Origin: an uncultured Methanocorpusculum sp.
Lineage (GTDB): Archaea; Halobacteriota; Methanomicrobia; Methanomicrobiales; Methanocorpusculaceae
Assembly (NCBI RefSeq): GCF_963667985.1
Contig: NZ_OY764081.1
Span: 558,001 to 622,000 of the forward strand
Reading direction: 5' to 3'
DNA: 64,000 nucleotides
Shown: piece after piece, positions 1 to 64,000 of the stretch
Layout of the letters: every line of letters starts with the position of its first letter
Position numbering within the stretch: the first letter of the stretch is position 1
Program-made: the position numbers and the translations under genes
Notes under the pieces: generated by a model
Databases searched by the model: none
Told to the model about the DNA's origin: nothing
Seen by the model: only the letters and a program-made list of their open reading frames with translations

Positions 1-607
1 GAAGAGCCTCGGCGTATTCACATTCGATGTCTTGTGGATCCATCCCGAATAAAAATCTGAGAATGGTGATCGTTCCCCGAACATGATCGAATATGACATA
101 CTCTTCCGGCATCATGAACTCGGCAAGAGGGAAAGCACGCGGTTTTTCTTTGATGCCGGGAACACTAAGGGTTTTGAGCGCCAGATCATACGAGAAGTAT
201 CCGGCAAGACCGCCGGCGTATCCGGGGATCTCCGGACTTTGATACTCGATGCAGCGTAACAGTTCGTTGAGGGATTCCACAGACACGTCCCGGCCTTCGA
301 TTCCCTTGGCGGGATTGTATTTTCCGGAAATGCAGATCGCTGGATCGGCAGTTACATGCATCAGAAGACCAGTCCCAAGGACCGAGTATCGTGCATTGCG
401 TTCATTTCCTTCTATCGATTCGAGGAGAAAACCGTATTCTCCTTTGAATGCCTCATAAGCAGAGGCAGGCGAGATTCCCGGGTCGGTAAAGATAGTATAA
501 ACGGGAATCAGCGTATTGGCCGTTAAGGTCTTTTTGAGTTCAGGTAATTCCTCTGCCGAGGGAAACACCTGATTTGGACCATATTCCCCGATTATACCAG
601 TTTCCAT
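1..607 (-). CDS. trpE: Anthranilate synthase component I, N-terminal part (cut by window edge)
   Basis: TrpE makes anthranilate from chorismate, with the TrpG amidotransferase supplying ammonia, as the first step of tryptophan synthesis. About 202 residues of the N-terminal domain are present; the catalytic C-terminal half lies beyond base 1. Visible signatures are IPVYTIF near residue 37, the feedback-binding LLES near residue 62 followed by NARYSVLG, and YAGGLAGYFSYD near residue 145. The ATG at 607 is the first in-frame start after a stop; GGTGAT lies about 10 bases upstream. Two TGTACA boxes and a TATA-like stretch lie 65-90 bases upstream, so repression by a TrpY-type regulator is likely. 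Confident. Confidence 0.9.
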   Translation of the reverse strand, partial: METGIIGEYGPNQVFPSAEELPELKKTLTANTLIPVYTIFTDPGISPASAYEAFKGEYGFLLESIEGNERNARYSVLGTGLLMHVTADPAICISGKYNPAKGIEGRDVSVESLNELLRCIEYQSPEIPGYAGGLAGYFSYDLALKTLSVPGIKEKPRAFPLAEFMMPEEYVIFDHVRGTITILRFLFGMDPQDIECEYAEAL

Positions 608-670
608 TCCACCGGCATCACCATCCGATTCATATTGATTGGTTGCATAATTCACAATAATTGTTGTTTG

Positions 671-698
671 TTGTACATATATATACATTACTGTACAA
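671..698 (-). promoter_or_regulatory. Candidate TrpY operator/promoter of trpE (two TGTACA boxes around a TATA box)
   Basis: TGTACA occurs at 672-677 and 692-697, forming the inverted pair TTGTACA...TGTACAA. An AT-only TATATATA stretch at about 679-686 sits between them. TGTACA is the published TRP-box consensus for the archaeal regulator TrpY (Methanothermobacter). The element is at a promoter-like distance from the trpE start at 607. No trpY gene is visible in the window, so the identity of the regulator is inferred. Confidence 0.6.
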
Positions 699-880
699 AT
701 AATTCGGAGGTGGCACGCCGTGAAAATAAAAAAAGATCAACGCAAAATTATCGTCCAAAACTCGGGAGAAAAAGATGAGCGCGCTCAATGAAAAGGTATT
801 CTGATGATAATGAAGCGCGGAAAATTCAATTTCGGTAAAGTGACAAGAAAAATAAAAGAGACTAAGATATTGATAAACAG

Positions 881-953
881 TGCTGATATGGGGATTCGAA
901 CCCCAGTCGCCGGCGTGAGAGGCCGGCATGATTGGCCACTACACTATATCAGC
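881..953 (-). tRNA. tRNA-Glu (CTC)
   Basis: On the minus strand a 7-bp acceptor stem (GCTGATA / TATCAGC), a T-arm with GGTTCGAATCC and an anticodon arm CCGGC-CTCTCAC-GCCGG give anticodon CTC. The discriminator base is A and CCA is not encoded. It lies between the divergent trpE and DRG GTPase genes; the rest of 608-1072 holds the trpE promoter and no gene that I can see. Confidence 0.95.
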
Positions 954-1087
954 AGACAAAAGTGCGTAATAAGATTGACAGCAGGAATATTTATAGGTGA
1001 CGAAGTTAGATAGATCAGACAAGGAGAGTTTGAAGATATCCATCTGCATATCTTCATCATATCCCACTACCAATGAATATAGACACT

Positions 1088-2200
1088 ATGGGACTCGAAG
1101 AAGATATTCGTGCAATTGAGGACGAGATAAAAAATACCAAATACAACAAAGCTACCTCGCAGCACATCGGGCGTCTGAAAGCGAAACTCGCAAAAATAAA
1201 AGACGATATGGTCATGCGGGCAATCAAGTCCGTAGGCGGGGGAGAGGGATTTTCAGTAAAGAAATCCGGGGACGGGACAATTGTTCTTGTCGGATTCCCA
1301 TCTGTTGGTAAGTCCACGCTTTTGAACAAACTTACCGGCGCGCAGAGTGAAACGGGATCATACGCGTTTACCACACTCACCGTCGTTCCGGGTCTGATGG
1401 AATACAAAGGTGCGAAGATCCAGATCCTTGATATTCCCGGACTGATCGCCGGCGCTGCAATGGGAAAAGGCAGAGGAAAGGAAGTTATTGCGGTCGTTCG
1501 AACTGCCGACCTTATCGTAATCCTTGGAGATGTGTTCAATGCCGTACATGTTGACGTGCTGATGCGCGAACTTTACGACTCCGGCATCCGGATCAACAAA
1601 CCAAAACCGGATATCACGATCAAAAGAACTGGCGGGGGAGGTATCAGGCTGAACAGAGTCGGCGCAGTAAAACTCGGACTTGAAGAGGTCCGCGCCATTC
1701 TCGGTGAAAATAAAATCATGAACGCCGATGTTTTGATCCGTGGAAGCAACATAACTCAGGATGATCTGGTGGATGCGATGCAGGGAAACAGGATTTACAT
1801 CCCTGCATTCATTGCCATCAACAAAGTCGATCTGATCAGCGATGCCCAGCGTAAAGAGGTCGAGGAACACATGCGTGAGAAATACGGTGTTGATCCCATT
1901 ATGATCTCAGCCCACAAAGGCTACCATATTGAAGAACTTCAGGATGCAATTTACGAGCATCTCGGGTTCGTCAGAATCTACATGAAGCCGTACGGAGAAG
2001 AGGCAGACATGGAAGAGCCGATGATCATTCGCAAAGGCAGCACAATCGAGGATATCTGCCACCGGCTTCACAGGGATTTCGTCGATCAGTTCCGTTACGC
2101 AAAAATCTGGGGAACCTCAGTCAAACACGACGCGGCCAAGGTAGGTCTGAAACACGTGGTTGAGGATAATGATATCGTAACGATCGTTACGAAGTTGTAA
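1088..2200 (+). CDS. DRG/Rbg-family GTPase with TGS domain
   Basis: This is a translation-associated GTPase of the Obg/DRG superfamily. The DRG-type N-terminal helix (NKATSQHIGRLKAKLAK) precedes the G domain: G1 GFPSVGKST near residue 60, G2 TT in the switch, G3 DIPGLI, and NKVD as G4. A C-terminal TGS domain follows (about residues 290-370). Length, about 370 residues, is normal. An ATG at 1073 would add five residues; the ATG at 1088 fits family alignments better because most members begin with a short Met-x-Leu-Glu helix. No clear Shine-Dalgarno precedes either. The 3' end overlaps the convergent neighbour by 14 bases. Confidence 0.93.
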   Translation: MGLEEDIRAIEDEIKNTKYNKATSQHIGRLKAKLAKIKDDMVMRAIKSVGGGEGFSVKKSGDGTIVLVGFPSVGKSTLLNKLTGAQSETGSYAFTTLTVVPGLMEYKGAKIQILDIPGLIAGAAMGKGRGKEVIAVVRTADLIVILGDVFNAVHVDVLMRELYDSGIRINKPKPDITIKRTGGGGIRLNRVGAVKLGLEEVRAILGENKIMNADVLIRGSNITQDDLVDAMQGNRIYIPAFIAINKVDLISDAQRKEVEEHMREKYGVDPIMISAHKGYHIEELQDAIYEHLGFVRIYMKPYGEEADMEEPMIIRKGSTIEDICHRLHRDFVDQFRYAKIWGTSVKHDAAKVGLKHVVEDNDIVTIVTKL

Positions 2201-3029
2201 TCAGTGCACGAAGATCCTGCAGTTCATGAACAGCGGCCCGCAGGCCTTCGAGCAGCAGCGGGAGGTTAGCCGCCGTGAGAGAGACAAGGGAAGCCGCAAA
2301 AGCTGCGTTATCGATGATTCCAGGTCGCGCCTTTCGTGCTGCAAGAATCCTTTTCACGAGAAGAAGGAGAAGAGCGGACATGAAGGCAGAGGTTAACAGA
2401 GAGAACAGCAGTCTGAAAAGACGTTTGACCGGACCATCCAGCATCTCCGGAATTTTTTCCTCCGACTGTCCCTCGTCCCCGTAAATATATGCAGCACCAG
2501 TGATGAGATAGGGCGCTGCGGCCGAAACAAACATATCATACGCCCCGTCTTCTGAAAATATCACTTCGGAGACGGTTTTTTGCCCGACCAAAACATCAGT
2601 CAGGGTCTTCAGGAGAGAAATATCATTTTCCGTATCCTTTGAGATCTCATCCGGCGCCGTGAAGATTGTCTGCAGGATCTCCACAATCTCCTCTGTCGAA
2701 AGAGAAGACGCGGATTTTTCAGCAAAATCCTCGCCAAGGGACTGAGGGATACCCGTTATTGCGAGGATCGGTTCGAAGTTTTCCGGCAGAAAACCGGCAC
2801 TCTCGGCAACCCGCCGCAGGACCACGGCAAGACGGCCGTCCAGAACATCAATATCGGCTTGAGGGATCTCAGACAGGGTATCTGACCCGACGTCACCCAG
2901 CAGAGACACGGCCGTTTCAAGCGAAGCGAGCACAGCATCGGTATTTCCTTCATGAAGATGTTCCTCTGCGGTATCAAGTAAAGCGTTGATCGATGAAAAA
3001 CGGTCCGGGAACGTATCCTCTGAAGACAT
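2187..3029 (-). CDS. Conserved hypothetical membrane-anchored protein
   Basis: A 280-residue acidic protein that I do not recognise. The first ~170 residues are helical and Glu/Asp-rich, with a start resembling a TPR-like or coiled region (LDTAEEHLHEGNTDAVLASLETA). Two hydrophobic segments near residues 205-225 (LFRLLFSLLTSAFMSALLLL) and 240-260 (AAFAASLVSLTAANLPLLLE) suggest a hairpin in the membrane. It is convergent with, and overlaps by 14 bases, the DRG GTPase. The ATG at 3029 is taken as start. Function unknown. Confidence 0.7.
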   Translation of the reverse strand: MSSEDTFPDRFSSINALLDTAEEHLHEGNTDAVLASLETAVSLLGDVGSDTLSEIPQADIDVLDGRLAVVLRRVAESAGFLPENFEPILAITGIPQSLGEDFAEKSASSLSTEEIVEILQTIFTAPDEISKDTENDISLLKTLTDVLVGQKTVSEVIFSEDGAYDMFVSAAAPYLITGAAYIYGDEGQSEEKIPEMLDGPVKRLFRLLFSLLTSAFMSALLLLLVKRILAARKARPGIIDNAAFAASLVSLTAANLPLLLEGLRAAVHELQDLRALITTS

Positions 3030-3250
3030 GGATACAATAATGTATGCGAATTAACGTGATAAAGGATTACCAAGATTACAAAAGAGAATTATTCAAACAT
3101 CGATCTTTTCACTTCATTCCTGAAGTTGAATCCAACCCTTGCAGCTTTTTCACGTTTTTTGGCAGTTCACCTCCGTAAACTGTCTTACAAAAGTAAATAG
3201 ATTTATAATGATATAAAGATGTTGGTCAAAAATCCAAAAAGAGCGTTATA

Positions 3251-3325
3251 CGGGCCTGGAGGGATTCGAACCCCCGACATTCGGGTTAGAAGCCCGACGC
3301 TATATCCTGGCTAAGCCACAAGCCC
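3251..3325 (-). tRNA. tRNA-Arg (TCT)
   Basis: The minus strand folds with acceptor GGGCTTG / CAGGCCC (one G-U pair), anticodon loop TTCTAAC giving TCT, and T-arm GGGGGTTCGAATCCCTC. Discriminator is G; CCA is not encoded. It stands alone in the 3030-3443 gap; I see no other gene there. Confidence 0.95.
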
Positions 3326-3443
3326 ACGCTGGTAACGCTTTAACCTATTCGTTTTTCACAAAGATAAACTTTTCCTAAACTATCCAATGGCGAACACATT
3401 TTTTTTTCGATTAACACAGAAGAGAAATGAAACGTGAAGAGGA

Positions 3444-4247
3444 TTACCCGTACATTATGTCTTCATCAAACGCAGTTGGAGGCACATCGCTCTTTTTCAC
3501 ATCCTCGGCGAGTTTCTGGAGCATAGGTTCAATGGAATCGGCCTGGGCGATAAGCGGCTCTGTATCAAGCGCGAGGCCGTAGATAGAACTGATGACAGAC
3601 AAACCGGCAGCTGAGGCGCGAGGATCAACATCAAAGTTCGTTTCAACAAGAAAACCGGTGGCAGGAATGTTCCTCAGACAGGCTTCCGTCAAAAATCCCC
3701 CGGTAATCCCGGTGATATTGAGGGCAGGGAGTATCTGACAGGATGATTTGATTTTTTCAATGCCTTCAGAGGTCGTTGCAACCCCAAAGACGCGTTCTCC
3801 ATCCCCTCCGGTGACCACACCGCCGATTAAAATAATCTCCGTAACTACGGTCCTGGCACAGAGCCATTCAAGAATTCTGGACGGGATCGTGCATGAACCC
3901 TCATCGGAAACAGGGACATCAGAGAGAACGACAAGCAGACGCCCTTTTTCATAAAGACGCAGAGGAGCCTGGGCAAGCCCGGCGGTCGCGAGAGAGACCG
4001 CCGGTAGAAGCGGGCTCGCAATATTTCCTATATGAGTGAAGGATAACGCTTCTACCAGATATTGAACTGCAATGCTTCCAACAAGGCCTGAACCCGGGAA
4101 ACCTGCAATAAGGATTGTTTCTTTTGAGGAGGGTATCTCTGCCGAGACGCGAACCAGAGGGTCGTCGCCTGCATGAAAGGCATTAATCATACATCTTGTG
4201 CCGCTGTCAATGCCTTCTGAACTTTTTTCCATACTCTTTAGTCTCAT
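3444..4247 (-). CDS. PAC2-family protein (proteasome assembly chaperone-like)
   Basis: An archaeal member of the PAC2 (COG1938/COG2047) superfamily, related to eukaryotic proteasome assembly chaperone 2; its biochemical role in archaea is not settled. The family signature GFPGSGLVGSIA (near residue 50) and a following VQYLVEAL helix are present, with a later GGVVTGGDGERVFG loop. Length 267 residues is typical. An internal ATG at 4229 is an alternative start; the region before it is not conserved in the family as far as I can judge. Divergent from the DUF5611-like gene. Confidence 0.8.
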   Translation of the reverse strand: MRLKSMEKSSEGIDSGTRCMINAFHAGDDPLVRVSAEIPSSKETILIAGFPGSGLVGSIAVQYLVEALSFTHIGNIASPLLPAVSLATAGLAQAPLRLYEKGRLLVVLSDVPVSDEGSCTIPSRILEWLCARTVVTEIILIGGVVTGGDGERVFGVATTSEGIEKIKSSCQILPALNITGITGGFLTEACLRNIPATGFLVETNFDVDPRASAAGLSVISSIYGLALDTEPLIAQADSIEPMLQKLAEDVKKSDVPPTAFDEDIMYG

Positions 4248-4367
4248 TTTAGAGGGATAATACTTCGGATACGGTCGAAGAGGAAATCGATGCCATCCTC
4301 ATGCACAGAACGAATATACTGCACTGGAAAGCAACTAATTTTAGAATGGCCGTCCATACTATATGGT

Positions 4368-4712
4368 ATGCAGGAATACGAAGTAAAGCGCGGGAACACC
4401 AGCACTCTTGAAGAAAGGATAAAAACAGGGTTTCCAGATATTTTCGGCGTCAAACCGACGGTAAAAGACGGCCATTATATGATCTCCTACGGAAGCATGT
4501 CACGTCTGGAAGTCTGGGCCGGAGAAAAAAACAAGACCTTGATGATGGATACGGAAACGGATGCGACCATTCTTTCCATGCCCGATGAACAGGCAGACCC
4601 AATCATTCTGGACACAAATAAGAAGTTCAGGACCTATCTTGATTTTGTCACCTGTTTTACCACAAAGGAACGGGTAAAACGGGCAAAGAAAGCAGCCGAG
4701 AAGGAAGAATAA
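4368..4712 (+). CDS. DUF5611-like small conserved archaeal protein
   Basis: A 114-residue soluble protein resembling a small euryarchaeal family of unknown function: an N-terminal MQEYEVKRG, a central strand-rich part with TDAT, and a Lys/Glu-rich tail. The open frame extends upstream to 4290, but the ATG at 4368 matches the usual start of such proteins. It lies between divergent PAC2 and convergent leuS. The family name is from memory, hence only moderate certainty; that it is a real gene is more certain. Confidence 0.65.
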   Translation: MQEYEVKRGNTSTLEERIKTGFPDIFGVKPTVKDGHYMISYGSMSRLEVWAGEKNKTLMMDTETDATILSMPDEQADPIILDTNKKFRTYLDFVTCFTTKERVKRAKKAAEKEE

Positions 4713-4785
4713 AATACAAAACATTTCTCTATTTTTTGGAGTCAGACTCCTTACAAAATCAAAAAAAAAAGATTTGAGTGAATGT

Positions 4786-7584
4786 TCACTCAATAACAAG
4801 CGCCGGCTTGAACGGTAATGCCGATTTTGCTTTCGGGTGGGTACTTTCCTCTGCAGAGACGATCTCGACAACGAGTCTGCATTCCTTTTCGATGAAGGCA
4901 GAAGCGGCCTTGAAGATAGCTTCCTCGTCAACACCGTCTGCAATCGCAGACACCAGTTCCGGTGAAAGCGAGTGGATCAGCTTAACGGTCTGGAGAGAAG
5001 CATCGGTGGCCTCTTTTCCTTTTGCACGGAGCGATTCGTCAGCCATGACCGTCTTAATAACATTTCTCTTATCCTCGGCACCGGCAACGATGGAGAAGAG
5101 ATGACGCTTCCACTGCGGAGCGATGAAGAGCGTGACCTTGGCTGCCTCGATCTGGACAAGCTTCAGGATCGACTGGATATCTTCAAGGGTTCTCTGAATA
5201 AGAGACTCGGAGATCTCAACCGATTTGTTGATCTTGGACTCGTCAGCCACCGGCCATGCTGCGAATGAGACAAGCCCCTCGTGACCGGTTTCCTTCCAGA
5301 GTTTCTCAGCAGTATACGGGATGACCGGAGCCATCAGACGGATCCACTCGGACATGATCTCTTTCTGGACAGCGCCACCGGCCGAGCCTTCGGGAAGCCG
5401 TCTGCGGTACCATGCGAGATCCGAAACAACACCGTTGTAGGCTTCCTGAAGGGCCTGTCTGGTCTGGAAAGCACACAGACACTTCGTTGTAGCGGCGATA
5501 CGCTGCTGCATGCGGGATACGAGCCATGCATCGATGGGAGTGGTGCCGGACGCATCCGAGGAATCCAGAATGATCTGCCACATCCGCTCGATCTGTTTCT
5601 TGACGGAGAGGACAAGCTCATTTCTCCAGTCGAAATCCTGCCAGGGTTCGGCTGAACCGACAAGGAACATACGAACGGTATCGGCACCGAACTCGTTTGC
5701 CGCGTCTTCTAAGAGGAAGACATTTCCTTTCGACGAAGACATCTTCATACCGTTTAAGAGACCCATACCGAAGACGACCATGCCTTTCGGCTGGAGGTTG
5801 TCCGGGAAGATCGCTTTGTGGTGGAAGAGCTGGAAGGTCAGGTGATTGGAGATCAGATCTTTGGCGCTGAAACGGTAATCATACGGATACCAGTACAGGA
5901 ACTCGGAACGGAGTTCGTGTAAGGTGGCCTCATCGATCGGCATGTTTGTCGGGTCACCGATTCCAAGGAAGATGTAATCAAAGACTGCCGGCGTGAGTTT
6001 TTCTGCCGGAATCTTCGACACTTTGTAGGAGATGGTGTAATAGGCCATATAGACGGTCGAGTCCGAGAGGGGCTCAAACAGCCATTTGGGATCCCACGGG
6101 ACATGGGTTCCAAGACCAACACGGCGGGAACACGGCCACTCTTTGAGCCAGTCGATAGTGCGTTCGAACTCGGCGCGAACCTCGGCCGGAACAAGCTCCA
6201 CCTTTGGAAGCTGCTCGTGGACCTGAGCTTTCCAGGCCGGATCACCGTAGTTCAGGAACCACTGATCATCGAGGATCTTGACATACACGCGCCCGCCGCA
6301 GCGGCAGATCACGCGTTTCTGGCTCATCTCGTGGAAGATGATCGAACCGCGCTCTTCGGTAAATTCGCGGGTTACATCTTCGCGTGCCTGACGAACGGAT
6401 TTCCCTGCATGGATGCCGCAGTTATCGTTGAGTTTCCCTTTCGAGAACTCAGCGGTGTAAAGCTCCTGGGTGAGATCGTCCATCCTGGGATCGTCCTGGT
6501 TCGGGATCTTGTTCTTCTCGACGATGTCCTGTGCGGGAATCGTTCCGTAGTTTGGCACGGTGACCAGAGGAATCGCTTTGATATACGTATATTTTCCTTT
6601 TTCCTGAAGATCGCGAAGAGCGATGTAATCGAACGGAGCGTGGGCCGGAACACTCATTACAAGACCGGAACCCATGTCGGGGTTAACAAAGGAGGCGGGA
6701 AGAATTGGAACATCAGCACCGGTATAGGGATTCTTTGCAGTCTTATCGATGAGTTCGGTTCCCTGAAGCGTCGAGAGTTCGACGACAGTGTGTTTCTGCA
6801 TCCGGAGTTTTTCAGCTGCTTCCGGACTGATGATCCACTTCTGACCGTCGACTTCTGCTTTTACGTAGGTGGTTTCTGGATTTGCCCAGAGATTGGTCAC
6901 GCCGAAGATGGTCTCGGGACGAAGCGTGGCACAGGGAATCTGATACTCGCCGAACTGATACATTACGAACACAAAGTGCATGATCTCGGCAGATTCGCCT
7001 TCAAGAAGATCGTGATCGCCGACAGGCTGATCGCATGCCGGACAGTATCTTACCGGGTACTCCCCTTTCTGGACTTTGCCCTGTCCGTAGATGTGTGTAT
7101 ACTGCCATTCGATGAACTTGCTGTATTGAGGGATGATGGTCGTGAACCGGCGTCTCCAGTCAATGGAAAGGCCGAGCTGTTTCATTACCCGCTCATACTC
7201 ATCGGCGAAGTAGTTTACGATCGTAATAGGGTCCGTGAAATTGTCCAGAGTGTCCTTTGGAACACGGTAGAGTTCGCCGTACAGTTTGAGAGTTTTTGCA
7301 TCTTTGTTTGCAATACGTTTTGCAATTCCAAGAACCGGAGCTCCGGTTACGTGGAAAGCCATCGGGAAAAGCACCTGCTTTCCCTGCATTCTCCAGAACC
7401 GGGCAACTACATCGGGTATGATGTAGGTTCTCCCATGCCCGACGTGTATTGCACCACTCGGATACGGGAAGGCCACGTTTACATACAGTTTCTCTTTTGA
7501 TTCATCAGGATTTGATTCGAATGCCGGAATCCACTCAGCTCGGATTTCCGGTTCAATTTCGGTCATTACCAGGGTATTTGCCAT
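4786..7584 (-). CDS. leuS: Leucyl-tRNA synthetase, archaeal type
   Basis: Class I synthetase charging tRNA-Leu in the cytoplasm. HIGH signature as HVGH near residue 47, KMSKS signature as KMSSSKGN in the second half, a CP1 editing insertion between them and an anticodon-binding C-terminal region. Length of 932 residues is normal for the archaeal/eukaryotic form. The frame opens at GTG 7596, but that GTG is inside the Shine-Dalgarno GGTGG; the ATG at 7584, seven bases after it, is the better start. It follows the PIN-ATPase-KH gene by 20 bases and is probably cotranscribed with it. Confidence 0.97.
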
Positions 7585-7604
7585 TGTTGTTTCCACCTAT
7601 TTTG

Positions 7605-9620
7605 TTAATCGACGGGACGGATTTTAAGTTCCTCATCGGCACCGTAGCGCCTTATCATTTCCATAGCGATACTTGAGTTGCGTGCGAGATGAATTTCACC
7701 GTAATCATCAACAGTTGCAGTAAACAGGTACTCCTTTCCTGAGAAAAGGTCTACGATTTTACCTGCATAATCCGGACAGATGATGGATAACTGTTTCTTC
7801 TCGCTCTTGATCTTAAATCCGGCAGACCCGCTGACGGGCGCCGGGACATCATTGAAGAGGACCTCCCGTCCCGGTAGGTCGCTTAGCGGGCGGACATCGA
7901 TTCCAACACCAACTTTGCTGACTACGGCAGCGATGTTTTTACCAGCTTTGCCAATAGCCGCAGGGACATCGGCATCTTCGATATAAACAGCGGCTTTCGT
8001 ATCGGTGATCATCCGGAAAACGATATCTCCTTCGGTGAACCGGCGGATCTCATTCTGGATCTCCTTTTCCAAAACGACCCATGCCGGATTCTCATCGGTG
8101 ACTTCGAAGGTGGGCATGCTGTGAACCGGCGGGGCAGAGCGTTCTTCCTGAGCGGGCTGCTCCGGAATTGCCGGAACCGGGGCTGGCGCTTTTGATTCGG
8201 CAGCCGGGGCTGGGGTTGGAACAGGTGTGGTTTTTGGAACGACGACCGGGCTGACTTTGGGAAGACCGGCAGCTGGCGTGACCATGACCTCACCTTCATA
8301 TCTGAAGGCTTCGGCGGCAGTTTCCTGCGTTATGATATTGGTGAGCCTGACAATCGGACGGATCTGAGGGTCGCCGATCTGTTCAAGAGCTTTTGGCACG
8401 CCAAATCCGGTCGACACGTTGTAGATTTCAGAGATGTCGCCCGTCTTCACAAACACCATCGTGGTGACGATCTGCGGGATCAGATTCAGATCGACGAGGC
8501 TTGCAAGGCGGATCATGGCATCCAGTGCCGATTTCGCGTGCAGACCTCCGATAACTTTTATGCCGGAAAGACGAAGATCGGCAAAGACCGAAAGTTCTTC
8601 GCTTCTGCGCATCTCGTCAAAAATAACGTAATCCGGACGAAGCAGAGTCAAGACTTCACCTGTCGTGGCGATACTGCCGTCAAGGGACGTATACTGCGTA
8701 ATACTGTCAGGAACCATCAGATCGCGGGGTGATTCGATAGTCTTGACGATGAAGTTCTGACTGCCGAGATAGATTGCGATGTTCTGTTCAAGCGTGGATT
8801 TCCCGGAACCGGGTGTTCCAACAATGAGCATACCGCCCGCTCCTTCTTTAAGGCGGTCTTTTAATGCCGCCGCAAAGTTGTAGGACTCAAAGGAGACTTC
8901 ACGCGTCGGACGAACTACGGTCACTTCGATTCCATCGGAAAATGGAGGGCGGGTCGTTGTGATCCGCATCGAACCGATCTGGGACACGGTAACCCCAGGC
9001 ATCTCGACCTCGACAAATCCGTCAGGATGACGTTTGGCACGCTCAAGACATTCCTGGGCAATGGCACGGAGCTCGTATTCAGTGGCCGGAGCCTCTCTGA
9101 TCTGAACAAGCCGGGACTCTTTGATCGTTCCTTTGCGGGCGCAGGGAGCCACACGCTCTTTTAAGTACACGGCAAAGGTATTTTCATCAAAGAATTCGTC
9201 GATCTGAAGGGGGGCGAAGTTGTCAGTTGTTTCGGACTTCAGATAGATGACATCGAGTCCTTTCGCTCTGGCAACCTCAGCCTGAACATAGTCACTTGTA
9301 AGGAAAGTGGCGCCGTGTTCAATGGCGACTGCCCGGATCATGGAATCGATCTCGCCGCCACCGGCTAATTTGACCTGTTCCAGTCTTGGGCGTTCGCCGA
9401 CATATTGTAGAGTGATCCTGCCCTGTTTGGCCAGAACACAAAGTTTCTGCAGTTCGGCAAGACCGGAGAAACCTATCTCTCTGCCCTGATTCGCCTGTGC
9501 TTCGAGTTCGGCAAAGACTGCTTCAGGTATTATTATCGTTGCGTCACGGTATTCCCCTTTCTCGATCAGGGCGGTAACGCGGCCGTCAATGACGACGCTG
9601 GTATCAGGTACGAGTATCAT
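7605..9620 (-). CDS. PIN-ATPase-KH protein (COG1855, 'PilT family' ATPase)
   Basis: A three-part archaeal protein. An N-terminal PIN nuclease-like domain starts with LVPDTSVVIDGR (acidic residues D6 and D12). A secretion/PilT-type ATPase core has the P-loop GTPGSGKST near residue 270 and an IFDEMRR Walker-B-like motif. After a Pro/Ala-rich linker comes a C-terminal KH RNA-binding domain with AIGKAGKNI. This suggests an RNA-directed nuclease or remodeller; the true role is unknown. The frame opens at TTG 9635, but the ATG at 9620 starts exactly at the conserved PIN strand. An AT-rich TATA-like stretch lies just upstream. leuS follows closely. Confidence 0.9.
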   Translation of the reverse strand: MILVPDTSVVIDGRVTALIEKGEYRDATIIIPEAVFAELEAQANQGREIGFSGLAELQKLCVLAKQGRITLQYVGERPRLEQVKLAGGGEIDSMIRAVAIEHGATFLTSDYVQAEVARAKGLDVIYLKSETTDNFAPLQIDEFFDENTFAVYLKERVAPCARKGTIKESRLVQIREAPATEYELRAIAQECLERAKRHPDGFVEVEMPGVTVSQIGSMRITTTRPPFSDGIEVTVVRPTREVSFESYNFAAALKDRLKEGAGGMLIVGTPGSGKSTLEQNIAIYLGSQNFIVKTIESPRDLMVPDSITQYTSLDGSIATTGEVLTLLRPDYVIFDEMRRSEELSVFADLRLSGIKVIGGLHAKSALDAMIRLASLVDLNLIPQIVTTMVFVKTGDISEIYNVSTGFGVPKALEQIGDPQIRPIVRLTNIITQETAAEAFRYEGEVMVTPAAGLPKVSPVVVPKTTPVPTPAPAAESKAPAPVPAIPEQPAQEERSAPPVHSMPTFEVTDENPAWVVLEKEIQNEIRRFTEGDIVFRMITDTKAAVYIEDADVPAAIGKAGKNIAAVVSKVGVGIDVRPLSDLPGREVLFNDVPAPVSGSAGFKIKSEKKQLSIICPDYAGKIVDLFSGKEYLFTATVDDYGEIHLARNSSIAMEMIRRYGADEELKIRPVD

Positions 9621-9693
9621 AAAATATTCAACCAATATTTATGGGGTTTCAATAGGATATTAGTATAGTGTTCCAAAAGGTGCAGTAAATGAT

Positions 9694-10065
9694 TCACCTT
9701 GAGTAGATATCTGCCGGATCCTTGAATCTTGGAAGAATCACTTCACCTTCCATCGTTCTAAAAAAACAACTGGCATATCCTTCATGGCAGGCACATCCGG
9801 TCTGCTCGACCAGATACAACAGACAATCCTCATCACAGTCGACACAGATACGAACAATTTTCTGCAGGTGACCAGACTCCTCGCCTTTTTTCCAAAGTTT
9901 GTTTCTCGAACGGCTGAAGTAGTGGGCATAACCGGTCGACCGGGTCAAAGAAACATCCTCGTCGTTGGCAAAAGCAAACATGAGGACCTGAAGGGTTTTT
10001 GCATCCTGAACGATCACCGGGATGAGGCCGTCATTGTATTTGAGTGAAGGGAAAAGATCGGGCAT
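9694..10065 (-). CDS. hisI: Phosphoribosyl-AMP cyclohydrolase
   Basis: Third step of histidine synthesis: opens the adenine ring of PR-AMP to give ProFAR. The 123-residue single-domain form (no HisE fusion) shows the metal-binding VDCDEDC and the paired Cys segment QTGCACHEG, plus the conserved [12 protein letters not shown]. It begins two bases after the methyltransferase stop in a hisF-methyltransferase-hisI run. Confident. Confidence 0.96.
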
Positions 10066-10067
10066 AA

Positions 10068-10643
10068 TTACTCACTGTTGGTTTTTTTATGAGATAAGAG
10101 GATCTCTTCCCGGCGGTTGTTCACGCCTTTTATCCGAAGATCCCATGAAACCGTGGAGATATCGGAAGGACCGAAAAGGGATACAAGTTCTTCCTGCTTG
10201 AAATAATGCGTGACGATCCCGTCACCACGCAAAAACGATGACGGCTCGACCTCGGTCCCTTTTCCATACCGGAAATCGTTTCTGGAAAAATCCTTGAAAT
10301 ACAAAACACCCCCGAGTTTTAGTACGCGAAGCATTTCATCTGCCGCCTTTTTCCTTTCTTTAAATAAAAGATGGCCGAGAACATGCCAGCAGAATATGAT
10401 ATCGAAGACAGAATCTTTGAAGGGAAGAAAACGGACATTTCCAACCAGAGCAGATGGACCGGCAAGCTGGACGGCGGCGGATGAAATATCGATTCCAACC
10501 GCATTTTCGCCAAGTGAGGAAAGAGTCTTTCCGTTGCCGCATCCGGTCTCGAGAACGAGAGCATTTTCTGGAATCTCCGGAAGGAGATAGGATGCCCCTG
10601 CCCACAGGGACCCGCGTGTCTGATAATCAGTCTGCCAGCCCAT
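10068..10643 (-). CDS. SAM-dependent class I methyltransferase
   Basis: A 191-residue Rossmann methyltransferase: motif [12 protein letters not shown] near residue 33, motif II acidic loop (VGIDIS), and a post-II segment [12 protein letters not shown] typical of the methyltransf_11 group. Its ATG overlaps the hisF stop (TAATG at 10645-10641), so it is translationally coupled between two histidine genes. A role in histidine metabolism is not known for this family; the substrate is unknown. The longer frame to 10736 lies inside hisF and is rejected. Confidence 0.85.
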
Positions 10644-11449
10644 TACAACCGGACCAGAACGCCCCGGGATGCCAGATACTCCTTCACGGACCGAATCGTC
10701 ATCTCGCCGTAATGGAAGACACTTGCCGCAAGGCATGCATCGGCTTTTCCTTTCACAAAGCCGTCATAAAAATGTTCAAGGGTCCCGACCCCCCCGGAGG
10801 CGATCACAGGAACATCGACATTCTCCGAGATGGCTGCGGTGATCTCCAGATCGAAACCGGTCTTGACGCCGTCGGTTTCCATGGATGTAAGAAGGATTTC
10901 GCCTGCGCCTCTTTTTACCCCGTTCTGTGCCCACGAGACGGCATCGATGCCGGTCCGCTGGCTGCCCCCATAGATGACCACTTCATACCAGCAGACTCTC
11001 CCGTCTGCGAGATGGATAGGGGTCACGCCATCTCGCATCTCGTAATTTCTCCGGACATCCTCGGCAAGAACGATGCACTGATTCCCAAACAGACGGGATC
11101 CTTCGTTAATTACTTCGGGAGTTTTTACCGCAGACGTGTTCAGACTTACCTTATCGGCACCGGCACGCAAAATTTCCTGAATATCTTTGACCGTGCGAAT
11201 CCCACCGCCGACCGTCAAAGGAAGAAACAGTTCATCGGCTGCTCGACCGATCACGTCGATCATCGTATTGCGATTGTCTTTAGATGCTGCTATATCCAGA
11301 AATACGACCTCATCGGCACCCTGTTCATTATACCGTGAGGCAAGCTCGACAGGATCCCCTGCATCGCGAAGCCCTTCAAAATTTACGCCCTTTACTACCC
11401 TTCCTGCTTTCAGATCAAGACAGGGAATGATTCGCCGGGTAAGTCCCAT
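10643..11449 (-). CDS. hisF: Imidazole glycerol phosphate synthase, cyclase subunit
   Basis: HisF condenses PRFAR with ammonia delivered by HisH to form imidazole glycerol phosphate and AICAR. A full TIM barrel of 268 residues starts [21 protein letters not shown]; the first catalytic Asp is D11, the second lies in the INTSAV/D130 region, and phosphate-binding glycine loops (GGGI, ASGGVG) are present. The ATG at 11449 is chosen over the frame extension to 11506 because it begins exactly at the conserved N-terminus. hisH is not in this window. Coupled to the following methyltransferase. Confidence 0.96.
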
Positions 11450-11502
11450 AGAATATGATTGGTGTTTTTTGGAGAAAAGCCTGTTTGAAATAGGAGAACG
11501 AA

Positions 11503-12357
11503 TCACTTTTCCAAAAATGCGGTCAGATCATCCATCCTGGCAATCGTATCCTGATATCCGTCACCATAAAGAGCTGCAAGCTTCTCTTTATTCGTCTCGA
11601 CCCTGCCGATGTTCACCGGTTTTTGCGGCCGGATAATAAACGCCCGGCCGGCAGATTCCTCTCGTGCCAGAAGATCCAATGTCTGATTATACCGGAGATG
11701 ACGGGTCGCAAGCTGCTCGACAAGATGCGGATACTTTCTATAGAATATTTTTAGAAGCGGAACGATCTTCATCGGCTTTTTTCGATAGGTGATGTCCTGC
11801 GTCAGGACAACGACATTTTTGGTGTTTCCGTCATCGATGGACCGCTGCAAAGGAATTGAATCGGCCACACCGCCGTCAAGGTATTCCTTTCCATTGAACA
11901 AAACAGGTTTTGCGAGAAGAGGAAGAGAACTCGAGGCCTGAAGAACATTCACCTCTTCACGCATATTTTTCAGATGAAAATATTCAGCTTCGCCTGTTTC
12001 ACAATTGGTAACAACAACAGACAATGTTCCCGGATATCTGGAAAACGCATCATAATCATACGGATCGAGCTTTTCCGGAATGGTATGATAGAGCATTTCC
12101 GGACCGAAGAGATTTCCTGTCGTCAAAAGATTTCGAAGACTGCAGTACCGTTTATCCCCGATATAATCGGTGGTTACCCTGTAAGCCCTTCTGCGCTGTT
12201 TGGCGATGAAAGATGCGGTATTGCAGGCCCCAACAGACACCCCGTAACAACGGGAAAACTCCAGATCATTATCCAAAAACGCATCAATGACGCCTGTCGT
12301 ATATGCTCCGCGCATCCCGCCCCCTTCGAAGATCAAGCCTGCAGAATACAGAGACAT
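11503..12357 (-). CDS. Patatin-like phospholipase (RssA/COG4667 type), copy 1
   Basis: A patatin-fold lipid acyl hydrolase. The oxyanion glycine loop [10 protein letters not shown] near residue 10, nucleophile Ser in GVSVGA near residue 41 and the catalytic Asp in DGGVADSIP near residue 160 make a complete Ser-Asp dyad. At 284 residues it is normal in length. It lies six bases downstream of a second, closely similar copy, so this is a recent tandem duplication by appearance. Cytoplasmic; the physiological lipid substrate is unknown. Confidence 0.88.
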
Positions 12358-12363
12358 ACAGTA

Positions 12364-13212
12364 TTACTTCTCCAGAAATGCGATCAAATCATCAACTACG
12401 TCCGCCGTCTCCTGATACCCTTCTTCATAGAACGGAGCGATTCTTTTCATGTTGAAGTCCATTCTGGAGACCTCGACCGGCTTTTGCGGACGGATAATAA
12501 ATGCTCTGCCGGCTTTTTCTTCTCTGTCTACGATTTTCAATGCTTCATTATACCGGATATGGCGGGTCGCAACCATATCGACCATTTTTGGATATTTGGC
12601 GTAGGCAATTCTCAAAACAGGCACAGTTTTATCCGGCTTCTTCTGATAACCCACAGCCTGCGTCAGAACGAGAACGTTTTTCAAATTTCCGTCGGAAATG
12701 GAACGTTCGATGGGAATTGAATCGGATATCCCGCCGTCGAAGTAATAGTTCTCGCCGACTTTGACTTTTTTCGCAAGGATCGGAAGAGAACTGGATGCAT
12801 GGATCATCTCCACATCGTCCTGCATGACCTTTACCTGGAGATACTCGGCCTTGCCCGTCTCGCAGTTTGTCACCACGCTGAAAAATTTTCCAGGATATCT
12901 GTTGTATTCATCGTAATCGAAGGGGTCAAGCTCTTCAGGGATCATATGATAGAGCATTTCCGGACCGATAAGATCTCCTTTGGTAAGTAGATTCCAGTAA
13001 CTGAAGTACCGTTTATCGTCGATATAGTCGGTCATGGTCCGGTAGGCTCTCCCGCGCTGTTTGGAGAGATAGCTCGCACAATGACTGGCACCGGATGAAA
13101 CACCGTAGCAGGAGCTGAATTCCATTTTATTATCGATCAGCGCATCGATGACCCCGGCCGTGTATGCTCCGCGCATCCCACCCCCTTCGAAGATCAAACC
13201 AGCAGAATACAT
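12364..13212 (-). CDS. Patatin-like phospholipase, copy 2
   Basis: Paralogue of the gene directly downstream, with the same motif set: [10 protein letters not shown], nucleophile Ser in GVSSGA, and DGGISDSIP. The frame extends upstream to 13275 but the ATG at 13212 gives an N-terminus ([12 protein letters not shown]) matching copy 1 ([14 protein letters not shown]). 283 residues. First gene of a minus-strand run and divergent from the SAH hydrolase gene. Confidence 0.88.
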   Translation of the reverse strand: MYSAGLIFEGGGMRGAYTAGVIDALIDNKMEFSSCYGVSSGASHCASYLSKQRGRAYRTMTDYIDDKRYFSYWNLLTKGDLIGPEMLYHMIPEELDPFDYDEYNRYPGKFFSVVTNCETGKAEYLQVKVMQDDVEMIHASSSLPILAKKVKVGENYYFDGGISDSIPIERSISDGNLKNVLVLTQAVGYQKKPDKTVPVLRIAYAKYPKMVDMVATRHIRYNEALKIVDREEKAGRAFIIRPQKPVEVSRMDFNMKRIAPFYEEGYQETADVVDDLIAFLEK

Positions 13213-13308
13213 GTGGTTAGTAGTTTGCTCTCTGATGAATTGTATATTTTCCGCAGAAATCAAAGCCGCAGGCAACGAATATTAGCCATGCAGACCAACA
13301 GATAAGGC

Positions 13309-14535
13309 ATGACAAGCTCGGGCGAACTGAAAATACAGTGGGCTTCCCAGTATATGCCGGTGTTATCGGCGATCAAACAACGCTTTGAAGAGGAGAAACC
13401 TCTCAAAGGTCAAAGGATAGGAATGGCTCTGCATGTTGAAGCGAAGACGGCATGTCTTGTTAGAACGCTTCAGGCAGGCGGGGCCGAGGTGTATATTACC
13501 GGCTGCAATCCGCTTTCCACGCAGGATGACGTGGCAGAGGCTCTTTCAGCAGGCGGTATCGCCTGTTATGCTAAGAGAGGCTGCAATACCGAGGAGTATT
13601 ACGCAGCAATCGATAAAGTGCTGGATGCAAAGCCGACCCTGACCATCGATGACGGGATGGATCTGATCAACAGAGTTCATCTCGACAGAAGAGACGCACT
13701 CCCGCAGATCATCGGGGCATGTGAGGAGACAACGACGGGTATTCACCGGCTGAAGGCAATGCAGTCTGAAGGAAAACTCGAGTTTCCGGTTTTATCGGTG
13801 AACGATACACCGATGAAGCATTACTTCGACAATGTTCACGGAACCGGCGAAAGCGCTCTCGCCTCGATCATGCTGACGACAAACGTCCTGATTGCCGGAA
13901 AACATGTAGTCGTTGCCGGATACGGATACTGCGGGCGAGGCGTCACCACCAAAGCACGCGCTCTTGGAGCACGCGTCATCGTCACGGAAGTCGATCCTCG
14001 CCGGGCCCTTCAGGCACACTTCGACGGTTTTGACGTGATGAGTATGAATGACGCGGCAAAAGTCGGCGATCTCTTCATCACAACGACAGGAAACTGCGAC
14101 ATTATTACGGACCGTCACTTCCCTCTGTTAAAATCCGGAGCGATCCTTGCAAACGCCGGTCATTTCAATAATGAGATATCCATTCCCTGGCTCGAATCTC
14201 ACGCATCATCGGTTGAACACCGCGACGGGATTGACACCTACCTCATCGGAGAGAAAAAGATCCATCTTCTGGCAGAAGGGAGACTGGTCAACCTCGCGAC
14301 GCCGAAAGGAATGGGACATCCGATCGAAGTCATGGACCTGAGTTTTGCGGTCCAGGCGCTCGGTGTCGAATACATAGCAAAGAACGGGAAAAATATGTCA
14401 GCCGGCGTCCACGACATCCCGTCAGAGATCGACGAATATATCGCCCGCCTGAAACTGGCAGCTGTTGGGGCAACGATCGATGAGCTCTCCTGCGATCAAA
14501 AAGAGTATATGTGCTCGTGGAACCACGGCACATAA
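13309..14535 (+). CDS. ahcY: S-adenosyl/S-inosyl-L-homocysteine hydrolase
   Basis: NAD-dependent hydrolase that removes the product of SAM-dependent methylation. In methanogens the characterised homologue acts on S-inosylhomocysteine after deamination of SAH by the deaminase DadD; a DadD-like gene lies at 45149. Conserved signatures include the substrate Asp/Glu segment in TIDDGMDL, SVNDTPMKHYFDN and the NAD-binding GYGYCGRGV. At 408 residues it is shorter than bacterial forms, as usual for archaea. Confident in the family; substrate by analogy. Confidence 0.92.
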   Translation: MTSSGELKIQWASQYMPVLSAIKQRFEEEKPLKGQRIGMALHVEAKTACLVRTLQAGGAEVYITGCNPLSTQDDVAEALSAGGIACYAKRGCNTEEYYAAIDKVLDAKPTLTIDDGMDLINRVHLDRRDALPQIIGACEETTTGIHRLKAMQSEGKLEFPVLSVNDTPMKHYFDNVHGTGESALASIMLTTNVLIAGKHVVVAGYGYCGRGVTTKARALGARVIVTEVDPRRALQAHFDGFDVMSMNDAAKVGDLFITTTGNCDIITDRHFPLLKSGAILANAGHFNNEISIPWLESHASSVEHRDGIDTYLIGEKKIHLLAEGRLVNLATPKGMGHPIEVMDLSFAVQALGVEYIAKNGKNMSAGVHDIPSEIDEYIARLKLAAVGATIDELSCDQKEYMCSWNHGT

Positions 14536-14539
14536 TATT

Positions 14540-15259
14540 TTATTCAGCTTTTTCTTTTTTCCAGACCAGGCGTTTTTCTATAACTTCTTCAGCAAAAATC
14601 AGAAATGCGTGAGAAGCATAGGAAAAGACATTCGTTGTCAGCAGATAGGTATCCGGAATTCTTCTTGCATTAGTGTTTCCGATGATCCTGACAAAATCCA
14701 ACGCATATAATGCGTCATCACTCAGAACGCCTGTCCGGCCGATCGCGCCAGAAAGAGTACCGAACTTTGTGTTGTCGGCACGGATTTTCTGATGCTTGCA
14801 GATGAGTTCGGCAATATTAACCGTTATTTCGCAGAGTTTTCTGGTGGCGGTCTCGGATTTTTTCTGGCGTGAAATCGGCTCAAGATCACGAAACACCGGA
14901 TGGATCCCTGCTATTTCGAGAAAACGCTTCATGCGCATCTCATATTCGGAGAGGACTATCGAACGTTCATAGATGCTTAGTTCCAGATTAAGTCCTTTTT
15001 CTCTTGGAAGGGCGTAACGAATCAGGAGAGATGAACCAACTCCGCCGGAAGGGACGGAAAGGATAACATCGCCAATGTTCTGCATATCGTAGAGCGCGTT
15101 GCTGCACATGGAAAGCCTGTTGGATGCTTTGAGCGTTTTGTGCAGTTCTCCTGCCGTGATTTCGATATGCGAGGCGCCGCGTTCCGTTGCTGCATCAAAT
15201 ATGCGGTAAAGTTCGTGATGAAAATCGGCTGCAGTAAGATTTCCGCTTTTTTCGGTCAT
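14540..15259 (-). CDS. Hypothetical protein, cotranscribed with J-domain protein
   Basis: A 239-residue protein that I do not recognise. The N-terminal ~95 residues contain an EITAGELHKTL helix and a DVILSVPSGGVGSSLLIRY strand-rich segment that look like one domain. The C-terminal half is basic, with a run of Lys/Arg/Glu near residue 135 (RQKKSETATRK). No membrane segment or signal peptide. It begins three bases after the dnaJ-like stop, so the two are probably translated together. Confidence 0.65.
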   Translation of the reverse strand: MTEKSGNLTAADFHHELYRIFDAATERGASHIEITAGELHKTLKASNRLSMCSNALYDMQNIGDVILSVPSGGVGSSLLIRYALPREKGLNLELSIYERSIVLSEYEMRMKRFLEIAGIHPVFRDLEPISRQKKSETATRKLCEITVNIAELICKHQKIRADNTKFGTLSGAIGRTGVLSDDALYALDFVRIIGNTNARRIPDTYLLTTNVFSYASHAFLIFAEEVIEKRLVWKKEKAE

Positions 15260-15262
15260 GAT

Positions 15263-16018
15263 TCATCCAAACAGGCCAAAGAGACCTTTTTTCTTTGCGA
15301 CTTCAACATCAATGATGATATTGCCTTTTTTCTTCGGAGATAAAATGCCGAGTCCTTTCCCTTCCGGCGGCGCAAAACGGTCTCCGGTTTTTACGCCCGC
15401 TGGCACAGTGATCTTGATGGTCTTATTCAGGAGAAGGGTAAGAGGAACCATGCCGCCCTGTTCAGCGATTTTCGGCGGGATCTGGAGATAGCAGATCAGA
15501 TTATTTGTTGCGTCATCGATCTCCCAGTTTTCTTCCGGAATCACTTTGAGGTTTACATAGAGATCACCACGGGGTTTTCCTTCGACCGGCACCCCTTTGT
15601 TTGCAATTCTGTATCGTCTGACTCCGGGATAGACTTTGATGACGACCTTTTCTCCAGCAACCTTCATCGGAATCTTGCCTTTTCCATATGCGGCGATCGT
15701 CATGGATATCGGATAATCCGTTTCGATGTCGCCGCTTTTGATCGGCATTCCCGACATTTTTTTGCCGCGGGGCTGAGTGGAGACAACGGGAACATCGGCA
15801 CGTTCGGCATCATAGGCGGCTTTGGTTTCCAGATTGCCGAGAACCTCATATGCGGCCATTATTTCGAGCAGGCGCTCGTTGTATTCCTGATGTTTTTCCT
15901 CGTTTTCACCCGCACGATCTGGATGGAACTCTTTTACGAGAGAAACATAGGCTTTTTTTATCATTTCCGGCGTTGCATTTTCCGCTACGCCGAGCGTATC
16001 ATAGTGGGAATCGCCCAT
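15263..16018 (-). CDS. J-domain co-chaperone (DnaJ C-terminal domain, no zinc finger)
   Basis: J-domain at residues 1-75 with the essential HPD motif (KEFHPDRAGE), which stimulates DnaK ATPase. It lacks the Gly/Phe region and CXXCXGXG zinc repeats of full DnaJ, and goes to a DnaJ C-terminal substrate-binding domain (about 105-240), like CbpA-type proteins. No dnaK is in the window. 251 residues. Precedes the unknown gene at 14540 by three bases. Confidence 0.85.
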   Translation of the reverse strand: MGDSHYDTLGVAENATPEMIKKAYVSLVKEFHPDRAGENEEKHQEYNERLLEIMAAYEVLGNLETKAAYDAERADVPVVSTQPRGKKMSGMPIKSGDIETDYPISMTIAAYGKGKIPMKVAGEKVVIKVYPGVRRYRIANKGVPVEGKPRGDLYVNLKVIPEENWEIDDATNNLICYLQIPPKIAEQGGMVPLTLLLNKTIKITVPAGVKTGDRFAPPEGKGLGILSPKKKGNIIIDVEVAKKKGLFGLFG

Positions 16019-16082
16019 TCTACTAGTCTATTGGTGTTATAAAGGATAGAACTTATCTCATATTCGAGCAATACATTCCTGT

Positions 16083-16967
16083 ATGTATATCGGAGTCGAC
16101 CACGGGACAACGTCTCTTCGGTTCGCAACAGAAACCGGAAAACATCTTAAAATATCCCGGGAGGCGGCTAAAAGTTTTGAACTTTCGGCTCTGGAAAAGA
16201 TCTGCCCCATTGATGAGATAGAAGGATTCGCTGTATGTTATTCAATGGGAGATAATTTTTCCAAAATAACACCTATTGCCCAGCTGAAAAACCGAGGAGT
16301 CATCACCCGCGACGGTGCCGGCGAACATATCGGCGGAGGAACGCGAGTATTCGATGTCATAAAAGAGTCGGGAATTCCTGCAATGGTTATTCCGGGAATT
16401 CACCGCGGGTCTGATACCGATCCCAGATTCAAAGTGTACTCCCACCAGACAAGCCCGGAAAAACTTGGGATAGCCTACCTTGCAAAACAGACGCTTCACG
16501 ACACGTTTATCATTTCAGACATCAGTTCCAACACCGTGTCTCTTCTCGTTGCCAACGGGAAGGTTGTCGGCGCATTCGATGCGTGCGTCTTCGCGCCGGG
16601 AACACAGCACGGGGCACTCGATGTTGATGCGATCAGAAAAGTCGATGAAGGAGAGTGTACCGCAAACGAAGCGTTCACTACGGCGGGAGTCACCTACCAT
16701 CTCGAGGAGAAATATCAGAAGCCGGCAATCGCCATGTGGGCCGCGATGGAATGCGCCTCGCTTCTTCTTCTTTCACGCGAGGCCCCGATCGCGCTGGCAG
16801 GCAGTCTCGCACCGGAATTGGCCGAAGAAATCTCTGCATTGCTGCAAAAACCGGTCATTGTGTATAATGAATGGGCCGCATCCGAAGGACTTGCGCTTAT
16901 GGCACGGGACATTTTCAGGGGAGCAAAAGAGATTCTTGGAATTTCTGTGATACAGCCCCCGAAATAA
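16083..16967 (+). CDS. Methanogenesis marker protein 12 (ASKHA-fold)
   Basis: A protein found almost only in methanogens, with an N-terminal actin-like/kinase ATP-binding motif (GVDHGTTSLRF). It resembles the TIGR03281 family: GGGTRVFDVI, IPGIHRG and a glycine-rich ISDISSNTVSLL segment are present. At 294 residues it is typical. The specific function is not established; association with methyl-CoM reductase biogenesis or one-carbon metabolism is guessed from its distribution. Divergent from the J-domain gene. Confidence 0.85.
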   Translation: MYIGVDHGTTSLRFATETGKHLKISREAAKSFELSALEKICPIDEIEGFAVCYSMGDNFSKITPIAQLKNRGVITRDGAGEHIGGGTRVFDVIKESGIPAMVIPGIHRGSDTDPRFKVYSHQTSPEKLGIAYLAKQTLHDTFIISDISSNTVSLLVANGKVVGAFDACVFAPGTQHGALDVDAIRKVDEGECTANEAFTTAGVTYHLEEKYQKPAIAMWAAMECASLLLLSREAPIALAGSLAPELAEEISALLQKPVIVYNEWAASEGLALMARDIFRGAKEILGISVIQPPK

Positions 16968-17071
16968 TAATTCACCCCCAAATTATACCTGTATTTACAT
17001 TGCGCGGTCTTTTTTCAGGAAATTTGCAAACAGTAAATTCATATTGATTAATCGTGATAAATATAAGTGTT

Positions 17072-17620
17072 ATGAGAGAACTACGCATCCACGGTAGAGG
17101 TGGACAGGGCTCAGTGACGGCTGCAGAATTAATAGCGACGGCAGCATTCACCGCAGGAGTCTATTCCCAGGCATTCCCGGCTTTTGGTGTCGAACGCCGC
17201 GGAGCACCCGTGCAGGCATTTGTGCGGTTCAGCGATGAAAAAATCCGCCTCAGAAGTCAGATTTATGAACCGGACTACATCATCGTTCAGGACAGTACGT
17301 TAATCCACGATGTAAATGTATTTGCAGGTATGTCTGAGGGTGGAATTGCCATTATCAACACCGAAAAAGCTGGAACAGAATACAATGTTCCAAAAGGGGT
17401 AAAACTGATCACTATTGACGCGACAAAAGTTGCCCTTGAAGAAATAGGACTCCCCATCACCAATACAACTCTGATGGGAGCATTTGCTGCCGCAAGTGGC
17501 GAGATCACCCTCGAAGCTCTTGAAGGAGCAATCAAAGAGAGATTCGACAAGAAGCTTGCAGACAGCAATATCGCTGCAGCAAAACGTGCATATGCGATGG
17601 TAAAGGAGGGACAGGTATAA
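17072..17620 (+). CDS. porC: Pyruvate synthase (pyruvate:ferredoxin oxidoreductase) gamma subunit
   Basis: Gamma subunit of the archaeal four-subunit enzyme that carboxylates acetyl-CoA to pyruvate with reduced ferredoxin. Signature RIHGRGGQGSVTAAELIA opens the protein and ERRGAPVQAF follows near residue 47. The frame opens at GTG 17054, but the ATG at 17072 fits the family start. The stop overlaps the porD start by one base (17620), and order C-D-A-B is the classic archaeal one. Confidence 0.95.
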   Translation: MRELRIHGRGGQGSVTAAELIATAAFTAGVYSQAFPAFGVERRGAPVQAFVRFSDEKIRLRSQIYEPDYIIVQDSTLIHDVNVFAGMSEGGIAIINTEKAGTEYNVPKGVKLITIDATKVALEEIGLPITNTTLMGAFAAASGEITLEALEGAIKERFDKKLADSNIAAAKRAYAMVKEGQV

Positions 17621-17886
17621 TGGCTCTTGGAATTGGATGCACGGCACGCCCGGGCAATAGCAGAAACAACAAAACCGGTTCATGGAGAGTTTTCTACCCA
17701 GTAATGGACACGGAAAAATGTACTAAATGTGGAACATGTCAGTTGATCTGTCCGGAAGGGTGCATCAATCAGAATCCTGACAAAACCTATTCTATCGATC
17801 TTGACTTCTGTAAAGGATGCGGCATGTGCGCCGAGGAATGTCCTGACAAAGCAAAGGCTATCCACATGGTTAAGGAGGAAAAATAA
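17620..17886 (+). CDS. porD: Pyruvate synthase delta subunit (2[4Fe-4S] ferredoxin)
   Basis: An 88-residue ferredoxin-like subunit carrying electrons into the TPP subunit. Two complete cluster motifs are visible: CTKCGTCQLICPEGC and CKGCGMCAEECP. It is sandwiched between porC and porA with no gap. An AAGGAGG Shine-Dalgarno at its end serves porA. Confidence 0.96.
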   Translation: MALGIGCTARPGNSRNNKTGSWRVFYPVMDTEKCTKCGTCQLICPEGCINQNPDKTYSIDLDFCKGCGMCAEECPDKAKAIHMVKEEK

Positions 17887-19044
17887 ATGACGATGGAAAT
17901 TATGGAAGGATCGATCGCGATCGCAGAAACCGTCCGTCTCTGCAGACCCCAGGTTATCTCTGCGTATCCGATCACCCCACAGACCCACATCGTTGAAGGA
18001 CTTGCATCAATCGTGGCAGACGGAAGACTTGACGCAGAATACATCTGCGTGGAGTCAGAATTCTCTGCCCTCTCTGCCTGCATAGGTGCCTCGGCAGCCG
18101 GAAGCAGAGTCTATTCGGCAACAACGTCTCAGGGTCTTGCGTTAATGGGCGAGGTCGTCTTCAACGCAGCAGGAATGAGACTGCCTATCGTCATGGGTAT
18201 CGCAAACCGTGCGATTTCCGCACCTCTCTCAATCTGGAACGATCAGCAGGATTCCATCATGATGAGAGATTCAGGATGGATTCAGCTCTATGCAGAAGAC
18301 AACCAGGAAGCAATCGACATGCACATCCTCGCATACAAAGTCTGCGAAGATCACGACATTCTGCTCCCGGCGTTCGTCTGCTTTGACGGATTTATTCTCT
18401 CCCATGTCTATGAACCGATAGACCTCCCCTCTCAGGAACTCGTCGACTCATTCCTTGGACCGTTCAATCCCTACCAGAAACTTGACTCAAAGGATCCGAT
18501 CTCCTTTGGTTTGTATGCGACACCGGAGTATTATCTGGAATTCAGATACGAGCATGATCAGGCGGTCAAACGTGCAGCCGATGCCATTAAAAAATACGGA
18601 AAAGAGTTCGGCGAAGTGTTCGGGCGTGACTACTCGGAGTTAGTCGTTGGTTACAAACTCGAGGAAGCAGAAACCGCCATAGTTGCAATGGGTTCCATCT
18701 GCGGTACCGTCAAAGATGCGATCGATGAGATGCGTGCTGAAGGAAAGAAAGTCGGACTCTTGAATCTCCGTTGCTTCCGTCCGTTCCCATCAACCGATGT
18801 AGCAAAGGCTCTTGCCCATGTCAACACCATCGCGGTACTTGATAAAAACGTCAGTCTCGGTGCTAAAGGGGCAGTGGCAATTGAAATCAAGGAAGCATGC
18901 TACGGTTCGAACATACCAGTATACGATTATATCCTTGGTCTCGGCGGCCGCGACGTAAGAAAGAGAGACATCAAAAAGATCGTCGAACTCGCAGAGAAAG
19001 GCGAGGGCGATATGTTCTATGGATTACGCGAGGAGGTGCTCTGA
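17887..19044 (+). CDS. porA: Pyruvate synthase alpha subunit
   Basis: A 385-residue TPP-enzyme domain I/II subunit. The hallmark ITPQTHIVE and the substrate-specificity segment [16 protein letters not shown] mark it as pyruvate rather than 2-oxoglutarate type. A ferredoxin-like Rossmann domain follows near residue 250. The ATG immediately follows the porD stop and the stop is one base from the porB start; GAGGAGGTG inside its 3' end is the porB ribosome-binding site. Confidence 0.95.
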
Positions 19045-19045
19045 A

Positions 19046-19936
19046 ATGGTAGACAGATCTATTGAGAACTTTGAGTGCGGGCACAGAGCCTGCGGAGGCT
19101 GCGGAGCGTCATCTGCAGTCCGTATGATCCTGAAAGGCTACGGCGAACACACGATCGTAGTCAACTCAACCGGATGTCTGGAGGTCTTTTCGACCCCGTA
19201 TCCGGAAACCGCATGGAAAACACCATGGATCCATTCGCTGTTCGAAAATGCATCGGCAGTCGCATCGGGTATCGAAGCATCCTTAAAGAAACAGGGACGT
19301 ATCGACACGGAAAAGGTCCTCGTCTTCGGCGGGGACGGTGCGACGGTTGACATCGGAACGCTCTGTATATCCGGCGCGTTTGAACGCGGACATGACTTCA
19401 CATACATCTGTTATGACAATGAAGCATACATGAACACTGGGATCCAGCGCTCAGGGGCAACACCCTACGATGCGGATACAACAACATCCCCTGCAGGTGT
19501 CTGCTCAACCGGAAACAACCTGCCGAAGAAAGATTATCCGCAGATCCTTGTCGCACACGGTTCGCCTTACGTCGCCACCGCTTCCATGGCTTACCCCGCG
19601 GATCTGATGAAAAAAGTCGAGAAAGCACGAAACATCAAAGGTCCCTGCTATATCCAGGTACACACACCCTGCTGCACCGGATGGGGATTCGACGGTGCCA
19701 AGACGATGGAAATCGGCAGAATGGCAGTCGAATGCGGCCTCTGGGTCAATTACGAAATCATTGACGGCGAACTTACAACCGTTAAAAAAGTGAAGAGAGT
19801 TCCGGTCGATGATTACCTCAAAGCCCAGAAACGCTTCCGTCACCTCTTCAAACCAGTAAGGAACGATGCTGAGATCGCAAAGATCCAGGCAATTGCCGAT
19901 AAAAACGCCAAGAAGTACGGCATCGATATTGAATAA
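19046..19936 (+). CDS. porB: Pyruvate synthase beta subunit (TPP-binding)
   Basis: Binds thiamine pyrophosphate: HRACGGCG near residue 14 supplies cluster Cys residues and GDGATVDIG near residue 95 begins the TPP/Mg motif, closed by [11 protein letters not shown]. Length 296. The frame could start at 19019 inside porA, but the ATG at 19046 is preceded by GAGGAGG and begins at the family N-terminus. The operon ends here; an AT-rich run with T6 near 19960 may be the terminator. Confidence 0.95.
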
Positions 19937-20122
19937 AATCAGTATCCAAAACTCATTCAATTCTTTTTTAACAACGTTACATACGCGAACGACATGTACT
20001 GATCGACACCGAAATCAAATCAGGACAAGGAAAAAGCAAAAATAAAAAATGATATCGGAGAATAATCTCTGTTTAGAAATCCTTCATCGGTTTTCGTTTC
20101 AGTCTGAGATACCTTATACCCG

Positions 20123-20716
20123 CTATAAAAATACAACGCCCCAGACCCCTAAGAAGATATAGAGAAGCGGTTCACGCACATCATCATAAAACGTGAAAGA
20201 TGCGGTCGTTGTATTCTCAAAGGTGACCATCGAACCATAGGATGAGTTGTCCGAAGAAGACACGACACCTCCAGTCCCAACCGTACCTAAGATCAAATAT
20301 CCTGTCTGGAACCTTTCCGGGAGATAAACCGAGACGTTGTACGGCTCGGCATATTTCAGATAAACCAGACCGTTCTCGATGTTTGCGGAGTAAGTCAACG
20401 TGTAATTCCCTGCCGGGAATGTGACAGTTTTTCCATTCTGAGTATACTCGATAACGCCGCTCTCGTTTTGGATCGTCAGATTATCAACAGAAAGGGCAAC
20501 CTCCTCTCCCAAGAAACCGGGTTTCACCAGCTGGAATGTATTCTGATTGATAAGAGTGACATTTGCCGTCAGAACGGTCCCGTCATCAGATACAAAATAC
20601 ACTGCAGAGTTTGCAGCCGCAGGAGCTGCAAACAAAGCAAGCAGAACCACAAAGATGCTTACAATACGGAAAGCAGTGCTTCGATGGTTGGGTCGATCTC
20701 GATTGGCGGGGCACAT
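20123..20716 (-). CDS. Secreted/membrane-anchored hypothetical protein
   Basis: A 197-residue protein with an Arg-rich N-terminus, a signal-peptide core (VSIFVVLLALFAAPAAA, cleavage near ANS), a beta-rich Asn/Thr-rich exterior domain with many N-x-S/T sites, and a C-terminal membrane segment (LLYIFLGVWGVVFL). It somewhat resembles halophile DUF5803 proteins, but I am not sure. Its ATG lies 58 bases inside the end of thrC; no better start exists because downstream candidates would remove the charged part of the signal. Confidence 0.65.
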   Translation of the reverse strand: MCPANRDRPNHRSTAFRIVSIFVVLLALFAAPAAANSAVYFVSDDGTVLTANVTLINQNTFQLVKPGFLGEEVALSVDNLTIQNESGVIEYTQNGKTVTFPAGNYTLTYSANIENGLVYLKYAEPYNVSVYLPERFQTGYLILGTVGTGGVVSSSDNSSYGSMVTFENTTTASFTFYDDVREPLLYIFLGVWGVVFL

Positions 20717-21858
20717 TGTTTAATTACAGTTTCGGGGTCTTTCAGCAGGTGACCGGTCACAACACAGACGATCTTTTCATCCTTGTCGAGAAGTCCCAAC
20801 TCTGCCATTTTGCGAATACCTGCAACAGAGGCTGCAGATGCGGGTTCTACACCGATACCTTCGTATCTGGCGAGATCGCGCTGCATAGCAAGAATCTCGG
20901 CATCGGTCACGGACTCTGCAGTTCCGCCGGTCTCGCGAATCGCACGCAGAGCTTTTTCTGCATTTACCGGAGCACCGATACGGATTGCAGAGGCAACCGT
21001 TTCAGGGTTCTGCTCAACGACGACTTCCGGAAGCTGATCTTTGATTGCAGCAACGACCGGAGCTGCGCCCTCAGCCTGAATTGCGGTCATTTTTGGAAGG
21101 CGGTCAATGTATCCGATCTCTTTCCACTCGCATATTCCTTTGTAGACGGCAGAGATATTTCCAGCATTTCCTACCGGCAGAACAATTCTGTCCGGAACGC
21201 AGCCAAGCTGATCGACTACTTCGAACCCAATCGTTTTCTGTCCTTCAAGACGATACGGGTTGATAGAGTTTAAGAGATAGATTCCATGGGTGATACAGAT
21301 TTCATGGACCATCTCAAGGGCACGGTCAAAGTTGCCGCGGATCGAGATAACCTTTGCTCCGTGCATAAGTGCCTGGGCAACTTTGCCAAGAGCAACATGG
21401 CCGGCGGGCAGTAAAACAACAGCAGGCATATTTGCTTTCGCTGCATAAACCGCCATTGATGCCGAGGTATTTCCAGTGGACGCGCAGGCAACGATATTTT
21501 TGCCGAGCTGTTTTGCCATGGAAACACCAAGGGTCATACCGCGGTCTTTGAACGAACCGGAGGGATTCATACCCTCATGCTTTGCATACAGATTGGTCAG
21601 ACCCAGCTCTTCTCCAAGTCTTTTCAGGTGATACAGGGGTGTACCTCCTTCCTGAAGGGTGATCGGTTCGATCTGGACAGGAAGGAACTCTTTGTAGCGC
21701 CAGAGGGAGATAGGACGCTGTAATATTTCTTCGTGAGTAATCGTGATCTTGCTCAGATCATACTTAACTGCAAGCAGATGGCCGCATTTCTCACAATTAT
21801 ACACAATGGCGTCAGGCGGATACTCAGCGCCGCAGTGTACACAGACGAGTTTATACAT
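20659..21858 (-). CDS. thrC: Threonine synthase
   Basis: PLP enzyme converting O-phosphohomoserine to threonine. An N-terminal zinc-ribbon-like segment (CVHCGAEYP...CEKCGHLL) typical of the archaeal form is followed by the PLP lysine in GSFKDRGMT near residue 107 and the phosphate cradle GNAGNI near residue 229. Length 399 is normal. The 3' end overlaps the secreted hypothetical gene, suggesting coupling without functional meaning. Confidence 0.95.
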   Translation of the reverse strand: MYKLVCVHCGAEYPPDAIVYNCEKCGHLLAVKYDLSKITITHEEILQRPISLWRYKEFLPVQIEPITLQEGGTPLYHLKRLGEELGLTNLYAKHEGMNPSGSFKDRGMTLGVSMAKQLGKNIVACASTGNTSASMAVYAAKANMPAVVLLPAGHVALGKVAQALMHGAKVISIRGNFDRALEMVHEICITHGIYLLNSINPYRLEGQKTIGFEVVDQLGCVPDRIVLPVGNAGNISAVYKGICEWKEIGYIDRLPKMTAIQAEGAAPVVAAIKDQLPEVVVEQNPETVASAIRIGAPVNAEKALRAIRETGGTAESVTDAEILAMQRDLARYEGIGVEPASAASVAGIRKMAELGLLDKDEKIVCVVTGHLLKDPETVIKQCAPPIEIDPTIEALLSVL

Positions 21859-21890
21859 GGTTATGTATTTGACTCTTCAGGATTAGAAGC

Positions 21891-22661
21891 TTATTCCCGG
21901 ACCTCTTTTCTTGCCGGCACACCAGAAGCTTTCAGGAAGATGACCCATAAGACGATTGGAACCATGAGTGTTGTCGGATAAGCCCATATTGCGGGTATTA
22001 ATCCAGAGATAAACAGAGCTCCAAGAACGAAAGCGGCTATCAGCAGGACAACGGCAAATATCTTTGGACGCGGATCGGTACCGTCTCCTTTGATTTTTCC
22101 ACGCAGACGGCTGAAACAGAATGGATAGAAGTAGTGGATTCCGGAATTATCATACGTATCCTCAAGTAAGTGCAGGAAACAACCCAGAAGGAATGCCGAG
22201 CCGAACACGTAAATGAGGGAGTTATTGTATAAGGGAGAAAGATACGGAACAAATGAAAGCGCGAAGCAGATAAGCCAGAGGTAAATGGTAACGAGAATTG
22301 AAATAAGCAAAATACCAATCGGGGAATGGGGAAGTTCACGATGTCCATTAATAGCATATATTTTTGTAACGAAAATTATCCGGAAAACAAACTGAAGTGG
22401 TTTGTAGCAGAAGTAGTAAAGGGCATAGCCGAATATTGGCGTAAGTGGAAATTTTTTCCCGCGGCCCCCGGGAATCTCCGAATGATAGATTGCAGCTTCC
22501 TTCCCTTTATCAATATCAGGGGCGAGAGAACCGAAGAAAGCACCGAGGAGGAGAATGATTACTGCAGGTATCGATTCCAAGGTGAAGAGAGATGGAGTTA
22601 GAGGGGCAAGAACAACAAGCATTGTTGCCATGGTGAGAATGATATGGGTTATACCTTTCAT
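21891..22661 (-). CDS. YdjM/DUF457-like membrane metal-dependent hydrolase
   Basis: A 256-residue integral membrane protein with about six helices. An N-terminal His (MKGITHII), the loop GSLAPDIDKG and a later RELPHSP match the metal-binding pattern of the YdjM/DUF457 family, with LLEDTYDNSGIHYFYPF as a further conserved His/Asp cluster. The frame extends to 22733 but the ATG at 22661 gives the family start. Function in archaea unknown. It marks the left border of the polysaccharide island. Confidence 0.8.
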   Translation of the reverse strand: MKGITHIILTMATMLVVLAPLTPSLFTLESIPAVIILLLGAFFGSLAPDIDKGKEAAIYHSEIPGGRGKKFPLTPIFGYALYYFCYKPLQFVFRIIFVTKIYAINGHRELPHSPIGILLISILVTIYLWLICFALSFVPYLSPLYNNSLIYVFGSAFLLGCFLHLLEDTYDNSGIHYFYPFCFSRLRGKIKGDGTDPRPKIFAVVLLIAAFVLGALFISGLIPAIWAYPTTLMVPIVLWVIFLKASGVPARKEVRE

Positions 22662-22704
22662 TTGTTGGAGATATATTTCTTTTAGAGGGAAATAAGGGGA
22701 GGGG

Positions 22705-22789
22705 TTACAGCCATTTGGGCCAGAGCAGACCAAATGTGGTTACCATGCCGGCAATTTCATCACGAATACCACGATCTAGTTTGAAGAGG
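22705..22789 (-). pseudogene. 3'-end remnant of a flippase gene (duplicate of 24860-24944)
   Basis: These 85 bases match the last 85 bases of the intact flippase gene at 24860-24944 with six mismatches. They encode the same C-terminus (KLDRGIRDEIAGMVTTFG) ending at the same stop codon. Similarity stops abruptly at 22789 and at 22705. The most likely reading is an old flippase gene replaced or truncated when the present island was rearranged. Only the tail survives. Confidence 0.85.
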
Positions 22790-23435
22790 GTGAAAATATG
22801 AAGGTGGTAACTCATTTGCTTGAATCGAGATTATCACCAAAAATGATGATGGAATAAATTCATGCGATTCCACTGATGTGATAGGCAGCTGAAAGATATA
22901 AGTCTAGAAATCTCAAGTTTTAATTCACATTCTCAAGTGGTACTTACTGGCACAATTTAAAATGGAACAGAAAGATAAAGAATACTGGCCTCGAAATCAA
23001 TCACTTCATTGTCTTTTCCTTTTAGAGAGAGTATGGTTACTGAAAATCAACAGATATGATGAATGATCTTCATGATGAAGAAGAGAATCTATTATTTGAC
23101 TGGCGATAAGGAGACAATTGGAACTATTGCAATTATAGATGAAATTCACAAAAGAGAATGTAACCAATAATGTGTGATCGGGAGCTATTCCAATGAATAA
23201 AGCCATGTACAGATAGAAGTATGCCCTATCAAATATATGCTCATGAGATAGTGGAGGTAAAGGCCACGTCAAGAAAGTTTCCAATACATGAACTTGATGA
23301 TAATAAATTCGAGAGACTATCTAGTTATGGGTGAAATGGATAGAACTAATAATTAATTTTATCAATTTTTGATGATTAACTAATGATATTCCAATAGCTA
23401 TTGGATAATAATTAACAAATATATCACTTATTATA
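22790..23435 (-). other. AT-rich stretch without a recognisable gene
   Basis: About 650 bases between the flippase remnant and the SGNH gene. Only short open frames occur (for example 23006-23284 minus), none with a family signature, a good ribosome-binding site or balanced codon use. It looks like eroded coding sequence, but I cannot name the parent gene. Confidence 0.4.
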
Positions 23436-24308
23436 TTAGTATAGTTCCTGCTGTATGGGAAGATTTTCAAATATTTTTGACAAACCTGCTTTTCTAAGTT
23501 TTGGGATGGCATATTCCCAAGCTTTTTGACTTAAATGACATCCATCAGAGAGATATTCAGATTTTGTTTGATATTCTTTTGTAATTAAATCAGGAAATAT
23601 AGTTACAAAACCAATCATTTTCTCTTTGCAAACAATCTCTAATTTATTATTAAAATATTCTGTTGCCATGTTTCGCATCACTTCAGTCCCATAATATGGA
23701 TACTCTGGATTGACATTCCTAGAATCTTTTTGCGAGGAGATTGGACCCCAACACCACACATTATGCCCATCATTACGTAATATTGACATCAAACCAACAT
23801 AATTATCAACAATTTTATCAATGATAACAGAATAATCAACCCGATTAATTTCTGCTTGTTTTAACACATGTACTCTTATATCAATCTCCCCAAAAACACA
23901 AATGATATCATCATGCTTTCGAAAGTATGATTTACGAAGGATATCAATTTTTTCACGTGCTCTAATAGTTGAACCATATTTATTTAAGGAATAGGCCAAT
24001 GCCGGACCCAAATGAATTGCATCAACATTTTTATTATTATTTCTGCATTTATTGATCCCTCCCGAATATCTTGAGCCTCCCGAATATCTTGAGCCTCCCG
24101 AATATCTTGAGATAGGATACCAATTAATACCCTCATTGCCGCTAAAAAAATTTACATGAGAATCCCCTATTATTACGATAGATTTTCTTGACTTATGAGA
24201 TTCTTTTGCAACAAAATATGTAAAAATGCACATTATTTTCGCAACATACGCGAACAATTGAGATGGCAAAATAGCTTTTATTAATAATAATATTTCCATA
24301 AGCGACAT
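23436..24308 (-). CDS. SGNH/GDSL-like hydrolase in polysaccharide island
   Basis: A 290-residue protein with an N-terminal hydrophobic segment (LLLIKAILPSQLFAYVAKIM) and SGNH-type blocks: block I IIGDSHV near residue 46, a GEIDIR block near residue 140 and a C-terminal DGCHLS with the catalytic Asp/His pair. Such proteins are often sugar O-acetyl esterases or transferases. Three SRYSGG repeats (18-bp units) lie just after block I. AT-rich codon use contrasts with the housekeeping flanks, so lateral acquisition is likely. Exact substrate unknown. Confidence 0.65.
   Translation of the reverse strand: MSLMEILLLIKAILPSQLFAYVAKIMCIFTYFVAKESHKSRKSIVIIGDSHVNFFSGNEGINWYPISRYSGGSRYSGGSRYSGGINKCRNNNKNVDAIHLGPALAYSLNKYGSTIRAREKIDILRKSYFRKHDDIICVFGEIDIRVHVLKQAEINRVDYSVIIDKIVDNYVGLMSILRNDGHNVWCWGPISSQKDSRNVNPEYPYYGTEVMRNMATEYFNNKLEIVCKEKMIGFVTIFPDLITKEYQTKSEYLSDGCHLSQKAWEYAIPKLRKAGLSKIFENLPIQQELY
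24061..24111 (-). repeat. 18-bp tandem repeat inside the SGNH gene (about 2.8 units)
   Basis: The unit CCCGAATATCTTGAGCCT repeats at 24061, 24079 and (partly) 24097. On the coding strand each unit encodes six residues (SRYSGG register), so copy-number change keeps the frame. Such in-frame minisatellites can vary in length by slippage. Confidence 0.85.
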
Positions 24309-24859
24309 TTACATTAACAGATTAGGTCTCCTCCATATTATTTTTATTAATTATTCATATAAAGTATTAACATTTATAGTTAATAAAGCAAAGTGATGAT
24401 AATCATATCTATGGCTAAGCAATTATTCACATACACCGACATAAATTCATTAGTTTTTCTGACACCGATTTTTAGACTGACACTTTTTTGAAACAGAGTG
24501 TTTCAAAGGTTATTTCACACGAGTTTTAGAATATATTAGAGAAAGAGAGAGTAATAGTATTTATTCACACATGCTGCTGAATTGATATTCAGGCATTATA
24601 TTCAAGTACTAATATAAAGATGATGAAAAAACATTAAAAAATACATAAATGGCAATACCACATCATTAGGAAATATATAAACTCGTTTTTCTGCAGTGAA
24701 ATATTTGATAGTAGCATTCCCAAGAAATATGCAAATTGGTCCATGTCAATGATTTCTAACTGAGATCCAAATCAATATGCCAGAAAATGGATAAAATACT
24801 CAAAGAATTAACGCAAACATAGTTCTGCAATAATAAATAGACATAATATTTGTAACATC
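24309..24859. other. AT-rich non-coding stretch with a hairpin at 24487-24507
   Basis: About 550 bases between the SGNH gene and the flippase. I see no supported gene. It holds a near-perfect hairpin, TTTGAAACA-GAG-TGTTTCAAA, at 24487-24507; CTGACAC also occurs twice just upstream of the hairpin. No transposase or terminal repeats were recognised. Confidence 0.5.
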
Positions 24860-26332
24860 TTACAGCCATTTAGGCCAGGGAAGTCCAAATGTAGTTACCA
24901 TGCCGGCAATCTCATCACGAATACCACGATCTAGTTTGAAGAGGAGACAGACATAGATGAGGGCACCAACAACCACGGGTACAAGTGTGACCACAACGTT
25001 GTCAAGAGGGATAAATTGCATGTAAATGAAGACAAAGATAGTCATGACGATAGATGCGATTATGATATGGGTAATCGGAAGGAGTTCGACGTAGATGGCG
25101 ATATAACTTTTGAGGTAATAGGAAATGAGGATGGCATTCAATGTGTAACTTAGGAAAGTAGCAATTGTGGCACCGTTAATCCCCATAATCGGAATAAGGA
25201 TGATGTTTAAGGTGATGTTCACAATTGCAGCTGAGGCTGTTGCATAAAAAGACTGTCGAGCATGATCAGATGCAGTGAGGGTAAGACCCATGAGATAGGT
25301 AAATACTGCAACAATTTGCATAATAAGAAGGATCGAACATACAGTCGCACCCGTAGCAAAATCCGCACCGTAGAAATAATAGAGCAACCGCTCTGAGAGA
25401 AGGAGCCCCCCAAAAGCAACAGGAATTGCGAGGAGGAGTGACATCGTTATCCCACGCGCAACCACTGGGGCAATTTTATCCATCCAATTATTGGCACTCC
25501 AATAACTGATTTTAGGAGTGAGCGCTCCAACGATAGCGGCACATATCAATGTGGCTATTTGTGTGAACTGATAGGCAGTTAGGTACACGCCAACATCCCC
25601 ATTATTCATAAAATAACCAATGAAAATCGTGTCAGAATATGCAAAAACAATGGACCCGGTTCCAATTAAAAAAATCCAGAATCCATACTTAGTGAGACTA
25701 CCAATATGATGAACAGTAAACTTGGCAGGTTTGAAGGTAAAGTATTTAAGACAGAGTATGCCGAAAATAATGATGCCAACGATGAATCCCCCACACAACC
25801 CAAATACTGAAAAACCAAGAAGAACTGCAACGATCTGAACGAGAATACGGAAAAAATCACTTATGCCACTGGCAACATTATTTATTCCCACATGTCCCAA
25901 ACCACATATACCATAGGTTATGGTATGTCCAAAAAATGATGCTGCAAGTGCAGCAATAATCCAAGGAATAAGGTTGTATGACTGCAGATCAACAAATATT
26001 GGACTGAGAACTAAGAGAAGGAGGGTTGAAACAACCATGAGAATTGCCCGAAGCGTAGCATACGCTGAGAGATATTCATTCTGCTCTTTTCCCTCGGATA
26101 TCCTTTTAATCGCCGCCTGACCAAATCCCCCATCCCCAATCATATTGAATATGCCGTAATAAGCAAGGAAAAGATAGTACACCCCCATCAAATCTTTTCC
26201 GAGGAGATGGGAAAAGAGCATGGTTGATATGAATCCAAAAAAAGTTATACCTATCGTTGATATGATTGAGATGGCACTTTGGCGTTGTATTGCCGGTATA
26301 CGCATGATATTTGAGATAAAGGATATGGACAT
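24860..26332 (-). CDS. Polysaccharide/oligosaccharide flippase (Wzx-like, MOP superfamily)
   Basis: A 490-residue membrane protein with about 12-14 hydrophobic helices, an N-terminal SIISTIGITFFGFISTMLFS segment typical of O-antigen flippases, and a C-terminal polysaccharide-synthesis domain. It would move lipid-linked sugar units across the membrane for S-layer glycosylation or capsule. Its last 85 bases are duplicated as a remnant at 22705-22789. It is divergent from rfbF, with a perfect palindrome between them. Confidence 0.88.
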   Translation of the reverse strand: MSISFISNIMRIPAIQRQSAISIISTIGITFFGFISTMLFSHLLGKDLMGVYYLFLAYYGIFNMIGDGGFGQAAIKRISEGKEQNEYLSAYATLRAILMVVSTLLLLVLSPIFVDLQSYNLIPWIIAALAASFFGHTITYGICGLGHVGINNVASGISDFFRILVQIVAVLLGFSVFGLCGGFIVGIIIFGILCLKYFTFKPAKFTVHHIGSLTKYGFWIFLIGTGSIVFAYSDTIFIGYFMNNGDVGVYLTAYQFTQIATLICAAIVGALTPKISYWSANNWMDKIAPVVARGITMSLLLAIPVAFGGLLLSERLLYYFYGADFATGATVCSILLIMQIVAVFTYLMGLTLTASDHARQSFYATASAAIVNITLNIILIPIMGINGATIATFLSYTLNAILISYYLKSYIAIYVELLPITHIIIASIVMTIFVFIYMQFIPLDNVVVTLVPVVVGALIYVCLLFKLDRGIRDEIAGMVTTFGLPWPKWL

Positions 26333-26439
26333 ATGTTGGATGATGATTACTTTTTAATATATTTATCCATGAAGTTGAAATAACCATATCATTAACCTTA
26401 TTCACAGGACAAGTCTATGCAACCGAAACCCCCTATTCG

Positions 26440-26464
26440 TAGGATAGATTCACAATCTATCCTA
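26440..26464. promoter_or_regulatory. Perfect 11-bp palindrome between flippase and rfbF
   Basis: TAGGATAGATT at 26440-26450 and its exact complement AATCTATCCTA at 26454-26464 flank a CAC spacer. It ends 45 bases before the rfbF ATG, in the 177-bp divergent gap. It could be a dimer-binding operator or a 5'-leader hairpin; no following T-run makes a terminator unlikely. Confidence 0.55.
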
Positions 26465-26509
26465 TAAATCAACAACTGTTATAATTTACTAAAACTAATA
26501 TCAAATCCA

Positions 26510-27289
26510 ATGAAAGTTCTTATACTCGCGGGTGGTATGGGCACGCGCCTTGCGGAAGAAACCAGCGTTATCCCCAAACCGATGGTTGAGATTGGTGGTC
26601 ATCCAATCCTCTGGCACATCATGAAAATATATTCTCAATATGGATACAATGACTTCATCATTCTCTTAGGTTACAAAGGCTATATCATCAAAGAGTATTT
26701 TGCAAACTACTTCCTTCACAGAAGTGACGTCACCTTTGATCTTGAAAAAAACCAGATGATTATCCACGAACAGCACTGTGAACCTTGGAAGGTTACACTC
26801 ATAGACACCGGTTTAAACACCATGACTGGAGGACGTGTTCTTCGTGCACGAAAGTATGTTGGTAATGAACCATTCATGCTGACTTATGGTGATGGTGTCT
26901 CTGATATTAACATAAATGAACTTGTTGCATTCCACAGAAAACATTGCCGCCTCGCAACCATGACATCTGTTCAACCAGAAGGTAAATTTGGTGCTCTTAT
27001 ATGCAACGATAATGGTGAAATAATATCATTTACAGAAAAACCAAAAGGTGATGGAGGTTGGATCAATGCCAGCTTCTTTGTCCTTCAACCAGAAGTTTTT
27101 GACTATATAAAAGAGGGAGATGCTACGATCTTTGAGCGAGCACCGCTGGAAAATCTTGCTAAAGAGGGGGAACTCTACACCTATACGTATGAAGGTTTCT
27201 GGAAATGTATGGACACATTGCGTGATAAGTATATTTTACAGGAGATGTGGGATAAGGGAAACGCGGCCTGGAACTGTTGGACAGAATGA
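26510..27289 (+). CDS. rfbF: Glucose-1-phosphate cytidylyltransferase
   Basis: Makes CDP-glucose from CTP and glucose-1-phosphate. The nucleotidyltransferase signature LILAGGMGTRLAEET opens the protein, with PKPMVEIGG and the metal-binding YGDGVSDININ near residue 129. Length 259 is normal for RfbF. Its TGA overlaps the start of rfbG (ATGA at 27286-27289), so the two are coupled. The rfbF-rfbG-rfbC order indicates synthesis of a CDP-6-deoxyhexose for cell-surface glycan. Confidence 0.94.
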   Translation: MKVLILAGGMGTRLAEETSVIPKPMVEIGGHPILWHIMKIYSQYGYNDFIILLGYKGYIIKEYFANYFLHRSDVTFDLEKNQMIIHEQHCEPWKVTLIDTGLNTMTGGRVLRARKYVGNEPFMLTYGDGVSDININELVAFHRKHCRLATMTSVQPEGKFGALICNDNGEIISFTEKPKGDGGWINASFFVLQPEVFDYIKEGDATIFERAPLENLAKEGELYTYTYEGFWKCMDTLRDKYILQEMWDKGNAAWNCWTE

Positions 27290-28371
27290 TTTTTGGCATA
27301 TATAACGGAAAAACGGTCCTCGTCACCGGCCACACAGGATTCAAAGGTTCTTGGCTTTGTCTCTGGCTTGCAGAACTGGGCGCAGACGTCCACGGCTTCT
27401 CCCTACCACCAAACACCGAACCAAACCACTACACCGCAGCACGCATCTCCAAATTGCTGAAATCGGAAAAATTAGGTGACATAAAAGATCAAAGCACGCT
27501 AACGAAGTACGTCCAGAGTGTTCAACCTGACTGCATATTCCATCTGGCAGCCCAGCCTCTCGTAAGAAAATCATATGCCGAACCCGTAGAGACCTTCGAC
27601 ACAAACGTTATGGGAAGCATCTATCTGATGGAGGCGGTGAGAAATCTGGGTAAACCATGTTCAGTTGTGATGATCACGAGCGATAAATGCTATGAAAACG
27701 TCGGCAAAGCAGAGGGCTATGTTGAGAATGACCCGATGGGGGGTCATGATCCCTACAGCGCAAGTAAAGGCTGCGCTGAACTCGCCATCACGTCATACCG
27801 TCGCTCTTTTTTCCCACCTGAAGATATCGCAAATCATGGAGTACTGCTTGCATCAGTTCGTGCGGGAAACGTTGTTGGAGGTGGAGACTGGGCAGAGGAC
27901 AGAATCATTCCAGACGCCATGCGTGCTGTTACCTCGGGAAAATCTCTGGAGATCAGAAGTCCAAACGCTGTTCGTCCCTGGTAGCACGTGCTGGAGCCGC
28001 TCTCGGGCTATTTGCTCCTTGCAATAAAGATGATGGAAACGAATGCATCGGTTTATGCTGACGGTTGGAACTTTGGCCCAAAAGAGAACAGCCCCGCGGT
28101 CACGGTCGCTGAGATCATCGACGCTTTCTATAATGTATGGGGAAAAGGAAAAGCAGAATATGATACAAATACAAAGCATCTGCATGAAGCTACGTTCCTG
28201 ACGCTCTCCTCAAAGAAAGCAGAGAGTGTTCTTTGCTGGAAACAGCAGTGGGATGTCACTGAGACGATGCAGAAAACTGCCGAATGGTATAAGAATTATT
28301 ATGCTGGAGCAGATGCACGAGAACTAAGTCAGGCTGATATTGCTGCTTATACCAAACACCTGGAGTATTGA
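27286..28371 (+). pseudogene. rfbG: CDP-glucose 4,6-dehydratase interrupted by an in-frame TAG
   Basis: Extended SDR enzyme: VTGHTGFKGSWL NAD motif near residue 12, catalytic YSASK near residue 156. The frame is stopped by TAG at 27982-27984 (codon 233) in the segment NAVRPW-stop-HVLEPLSGYL. Family members have Gln at this place, so one CAG to TAG change explains it. The same frame continues without further damage to 28371, for 361 codons in all. Unless the TAG is read through, the product loses its C-terminal substrate-binding third. Confidence 0.85.
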
Positions 28372-28372
28372 G

Positions 28373-28942
28373 ATGGGAAAATTAACGATTATCGAGACAC
28401 CGCTGAAAGGTTTATACATCGTAGAAACGAATGCATTCGTCGATCACCGGGGAGCATTTGCCCGCTGGTTCTGTGAAGAAGAACTGGCTACAACCCTTGG
28501 GAAACGTCACATAAAAAACGTGAACTTTTCAATAACGGTGACGACCGGTTCCATCAGAGGGATGCATTTCCAGAAGCCGCCTCATGCAGAGATGAAACTT
28601 GTGCGGTGTATCAGAGGAAGGATTCTGGATGTGGTCGTGGATATCCGGGCGGGATCTCCAACATTTTTAGAGCATTATGCAATTGAGCTCTCAGCAGAGA
28701 ATATGAAGATGTTTGCGATTCCGGAAGGATTTGCCCATGGATTTCAGTCTCTTGAAGATGATTCGGAGATCATGTATCTCGTAACGGAGTTCTATTCTCC
28801 GGAGAGTGAAGCAGGTCTTCGGTTTAACGATCCGGCTCTGAAGATAGAATGGCCGCTTCCGGTGACGGATATCTCGACAAAGGATGTAGAACATCCACTG
28901 ATATATGATGATTTTACAGGGTTAGATGTGTCGATGTATTAA
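28373..28942 (+). CDS. rfbC: dTDP-4-dehydrorhamnose 3,5-epimerase-like protein
   Basis: Cupin-fold sugar-nucleotide epimerase. FVDHRGAFARWF near residue 24, the catalytic His in GSIRGMHFQKPP near residue 60 and the paired GFAHGFQSL near residue 115 are all present. 189 residues from the ATG at 28373; the frame extension to 28340 lies inside rfbG. Because it follows rfbF-rfbG, its substrate is probably the CDP-linked 4-keto-6-deoxy sugar rather than the dTDP form; that is inference. Confidence 0.88.
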   Translation: MGKLTIIETPLKGLYIVETNAFVDHRGAFARWFCEEELATTLGKRHIKNVNFSITVTTGSIRGMHFQKPPHAEMKLVRCIRGRILDVVVDIRAGSPTFLEHYAIELSAENMKMFAIPEGFAHGFQSLEDDSEIMYLVTEFYSPESEAGLRFNDPALKIEWPLPVTDISTKDVEHPLIYDDFTGLDVSMY

Positions 28943-29000
28943 TAATAATATCAGACAAATACAAAAATGATTTTTGAAGTCAAGGATGTTGATTAAAATG

Positions 29001-30099
29001 ATGAGGATTCCGGTAAATAAGCCATCGATAACTGAACTTGAAATTGCATACGTAACTGATGCAATAAAGAATGGGTGGGGCGATCATTGTTACGACTATA
29101 TCAACAGATTCACAGAAATACTTAAATCAACATTTGGAACTAAATATGCATGGCCAACGTCGAGTTGTCATGGGGCTTTGCATACAGTTTTAATGGCAGT
29201 TGGTCTCGGTCCCGGGGATGAAGTCATCGTTCCTGATATTACGTGGATTGGAAGTTTATCTCCTGTTGTCTGGCTTGGAGCAAAACCAGTATTTGTTGAT
29301 GTGCTCAGAGACACGTGGTGTATTGATCCAGTATCTGTTGAGAAAAAAAATTACTGATAAAACAAAAGCAATCATTGTAGTTCATCTCTATGGTTGTGTA
29401 TGCGATATGGATGCGATTATGCGGATTGCTAAAAAGCATGATCTTATAGTTATTGAAGATGTTGCTGAAGCTGTAGGTTCCGAGTATCATGGAAAGAAAG
29501 TTGGTAGTGTGGGTGATTTTGGTGTATTCTCGTTCCATGGTACAAAAACATTCACCACAGGTGAGGGGGGAGCAATCATCTCTAATCGTGACGATTTATC
29601 GGAAAAAATCACTACAATTTCAAATCAAGGGAGAAGGCCAGAACAACATATAATGTTCTGGGTTGATGAACTTGGATTAAAATATAAAATGTCAAATCTC
29701 GATGCAGCATTGGGTGTGGCGCAGTTTGAAAGATTCGATGAGTTAGTGGATAAGAAACGTGAGATCTTTAGCTGGTATAAGGAAGAATTGGCTGATGTTC
29801 CTGATATTGCGATGAATGTTGAACAAGATGGAACAAAGAATCTCTACTGGATGCTATCGATAATTTTTGGTGATTCATATAATTTTGATCGTGACAATCT
29901 AATCAAAGATATGAACGCTGATGGGATTGGACTTCGTCCATTTTTCTATCCGGTCAGTATATTTCCAATGTTTAAACCAGCTACAGATAATGTTGTAAGT
30001 TATTCATTATACAAATATGGAATTAATCTGCCAAGCTATAATGACATGACTCGAGATGACGTTTCTATCGTTGTTCGTGAACTTCTCAGTAAACTTTGA
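29001..30099 (+). pseudogene. DegT/DnrJ/EryC1 sugar aminotransferase with a +1 frameshift in A8
   Basis: PLP aminotransferase of the perosamine-synthase type: NKPSI start, SSCHGALH, IEDVAEAVGSEYHG and the PLP lysine in SFHGTKTFTTGEGG. The frame breaks at an A8 run (29343-29350): as written it runs to a TGA at 29355-29357, but removing one A gives VEKKITDKTKAIIVVHLYG and a full 365-residue enzyme. With gmd and the NeuD-like gene next door, a GDP-perosamine pathway is plausible. Confidence 0.85.
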
Positions 30100-30104
30100 A
30101 AGCA

Positions 30105-30836
30105 ATGTCTGCATGTTTGCTCTATCAAAATGATATGAAACAGGCCCCAATTGATTATATTATGTGGGGTGCCAAGGGTCATGGCATTGTCATACGTGAC
30201 GTACTTGATACATATGGATGCATGTTGAAAGCAGTTTTTGATAATAATATGTCTCTTAAATCCCCATATGATGATATCCCCTTATTTTATGCGAAGGAGG
30301 GATTTGAGAATTGGCTTAATGAACAAAATCCCCACACAAAAATAGGATATGTTGTTGCAATTGGGGGAGCCTATGGTAAAGACAGAGTAGATCTTTCTGC
30401 ATATCTTTCTTCCTATGGTCTTCACACAATCTCATTTATTCATCCATGGACATCTGTAGCTCCTGATTTTGTCATAGAAGAGGGAGTGCAAATTATGGCA
30501 GGGTCATGCATTAGTGTCCGTGTTCGAATTGGCAAACAAACAATTGTAAATCATATGGCAAACGTAGATCATGATTGTTCATTGGGTAAGGGGGTTCATG
30601 TGGCGCCGGGTGCAACTCTTGCTGGATGTGTTGAGGTACAAGATTATGCGATGATAGGAGCTGGTGCAACAATTCTGCCAAATATAACTATTGGGGAGGG
30701 AGCCATTGTTGGTGCGGGAGCAGTTGTAACTAAAGATGTAGCTAGCGGAGATATAGTTGTGGGAATTCCAGCTTGCAGAAGGTATTTATGGATTTTGTTG
30801 ATGAATTTTACGCTGACAAAGACTTGTCATTATTGA
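30105..30836 (+). CDS. NeuD-like sugar O/N-acyltransferase (hexapeptide repeats)
   Basis: An N-terminal PglD/NeuD Rossmann-like domain (MWGAKGHGIVIRDVLD) binds the sugar nucleotide. Left-handed beta-helix repeats follow, with the catalytic His in NVDHDCSLG and a typical end GIPA near residue 222. The last ~20 residues after GIPA do not resemble the family and are read through the start of the next gene in another frame; a lost stop codon is possible. The start at 30105 is preferred over TTG 30096. Likely acetylates an amino sugar made by the aminotransferase. Confidence 0.78.
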   Translation: MSACLLYQNDMKQAPIDYIMWGAKGHGIVIRDVLDTYGCMLKAVFDNNMSLKSPYDDIPLFYAKEGFENWLNEQNPHTKIGYVVAIGGAYGKDRVDLSAYLSSYGLHTISFIHPWTSVAPDFVIEEGVQIMAGSCISVRVRIGKQTIVNHMANVDHDCSLGKGVHVAPGATLAGCVEVQDYAMIGAGATILPNITIGEGAIVGAGAVVTKDVASGDIVVGIPACRRYLWILLMNFTLTKTCHY

Positions 30837-31489
30837 AAAAACTGACGTTAGTTATTCCAACGTATAATCGGAATTATTATTTAAGTCGGTGTTTGTGGTA
30901 TCACGCACATTTTCCATTTGGGGAAATAATTGTTGCGGATTCCTCACCGGAAGAGAAAAAAATAGTGAACCGCGATACTGTAACTAAAGTGCGAGAGATG
31001 TTTGGAGCTAACATTCGTTATCTGGAGTATGAACCGGAAACTGAAAAATACGGAGGAGATATTGTACGAAAATGGGGAGATGCTGTGCAGCATGTGGAGA
31101 CAGAATATTCACAGATTTGCACTGATAAGGAGTTTTTGATTCCAACATCTTTGAGTAAATGTATTGTCTTTCTTGAAAATAATTACGATTATGTCTCATC
31201 AGGTGGGAGAGAATATCAATTAAAAACAACAAAGGACGATATCCGTGAAAAATCAGGCTATTATTTAAAGATGGGAGATTCAGAGAGAACATCAGAAAAA
31301 AACCACGATGGGTTAATGCGCTTCACACACTCCATAATTAAAGTAGCACCAATGCACAATAGTATGCTGTTACAAATGATGAGATCCAATAATCTGAAAT
31401 ATCAATATGATCTAGTTAAAAAATATAATATTATAGATATAAAATATAGTGAGATTATCTCAAATCATGCGCTAATGACCTTCCAATAG
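30788..31489 (+). CDS. Family 2-type glycosyltransferase, probably C-terminally truncated
   Basis: Starts with the GT-A motif LTLVIPTYNRNYYL and has EIIVADSS and a CTDKEFLIPTSLSKC segment in place of the usual DDD region, as in the TIGR00180-like group. It ends at 233 residues, shorter than I expect, right before a convergent gene, so the 3' end may be lost. The start is unclear: ATG 30788 overlaps the NeuD-like gene by 49 bases; TTG 30773 is an alternative. Confidence 0.6.
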   Translation: MDFVDEFYADKDLSLLKKLTLVIPTYNRNYYLSRCLWYHAHFPFGEIIVADSSPEEKKIVNRDTVTKVREMFGANIRYLEYEPETEKYGGDIVRKWGDAVQHVETEYSQICTDKEFLIPTSLSKCIVFLENNYDYVSSGGREYQLKTTKDDIREKSGYYLKMGDSERTSEKNHDGLMRFTHSIIKVAPMHNSMLLQMMRSNNLKYQYDLVKKYNIIDIKYSEIISNHALMTFQ

Positions 31490-31553
31490 CATACTGAAAC
31501 ATCTGATTTCCAAGTCCTCCCATTAGTTTAACAGTTACCATTAGGAAATCCCA

Positions 31554-32486
<933 letters not shown>

Positions 32487-32490
<4 letters not shown>

Positions 32491-33581
32491 AGATACGACC
32501 TTATATGCTCTATACATGCTTGTGTCCCATCATTAATGAAGATGTCGCTGCATGTTTGATAGTTTTCTTTCATTGATAACAATTCGTCGATGTGGCTAAT
32601 CCAGTTTCCGTATTCAACAGCCTCCCATGACATCTGTTTGCCGATACCCGTGGTTTCCAGAGGTTGAAGGATATATGGATCCTCAGCAAATCCCTCCCTA
32701 GTGAATATCAGAAGAGGTATTCTTGCCCGAATGGACTCTGAAACAGTACTGTATCCGGGTTTGGTTACTACGAGATCACACGCACCAATATAATTCTGGG
32801 TTTCGGTTTCTAAACCTGGGATCCTGATAATGTTTGGATGATGGAATGGCTGATTTTCTGATACCAATATTCTTATATCTGAATCGATCAGTTTATGGAT
32901 ACAGGCAGGAACAGAATTGAACGAAAGACCTGATCCCACATGAACCAAAATTTCATTGCCGGAAATGCCTAAACGTTTTCGCATTACTTCGCGTGAGAGA
33001 GTCGATTGTCTCGAAACCAGCGGTACAAAAAAACGCTCTTTGAAAACATCCAGTGATTCATTCAACGGGAGGACCAAACCAAGATCTGCAGAAGCATAGG
33101 CATCATGGATCATCTGTACTTCAGGAGAATTCCCATATAACTGTCTGAATATCAGATCCCATGTAAAGTTTGAAACACCTATTCCCGGAATACCAAGAGT
33201 TTTTGAAACAACAAATGCCTGAGGTGTAATGTCGGAAAGGATCAAATCCACCGTATGTTCTTTACAGAAGACCGTTTCTTCCGTTATCCATGTTCCCCAG
33301 GATGAGATCCAATGACGCAGTGATCTTTCAGTATCTTCTCTATTGACGCGGGAGGTTGAGTCATACATCACTGTTCCAATATCATTTCGCTTCTTTTCAA
33401 CAGAAACAAATAGACAGGAGTCGCGGATAAAATCAGCAGATGTATTGGTTCTGACTGAGATAGTACAGTTCATCGAAGCATGCAAAGCACACATCAAAGC
33501 AATACTTCGGGAGGCATGACCGAAGCCGTAATCACTGATGTAAAAACGAATGTGGGGGCCGGTCAGTCTGCTCCCCACCAT
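32487..33581 (-). CDS. MurG-like (GT28-type) glycosyltransferase
   Basis: A 364-residue GT-B protein. [14 protein letters not shown] near residue 13 matches the glycine-rich acceptor loop of MurG/UGT-like enzymes, and [11 protein letters not shown] near residue 275 is the donor-nucleotide motif. The start overlaps the end of gmd by 19 bases and the stop overlaps the expected fcl start, so gmd, this gene and fcl form one translationally coupled set. It likely transfers a GDP-derived deoxysugar; donor inferred from neighbours. Confidence 0.8.
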
Positions 33582-34616
33582 TTATCTGGATACAGCTTTC
33601 CAAGTGCTGCATCTCCTTCGCCGATTGACTCAAGCCCTGCTGCACGGAAATCAGCATCGACCATGATCCTTGTAAGATCACCAAAGGTTACTTTTGGTCT
33701 CCAACCAAGAATCTTCTTCGCCTTTGAAGCATCACCGATAAGATTTTCCACTTCGGTCGGACGGAAATACTTGGGATCAATCCTAACGTGATCTTCCCAG
33801 TTCAAGCCTGCATAACTGAATGCCTCTTCAAGGAACTCTTTTACCGAATTGGTCTGTCCGGTGCTTACGACATAATCATCCGGCTTGTCTTGCTGAAGCA
33901 TCATCCACATCGCTTCGACGTACTCTGGCGAGAAGCCCCAGTCACGGCGTGCATCAAGATTGCCCATATAGAGATATTTTTGTTTTGCCTGCAACGATAT
34001 TGGCAAGACCACGGGTTATTTTTCTTGTCACAAACGTTTCACCGCGACGGGGAGATTCATGATTGAAAAGAATACCATTACAAACAAACATATTATACCC
34101 GTCACGATAGTTTCTGGACATATAATAAGCATAAACCTTTGCACATGCATACGGACTGCGTGGCCAGAACTTAGTGTCCTCATTCTGCGGCGGTGGTGTC
34201 GCACCAAACATCTCCGAACTGGATGCCTGATAGAATCTAATGTTTTGCCCGCTTTTTCGGATGGTTTCTAATAAACGGGTTGTTCCAAGCCCTGTGACAT
34301 TCCCGGTGTATTCAGGCGTGTCAAAGCTTACTCTCACGTGGCTCTGAGCGCCTAGATGATAAACTTCCGAAGGTTTGATATTGTAAATTATATTGGAAAT
34401 CTGTTCCGTATCTGATAAATCTCCATAATGAAGAATCAACTTAGGTTCATCATGGGGATCTTGATATATGTGATCAAGACGGGATGTATTGAAAGTAGAT
34501 GCACGGCGAATAAGGCCATGGACGGTATATCCTTTATTTAGGAGAAGCTCTGCCAGATAGGACCCGTCCTGACCTGTAATGCCGGTTATGAGAGCGGTTT
34601 TTGTAATGTGAATCAC
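33563..34616 (-). pseudogene. gmd: GDP-mannose 4,6-dehydratase with a +1 frameshift in A5
   Basis: Makes GDP-4-keto-6-deoxymannose, precursor of GDP-fucose, -rhamnose and -perosamine. [18 protein letters not shown] motif, SSSEMFG, and [11 protein letters not shown] (Tyr/Lys) are intact in the first part; [18 protein letters not shown] follows in a second frame. The frames join if one A is removed from the A5 run (33977-33981), giving [19 protein letters not shown] and a normal 350-residue enzyme. As written the product stops shortly after the A-run, losing the C-terminal substrate domain. Confidence 0.87.
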
Positions 34617-34735
34617 CTTGATATTTATTATATGTGTGAGGAAGCTATTTACACGTTATTCTCCATAATAGATGGTTTAGAAAACACAATCCTTTTGATG
34701 AACATAAATCATATTATACAAGCAGGAAACACTTT

Positions 34736-36094
34736 ATGTACACAATAATTCTTGCTGGTGGTTTTGGTACTAGACTATTCCCGTTGAGCAGGAGTAACTA
34801 TCCCAAGCAGTTTATCCCGCTTTTTGGTGACAAATCACTATTTCAAAAAGCCGTTTTGCGTGCATTGCTGTTTTCAAAACCGGATGAAATATTTGTTGTA
34901 ACAAATGACACCCATAAATTCCTTGTAAATGATCAACTACGTCAGATTGCTGTCTCCTGCAATGTTCTTGAAGAACCTTGCGGAAAAAATACCCTTCCGG
35001 CTATTACCTACGCATCTTTGAAAATATATGAAAAGAAAAAAGAAGCTGTGATCCTCGTCCTATCATCGGATCAACTTCTTGAGGAGGGAGAAGTATACAC
35101 TTCAGCGGTAAGAGCGGCCGAAAAATTAACCAGAGAATATATTGTAACATTTGGCGTAGTGCCAAAAACGCCCCACACAGGATACGGATATATTCGTCCT
35201 GGCGATAAAATTGGTGATGGATACAAGGTGGCTGCATTTGTGGAGAAGCCAGACATCCGTACTGCAGAGAAATATATGAAAGAGGGATATCTCTGGAATG
35301 CAGGTATATTTTGTTTTTCTGCCGACTTATTTCTCAAAGAGTGTAGGAGATATGCTCCAGATGTATTTGATGCCTTCAAAAACGATGTCTTGGAAGCATA
35401 TAAACGGACTCCAAAGATTTCTATTGATTATGGTCTGTTGGAAAAATCATCCAAGGTTGCAGTTGTACCCTTTTCAATAGCATGGAACGATCTCGGAAGT
35501 TTCGAAGCACTGTATTCAGTCAGTGAAAAAAATGAAGAGGGAAATGCAGTTAACTTTGAATATGTTACCCCTGATGGAAAAAATAATCTCATAATATCGG
35601 AGAGACTTGTTTCAACCATTGGAATATCTGATACAGCGATCATCGATACAACAGACGTTCTCGTGATATGCCCAACTAATCAAACCCAGAAGATCGGAAC
35701 TATTTCCGAGTTGCTTCGACAGAAAAATGATGAGAGAGTCGACACTCACACAACCGTCCAACGACCATGGGGATGTTATACAACGCTCCTGAAAAGTGAA
35801 ACTTACCTTGATAAAAGGTTAATCCTAAATCCCCATAACCGTATTTCTCTTCAATATCATAATCACCGAAGCGAACATTGGGTGGTGGTCAGCGGGATTG
35901 CTGAAGTTACAAATGGCGATAAACTGCTCACTGTTAAAGCAGGGGAAAGTACCTTTGTTCTGGCAGGAACTTTGCACCATCTCGCAAATCCTGGAAATGA
36001 TGCACTTGAAGTAATAGAAGTTCAGAATGGACATCCGCTTTCAGAAGATGATATATTCAGGTGCGAGGATGATTTTCACCGAGAGACAAAATGA
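34736..36094 (+). CDS. manC: Mannose-1-phosphate guanylyltransferase / mannose-6-phosphate isomerase
   Basis: Bifunctional type II PMI-GMP that supplies GDP-mannose. Pyrophosphorylase signature GGFGTRLFPLSRSNYPKQF at the start, FVEKP near residue 163, and a C-terminal cupin with the isomerase RPWGCY and SLQYHNHRSEHW. Length 452 is normal and A-runs inside it are in frame. Divergent from gmd, its user; its TGA overlaps the ATG of the next glycosyltransferase. Confidence 0.93.
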   Translation: MYTIILAGGFGTRLFPLSRSNYPKQFIPLFGDKSLFQKAVLRALLFSKPDEIFVVTNDTHKFLVNDQLRQIAVSCNVLEEPCGKNTLPAITYASLKIYEKKKEAVILVLSSDQLLEEGEVYTSAVRAAEKLTREYIVTFGVVPKTPHTGYGYIRPGDKIGDGYKVAAFVEKPDIRTAEKYMKEGYLWNAGIFCFSADLFLKECRRYAPDVFDAFKNDVLEAYKRTPKISIDYGLLEKSSKVAVVPFSIAWNDLGSFEALYSVSEKNEEGNAVNFEYVTPDGKNNLIISERLVSTIGISDTAIIDTTDVLVICPTNQTQKIGTISELLRQKNDERVDTHTTVQRPWGCYTTLLKSETYLDKRLILNPHNRISLQYHNHRSEHWVVVSGIAEVTNGDKLLTVKAGESTFVLAGTLHHLANPGNDALEVIEVQNGHPLSEDDIFRCEDDFHRETK

Positions 36095-37050
36095 TGTTTC
36101 CACGGATTTCAATAATAGTACCTCTCTACAACAAGGTTAACGAGGTCCAGAGGGCTATCGATTCGATTTTCGCTCAGACAATACAGGATTTTGAACTTAT
36201 AATAGTTGACGGAGGTTCAACCGACGGCAGTCTGGATGCGATAAAAAAATACGAGCTTGATCCACGCTATCGTCTAATTCATCAGATTTCAAAAGGTTTG
36301 CCGGTAGGAAGAAATGACGGGATTGTAGCTGCCAGCACAGACATCATTGCCTTTCTGGATGCAGACGATGAATGGTGCCCCACGTTTTTAGAGAAAATAT
36401 TTCATCTACGCCAGATGTATCCATATGCAGGCTTATATGCAACGGCCTATGCTACGCGTTATGAAGATTCTTTTCGTGAGCCACGTCTGAGCGAAATTCC
36501 TTCTGCACCTTGGGAAGGGCTGCTGAAATCCTATTTTCGAAGTTCAGCACTTGCATTTATCTATCCTTTTGCACCCTGCTACGTTGCAATTCCAAGATTT
36601 ACCTTTACTACAGTTGGCCTCTTTAATCCCAATCTTCGAACTGGGGAGGACGCGGAGATGTGGGGGAGAATTGCCCTCAATCTTCCTATAGCATTCACAT
36701 CATCAATTGGGGCAATATATTCAGCTGTAGCCAGTAATAAAATGACAGATAATCCAACTGTTTTAATTCAACATCCCTTTGTAGAGTATCTTGCAGCATA
36801 CCCGGAAAATGAATTGAATAAGCATCCAGACATAGAAAACATTCGATTATACATACAAAAAGAGGAGTTAGCAATAGCCCTTAACAACCTATATGCACAT
36901 GATTCGAGACAGGCATGAATCAACTTAAAACGGGTAACATACAAAGAATTCAGAAAGCAGAAGATCGGATTAACACTACTTTCCTTTCTCCCAAAAAAGC
37001 TACTGACTCGCGTCCTTCCATTCGCAACGAAATGTGGAGTAAGAGTATAA
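36091..37050 (+). pseudogene. Family 2 glycosyltransferase shortened by an in-frame TGA
   Basis: GT-A enzyme: ISIIVPLYNKVNEVQRAIDS start, DGGSTDGS near residue 47 and metal-binding DADDEW near residue 91. TGA at 36916-36918 (codon 276) ends the frame, but the same frame stays open for 43 more codons to TAA at 37048-37050 and encodes a plausible glycosyltransferase tail (INLKRVTYKEFRKQ, then LPKKLLTRVLPF). A CGA to TGA change would explain it. The short form keeps the catalytic domain and might still work, so pseudogene status is uncertain. Confidence 0.6.
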
Positions 37051-37063
37051 ACTGATGACTAAT

Positions 37064-37807
37064 TCAGATAATCCCCCACTCCACCCTCATCCTTCTCACT
37101 CCCCCCACATCCACCTCAGCCGTGCACCCTCCTTCAAACACCCCTCCATCACAAATAACCCGCCCCTCATAATCACACACCAGACTTCGCCCGCAGTAAT
37201 CAGTGCCCGAAACTGGATCATATCCCATACACGCAGTCCCGAAAACAAACCCTCTGTTCTCCAATGCCCGGGCCCGAAGTAAAAGCTCCCAGTCTGCTAC
37301 CCGGGAAGCAGGCCAGGCTGCCTGAACCAAAACACACTCGCACCCCATCTTTAGGTACTCGCGGAATAACTCGGGAAAGCGCAGATCAAAACAAATCGCA
37401 CACCCAAACTTCACACCACCGTACGCAAAGGTCACCGGCGCATGACCCGGAGAAAAACATCGGTCCTCCTTTCCCGGCACAAACAAAAACATCTTGGAAT
37501 ACTCGGCAATCACCTCGCCTGCCGGGCCGCACACGAGCATTGTGTTCTGCGGCAGTCCGCCAGCTTCCACTTTCTGATAGGACCCGACAACACAGACATT
37601 ATGCTTCGCCGCAAGAGCAAGCCACCGTCGTTTCACATCCTCACCCGAGATCTGCGAAGGAGAGGGACGCCACCCGGTTGCAAACTGCTCGGAAAACATC
37701 ACCATATCTGCAGTCCCAGAATATTCATTAAGAAAAGAATCTGCTTTCGCAAAAGCAGCATCAACATCATCCCACACCTGAATCAGCTGGGCACAACAGA
37801 CTCGCAT
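37064..37807 (-). CDS. Carbon-nitrogen hydrolase (nitrilase/omega-amidase type)
   Basis: A 247-residue nitrilase-superfamily amidase. The Glu-Lys-Cys triad is visible: FSEQFATG (Glu near residue 40), YSKMFLFVPGKED (Lys near 105) and CAICFDLRFPE (Cys near 138). Such enzymes deaminate 2-oxoglutaramate-like amides; the substrate here is not determined. It is the first intact gene right of the polysaccharide island and is convergent with its last gene. Confidence 0.88.
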   Translation of the reverse strand: MRVCCAQLIQVWDDVDAAFAKADSFLNEYSGTADMVMFSEQFATGWRPSPSQISGEDVKRRWLALAAKHNVCVVGSYQKVEAGGLPQNTMLVCGPAGEVIAEYSKMFLFVPGKEDRCFSPGHAPVTFAYGGVKFGCAICFDLRFPELFREYLKMGCECVLVQAAWPASRVADWELLLRARALENRGFVFGTACMGYDPVSGTDYCGRSLVCDYEGRVICDGGVFEGGCTAEVDVGGVRRMRVEWGII

Positions 37808-37847
37808 ACTTACTATAACGCGTATCCGGAAAAAAAGATTTGGATGA

Positions 37848-38220
37848 AATCACTCCGGGGTATTTTGTATTGAATCGTTCAATCCCATGATCGCTCACTG
37901 GTTCAGGATCAACCGACCAAAGTACCTGCGTGGCTTTTTAAGCACGGATTATCGAAAGGAACTGGCATCACTCGCATGCTGTGAACCGCCGAAACTGACA
38001 TTCCTGGAGAAATTCATCCTAACGAATTGTTTAATGAATTTTTTTATCAGACCGGATTTTATTGCCTACAATATTTCTTACAGAAATCAACTGTCCTATC
38101 GGATATGCACTAAATTATTCGGCATTGTCAAAGTCGGGTGGACGATCCGCAGTAAAAAAAGAATTGGATACGGCAGGTTCATCGTTCGATGTGATTATTT
38201 TCGACTCGTTTCTGCCCTAA
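37848..38220 (+). pseudogene. Glycerophosphodiester phosphodiesterase, 3' remnant with a +1 frameshift
   Basis: Encodes only the C-terminal half of a GDPD barrel: CIESFNPMIAHWFRINRPK, YLRGFLS, RPDFIAYNI, then VGWTIRSKK. At the A7 run (38154-38160) the frame is lost; removing one A continues SKKELDTAGSSFDVIIFDSF to a TAA at 38218-38220, matching the usual family end. The catalytic N-terminal half is absent, so it is dead regardless of the frameshift. Family call rests on these motifs. Confidence 0.7.
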
Positions 38221-38233
38221 CGAAAAATATTCA

Positions 38234-38881
38234 TCACGGTTTTCCCGTGAATATCCGGTCAAGGCATCCAAGTCTTGGCACAAAAAACTTCACGATAAGG
38301 CCGACAAGAATTGCCGCGGCGACGGTTCCTTCCCGCACCCCGACCAGATCGGCAAACATCACCCAAGAGACAAGAACGGCTGTCAGCACCATCGTGCTGT
38401 CGAATCCTACTTTGACATAGCCGAACTGAATCTTCGAGACCTGTGATATTGCTCTTACAAGAGCATCTCCGGCCATCATCAGAAGGTTTGCTTTCAACAT
38501 CAGAGCAATACCGAAAGCAACCAGAACACAGCTCATGAGACAGAAAATCCACTGGAATATATATCCGGTGATGATAATGTCGTCGACGAGAAGCATCGAG
38601 AGATCGGTGAATACGCTGAATACAAAGATGAGCGTGATCTGCAGCCACTGATAGGTTTCAAATTTGTCTTTCAGCAGAAAATACTGAAAAACAACAAATA
38701 AACTGTTCATGAGAAAGGTGAACGTTCCAAATGAAAGGGGAAATCCCTGACTCAGAACATAGGGCACGCATGAGATGGGCGTCGTTCCAAGACCAGCCTT
38801 GGTGGAAAACGCGATCCCCAGCGACATGATAAAAAGGCCGAGGATCATCACGGTTATCCGGGTGGCTGTTTCTTGTCTCAT
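38234..38881 (-). CDS. YitT/YczE-like integral membrane protein
   Basis: A 215-residue protein with five or six membrane helices. MSLGIAFSTKAGLGTTPISCVPY near residue 20 and AFGIALMLKANLLMMAGDALV near residue 120 are duplicated motifs typical of the YczE/YitT group (DUF6198-like), possibly transporters of unknown substrate. Convergent with the phosphodiesterase remnant, 13 bases away. Confidence 0.78.
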   Translation of the reverse strand: MRQETATRITVMILGLFIMSLGIAFSTKAGLGTTPISCVPYVLSQGFPLSFGTFTFLMNSLFVVFQYFLLKDKFETYQWLQITLIFVFSVFTDLSMLLVDDIIITGYIFQWIFCLMSCVLVAFGIALMLKANLLMMAGDALVRAISQVSKIQFGYVKVGFDSTMVLTAVLVSWVMFADLVGVREGTVAAAILVGLIVKFFVPRLGCLDRIFTGKP

Positions 38882-39044
38882 GATGCACGAAAGCTGATTT
38901 AGATTGGGTGGTCTGGTATTTATGCGGGACGGGATGATCGGTGTTTCCCGTGCCGGCAGAGGAACAGATATTATCCGTCAGGGAGCTATGTAACCATATG
39001 GAAAGTATTACTGCAGATGAGTTAGGGGAGCATTTCGCCCAATC

Positions 39045-39815
39045 GTGTTTCTTCGGACGGATATCTATCCTTCGAACGCGATTTCACCGAAGGAGGGAGC
39101 ACGAAGAGGTTGTGTGATGGGATTCATCTCGCATGTTATCCGGGATCGGAAAACTGCAGTTTTCACGAAAGAAACATGTCTTTGCGCCGGGGCAGTGGCA
39201 GGTCTCTGTTTTGGGAACGGTTACGTGGCGGCACCCGGAGGCGTTGATACGTTCGTGGCGTTTTTCTCGTACGGTCTTGAGTTGGCGAAGGATCCGGAAA
39301 CGTATCAGAAATTTTGTGATCGGATGCCGGAAAAATCCCGGAGAAAGTTTTTGGAGGGGGAACGGATGCATGTGGACGCCGAAACGGCGAAAAAGTTCAT
39401 CGATGATGAAATCACGGCGATTCCGGCAATCTCCGGAAAATATGCGGTGTTCAAACCGATTGAGGATCTTGTTGAGGGAGAAGTTCCAGTGTCGGTAATT
39501 TTTACGGTGAATCCGGTCGAACTTGCGGCATTGATGCATCTTGCGGGGTCTCTTTCCGGCGGGAACGGTCTGACTGCATCTTCACGGATATCTGCATGTC
39601 AGGCACTTGGAAGCAAAGTTCTGCAGGAGTCAAAAAAGGAGGTTCCAAACGCCGTTCTTGGTATGACGGATCTTGCGGGCCGCGGGCACTGTCGAAACGT
39701 TATCCCGAATGAGTATCTGACGTACAGTGTTCCCTGGAACATGTTTCTTGCAATGGAAGAGGCAGCGCCGAAGAGTTTTTTCCAGACGATGACCTGGGAG
39801 AAGTTTAAGGAATAA
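39045..39815 (+). CDS. DUF169-like protein, N-terminus possibly frameshifted
   Basis: A roughly 256-residue soluble protein with Cys motifs (KETCLCAGAVAGLCFG) and a C-terminal VPWNMFLAMEE helix as in DUF169 proteins, which have no settled role. The frame opens at GTG 39045 without a ribosome-binding site. A better-looking N-terminus (ATG 38998 after AGGGAG; MESITADELGEHFAQSCFF) lies in another frame and would join at about 39050 if one base were added. Alternatively translation starts at ATG 39117. Confidence 0.6.
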   Translation: MFLRTDIYPSNAISPKEGARRGCVMGFISHVIRDRKTAVFTKETCLCAGAVAGLCFGNGYVAAPGGVDTFVAFFSYGLELAKDPETYQKFCDRMPEKSRRKFLEGERMHVDAETAKKFIDDEITAIPAISGKYAVFKPIEDLVEGEVPVSVIFTVNPVELAALMHLAGSLSGGNGLTASSRISACQALGSKVLQESKKEVPNAVLGMTDLAGRGHCRNVIPNEYLTYSVPWNMFLAMEEAAPKSFFQTMTWEKFKE

Positions 39816-39961
39816 CATATACACTCTTCGTGAATGTTGAAAAGAATCATGATATTCCTCATTTTTGCAGGGCATGATCCACAGAATGTCTGAAAAAATA
39901 GTTATTCCCAAAAATAGATTTATCAACCCTGCGTTCCCATACACTGCTTTAAGGAAGTATT

Positions 39962-41383
39962 ATGGCAACAAAACCTTCGGTAAGCTATAAGTTATCATTA
40001 ACTGCGTTTATCCTGATTACGTTCGCGGCCATTATGAGCATGCGTACCTTCCCATCGCAAAGTGTGGTGGGCTGGCAGTCAATCTTTTTCTGCCTCCTTG
40101 CATTTATCGTATACCTGATCCCTGCATCCCTGGTTTCGGCTGAACTTGCCACCGGATGGCCGCAGGAAGGTGGTGTCTATGTATGGGTAAAAGAGGCATT
40201 TGGAGAAAAATGGGGTTTTACCGCCATTTGGCTGCAGTGGTTCCAGATGACGATCGGATTTATCAGTGTTCTGACCTTCATCGCGGCAACATTCTCTTAC
40301 ATCATTGACCCGGAGCTTGCAAACAACAAGATATATCTGTTCATTTTCATTGTTATTATCTGGTGGGGTCTGACCTTCCTGAACCTCAGGGGTCTCAAAG
40401 CTTACACCAGAATCAGTTCGATTTCTGTCGTCATTGGAACATTCATTCCGGCGGCAATTCTTCTCATCGGCGGAGCATGGTACATCTTTTCCGGAAACCC
40501 CGTCCAGTTAACCCTCCAGCCGACGGTATCGGATCTCATACCCAACTTTTCATCAGTTTCCAATCTGGTGATGCTGGTAACCTTCGTTTTCCTGTTCATC
40601 GGTATAGAGATGACCGCAAGTCATGCACAGGATATCAGCAATGTCAAGAAGAATTATCCTCTCGGCATATTTGTCGTCGGATTAGTCATCACGGCAATAA
40701 GCATTGTCGGGGCTATGATCGTAGCCTTACTCGTGCCGGCAGACAACATCAACCTTCTTGCAGGCATCATGCAGACCTTTGAAGTAATATTTGCGGGTCC
40801 GTTCTCATGGGTGGTACTGATCATCGCTCTCCTTATTGCAATCGGAGCGATCGGTCAGGTGTCGACCTGGATCTTAGGGCCGGTCAGAGGTCTTTTCGCG
40901 ACAGCAAAAGAAGGCACTCTGCCTCCTGTTCTTCAGAAGACAAACAAAAACGATATCCCGGTAAACATGCTTATCCTCCAGGGAATTCTCATCACGTTCT
41001 GGGGAGCGGTTTACGCTCTTGCTCCAGGAGGAGTTAACAGTTCGTTCTGGATGCTCTTTGCTTTGACGACCACCGTATACATCGTCATGTATTTCCTGAT
41101 GTATGCGGCTGCAATCAGACTCAGATACACGCGTCCGGATGTTCCACGGGCGTTTAAGATCCCGGGCGGGAAGGCCGGCATGTGGTTAGTTGGAGGATTT
41201 GGATTTGTGATGATGGCAATTCTTTTCGTTGTTGCAATGCTGCCGCCAACCCAGATTTCGGAAGGAGGCGGCTTTGTGGCATTCATGATTATTGGAACGG
41301 TCGTCGTCGCAGCCATACCTTTAATCATTTATGCATTCAAAAAGCCGGAATGGAAAATAACTCAGCCGGAGACCAAAGAGTAA
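39962..41383 (+). CDS. APC-family amino-acid permease/antiporter
   Basis: A 473-residue 12-helix transporter close to the glutamate:GABA and tyrosine:tyramine antiporter group: ELATGWPQEGGVYVWVKEAFG in helix 2-3, WLQWFQMTIGF, and a charged tail. It lies 16 bases upstream of a PLP amino-acid decarboxylase; such pairs exchange substrate amino acid for its amine and generate proton-motive force or acid tolerance. Unusual for a methanogen and probably acquired. Substrate inferred from the neighbour. Confidence 0.85.
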   Translation: MATKPSVSYKLSLTAFILITFAAIMSMRTFPSQSVVGWQSIFFCLLAFIVYLIPASLVSAELATGWPQEGGVYVWVKEAFGEKWGFTAIWLQWFQMTIGFISVLTFIAATFSYIIDPELANNKIYLFIFIVIIWWGLTFLNLRGLKAYTRISSISVVIGTFIPAAILLIGGAWYIFSGNPVQLTLQPTVSDLIPNFSSVSNLVMLVTFVFLFIGIEMTASHAQDISNVKKNYPLGIFVVGLVITAISIVGAMIVALLVPADNINLLAGIMQTFEVIFAGPFSWVVLIIALLIAIGAIGQVSTWILGPVRGLFATAKEGTLPPVLQKTNKNDIPVNMLILQGILITFWGAVYALAPGGVNSSFWMLFALTTTVYIVMYFLMYAAAIRLRYTRPDVPRAFKIPGGKAGMWLVGGFGFVMMAILFVVAMLPPTQISEGGGFVAFMIIGTVVVAAIPLIIYAFKKPEWKITQPETKE

Positions 41384-41399
41384 GTACGGAGAACTTAGT

Positions 41400-43310
41400 A
41401 TGACAAACACGGAAAAAACCAACACATCCCCATGCACGCCAGAAGATGCTCTCAAAGTGAAGGCGCTCTTCCTCGGCCCCAAATCTGAGAACCGCGAGTA
41501 TTTCAAGAACATGCTCAACTTCCTGATGGATGAGCACATGCACTGGAGAAGCGATTTCCACCCGGAAGACAGGATGGTCTCGTCGGCAAAAGAGATGCGA
41601 AGCGAGGAATATCTGACGACGCTCGACCGTACCTCCGATGTTCTGATGCAGCTGTCGAACAAACTCAAAGAAACCTCGATGCCCTGGTTTTAATCCAGAT
41701 ATCTCGGTCACATGAATTCCGACACGCTGATGGTGGCTAACCTCGCGTACATGGCGACGATTCTCTACAACCCAAACAACGTAGCCTACGAAGCATCAAC
41801 CGCGACGACCCCGATGGAAATCGAAGCCGGCAAAGACATGGCAACAATGCTTGGGTTCGACCCCGAACAGTCATGGGGTCATATCACCACCGACGGCACG
41901 ATTGCAAATTACGAAGGTCTGTGGATGGCACGCAATCTCAAATCGTTCCCGCCTGCGGTCAAAAAGATACGGCCCGACTTTGTTCCCGGGCTTGACGACT
42001 GGCAGATCATGAACATGAGCACCACCCAGGTGCTTGACCTTATCGGGAAAGTGAAGGAAGCCGGCTGTTTCGATGAGGTAAGAAACGAAAGTGCCAGAGG
42101 TGTCGGGGCAGGCGACGGCTGTCTTGGTGTTGTCCTGGTCCCGCAGTCCAAACATTATTCATGGGTGAAGGCCGCCGATGTTCTCGGGATCGGAAACAAG
42201 AATCTGATCCAGGTGCAGGTAAATGACCACTACCACATGGATATCGACACGCTGAAAAGCATCATCGACGATCACATCGCACGAAAGATCCCGATTATGG
42301 CAGTCATGGCCGTTGTTGGAACGACTGAAGAAGGAGCTATTGATGAGGTCGACAGGATCGCAGAATTACGGGCCGAGTATGAAAAACAGGGTATCAACTT
42401 CTACTTCCATATCGACGCGGCCTACGGCGGCTATTCACGTGCTCTTTTCCTTGACGAACAGAATCGCTTCATGGAGTACGGTGAAGTGAAAGAACGTCTC
42501 AGCGCCGACGGGATATTCATACATGAAACCGAATACCCGCAGAGAGAAATCTATGAAGCATACAAGGCAATTCCGGCTGCGGACTCGATCACCATTGATC
42601 CGCATAAGATGGGCTATATTCCCTATTCAGCCGGAGGAATTACCATAAAGGACAGGCGTATTCTTGATCTGATCTCGTACTTTGCCGCCTATGTCTTTGA
42701 ATCGGGCGAGGATTCACCAACTCTGCTTGGCAGTTATATCATGGAAGGATCAAAGGCCGGCGCCACGGCCGCCGCCGTCTGGGCGACGCACAGACTGATC
42801 CCGCTGAACGTAACCGGTTACGGAAGAATCATCGGCCGGAGTATTGAGGGAGCACAGATGTTGTCCAATGCTCTGACAACGACGAAGTACATTACGGTCA
42901 ACGACCGGAAATTCCAGGTTGAAACTCTTGCAGGAAAGCCTGACTTCAATATTGTGTGCATGGCGTTTAATGAGGTGGGAAATACCGATCTGGATTCCAT
43001 GAATGCTCTGAACGAAAAAATCTATAACGAATCCTCCTATGTCAGCGGGCCGGTGTATAAAAACGACTGGATCACCTCAAAAACTGCCCTCGCACGGGAA
43101 GACTACGGCGACGCTCCAAGAAACTTCGTGAAACGCCTCGGGGTCCCAACGGCAGAGTGGGATCGTGTCGGCTCGGTGTATGTGCTTAGAGTCTGCCTGC
43201 TCAATCCGTTCGTTTCCCACAATGTGCACTTTGACGTCCTGTGGGACCAGTTACTTGCAATCCTCAAGGAAAAGCTTGCTGCGGCAATTGCCGGCGATGG
43301 AAAGTGCTGA
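41400..43310 (+). pseudogene. PLP amino-acid (tyrosine-type) decarboxylase interrupted by in-frame TAA
   Basis: Long group II decarboxylase resembling bacterial tyrosine decarboxylase: ENREYFKNMLNFLMDEHMHWR near residue 30, RYLGHMNSDTLMVANLAYMAT, the cofactor stacking region WGHITTDGTIANYEGLW, and the PLP lysine in TIDPHKMGYIPY. TAA at 41691-41693 (codon 98) splits PWF-stop-SRYLGHM, but the same frame runs 636 codons in total. The downstream part starts with an ATG at 41712 lacking an obvious ribosome site. GGAGAA precedes the first ATG. A dimer-forming N-terminal segment would be lost without readthrough or re-initiation. Confidence 0.8.
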
Positions 43311-43320
43311 GAATATATGA

Positions 43321-43356
43321 CCCGGTTTTTCCACGACCGGGCATTTTGTATTTTTT
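43321..43356 (+). terminator. Hairpin plus T-run after the decarboxylase
   Basis: CCCGGT at 43321-43326 pairs with ACCGGG at 43336-43341 and is followed by a T-rich run ending in T6 at about 43356. This is a good intrinsic-type terminator for the antiporter-decarboxylase unit. Confidence 0.6.
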
Positions 43357-43534
43357 ATGCAAATGATTGAGTGACCCAATCTGTTATTTTCAAAATATTT
43401 TATCGCCCTTTTTCATTGGCGTCAAGAACGTTTACCGATAACGTGAAGATAAAAATGAAGTCCAGAAAATATTTTTCAGAAATAGGACAGAGAAATATGC
43501 CATTACTCTTAAAACAAAAAATCTGAAAAAGAAG

Positions 43535-43606
<72 letters not shown>

Positions 43607-43753
43607 ATCGAACACACATAATATGTGCCTTAACCAATAGGGCAGATGTGAATAAAAAGATGTTGCTTTCTTCCTCAAAAAGCTCTCTCTGATTTCATCT
43701 TTGAATCGCTAGAACAATGATGCTTCAGTACATACTTCATACATACCAGAAAC

Positions 43754-44422
43754 ATGGCCGCCGTCTTCGATCCCTCGATTGCCGGGATTTTTATCTTCGG
43801 GCTCCTTGTAGGTATTTGTCCATGCAATAGTGTCATCTGCCTTGGGCTTATCGGTTATCTTACCAGCGGTAAAACGACTCTTACCCTTCCGACAATTCTC
43901 AAACTAGTCCTTGCTTTCAGCATAGGGACGATCCTTACCCCTCTACCTTTGGGCTTCCTTGCCGGATTTTTCGGCGAGTATCTCCTCTATCTCAACAGTT
44001 CTATTGCCAGGATTCTGGGCGGCATTCTTATGATTGCGATGGGACTTCAGCTTCTTCATCTCTATAAACCTCCCATTCGGCGCATCTTCAACCGTTTTCG
44101 TCTCCCAAATGCCTACACAATTGTCGGCGCCTTCCTCCTCGGTCTTTCATTTGGCGTGATCACCGTCGGTCGGGGCGCTCCGATGCTCATCATCGTTCTC
44201 ACCTACATCGCCCTCTACCAGACCCCGCTTCAGGGGCTTCTCACCATCTTCATCTATGCAGTCGGCCTCAGCATTCCTTTGATCATCCTCAGCTCGATCG
44301 GCGGTTCCCTTGGTCAGAAGATCCGCACAGTCACAAAAATCAGCGGGAACACCATCGATATCATCATCGGGATAGGCATCATTCTTATCGGCATTTACTT
44401 TATTATTCTTGCCTTCCTCTAA
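43754..44422 (+). CDS. CcdA/DsbD-like cytochrome c biogenesis membrane protein
   Basis: A 222-residue, six-helix membrane protein. GICPCNSVICLGLIGYLTSG near residue 21 and a second half repeat (GLSFGVITVGRGAPMLI) follow the DsbD transmembrane-domain plan, though the first motif has two Cys in CPC rather than a single redox Cys and the second lacks Cys. It may pass reducing equivalents outward or be a transporter of that superfamily. About 60 bases upstream of the methylthioinosine phosphorylase gene. Confidence 0.78.
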   Translation: MAAVFDPSIAGIFIFGLLVGICPCNSVICLGLIGYLTSGKTTLTLPTILKLVLAFSIGTILTPLPLGFLAGFFGEYLLYLNSSIARILGGILMIAMGLQLLHLYKPPIRRIFNRFRLPNAYTIVGAFLLGLSFGVITVGRGAPMLIIVLTYIALYQTPLQGLLTIFIYAVGLSIPLIILSSIGGSLGQKIRTVTKISGNTIDIIIGIGIILIGIYFIILAFL

Positions 44423-44480
44423 AACCCCGCTATTGAACAGACTCTTATATATCTTCGACGGAAAAATAATAACTCTGACA

Positions 44481-45152
44481 ATGTTAGGCATCATTGGGGG
44501 GACGGCTCTTCTGCAGGCACGCTTGCCCCCTCTGGAAAAAATCCGTGTATCAACACCCTTCGGCTCAGTCCAGGCTCACGTAGGTCGGATCGTCTTTATC
44601 AGCCGCCATCAAAACGATACCCCGCCCCACCGGGTCAATCATCGTGCACATCTCGCTGCTATGAAAATCCTCGGTGTTGACCGGATCATCGTCATCGGCT
44701 CGACCGGCAGTATGCATGATGATCTCCCTCCGGGAAGCATCGTTATTCCTGACGACTCGTTCAGTCCCTGGGATATTCCAAGCCTGCACGACAACGACAT
44801 CTATCATATCCCCCCGTCGATTGATGCAGGGCTGAGAGAAGAACTTACCAAAATCGTTCCTGAGGCAAAACCGGGCACCTACTTTCAGACGCTTGGACCC
44901 AGATTCGAAACGCGATCGGAGATAGCCTGCTTTGCCCGGGACACCGACGTGGTCGGAATGACCGTGGCAAGCGAGCTGACTCTCGCAAATGAACTTGAAA
45001 TCCCCTGCGCTACTCTCTGCACGGTGGACAACTATGCAAACGGCATCGGAGGGGCAGCTGCTCCGGATTATGACGAGATCGTCGCCATAGCCCGACGAAA
45101 CGGTGACCGGGTAACGGATATCATAACAAAAATCGTGGAAAAACTCGCATGA
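44481..45152 (+). CDS. S-methyl-5'-thioinosine phosphorylase (PNP/MTAP family)
   Basis: Nucleoside phosphorylase of the MTAP type: IIGGTALL N-terminus, the phosphate-binding FISRHQ...HRVNHRAHLAAM, and the MTVASELTLANEL sugar-binding segment. In methanogens the enzyme acts on methylthioinosine made by the adjacent deaminase. 223 residues; the frame extension to 44409 lies in the upstream gene. Its stop overlaps the next start by ATGA (45149-45152). The substrate (inosine form) is inferred from the neighbour. Confidence 0.88.
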   Translation: MLGIIGGTALLQARLPPLEKIRVSTPFGSVQAHVGRIVFISRHQNDTPPHRVNHRAHLAAMKILGVDRIIVIGSTGSMHDDLPPGSIVIPDDSFSPWDIPSLHDNDIYHIPPSIDAGLREELTKIVPEAKPGTYFQTLGPRFETRSEIACFARDTDVVGMTVASELTLANELEIPCATLCTVDNYANGIGGAAAPDYDEIVAIARRNGDRVTDIITKIVEKLA

Positions 45153-46453
45153 CAGACACAGAAATCTTTGGAAAACAGGTCCCGGTTCTTATCAGAAACA
45201 TCAGCCTGAACGGAAAAATACAGGAGATCTACCTCGACGGTACAGGAATGATCGGAGCGGTCGGAGAAAAAATCACTGATCACGACGCAGAATTCATCAT
45301 CGACGGTGACAGAGCAACCGCGCTGCCCGGCATGATCAATATGCACACCCACTCCCCGATGGGGCTGCTTCGCGGCTATTCGGATGACATGCAGCTCTTC
45401 GAGTGGCTTTCCACCAAGATCTGGCCGACAGAGGCACACCTCACCGAAGATGATATCTACTGGGGAGCGAAACTCGCCTGTCTGGAAATGATCCGTACCG
45501 GAACCACGACCTTCAACGACATGTATTTTAAAATGGAACAGATCGCCCGTGCCGTTGATGAATCCGGCATCAGGGCATGTCTTTCATACTGCATGATCGA
45601 CGGCGGGGACCATGCGAAGTTCGAGTCGGAAGCCCGTGTCATGGAGTCGACGGTCAAAAATATCAAAAATATGAACAACCCGCGGGTCATGCCCGGTGTA
45701 TCCCCCCATGCGGTCTATACCGTTTCAAAAGAGGGTCTGACCTGGTGTGCGGAGTTTGCCAAAAAGGAGAATATTCCCCTGCATGTACATCTTTCCGAGA
45801 CCGAACAGGAGGTCACTGACTGTGTTGCAGCCCATGGTATGAGACCTCCGGTATGGCTGGACCACTGTGGTGTCCTGTCCGAGCAGTGCATAGCGGCACA
45901 CTGCTGCTGGCTGGATGCTGACGACATCTCGCTTCTTGCAAAGCGGGGAGTGACCGCGGTCCATAACCCGATCAGCAATATGAAGCTTGCTGGAAACAGT
46001 GCCCTTCCCTATCCGGAGATGAAAACGGCGGGTGTGAACGTGGCTCTTGGAACGGACGGAGCATCTTCAAATAATGATCTGGATATGTTCGGTGAAATGA
46101 AAACTGTGGCGATCCTGCAGAAGTTCTTCTGGAACGATCCGACTGTTATGCCGGCAACCGATGCGCTGAAAATCGCCTCGCCTAACGGGGCAAAGGCATT
46201 GGGTCTCAACGCAGGAGTGATTGCTCCCGGCCGTCTCGCAGATTTGGTCCTTGTTGGAAGAAATCCGATGAATGTACCTGCATTCAACACTGATTCGAAT
46301 GCCGTGTATGCAACGAGCGGCCTTGCCGTCTCGACAACGATCTGCGACGGCATGATTCTGATGCATGACGGCATCATCCCGGGTGCGGAAGAGATTATGG
46401 AAAAGGCGGGATCAGTGGCCTTTGATCTTGTTGGACGGGCGACCGCACCCTAA
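45149..46453 (+). CDS. dadD: 5'-deoxyadenosine/SAH/MTA deaminase
   Basis: Amidohydrolase of the MtaD/DadD group: metal-binding MHTHSPMGLLRGY near residue 67, the SEHB-like HVHLSETEQEV near residue 213, HCCWLD near 250 and GTDGASSNNDLDM near 293. In methanogens DadD deaminates 5'-deoxyadenosine, SAH and methylthioadenosine to inosine forms. Coupled to the phosphorylase by a 4-base overlap; with the SAH/SIH hydrolase at 13309 this gives a SAM by-product recycling route. 434 residues. Confidence 0.92.
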   Translation: MTDTEIFGKQVPVLIRNISLNGKIQEIYLDGTGMIGAVGEKITDHDAEFIIDGDRATALPGMINMHTHSPMGLLRGYSDDMQLFEWLSTKIWPTEAHLTEDDIYWGAKLACLEMIRTGTTTFNDMYFKMEQIARAVDESGIRACLSYCMIDGGDHAKFESEARVMESTVKNIKNMNNPRVMPGVSPHAVYTVSKEGLTWCAEFAKKENIPLHVHLSETEQEVTDCVAAHGMRPPVWLDHCGVLSEQCIAAHCCWLDADDISLLAKRGVTAVHNPISNMKLAGNSALPYPEMKTAGVNVALGTDGASSNNDLDMFGEMKTVAILQKFFWNDPTVMPATDALKIASPNGAKALGLNAGVIAPGRLADLVLVGRNPMNVPAFNTDSNAVYATSGLAVSTTICDGMILMHDGIIPGAEEIMEKAGSVAFDLVGRATAP

Positions 46454-46512
46454 CAACGTCATTTTCACGAGCTTTTACTAACCATAATTCAACTGTCTTA
46501 ACCCTGCAAAAA

Positions 46513-47115
46513 ATGGATATGCAGATATTTCTCAGAGAGGATCCGTATGTCGATCTCTCCCACCCGCTGATACGGGAGAAAGCCGGAGAACTTTTTTCCG
46601 ATCTATCTTCCGATATCGAAAAAACACGAACGGCCTATGAGTTTGTCCGTGATGAAATTCCTCACTCGTTTGATATTAAGGCAGAGATTATTACAGCAAA
46701 AGCTTCCGATGTTCTCAAATATCGGACAGGTATCTGCCATGCGAAAGCAAATCTTCTCGCTGCGCTTCTCAGAACGGAAAATATCCCGAAGGGCTTCTGT
46801 TTTCAGCATCTGACCCTTGCAGACGATGATTCTCTCGGTTACTGCGTTCACTGCTTTAATGCTGTTTTTCTGCAGAACCGCTGGATAAAACTGGACGCAC
46901 GCGGCAATACCAACGGGAAAGATGCACGTTTCTCTCTGGAAACACCCATACTTGCATTTCAAAACCGAAAGGAATACGACGAATACTTCTGGAAAGGGAT
47001 CTATGCTGCTCCGGATCCTGCAACCATGCGAATGCTTGATACAGCGTCGTCGCTCAAAGATCTCGTCGATCACTTTCCCGACACGATTACCGAAACACCC
47101 GACATTTTCGAGTGA
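46513..47115 (+). CDS. Transglutaminase-like (Cys-His-Asp) protein
   Basis: A 200-residue transglutaminase/protease-like superfamily protein. The triad is complete: Cys in RTGICHAKA near residue 75, His in YCVHCFNA near 117 and Asp in IKLDARGN near 132. No signal peptide. Members without other domains are often peptidases or amidases; function unknown. Stands alone after dadD. Confidence 0.82.
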   Translation: MDMQIFLREDPYVDLSHPLIREKAGELFSDLSSDIEKTRTAYEFVRDEIPHSFDIKAEIITAKASDVLKYRTGICHAKANLLAALLRTENIPKGFCFQHLTLADDDSLGYCVHCFNAVFLQNRWIKLDARGNTNGKDARFSLETPILAFQNRKEYDEYFWKGIYAAPDPATMRMLDTASSLKDLVDHFPDTITETPDIFE

Positions 47116-47204
47116 TCATAGATTCATTTTTTTTCTGACGTACATCCTATATTGTGCCACTAAGATAAACTATTTATATTTTCGCGCATATGTGTACAAT
47201 TGTT

Positions 47205-47933
47205 ATGACACAGTCAATCAAAAAAATCGCCATTGCCCAAGATGGGAGTTTGGTCTCCCAACATTTTGGTCACTGTATGAGCTATGCATTATTCAATCTC
47301 GAAGACGGGAAATTAACCCGACTCCCCGATTTGGAAAACCCCGGTCATGAACCCGGAAAACTCCCGCGCCTGCTTGCCGCTGAAGGTGTTAATCTCATCA
47401 TCGCCGGCGGGATGGGGCCGCGTGCAATCGACCTTTTCGAAGAAAACGGTATTGAAGTGATCCTCGGCATCTCCGGGGATCTCGGCCGTGCCGCCGAAGC
47501 ATATGTAAACGGATCTCTGACCGCCGGTGCAAGTGCATGTTCTCACGACGATCATGCATGCGGTGGCGAGGAGCATGACGAACACGAGCACCCGGCCCAT
47601 ATTGTATGCATCAGTTCAACAGGAACCACCCTGGATTCCCCGGCAGATATGAGATTAGGCCGTGCCCCGTACTTTGCACTGATCAATCTTGCCGCCAGCA
47701 CTGCCTCAATAATTCAGAACCCCTTCACCGATGCAGAAAGCGGCGTCGGTCCCAAGGTTGTCCAGCTTCTTGCATCCAACGGCGTATCGGTCCTCATCAC
47801 CGGCAAGAGCGGAGGAAATGCAAGTGCTGCACTGAAAGCCGGAGGTATAGCCGCGTATGAACTTACCGAACCCATAACAATTGCCGAAGCCCTTCAGAAG
47901 TACCTTGCTCACGAACTGGCCCCTCTGTTTTAA
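47205..47933 (+). CDS. Double-domain NifX/NafY-like protein with His-rich linker
   Basis: Two dinitrogenase iron-molybdenum-cofactor-type domains (about residues 5-100 and 140-235) separated by a His/Cys/Glu-rich linker (ACSHDDHACGGEEHDEHEH). Domain 1 has the usual FGHCMSY; in domain 2 RAPYFAL takes the place. Such proteins bind Fe-Mo or Fe-S clusters; the linker suggests metal loading. The ATG at 47205 fits family starts better than 47190. Small MoCo/FeMo-type proteins occur in methanogens without nif genes, so nitrogen fixation should not be assumed. Confidence 0.85.
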   Translation: MTQSIKKIAIAQDGSLVSQHFGHCMSYALFNLEDGKLTRLPDLENPGHEPGKLPRLLAAEGVNLIIAGGMGPRAIDLFEENGIEVILGISGDLGRAAEAYVNGSLTAGASACSHDDHACGGEEHDEHEHPAHIVCISSTGTTLDSPADMRLGRAPYFALINLAASTASIIQNPFTDAESGVGPKVVQLLASNGVSVLITGKSGGNASAALKAGGIAAYELTEPITIAEALQKYLAHELAPLF

Positions 47934-48035
47934 AAAGGATTAATCAAAACATTTCTTTTTTACATTATAATTGTAATCAGCACGCCGCCGACAATTGAGT
48001 TTTAAAAAGGATTAATCAAAACATTTCTTTTTTAC
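47927..48035. repeat. Two perfect 37-bp direct repeats, 35 bases apart
   Basis: The same 37 bases (beginning GTTTTAAAAAGGATTAATC) occur at 47927-47963 and 47999-48035 with an unrelated 35-base spacer. Copy 1 includes the stop codon of the NifX-like gene. The T6 near the end of each copy may act as terminator. Most likely a local duplication of the gene end. Confidence 0.85.
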
Positions 48036-48416
48036 TAAAAGGCTTCCAGAATCAGAAACATTCATTCATCATAAATCTGTCAGCATAGGATGTTTTGTCG
48101 AAGAAAAAAGACCGCCAACGAAAGGTCTGCCTGATTTTTTGCCAATGTATAGTTCTCTCAAGCGCTCCGGGAGAGGCTCTCTTTCACGTAACTGATGATT
48201 TGCGGTTGGGTTTTGGAAGCATGTATGCCTCAAGTTATCGTCAGTGATCGTAATGTGCGCGGAGTTAACATGTTTTGTCTATTTCTGATAATTGGTAAAT
48301 TGAAATCAATTTATTTACCCACTATTAATACTCAAAAAATCATGAAATCAGGGTTTATTTAACATCACCATTAAATGCTGAAAAATTTGACCGATTTTAT
48401 GGTAAATATCATGCAG
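48036..48416. other. Intergenic region upstream of the FdhA-like gene
   Basis: About 380 bases with no supported gene. An AT-rich, TATA-like stretch near 48305-48320 lies about 100 bases before the FdhA-like start and probably holds its promoter. Nothing else recognised. Confidence 0.4.
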
Positions 48417-49583
48417 ATGAACTATGTGACCACCATATGCCCGTACTGCGGTACCGGCTGTGCACTCAATCTCGTTGTTCGCGATGGAAAAGCAATTGGG
48501 GTTACCCCCTCTCACCGTTCTCCCGTCTGTTCCGGGAAACTCTGTTCCCGCGGACTTCATGCTGCCCAGGCTCTTGATGAAGCAAGGATCGAACAGCCTA
48601 TCATCAAAGGAGAGCCGGCAGACTGGGATACTGCGATCAGCAAGGCAGCTGAACTCAAGAAGTTTGCCGCCGGAGAGGTCGCCGTTATCACGTCAGCACG
48701 TCTCACAAACGAAAATCAGTTCCTTGTTATGAAGTTTGCAAAGGAACTTGGTGCCGGGATCGGCATTGTGAACGGCGGAACGGGAAGCTCAACCACCACG
48801 CTCAATGAAATCAAGGAAGCCGATGTGATTCTTGCACTCGGTGATGTTATGAAAGCTCTCCCTCTCACAGGAAACCGGATTCTTCTGGCTAAAGAGAAGG
48901 GAGCCCGTATTCTCTATCTTGGTCCGCAGAGTTACACTGCCGTCCAGGCCGACACGGTCGAGATCACCGATCAGTACACGGAATTGCCGCCGGGATTCGG
49001 CGCACTTTTGAAGAATGCGGCCCACCCGGTCGTTGTTTATCAGGCAAATGATGAAGCAGCCGCAGCCCTTGCTGCAGGATTAAAAATCAACGCAGCGGTG
49101 TTGTACGATACGAACAATGGTCGTGGAGCCGCAGCTATGGGAATCGCTCCCGTCTCACTCCCGGAGAATATCAAAGCTGCCCTCATCATCGCTGAAACTC
49201 CGGAGATGGAACAGGACATCTATGCCGATCTTCTAGAAAAGCTCGAGAGCCTCGAACTGAGTGTTGTCGCCGCATCTTCCGAGACTTCCCTTTCGGGAAT
49301 CGCCGACGTTGTATTGCCGGTCACCGCACTGCACGAAAGTGAAGGTACGGTAACCAACTGGGAGGGACGCATTCAGAAGGTCAAGCAGGCCGCCGTTTCG
49401 CCAGAGGGTGTGAAGCCGCTTGCTGATGTTCTTGCGGATCTTGCAGGGAAGCTTGGCGTCAGCATTCCGTCCGGTACACCGGAAGAACTCTTTACTGCTC
49501 TCGGTCAAGAGGTCTCGGTATTTGCCGGTGCATCGTATGAACAGATCGCTAAACCTGAAGGCGTTTATCTTCGCGAGGCCTGA
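48417..49583 (+). CDS. Short FdhA-like molybdopterin oxidoreductase lacking the catalytic region
   Basis: Related to formate dehydrogenase alpha: an N-terminal [4Fe-4S] segment (CPYCGTGCALNL...CSGKLCSRG) followed by TNENQFLVMKFAKELG. Canonical methanogen FdhA has the Cys/Sec-containing DHCARLCH-type loop next; here the chain goes straight to SSTTTLNEIKEADVILALGD, and the total is 388 residues instead of about 680. The Mo-binding centre is thus missing, so it may only pass electrons. Coupled to FdhB two bases downstream. Start uncertain: ATGs at 48399, 48411 and 48417. Confidence 0.75.
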   Translation: MNYVTTICPYCGTGCALNLVVRDGKAIGVTPSHRSPVCSGKLCSRGLHAAQALDEARIEQPIIKGEPADWDTAISKAAELKKFAAGEVAVITSARLTNENQFLVMKFAKELGAGIGIVNGGTGSSTTTLNEIKEADVILALGDVMKALPLTGNRILLAKEKGARILYLGPQSYTAVQADTVEITDQYTELPPGFGALLKNAAHPVVVYQANDEAAAALAAGLKINAAVLYDTNNGRGAAAMGIAPVSLPENIKAALIIAETPEMEQDIYADLLEKLESLELSVVAASSETSLSGIADVVLPVTALHESEGTVTNWEGRIQKVKQAAVSPEGVKPLADVLADLAGKLGVSIPSGTPEELFTALGQEVSVFAGASYEQIAKPEGVYLREA

Positions 49584-49585
49584 TT

Positions 49586-50824
49586 ATGTCTGAAAAAGGC
49601 GATATGTTCTATGCCTGGACGAAGTCCGATGATATCAAAGGCGAATGCGGAGGAGCCGTCATCTCGCTCCTGAAATATGCTCTGGAAAGCAAACTCGTCG
49701 ATGTTGTCCTGACGGTACGAAAGGGATATGATATCTATGATCCTCAGCCGGTCTTCATCACAGACCCCGCCGAACTTGCTTCATGTGCAGGATCTCTGCA
49801 CTGCGGAACGTTCCTTCTCCCGAAACTGATCAAAAAGTATCTGAACGGCGCTAAGGATCTTAAAGTGGCGGTCACTGTCAAAGGATGCGACGCCAAAGCT
49901 CTCTATGAGCTTGCCAAACGTCAGCAGATCAATATGGACAATGTCCTTTCAATCGGTCTCAACTGTGGAGGATCCGTTTCCCCGACCGTTGCCCGCGAGA
50001 TGATCGCTGAGAAGTACGGTATCGATCCGGATGACGTTGTCAAAGAGGAGATCGATAAGGGACAGTTCATCGTTATGACCAAAGATGGTCAGCACAAAGG
50101 CATCAAGATCGATGAACTGGAAGAAGAAGGTCTCGGCCGTCGTGCAAACTGCCAGCGCTGCGAGACCAAGATTCCACGCCAGGCAGATCTTGCTTGTGGT
50201 AACTGGGGTGTTTTCGGCGATAAAGCAGGGAAAGCCACGTTTGTTGAAGTATGTTCGGCAAAGGGAGCCGCTGTTTTTGACGGTGCAGTCAATGCAGGTG
50301 CAATCGATATTTGCGCTCCGGACCCGAAAGGACTTGAGGTCCGCGGCAAGATCGAGACTGTCATGATCAAGATGGGTAAAAAGGCTCAGAAGAGTCAGTT
50401 TGCAACTCTTGGTGAAGGTACTGCAAGGCTTGCCAAAATTATGCGCGACTCTTCACGCTGCATAACCTGCCGTGCATGCATTGAAAACTGTCCGATCTGC
50501 TACTGTGTCGAGTGTTCAACGCTGAAACCGCATCTTGTCGATCAGACACAGACACCTCCCGACTTTATGTTCCATCTGATCAGATTCGCGCATATCGCCG
50601 ATTCCTGCGTGAACTGCGGTCAGTGCCAGGAACTCTGCCCTGCCGAGATCCCGAATGCTCTTTTCATGCATGCCCAGCAGGTCGAACTTGAGAAGATGTT
50701 TGGTCACACCCCGGGCATTGACATGAGTCTCCCGGTACTTGCGTTTGCAGAAGAGAAAGATGAACGTCAGCGTCTGCATGACACCGGATCGGATATGATC
50801 TTCGAGAATGTGTTCAAGGAGTAA
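49586..50824 (+). CDS. fdhB: F420-dependent formate dehydrogenase/hydrogenase beta subunit
   Basis: FrhB/FdhB-family flavo-iron-sulfur protein that transfers electrons to coenzyme F420 (FAD-bound). FrhB-type N-terminal domain ([18 protein letters not shown]) and middle domain with [17 protein letters not shown] are complete; two C-terminal clusters follow: [16 protein letters not shown] and [12 protein letters not shown]. Length 412 is normal. Paired with a shortened FdhA-like gene, so its partner may be that protein, another FdhA, or heterodisulfide reductase components. Confidence 0.9.
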
Positions 50825-51041
50825 GAATAAGAAAAACCTGCATTCTTTACACAGAACTGAGATGCACACCAGCTTTCATTCAGTCCAACCCTCGCATACT
50901 AATCCACTCCCCATACTTTTTTGAACTGCTTTGATATCCGGTTAATAACGAAGAATTAGATATCTTCTCTGTCTCCTTTATGTAGCGTGAGTGATAATAC
51001 CTCAGAACAATCAACTTCATTCAAGAATAGTTAGTCAGCCC

Positions 51042-51980
51042 ATGGGATCTACAGATATCTTTACACACCGAACCGTCAGTGAGACCCGGCTCGCTCCTTT
51101 TCTTATCATACTTGCCGCCGTCTGCTGGGGGACGATCGGAATCTTTACGAGGGAACTTCAGGCAGCAGGATTCACATCAGTCCAGATAACCGCAGCACGC
51201 TGCGCAGTGACCGCCCTCTGCCTTGTCATGGGTTTGCTGATTACCGACCGGGACAAACTAAAAATTGTTCCAAAGGATATCTGGATGTTTATTGGAACCG
51301 GGCTTATGAGCATCGTGTTTTTCAATATCTGCTACTTTACGTCGATCCAGTATTTGACTCTTTCAATGGCCTCGGTACTGCTGTACACGGCACCATTTTT
51401 TGTGATGCTGATGTCTCTGTTTTTATTCCATGAAAAAATGACAATACAGAAAGGCATTGCCCTGATCCTGGCATTCAGCGGGTGTGTGCTCACTGCGGGA
51501 ATCGTCGGCGGCCAAGTCAACAGTATCACGGAGATCGGCATTCTGATCGGACTTGGATCCGGATTTGGATATGCCTTATACACGATCTTTGGAAGGGTGG
51601 CTTTGAAAAAATACCATCCGATTACCATTACCACCTATACATTTCTGGTTGCCACTATCGGCATACTTCCATTCTGCGATGTTGGAAATATGGTTCAGCT
51701 TTCTATGGCAAATACGGGAATTCTACCGTATATTCTGATCCTCAGCATAGTATGTACGGTCCTTCCCTATTTCCTGTACACCAAAGGTTTGAAGCATGTG
51801 GAGGGTGGCAAAGCATCGGTGATGGCTTTTGTTGAGCCGATGGTTGCAACGCTTATTGGAATCTTCCTTTTCCATGAACAGATGACGCTTTTGAATATGA
51901 CCGGCGTTGTTCTGATTTTTGCAGCGATCGTTCTTTTGAACAGTCGGAGCCGGTCATCAGGTACCCCTGATACCCCTTGA
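51042..51980 (+). CDS. EamA/DMT-family transporter
   Basis: Drug/metabolite transporter with two EamA repeats, about ten helices: LIILAAVCWGTIGIFTREL opens repeat 1 and LIGLGSGFGYALYTIFGRVAL opens repeat 2, each ending with a FLFHEKMT / FLFHEQMT motif. 312 residues from the ATG at 51042; a GTG at 50991 would add 17. Substrate unknown. The gap 51981-52260 after it is AT-rich and shows no gene. Confidence 0.85.
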   Translation: MGSTDIFTHRTVSETRLAPFLIILAAVCWGTIGIFTRELQAAGFTSVQITAARCAVTALCLVMGLLITDRDKLKIVPKDIWMFIGTGLMSIVFFNICYFTSIQYLTLSMASVLLYTAPFFVMLMSLFLFHEKMTIQKGIALILAFSGCVLTAGIVGGQVNSITEIGILIGLGSGFGYALYTIFGRVALKKYHPITITTYTFLVATIGILPFCDVGNMVQLSMANTGILPYILILSIVCTVLPYFLYTKGLKHVEGGKASVMAFVEPMVATLIGIFLFHEQMTLLNMTGVVLIFAAIVLLNSRSRSSGTPDTP

Positions 51981-52275
51981 TTTTCATGTGAGTCTGCATG
52001 GATGATTGCTGCGCGCACAACTCCTTTTTAGCAAAAAATTGTGTGATCAAATTTGCCATTTTTTCTCATAAAATTCCAAGCCCAATATGGATTTTATATC
52101 AAAATCCCTCGGCAAAATGATGATAAATATTGATTTCATGGATGTGTGCGGCTTGAATCTAGAATTGAAAGGCAGAGTGGCGAAAAAATTGAAATTCGCC
52201 TTTAAAATGAGCTTTTTTCAAAATAGGTCATTTTAACAAAGATTAGCGCCAAATACTAAGTTGGAGGGTTTCGTT

Positions 52276-53514
52276 ATAGTTGAAATAGTTTGCAGCGGAG
52301 ATCCGCCCAAATCAGAGCCGATCATTCGTGTACATGGCCTGACCAAAGTTTTTGGTCATGACCCGGAAAAAGCTCTGGAACTCCATCGTTTGGGCCGCTC
52401 AAAGAAGGAAGTCCACGAAGAGACCAATGCGACGATCGCTCTGTACAATGTCTCTTTCGAGGTTATGCGTGGAGAGACCTTTGTTCTTATGGGTCTTTCC
52501 GGCAGTGGAAAATCAACTCTTCTTCGTTGTATTAATCGTCTTATTGATCCGACAAAAGGAGAGATTGAGATCGACGGAGAGGACATCATCGGCATGGATC
52601 ATGAAGAACTGCGACAGATCCGTCGACGTAAACTTGGCATGATCTTCCAGAATTTTGCCCTTCTTCCACAGAGGAATATTCTGGAAAACGTAACATTCGG
52701 TCTTGAGATCATGGGCGTTTCCAAGGCTGAACGCAATCAGCGGGCCGAAAAAGTCCTTGAGATGGTCGGCCTTGGCGGCTACGGAAACAGCATGCCATCA
52801 GAACTCTCGGGAGGAATGAAGCAGCGTGTGGGTCTTGCACGGGCGCTTACCAGCGACCCGGACATTCTTTTGATGGACGAAGCATTCAGCGCCCTTGATC
52901 CGCTGATTCGCCGTGATATGCAGGATGAACTTCTGGAACTTCAGGAGAGACTCGGCAAAACGATCATTTTCGTGACCCATGACCTTGATGAAGCACTGAA
53001 GCTCGGCACAAGAATCGCTCTGATGAAAGACGGGGCGATCGTGCAGATCGGTACGCCGGAAGAAATTCTGACAAATCCGGAGAATGCCTATGTCGAGAAG
53101 TTCGTCGCTGATGTCGATTTGACCCGTGTTCTCTCGGCAAAGGATGTTATGCGCCGTCCCGAACCGGTTGCCCAGTGCACGGCGGGCCCCCGGGTAGCTT
53201 TGCATCTGATGGAAGAACATGATATCCCGATGATCTTCGTTATCACCCGCCATAGAAATCTCCGAGGTCTGGTAACTTTGGATGATACGATTGGTGCCGT
53301 GAAAACGGGAAAGACCATGTCAGATATTCTCAAAACCGAAATTCCGATTGTCGCACCCGATGCCTCGCTTTCCGACATTCTCACTCTGATCGTCGACAGC
53401 CAGTACCCTATGGCCGTTGTAGATGAAACCGGCAGACTGCACGGCGTAATTTCGCGTGCATCCATTCTGGCTGCACTTGCCCGTAAAGGAGGCGATTCAA
53501 ATGGAACTGCCTAA
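52276..53514 (+). CDS. proV: Glycine betaine/proline ABC transporter ATPase with CBS pair
   Basis: OpuA/ProV-type ATPase: Walker A MGLSGSGKST near residue 73, signature LSGGMKQRVGLARAL near 180, Walker B LLMDEAFSALDP near 203, then two CBS domains (about 290-405) that sense ionic strength. The only canonical start is TTG 52261, but GGAGGG lies just after it at 52263-52268; the in-frame codon at the right spacing is ATA 52276. I annotate that as an unusual start. proW overlaps its 3' end by 14 bases. Confidence 0.85.
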   Translation: MVEIVCSGDPPKSEPIIRVHGLTKVFGHDPEKALELHRLGRSKKEVHEETNATIALYNVSFEVMRGETFVLMGLSGSGKSTLLRCINRLIDPTKGEIEIDGEDIIGMDHEELRQIRRRKLGMIFQNFALLPQRNILENVTFGLEIMGVSKAERNQRAEKVLEMVGLGGYGNSMPSELSGGMKQRVGLARALTSDPDILLMDEAFSALDPLIRRDMQDELLELQERLGKTIIFVTHDLDEALKLGTRIALMKDGAIVQIGTPEEILTNPENAYVEKFVADVDLTRVLSAKDVMRRPEPVAQCTAGPRVALHLMEEHDIPMIFVITRHRNLRGLVTLDDTIGAVKTGKTMSDILKTEIPIVAPDASLSDILTLIVDSQYPMAVVDETGRLHGVISRASILAALARKGGDSNGTA

Positions 53515-54343
53515 GATCCCGATCGGCGATGTCGTAGAAGTGATTGTTGACTGGATCGACACATACTTCTCACGGCTGCTTGATGCGATCAGCGATGGTC
53601 TGCGTGTTCTTGTGAACGGACTCGAGGATATTCTCCTCGCCGTGCCTGCCCCGGTGCTGATCGCTCTAACTGGTGTTATTGTCTGGTTCGTTACGCGTCA
53701 CGACATCAAAATGACAGTCCTTACGATGCTCGGCCTTGTCCTCATATGGAATCTCGGCCTCTGGGATCTATCAATGCTCACCGTGGTCCTCGTTCTCATT
53801 GCAACGGTGATCGCGCTGGCGCTTTCGATTCCCATCGGCATCGCGGCTGCGAGGAGCGATACTCTCAATGCAGCTCTTCGTCCGATTCTCGATTTCATGC
53901 AGACGATGCCGTCATTCGTGTACCTTATTCCTGCCGTGATCTTCTTTGGTCTCGGCAGTGTTCCAGGTATCATTGCAACCGTGATTTTTGCGATGCCGCC
54001 GGCATTGCGTCTTACGACGCTTGGTATCCGGCAGGTCCCGGTCGAGCTGATCGAGGTGGCAGATGCATTCGGCGCAACTCCCAGACAGAAACTGTTCAAG
54101 GTTCAGCTTCCGGTTGCTCTCCCAACAATCATGGCCGGAGTAAATCAGTGCATAATGCTTGCTCTTTCGATGACCGTCATCGCATCCATGATCGGAGCTG
54201 GCGGACTCGGTTATCAGGTTCTTGTGGGCATCCAAAGGGTCGATATCGGTATGGGATTCGAGGCAGGACTTGCTATCGTTATCCTGGCAATTATCTTTGA
54301 CAGGATCACGCAGAACCTTGTCCCAAAATACGGGAAAAAGTGA
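53501..54343 (+). CDS. proW: Glycine betaine/proline ABC transporter permease
   Basis: ProW-like permease: an N-terminal amphipathic region, six or so helices, and the EAA loop EVADAFGATPRQKLFKVQLP. Length 280 from the ATG at 53501, which has AAGGAGG about seven bases upstream inside proV and overlaps its end by 14 bases. Membrane partner of ProV; takes up compatible solutes in osmotic stress. Confidence 0.92.
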   Translation: MELPKIPIGDVVEVIVDWIDTYFSRLLDAISDGLRVLVNGLEDILLAVPAPVLIALTGVIVWFVTRHDIKMTVLTMLGLVLIWNLGLWDLSMLTVVLVLIATVIALALSIPIGIAAARSDTLNAALRPILDFMQTMPSFVYLIPAVIFFGLGSVPGIIATVIFAMPPALRLTTLGIRQVPVELIEVADAFGATPRQKLFKVQLPVALPTIMAGVNQCIMLALSMTVIASMIGAGGLGYQVLVGIQRVDIGMGFEAGLAIVILAIIFDRITQNLVPKYGKK

Positions 54344-54453
54344 GAAATAACGCCACTATTCCTTTCGCAAAACGAAACTCCAAAAAACTATGATGAAGGG
54401 TCACAATGCTGTGTCCACAGCCTTCTCCCTTCATTTTGTCCATGTATTGCCGA

Positions 54454-54499
54454 ACCCCGTTTTCGGGGTAAATATCCCGTCTTGTTTTGACGAGGCGGG
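54454..54499 (+). other. Two tandem hairpins between proW and proX
   Basis: Hairpin 1: ACCCCG-TTTT-CGGGGT at 54454-54469. Hairpin 2: CCCGTCTTG-TTTTGA-CGAGGCGGG at 54476-54499 (nine pairs, three G-U). No T-run follows. Placed just before proX, they probably protect or process the mRNA so that the binding protein is made in excess. Confidence 0.55.
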
Positions 54500-54506
54500 T
54501 AAATCT

Positions 54507-55403
54507 ATGGTGAAAATCATGATTCAAAAGAAAAAAACATTAACTCTTATCGTAATTACCGGGCTCCTCTTAATGCTCGTTCTGTTCACTGCAGGATGCA
54601 CATCCCAGACAGCAGAACCTGCTAAAGAGATCAGCATCGGATATGTCACATGGAACTGTGCTATCTCCAGCACGAATGTGATGAAACAGGTGTTCGAACA
54701 GGCAGGATATGACGTCACGCTGGTCGCGGTCGATGCAGGTCCGCTGTATCATGCACTTGCCGACGGCGATGTCGATTTCACGACCACTGCATGGCTGCCT
54801 TATACGCATGAAGGTTACTGGGAAACCTATGGTGACAAGATCGCTTACGTCAATGAAAACATTCCGGGCGCTGCACGCATCGGCCTTGTCGTCCCGTCAT
54901 ACGTGACGATCGATTCGATCGTCGAGCTGAACAGCGTTGCCGATAAGTTCGGGAACCAGATCATTGGTATCGAACCAGGAGCAGGTATTACATCCCGAAC
55001 AGAACAGGCAATCGATGAGTATGGTCTCGATTATACTCTGGTCACCAGCAGCAGTGCAGGTATGGCAGCTGAACTCGGCTCAGCAATCAGCAACAATGAG
55101 TGGATCGTTGTAACCGGATGGTCGCCGCACTGGAAATTCAGCCGGTATGATCTCAAGTTCCTTGAGGATCCGAAAGGAGTCTACGGCGGAGCTGAGGACA
55201 TCGTAACGCTTGCACGTCTTGGTCTTGAAACCGATGACCCTGAAGCATATGGTATTCTGACAAGATTCCAGTGGACCACTGAAGATATCACATCAGTCAT
55301 GAATGCTATCGCAGGCGGCATGTCCGAGACGGATGCAGCAAAGGCATGGGTCAAAGCACATCCTGATACCGTCGCATACTGGATCAACGGTACTACTACC
55401 TGA
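54507..55403 (+). CDS. proX: Glycine betaine-binding lipoprotein
   Basis: Substrate-binding protein of the OpuAC/ProX family. Lipoprotein signal KKKTLTLIVITGLLLMLVLF with lipobox TAGC, then an OpuAC domain with IGYVTWNCAISSTNVMKQV and the aromatic box segments DFTTTAWLPYTHEGYW and GWSPHWKFSRYDL that bind quaternary amines. ATG 54507 or 54519 may be the start; the frame to 54390 runs through the hairpins. About 298 residues. Confidence 0.9.
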   Translation: MVKIMIQKKKTLTLIVITGLLLMLVLFTAGCTSQTAEPAKEISIGYVTWNCAISSTNVMKQVFEQAGYDVTLVAVDAGPLYHALADGDVDFTTTAWLPYTHEGYWETYGDKIAYVNENIPGAARIGLVVPSYVTIDSIVELNSVADKFGNQIIGIEPGAGITSRTEQAIDEYGLDYTLVTSSSAGMAAELGSAISNNEWIVVTGWSPHWKFSRYDLKFLEDPKGVYGGAEDIVTLARLGLETDDPEAYGILTRFQWTTEDITSVMNAIAGGMSETDAAKAWVKAHPDTVAYWINGTTT

Positions 55404-55781
55404 CCCTCTCTTTTTTCTGACGCAAAATTATTTCTGAAAAATACTGCATACGCCGTATGGTGTATCCTGAATTTGACAGTTGGCAAATATACTTTTTCCA
55501 TATCTCATCCTTTTTTTCTGATCATGGGGTGTGGGAGGGGGAAAGGTGAGGGGAGCGAAATTGACGCAAGCCTTAGACATATGATATATCCACCGCGTCG
55601 GGCTCCGCGCCGAAGTCACCCTCCCGCACCCCCATAATTTGAAAGATATATGGAATATTGGGAATTTATTCTGAAAAGTAAGTGACTCACGAGAGCGGTT
55701 ATCAAGGCTCTTGAAAAATGCTCAGGGACATTCATTATGTGGTATTTCCACTAACTGTCAACTTCAGGGTGTATATTCATT
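55404..55781. other. Convergent intergenic region after proX
   Basis: About 380 bases with no supported gene between convergent proX and the symporter. It contains an AT-rich stretch and a few short frames with no signature. Confidence 0.4.
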
Positions 55782-55815
55782 AAAAAAAGTTTTTCAGATC
55801 AGTTTTATCTGATCT
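55782..55815 (-). terminator. Intrinsic terminator of the symporter gene
   Basis: On the minus strand AGATCAG-ATAAAA-CTGATCT folds (plus positions 55797-55815), overlapping the stop codon, and is followed by GAAAAAC and T7 (A7 at 55782-55788 on the plus strand). Confidence 0.6.
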
Positions 55816-57377
55816 TCATGTGTTATTCTCATTTTGTCCAAGGGGATGAGGACAAGAAGCACCGTGACCGAAAGCACAACTCCGACGACCAGCGGGTCGA
55901 GATAGCACCAGGGCGATCCTACCAGAGAGTTGACGCCAAACAATGCATTGCAAATTCCAAGCATCTTCGACTCGGCCGTATGGCAGAAGACTGCCCAAAG
56001 AAGCCAGCCTCCGGCACCAAACGCCATACTCCATTTCGCAGCGAGATAGGATGGATTCTTTGAGGTAATCCCATGAACAAATGCCGGGAGAAGGGCGGCC
56101 GTACATAATCCCATGAACATGGCAGTAGCACGTGCAATAATACTTCCCGGCATCATTACTGCGAGGATTATACTGACGATCATCATAATCACGATGCCGA
56201 TCTGATTTGCTCTTATGGAGTAACGAACACCTCTCATTCTGGCAAAGATATCCCCGCCGAGTGTGGTTCCCATAGTATGCAGAAGAGATGAAAGTGTCGA
56301 CATGGCCGCAGAAAGCAGTGTCAGCATAAAGATAATGACGAACAGTTCGGGCATTGCCGAGTTGATGTAGAGCGGAATGATCAGATCTGCATTGCCGTCG
56401 GCAGCGTCGATCGCCAGCATCCCAAGCTTATCCATGAAATATACATTCGTCAGCGGGCCAACAGTAAATGCCACGCCAGTCATCAACACGATGAAAAGAG
56501 CACCTATTGGGATTGCCCGGTTCAGTGATTTTCCGTCTTTTGCCGTCATGAACCTGACTGCAAGCTGCGGCTGGGCAAGAACACCTACTCCGACCCCGAG
56601 AACGAGTGTCGTAATGACCGTCATCCAAATTGGAGAGCCGAATTCAGGCATTGAAGTCCACCCGGTCATTCCCATAGATGAGAGTGTACTTGGAACAAGA
56701 CCGCTCATTGACTCAAGCGCATTGTTCGCTGCCACTATACCTCCAAGATATACGTAGGTCAGAACCATCAGGACACCCATCCCAACCAGCATAATAGCTC
56801 CCTGTACCGCATCGGTGTACATGACGGCCATCAGACCGCCGATGACCACATACAACGCGACAACACCGGCAAATCCAAGCAAGGCCGTGAGATACGGGAT
56901 GCCGAGCGTCGTTTCAATAAATCGGGCCCCGCCTATCAGCACGGCTGCTGTATAAAGGGGCATTGCTGCAACGAAAATCGCGCCGGTGGCATAGATGATC
57001 TTCTTCGATCCGTACATCTTGCCGAGGAGTTCGGGATAGGTCAGGGCGCCAAGATCTTTGCCGATCCTTCGGATCCTTTTTCCCATAAAGATGAACGCGA
57101 TGACCACCCCAACGATGATACACAACACGGTCAGCCACATCAGACTCATACCGTATTGAGCCGACGTCCCGCCAAACCCGATGATGGCGGATGTACTGAT
57201 GAATGTGGCTCCGTAGGATAGGGCAATTATAGCCGGATGCGTATTCCGTCCGGCAATCATGTAGTCTTCTACCTTTTTTGTTCGTCTATATCCGTAATAT
57301 CCGATACCTATAATCATCACAAGGTAGAACGCGACGATGCCGATTGTCAGCTCAGTGCTTACCGTCATCATCATCAC
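55794..57377 (-). CDS. Sodium:solute symporter (SSS family)
   Basis: A 527-residue, 13-helix symporter of the proline/pantothenate type: MIAGRNTHPAIIALSYGATFISTSAIIGFGG near residue 40 contains the Na+-site Ser/Thr, and ALYVVIGGLMAVMYTDAVQG near 175 is a family hallmark. Four ATG codons in a row open the frame. It overlaps by 26 bases the end of a 42-residue accessory membrane protein that precedes it. Likely takes up a solute such as proline or a carboxylate; substrate unknown. Confidence 0.92.
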   Translation of the reverse strand: MMMMTVSTELTIGIVAFYLVMIIGIGYYGYRRTKKVEDYMIAGRNTHPAIIALSYGATFISTSAIIGFGGTSAQYGMSLMWLTVLCIIVGVVIAFIFMGKRIRRIGKDLGALTYPELLGKMYGSKKIIYATGAIFVAAMPLYTAAVLIGGARFIETTLGIPYLTALLGFAGVVALYVVIGGLMAVMYTDAVQGAIMLVGMGVLMVLTYVYLGGIVAANNALESMSGLVPSTLSSMGMTGWTSMPEFGSPIWMTVITTLVLGVGVGVLAQPQLAVRFMTAKDGKSLNRAIPIGALFIVLMTGVAFTVGPLTNVYFMDKLGMLAIDAADGNADLIIPLYINSAMPELFVIIFMLTLLSAAMSTLSSLLHTMGTTLGGDIFARMRGVRYSIRANQIGIVIMMIVSIILAVMMPGSIIARATAMFMGLCTAALLPAFVHGITSKNPSYLAAKWSMAFGAGGWLLWAVFCHTAESKMLGICNALFGVNSLVGSPWCYLDPLVVGVVLSVTVLLVLIPLDKMRITHEDQIKLI

Positions 57378-57480
57378 TGTCCTTGTTCCAATTCATATAT
57401 CCGTAAATTCCGCAGAATAGCAGTGCTATCAAGCAGATGAGGTATGTCATCCATACCCACAGGTCACTGATGCCTAACAT
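57352..57480 (-). CDS. Symporter small accessory protein
   Basis: A 42-residue single-helix protein: MLGISDLWVWMTYLICLIAL start, GIYGYMNWNK after the helix and an acidic DDDD tail. Such tiny proteins occur directly upstream of SSS symporters and are thought to be a subunit. GGTGAA lies five bases before the ATG at 57480; its end overlaps the symporter start by 26 bases, so they are coupled. Confidence 0.8.
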   Translation of the reverse strand: MLGISDLWVWMTYLICLIALLFCGIYGYMNWNKDSDDDDGKH

Positions 57481-57548
57481 AGAAATTCACCTAGATTTGG
57501 GTGATTCGGGCGTTTTCGACACCATACGGTCGCTGTATTGGATCAAGC

Positions 57549-57585
57549 GGAGAACCACCATACGCGAGCGTAACGGTGGTTCTCC
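57549..57585 (-). promoter_or_regulatory. Very stable hairpin upstream of the symporter pair
   Basis: GGAGAACCACC (57549-57559) pairs exactly with GGTGGTTCTCC (57575-57585), and inside TACG pairs with CGTA around a CGAG loop, so about 15 pairs in all. It is about 70 bases before the small accessory gene. A second, imperfect pairing (ACGTAGA near 57616 with TCTACGT near 57650) lies just upstream. A leader attenuator or dimer operator is possible; the mechanism is unknown. The divergent 57481-57827 gap has no gene that I can see. Confidence 0.55.
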
Positions 57586-57827
57586 TATCTAAAGAAGAAA
57601 AAGAAAACGTGAAACGTAGATAGAATGCCGCATGAATTACTCGTGCGTTCTACGTCCATGAGAATCGTCTCATAGTTTGAGTTTTACCTATAAATAATCA
57701 GCACATTCCAGAGTTTATGCCGCATCAATCCAATTTTCGGTTTCCTGCAGGAAACTACCTGTTTTGCAACTCACTTTTTGCTTAATATCTCCTGAAATCC
57801 AATTTGAAGATACATTTGGAGACTGTT

Positions 57828-58046
57828 ATGAAAAAGAGTTTCAGACTGGAAAATCTTGACTGCGCACACTGCGCCGCGGTTATGGAAAACGGAATACGAA
57901 AAATCGATGGCGTGCATGATGCAAGTATCAGTTTCATGACCAGGCGGCTCGTTCTCGATGCTGATGATGGGCGGTTTTTCGATATCCTCAAAGAAGCTAA
58001 GGTCATCTGCAAACGGGTCGAACCGGACTGCATCATTCTGGAGTAA
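57828..58046 (+). CDS. HMA-domain metallochaperone-like protein
   Basis: A 72-residue single heavy-metal-associated domain with the metal motif LDCAHCAAVMENGIRKIDGV near residue 10. It lies 12 bases before the P-type ATPase, which lacks its own HMA domain, so the two probably work together as split modules. The ATG at 57828 follows GGAG by six bases; the frame could extend to 57804. Confidence 0.85.
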   Translation: MKKSFRLENLDCAHCAAVMENGIRKIDGVHDASISFMTRRLVLDADDGRFFDILKEAKVICKRVEPDCIILE

Positions 58047-58058
58047 CGAATCAGCCCT

Positions 58059-59942
58059 ATGGTTGTTACTCTCACAAAAAAACAGCGCCGATCCCTTCAT
58101 CGGATCATTGCTGCTTCGATTCTCTTTGCCGGAGCTGTTTTACTCACAGAATGTATTGTCTTTCCCGAAACATACGCAGTTTATGCCGAGTTTTTCCTGT
58201 TTCTTGCCGTTTATCTTGTGATCGGCGGGGATGTCCTTCTGCGTGCCGGCAAGAATGTTCTTCACAGAAATGTTTTTGATGAACATTTCCTGATGTCGAT
58301 TGCGACGATCGGAGCATTCTGCCTTGGTCAGTATCCCGAGGCCGTTGCCGTGATGCTTTTTTACCAGATCGGAGAACTGTTTCAGAGTTATGGGGTCGAA
58401 AAATCCCGCAGATCGATCGCAGACCTGATGGATATCAGTCCAGACCATGCATATATCGAGCAGGATGGGGCGATCATCTCCGTTGATCCAAATATACTGC
58501 AGGTTGGAGACATTATACTGATCAAAACTGGAGACAGGGTTCCGATTGATGGCGTGGTGATCTCTGGTATGTCGGAGCTGGATACTGCATCCCTTACCGG
58601 AGAATCTCTGCCCCGTAATGTAGGTGTCGGCGATCAGGTGATCAGCGGATGTATCAACATCAGCGGCGTACTTCATGTCCGGGTTGAAAAACCGCTGAGT
58701 GAATCAACCGTCACCCGTATTCTTGAACTGGTTGAGAATGCGGCTGGTAAAAAAGCCAAAACAGAGCAGTTCATCACAAGATTTTCGCGGTATTATACCC
58801 CAGTCGTTGTCATCTCTGCAGTTATTTTGGCAGTACTGCCTCCGCTCATTTTCGCCGAGCCGTTTGCAATGTGGATAGAGCGGGCTTTGATCTTCCTCGT
58901 CGTCTCCTGTCCGTGCGCCCTTGTAATTTCTATCCCTCTCAGTTTTTTTGGCGGGATTGGTGGCGCCTCACGATCAGGAATACTGGTGAAAGGAGGCAAT
59001 TATTTGGAGGCCTTGTCGAAAATCGACACGATTGTCTTCGATAAAACAGGTACTCTTACCTGCGGGAGTTTTTCCGTTACCGATATTCATCCAATCGGCA
59101 TTTCAGAAAGTGATCTGCTGGAAGTTGCCGCACATGCCGAAGCTTTCAGTACCCACCCGATAGCCGTTTCATTACGGGCGGCATATCAGCAGCCGATCAA
59201 TACCAACGATCTGACGGATGTTTCCGAGTATGCGGGTCATGGTGTTTCTGCAATGTATCTTGGTCGCCGGATTACTGTTGGAAACGCCGGATATCTGCAG
59301 GAACTGGGGGTCAACATTGATGATGGCTCCAAGGAGGGATCACTGATCCACGTTGCGGTTGATGGAAGATACGCCGGATGGATCCGAGTTGCCGACACAA
59401 TGAAACCAACTGCCGTTCAGACGGTCGCAGAGTTGAAAAAACGCGGTCTACACCGTATTGTTATGCTTACCGGAGATGCTCCGCCGGCTGCTGCCGCAAT
59501 AGCCCTTGAGCTGGGAATCGACGAGTATTATGCGTCCCTCCTCCCTCAGGACAAGGTCTCAGCGATGGAAGAAATTCTGGCTAAACAGAAGACAGGCAGA
59601 ACGGTGGCATTCGTAGGGGATGGTATCAATGATGCCCCTGTACTTACCCGTTCTGACCTTGGGATTGCGATGGGATCGCTTGGATCCGATGCGGCTATCG
59701 AAGCAGCTGATATTGTTCTGATGGACGATGACCCTTTGAAGATCATATCTGCGGTAAATATCTCCCGAAGAACGATGCATATCGTTTTCCAGAACATCGT
59801 ATTTGCTCTCGGAGTAAAGTTTTTCGTGCTGCTTCTGGCCGCCCTGGGAATTGCGAATATGTGGGAAGCCGTGTTCGCAGACGTTGGAGTCGCGTTCATC
59901 GCAATACTGAACGCGATGAGGACGCTGAAGATCAGAAAGTAA
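58059..59942 (+). CDS. Heavy-metal-translocating P1B-type ATPase
   Basis: A 627-residue transition-metal pump. Actuator TGES in LTGESLPR near residue 177, ion-binding SCPCALV near 283, phosphorylation site DKTGTLT near 327, the soft-metal HP motif STHPIAV near 367 and the hinge GDGINDAP near 523. CPC with this architecture suits Cd/Zn/Pb or Cu export; N-terminal HMA domain absent (it is the separate upstream gene). Membrane efflux for metal tolerance. Confidence 0.92.
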   Translation: MVVTLTKKQRRSLHRIIAASILFAGAVLLTECIVFPETYAVYAEFFLFLAVYLVIGGDVLLRAGKNVLHRNVFDEHFLMSIATIGAFCLGQYPEAVAVMLFYQIGELFQSYGVEKSRRSIADLMDISPDHAYIEQDGAIISVDPNILQVGDIILIKTGDRVPIDGVVISGMSELDTASLTGESLPRNVGVGDQVISGCINISGVLHVRVEKPLSESTVTRILELVENAAGKKAKTEQFITRFSRYYTPVVVISAVILAVLPPLIFAEPFAMWIERALIFLVVSCPCALVISIPLSFFGGIGGASRSGILVKGGNYLEALSKIDTIVFDKTGTLTCGSFSVTDIHPIGISESDLLEVAAHAEAFSTHPIAVSLRAAYQQPINTNDLTDVSEYAGHGVSAMYLGRRITVGNAGYLQELGVNIDDGSKEGSLIHVAVDGRYAGWIRVADTMKPTAVQTVAELKKRGLHRIVMLTGDAPPAAAAIALELGIDEYYASLLPQDKVSAMEEILAKQKTGRTVAFVGDGINDAPVLTRSDLGIAMGSLGSDAAIEAADIVLMDDDPLKIISAVNISRRTMHIVFQNIVFALGVKFFVLLLAALGIANMWEAVFADVGVAFIAILNAMRTLKIRK

Positions 59943-60529
59943 TGGAGTTGTGCGCATCTTCCGGGCATTCACCTCCAATTTCGCACAACATGTCCGTGTT
60001 TCCAGCGCGTTTGGGTCTTCCAAGCCATATATGGACAAAGAGCGCATGAACGCCCCTCCATATTCTCCGGAGTGACGAATGTTTTATCTATTTTGGATGA
60101 TGCATGCGCGAAAATTTCATGTAAGTTTTGTAGAGAGACACCGACTGCTCAAGTGTGCTGTAATCTGGAAAAAAAGCTGGAAAGATTCCAGCATTACCGG
60201 AAATATACAATTTTGACGCTAATAAAATCACACAGCCGGTGTGAAGTCAAGAGGGGACGTGACATATTCTATTGAATATCATCTACACCAGCCGCATGAA
60301 TTTTGTCCCGGGTTACGGGACCAAGACATCAGGCAGGAAGTTTAGGAACAACCGTTTTGTAACATTTCTGTAATTTATCGTATCACTTTATTTGATATAA
60401 ATTAGCCTGATTCGATTCTCTGTATGTTCAGCAGCGAGTCTCAATAAAATGCTCAGATAGGGGTACGTTTGACCAATAAAGCAACATATAAATCATTTAA
60501 CAAAAAACAAATATGGAGAACTGGAGATT
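59943..60529. other. Intergenic region before the mcr promoter, with a hairpin
   Basis: About 590 bases without a convincing gene; the small frame at 60072-60275 has no signature or ribosome site. GTCCCG-GGTTA-CGGGAC at 60305-60321 forms a GC-rich hairpin within AT-rich sequence, possibly a terminator or structured element. Confidence 0.4.
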
Positions 60530-60589
60530 ATTTTACTACTAATATATTAATTAATAGTATTTCGTGTTAATTAAATATATTAGTAAAAT
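60530..60589 (+). promoter_or_regulatory. Large imperfect palindrome upstream of mcrB
   Basis: A left arm (60530-60554, beginning ATTTTACTACTAATA) and a right arm (60567-60589, ending ATTAGTAAAAT) pair over about 22 bases with a three-base insertion, around a 12-base loop. It is AT-only and rich in TTAATTAA. It lies 100-160 bases before the mcrB ATG at 60689; a TATA-like TTAAATAAAA near 60627 is a better core promoter. Operator or leader hairpin is inferred. Confidence 0.5.
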
Positions 60590-60688
60590 AAGTCTGTCCA
60601 ACCTCCTTGGAACAGATTTTGTCCTATTAAATAAAACTCCGTTCGGTAAAAAGCATGCGATTTGCATGAAGAAAAACATGTAAACATT

Positions 60689-62002
60689 ATGGCAAAATAC
60701 AAGGATGTCATCGATTTATATGATGACTATGGTAAACTCTTACGGAGTAATATATCCCTTGAGCGGATCAGCCCGCTTGTAAACCCGGCAGTCAAGAAAA
60801 TCATCGACGACACGAAACGTTCTGTTGCAGTCAACCTCGGCGGCATGCAGGATGGTCTGAAGTCGGGTAAGATCGGCAAGCACCAGCAGATCCTCGGACG
60901 CGAACTTGACCTTGATATCCTTGGAAACATCGACGCTATCGAAGCAAAAATCAAAGAGTACGTCTCTGTTGAATCCGGCGACGACACTGAAATCAAACGT
61001 TTCAACGGCGGAAAACTTCTGTTAGTGAAGGTCCCCTCAGCACGTATTGCAGCAGCAGCAACCTACGATGCAGCCCTCACCTCTGTAGCAGCAGCAACCA
61101 CCTATGCAGTTGTCGAGCAGTTCAACGTTGACATGTTCAACGCAAACACCGTCAAAGCAGCAGCATTCGGTACTTACCCGGTCACCATGGATCTCGCAGG
61201 CGGAGCATGTTCTATGATCATGTCCATCCCCCAGAACAACGAGTCTCTCGGATACGCACTTCGTAACATCCCGGCCAACCAGACCGTAATGATGACGCAC
61301 AGAAACGCAATGCAGGGTGCAGCCCTCGCTTCCACGTTCGAGCATGCAGGTCAGTTCGAGATGGGTAACGCAATCGGCCCATTCGAGCGTGCACAGCTCT
61401 TACTCTTCGCCTACCAGGGTCTGAATGCAAACAACATCGTTTACGATCTTGTTAAAGCAAACGGCAAGACCGGTACCGTCGGTACTGTCGTCCAGTCCTT
61501 AGTTGAGCGTGCAATGGAAGACAAAGTCATCACTCAGGCAGCAGCAGCCCCAGGCGGTTACTTCAAGCCCTACGAGACCAAGAACCCGATGCTCTGGAAC
61601 GCCTATGCATCCGCCGGTACCCTCGCCGCAACCATGGTCAACGCAGGAGCAGGAAGAATGGCACAGGCAGCATCCTCCACCTTACTGTACTTCAACGACC
61701 TTCTTGAGCACGAAACCGGACTTCCGGGATCCGACTTTGGAAGAGTTATGGGAGCCGGTGTCGGTTTCTCCTTCTTCAGCCACTCCATCTACGGTGGAGG
61801 AGGACCGGGTATCTTCAACGGAAACCACGTCGTTACCCGTCACGCAGCAGGTGTTGCAATGCCTTGTGCAGTTGCAGCATGTGCTCTTGATGCAGGTACC
61901 CAGATGTTCTCTCCGGAAGGAACCGCAAAGATCTACGGTGAGACCTTCGGTAAAATCGAAGAGTTTGCACGCCCGATCCAGGCAATTGCAAAAGTCGCAT
62001 AA
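60689..62002 (+). CDS. mcrB: Methyl-coenzyme M reductase beta subunit
   Basis: Part of the (alpha beta gamma)2 enzyme that makes methane from methyl-CoM and coenzyme B using F430. The 437-residue protein starts MAKYKDVIDLYDDYGKLLRS and contains MDLAGGACSMIMSIPQNNESL and the conserved HSIYGGGGPGIFNGNHVVTRH near residue 366, where coenzyme B and F430 contacts lie. ATG 60689 is preferred over TTG 60662. First gene of an mcrB-G-A operon. Confidence 0.97.
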   Translation: MAKYKDVIDLYDDYGKLLRSNISLERISPLVNPAVKKIIDDTKRSVAVNLGGMQDGLKSGKIGKHQQILGRELDLDILGNIDAIEAKIKEYVSVESGDDTEIKRFNGGKLLLVKVPSARIAAAATYDAALTSVAAATTYAVVEQFNVDMFNANTVKAAAFGTYPVTMDLAGGACSMIMSIPQNNESLGYALRNIPANQTVMMTHRNAMQGAALASTFEHAGQFEMGNAIGPFERAQLLLFAYQGLNANNIVYDLVKANGKTGTVGTVVQSLVERAMEDKVITQAAAAPGGYFKPYETKNPMLWNAYASAGTLAATMVNAGAGRMAQAASSTLLYFNDLLEHETGLPGSDFGRVMGAGVGFSFFSHSIYGGGGPGIFNGNHVVTRHAAGVAMPCAVAACALDAGTQMFSPEGTAKIYGETFGKIEEFARPIQAIAKVA

Positions 62003-62023
62003 CTTTAGATCCGTGTATCACAA

Positions 62024-62064
62024 GCTGAGATTATACGGCAGATCTTCTGCCTGATAACCTCAGC
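62024..62064 (+). other. Intercistronic hairpin between mcrB and mcrG
   Basis: GCTGAG (62024-62029) pairs with CTCAGC (62059-62064) and, inside, GGCAGA (62037-62042) pairs with TCTGCC (62046-62051) with a 3-base loop; further pairs (TTAT/ATAA) join the two stems. No T-run follows. It stands exactly where mcrD and mcrC are normally found. Likely an mRNA stability or processing element. Confidence 0.6.
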
Positions 62065-62084
62065 GTATAAACAAAGACATATAC

Positions 62085-62090
62085 GAAGGA
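62085..62090 (+). promoter_or_regulatory. Shine-Dalgarno that sets the mcrG start
   Basis: GAAGGA at 62085-62090 ends eight bases before the ATA at 62099-62101, the codon that begins the conserved McrG N-terminus. No ATG, GTG or TTG is in frame between the mcrB stop and this site. Confidence 0.65.
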
Positions 62091-62098
62091 ACATAAAA

Positions 62099-62863
62099 AT
62101 AGCATATACACCACAATACGGGCCGGGAACCTCCCGCGTCGCGGAAGTTCGTCGCAATCAGATGAACCCGAACGTAAAGCTCGACAAGATTCGTAATATC
62201 ACTGATGAGGACCTTGTCCTTATCATGGGACACCGTGCACCAGGACAGGCATACCCTTCGGCACACCCCCCACTCGCAGAGCAGGGAGAACCCGACTGCC
62301 CGATCCGCAAAATCGTTCAGCCGACCGAAGGCGCAAAAGCCGGTGACCGTGTCAGATACATTCAGTTCGCTGACTCTATGCTGAACGCACCCTGCCAGCC
62401 TTACCAGAGAACCTATCTCGAATGCTACCGTTTCCGTGGTATCGACCCAGGAACTCTCTCCGGCCGTCAGATCGTCGAGTGCCGCGAGCGTGACCTTGAA
62501 GGATACGCACGTGAGCTTATCGAGACCTCTATCTTCGACCCGGCAACCACCGGTATCCGCGGTGCAACAGTGCATGGACACTCGCTCCGTCTCGCAGAGA
62601 ACGGTATGATGTTCGATATGCTCCAGCGTTGTATCCTCGACACCGACGGTGTTGTCAAATACATTAAAGATCAGGTCGGTGTCCCACTTGACCGCAAAGT
62701 TGCTGTCGGTAAACCGATGGACGCAGCCTGGCTGAAAGCAAACACCCCGATGTTCCACTCCCTTGTCGGAACTGCATTCCGCTCCGACAGTGAATATGTT
62801 GCATACGTTCAGCGTATCCACGCCCTCCGTACTAAATACGGATTCATGCCCAAGGAGGCCTGA
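62099..62863 (+). CDS. mcrG: Methyl-coenzyme M reductase gamma subunit, apparent ATA start
   Basis: Gamma subunit of methyl-CoM reductase. From ATA 62099 the protein reads (M)[20 protein letters not shown], the conserved McrG start, and continues [20 protein letters not shown] near residue 40 and [19 protein letters not shown] near residue 155; total 254 residues. The next in-frame ATG (62162) would remove 21 conserved residues. mcrA starts five bases after the TGA, with AAGGAGG at 62852-62858. Confidence 0.93.
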
Positions 62864-62868
62864 GTAAT

Positions 62869-64000
62869 ATGGCAAAAGTAGAAAAGACCCAGAAACTCTT
62901 CCTTGATGCACTCAAGCAGAAGTTCCCAAAACAGGATGTAGCATCCACCACCGCAGAGTTCTATAAATTCAACGGTCTTGAGCAGTCACCCCGTAAGAAG
63001 GAGTTCATGGCCATCAACAAGAAGATCGAAGCTGAACGCGGTATCTCCATGTACGACCCGAACCGCTGCCACCTCGGCGGTATCCCGATGGGTCAGCGCC
63101 AGCTGATGACCTACGAACTCTCCGGCACCGGAACTTTCGTTGAGGGTGATGACCTTCACTTCGTCAACAATGCTGCCATGCAGCAGATGTGGGATGATAT
63201 CCGCAGAACCGTAATCGTGTCCATGGATATGGCCCACCAGACCCTGCAGAAGCGTCTCGGTAAGGAAGTTACTCCTGAAACCATCAACGAGTATCTCCAC
63301 GTCGTCAACCACGCAATGCCCGGAGGCGCCGTCGTTCAGGAACACATGGTCGAGACCCACCCGGGACTTACCGACGACTGTTACGTCCGTGTGTTTACCG
63401 GTGACCAGGAACTCGCCGACAATCTCGAGCCCCAGTTCGTCATCGACGTCGAGAAGCTCTTCCCGAAGAAGCAGGCTGAGGCCCTCCAGGCAGCAGTCGG
63501 CAAATCCCTCTGGCAGTGCGTCCACATGCCGACCATCGTCGGCCGTACCTGCGATGGAGGAACGACCTCCCGCTGGTCCGCCATGCAGATCGGTATGTCC
63601 TTCATTGCCGCATACCGTATGTGCGCCGGTGGAGCAGCAGTCGCTGACCTGTCCTTTGCAGCAAAGCACGCTGGTGTCATCAACATGGCCCACCACCTGC
63701 CTGCACGCCGTGCACGCGGTCCGAACGAGCCCGGAGGAATGCTCTTTGGTAACTTCTCCGATATGATCCAGGCAGACCGTGTCAACCCGAACGACCCGGC
63801 AAAAGCATCCCTGGAAAATGTCGCAGCAGGAGCCATGCTCTTCGACCAGATCTGGCTTGGATCATATATGTCCGGCGGTGTCGGTTTCACCCAGTACGCA
63901 ACTGCAGCATACACGGATAACATCCTTGATGACTTCACCTACTACGGAATGGACTATCTCCACGACAAGTACAAGGTTGATATCAAAAACCCGAACCCGA
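62869..64000 (+). CDS. mcrA: Methyl-coenzyme M reductase alpha subunit (partial)
   Basis: First 377 codons of the catalytic subunit. [15 protein letters not shown] lies near residue 65, the Ni-F430 ligand Gln region near residue 150 ([18 protein letters not shown], which carries the methyl-His site), [14 protein letters not shown] near 280 with the methyl-Arg site, and the mcrA typing motif [17 protein letters not shown] near 345. The gene continues beyond the window. Consistent with conventional methanogenesis in Methanomicrobiales. Confidence 0.97.

Follow-up and report, generated by a model that had tools for sequence, protein, structure and literature searches.

The question raised by this locus is why neighbouring genes, several of them apparently concerned with surface sugars, are each interrupted by a disabling lesion, and whether the lesions at runs of A act as switches. 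The locus lies in a window of 64,000 nucleotides, bases 558001-622000 of the single-contig, 1,760,986-base genome of a Methanocorpusculum (G000). An earlier note had described, between 22.7 and 43.3 kb of this window, four genes with one A too many in a run and three with an in-frame stop, and had offered switching or slippage at A-runs of surface-glycan genes, recent decay and assembly error as explanations. Recent decay fits best among these, while a surface-specific A-run switch is unsupported and wholesale assembly error is unlikely.

The putative polysaccharide island and its setting

Both sides of the locus are conserved in five relatives (G005, G006, G010, G011 and G021), where a threonine synthase gene, a DUF457-like gene and the flippase gene make up one side and the nitrilase gene, in the same stretches, the other, whereas the sugar genes between flippase and nitrilase differ among these genomes. 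Constant flanks around variable sugar genes mark the locus, as judged from gene content, as a putative surface-polysaccharide island of variable content whose chromosomal site is fixed, between the threonine synthase/DUF457-like pair and the nitrilase gene. The GC content of the island, taken in 2-kb steps, is 36-46% against mostly 48-52% around it, and no megablast-level plasmid match was found for positions 26510-34700. In the fifth relative (G006) the flippase has 74% identity to a longer ORF, which carries two stops in its upstream part. Methanocorpusculum petauri (G008) gives the highest-identity match to the guanylyltransferase among 17 loci, and M. labreanum (G005) is the nearest-matching relative for the decarboxylase, rfbG and the glycerophosphodiesterase. 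According to passages of its published genome report, M. labreanum Z has 1,804,962 bases and 26 pseudogenes, or 1.4% (PMC3035222).

The region holds 19 genes by our own count; one of them, the ORF at 23436-24308, has no relative among the genomes compared. Nine of the 19 are broken, seven by one small lesion, one by a split and one by shortening (Table 1).

Table 1. Genes of the region in window coordinates. Functions follow Pfam and NCBIfam matches for some genes; the others are presumed.
Gene and state	Position	Strand	Evidence
Presumed polysaccharide flippase, intact, left member of the locus	24860..26332	-	76-80% identity over 490 aa, 4 relatives
Presumed rfbF-like glucose-1-phosphate cytidylyltransferase, intact	26510..27289	+	259/259 aa in 4 relatives
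rfbG-like CDP-glucose 4,6-dehydratase, in-frame TAG 27982-27984	27277..28371	+	Pfam epimerase/dehydratase; CAG in 4/4 relatives
Presumed rfbC-like epimerase, intact	28373..28942	+	66-89% identity, 4 relatives
DegT/DnrJ/EryC1/StrS aminotransferase, +1 A at A8 29343-29350	28989..30098	+	Pfam; alignment of relatives
Presumed acetyltransferase-like gene, essentially intact, last residues differ	30117..30836	+	61-66% identity to relatives of 226-230 aa
Glycosyltransferase, probably shortened, TAG 31487-31489	30773..31489	+	~115-190 C-terminal residues missing vs relatives
fcl-like GDP-4-keto-6-deoxymannose epimerase/reductase, +1 A at A8 32465-32472	31554..32490	-	Pfam Epimerase; M. petauri alignment
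Presumed glycosyltransferase, intact	32487..33581	-	364/364 aa in M. petauri, 53% identity
gmd-like GDP-mannose 4,6-dehydratase, +1 A	33563..34625	-	Pfam GDP_Man_Dehyd; 3 relatives
Presumed manC-like mannose-1-phosphate guanylyltransferase, intact	34736..36094	+	66-78% identity, 3 relatives
Family-2-like glycosyltransferase, in-frame TGA 36916-36918	36091..37053	+	Homology extends beyond the stop
Presumed nitrilase-family gene, intact, conserved right boundary	37064..37807	-	80-89% identity, 5 relatives
Glycerophosphodiesterase, 3' piece (from residue ~161 of 282), frameshift at A7 38154-38160	37848..38206	+	M. labreanum match
Presumed DUF169-like gene, -1 G at 39025-39028	38998..39815	+	One base more in G005 and G021
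Presumed amino-acid permease/antiporter, intact	39962..41383	+	93-98% identity, 473 aa, 2 relatives
PLP decarboxylase, in-frame TAA 41691-41693	41400..43310	+	Pfam; TCA in 2/2 relatives

Stops, frameshifts and a split gene

The three in-frame stops noticed earlier are borne out by the relatives, as the stops of rfbG and the decarboxylase stand where the orthologues have sense codons, and in the glycosyltransferase at 36091 same-frame homology runs on beyond the TGA in the three alignments shown. The G006 gene matches the latter with 58% identity over 308 residues, continuing past the stop, and the homology to two others also runs on beyond it. Reassignment of a stop codon was set aside, the three different stops replacing differing codons (CAG, TCA, GGA and TGG). 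The glycosyltransferase at 30773-31489, which had escaped the earlier reading, encodes 238 aa, whereas its relatives, at 47-63% identity, have 375-406 aa, and it has probably been cut short by its terminal TAG; when its 3' end was aligned as DNA, no clear homology was found.

The four runs also lie where they had been placed, as A8 at 29343-29350, T8 at 32465-32472 (A8 in gene orientation), T5 at 33977-33981 and A7 at 38154-38160, and the claim of one surplus A holds for the aminotransferase, fcl and gmd, although not for the site in gmd or for the state of the glycerophosphodiesterase. First, the aminotransferase is one A longer than both aligned relatives, which read AAAGAGAA and GAAAAAGA at the tract. 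Next, fcl has one base more than M. petauri, the only one of three relatives whose sequence can be aligned over the tract. The other two differ at the N-terminus and arrive at this motif in frame from an ATG; the gene is open from the ATG through the motif in all three, and the A8 run is absent at that place in each. Finally, gmd has one base more than three of three relatives, which read A3-C-AGAAG or similar where the window reads A4-C-AAAAA. The insertion is better placed in the A3 to A4 run at 33983-33986 than in the A5 at 33977-33981, as the A5 would then be explained by two silent changes, making the shorter run the parsimonious site.

The glycerophosphodiesterase, previously regarded as a remnant with a single lesion, is instead a gene split by rearrangement, and the frameshift at its A7 run comes on top of that split. 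The whole M. labreanum protein has 282 aa and a Pfam GDPD match; its residues 161-265 match window positions 37851-38165, while residues 19-165 match genome positions 735614-736054 of G000, 140 kb away, in a block that is inverted relative to M. labreanum. Gene order relative to M. labreanum breaks at genome position 595856, which is window position 37856. The A7 run itself is A6 in M. labreanum and an interrupted sequence in three other relatives. A further lesion that had been overlooked is found in the DUF169-like gene, which lacks, at 39025-39028, one G that both G005 and G021 have.

Comparison with sister genomes, which the earlier note had proposed, thus finds intact orthologues and runs that are not kept as runs: where the lesion genes have their A-runs, each aligned relative has either a shorter run or an interrupted one. 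The disabling lesions are absent from the relatives' orthologues, as expected of pseudogenes. The pattern of four +1 A slips turns out to be a selection from a mixed set of insertions, a deletion, nonsense changes and a gene split.

Lesions in the flanks and elsewhere in the genome

The housekeeping genes on either side had been described as free of such lesions. Within the window flanks there is indeed no clear break in such a gene, but trpE is frameshifted 720 bases to the left of the window and further genes are broken elsewhere. Among the 32 flank ORFs compared, six show an event. The membrane protein at 20123-20716 has a frameshift at its C-terminal end and is 197 aa long, where all five relatives have 214 aa. 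The other events are one in the ORF at 17165-17737, which fails the coding filter, two within the first 20 codons of the ORFs at 47154 and 54405, one in mcrB (60564) upstream of its Pfam domain, and one in the last codons of the ORF at 62084.

Local synteny with M. labreanum, considered as a control, fails beyond ~27 kb, where gene order differs, and a larger part of the M. labreanum genome was therefore sampled. Its ORFs were compared with a 464-kb sample of G000, in which 239 genes were assessed, 227 of them with a coding-like third-position excess. Flags were raised for 24 of the 227, and nine were kept as clear single interior lesions; this choice was made by eye and dropped the other 15. 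Eight of these show indels that are paired or scattered, for the most part in alignments that diverge (G000 positions 428277, 525165, 672752, 674221, 688965, 716584, 800467 and 816419). The others are a short ORF (468198), a gene with several N-terminal changes (470091), an RNase P subunit hit at the end of its domain (506011), a gene hit near its C-terminus (549883), mcrB (618564), whose lesion lies upstream of the Pfam domain and probably upstream of the true start, a gene with two lesions that is perhaps an older pseudogene (718984), and an ambiguous case (736233).

Two of the nine kept lesions, in rfbG and the decarboxylase, lie inside the region and seven outside it, namely TGA stops in an ArsR-type regulator, a formate channel and a C11 peptidase, a TAG in a glutaredoxin/thioredoxin reductase, a +1 change in trpE, a -1 change in an ABC ATPase and a +1 change at an 8-base C/G run in Nnr. 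In a search of 25 genomes of the genus, trpE is divided in two in G000 and intact in the three other genomes that have it; Nnr is present in 23 of the 25, the G000 copy being split and a partial match in G001 containing one TGA; and the formate channel carries a stop in two of 29 matches from 24 genomes, these being the G000 gene and the neighbouring M. labreanum paralogue. In M. labreanum, screened in turn, 16 of 226 genes were flagged and one to three counted clear, among them this paralogue, which the search of the genus confirms. The excess of clear lesions in G000 (9/227 against 1-3/226) has p=0.02-0.14. The affected genes had been thought to act at the cell surface or in solute exchange; lesions in trpE, the formate channel, the thioredoxin reductase and Nnr indicate that the damage is specific neither to the surface nor to poly-A.

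The locus is nevertheless enriched in lesions, though on few genes. Like for like, 2 of 9 genes are hit in the region against 7 of 218 elsewhere (p=0.04), or 3 of 9 when the DUF169-like gene is counted (p=0.005). Including genes without an M. labreanum orthologue the figure is 7 of 19, with p about 1e-5, a value that rests on approximate denominators, sets accessory against mostly core genes and concerns a region chosen post hoc. Region and remaining genome together give, by our own count, 15 lesions, of which seven are nonsense changes and eight frameshifts; this set includes neither the probably shortened glycosyltransferase at 30773 nor the membrane protein at 20123-20716 with its C-terminal frameshift.

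Competing explanations and known systems

The lesions are probably the outcome of recent, ongoing decay of a variable surface-polysaccharide locus and of other accessory genes, with slippage supplying some of them. Independent ordinary mutations would have disabled genes of the island and a number of accessory genes next to it and in other parts of the genome, the sources being replication slippage at the two A8 runs and some shorter runs, single-base nonsense substitutions, the loss of one G and a rearrangement breakpoint. Both members are hit in two same-pathway pairs, gmd with fcl, which are consecutive steps of one pathway, and rfbG with the aminotransferase; one dead step in a sugar pathway may have made the next dispensable. 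We infer that the cell truly carries these lesions, that they are fixed and that selection on the locus has relaxed. Relaxed constraint on the G000 branch was sought in 12 three-genome branch tests of first- and second-position changes in five genes, which have little power, and none reached p<0.05, the lowest value being 0.067 for rfbG; a pooled test mixed two genome triples for fcl, and the separate tests are relied on here. With no significant relaxation on this branch, the loss must be recent, or some of the lesions are not real or not fixed, and the lesions do look very recent.

A combination of many disabling lesions with no measurable excess of amino-acid changes is more in keeping with loss that is very recent or was selected for, with reversible lesions or with incorrect bases than with a slow neutral decay.

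Wrong base calls at homopolymers are an unlikely source of the indels. Single homopolymer calls may be wrong in a single-contig assembly, the frameshift of so widespread a gene as Nnr at an 8-base run is suspicious, and codon patterns show no significant relaxation. At 8-base runs, frameshifts are found in two of two cases in the locus against one of nine at runs of at least 8 bases in other genes (3 of 11 including two doubtful ones), a difference of uncertain significance (p=0.05-0.13). However, 4.2% of random substitutions yield stops, and seven nonsense changes among 15 lesions would have P 8e-7 if indels were as common as substitutions; making that share likely would take about 10-20 substitution errors for each indel. 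Among the compared genes, A/T runs of exactly 7 have a frame change alongside in 0 of 58 cases, the lesions of gmd and the DUF169-like gene lie outside long runs, and the split of the glycerophosphodiesterase is not explicable by base calls. An indel-dominated or wholesale assembly error is unlikely because of the nonsense changes.

There is a small chance that the A8 runs of the aminotransferase and fcl are young sites of reversible slippage, or are rescued by slippage of RNA polymerase, and so give a population of mixed surface glycans; should their lengths prove mixed, they would constitute an archaeal contingency locus. Taken by itself, slipped-strand phase variation that turns surface sugars on and off appears quite improbable. 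Each of the two runs sits one step out of frame in a surface-sugar gene without signs of erosion outside the run, but the tracts are not kept at the same place in relatives, and A/T runs of at least 8 in ORFs are not enriched, at 0.35 per 10 kb in the 464-kb G000 sample against 0.39 in the M. labreanum sample. The same pathways also carry other lesions that slippage cannot reverse, and gmd and fcl are both hit in one pathway, with the gmd insertion outside a slippery run. Searches of the literature for archaeal homopolymer phase variation and for archaeal RNA polymerase slippage found no relevant archaeal case among the matches listed.

Partial restoration of the product by transcriptional slippage or recoding at the A8 runs has only a very slim chance of being correct. 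A poly-A frameshift in an otherwise intact gene fits the aminotransferase and fcl and follows a pattern from insect endosymbionts, in which, according to passages of PMC3017870, such frameshifts of Buchnera and Blochmannia are possibly rescued in this way; the Blochmannia passages there, however, concern tracts of 9 or more, and such rescue leaves the nonsense, gmd, DUF169 and split-gene lesions unexplained. Genome decay at an early stage in a lineage that is confined to a host or lives as an endosymbiont, of the kind reported for Methanocorpusculum sp. MCE, is highly improbable, for although the lesions are distributed over transport, redox and amino-acid genes and passages of PMC12662959 describe MCE as pseudogene-rich, the genome is near that of M. 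labreanum in size and its cbiC, one gene only, is open, unlike the cobalamin pathway of MCE, which passages of PMC11287868 give as having no functional form. Identity with the endosymbiont MCE itself is unsupported, again with cbiC open.

Recent decay thus remains the preferred reading, and the biology of the lesion cluster is ordinary. Its use lies in the annotation of the present genome and in a warning against calling every A-run frameshift a switch. Contingency loci use mononucleotide repeats for phase variation, and the present case resembles them in having a single-base run inside a surface-glycan gene that is out of frame by one, while it differs in that the runs are not kept in relatives and most lesions of the region are not reversible by slippage. 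With the poly-A frameshifts of Buchnera and Blochmannia, as far as the passages of PMC3017870 describe them, it shares an A-run frameshift in an otherwise intact gene, but the runs are 8 rather than 9 or more and the genome has about 50% GC. MCE, as cited in passages of PMC12662959 and PMC11287868, belongs to the same genus and likewise has scattered pseudogenes, and the open cbiC sets the present genome apart. What the locus suggests is an archaeal surface-polysaccharide island that is losing several sugar-nucleotide steps together, and very recently. Recent pseudogenes occur in bacterial loci of the capsule and O-antigen type, and while the present case comes from a methanogenic archaeon and has no link to a measured phenotype, it resembles these loci in its variable glycan island at a fixed site, its single disabling lesions and the co-loss of steps of the same pathway.

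The extra segment beside the flippase

The gap between the DUF457-like gene and the polysaccharide flippase is about 2 kb longer here than in M. labreanum, and part of the end of the flippase is present in a second copy at the left side of this extra segment. An ORF within the segment resembles, as judged by eye, an SGNH hydrolase, and also contains a short tandem repeat.

Coordinates of the features described
Feature	Window	Genome
Membrane protein	20123-20716	
Extra segment	22705-24860	
Partial flippase end	22705-22789	
ORF	23436-24308	
Tandem repeat	near 24060-24110	
Breakpoint within GDPD gene	37856	595856
Frameshifted run in Nnr		509495-509503
Formate-channel pair		675671-677880
Formate-channel pair, M. 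labreanum		1536420-1538726

Frameshifts and stops in other genes

The membrane protein is truncated by a frameshift close to its C-terminus, with a product of 197 aa vs 214 aa in five relatives. Elsewhere in the genome, the NAD(P)H-hydrate repair enzyme Nnr, present in 23 of the 25 genus genomes, carries a frameshift at an 8-base C/G run. One of the two adjacent formate-channel paralogues contains a stop in this genome, while in M. labreanum the other paralogue contains one.

Gene order relative to M. labreanum

The interior of the glycerophosphodiesterase (GDPD) gene holds a rearrangement breakpoint relative to M. labreanum, to the right of which the gene order is unlike that of this relative.
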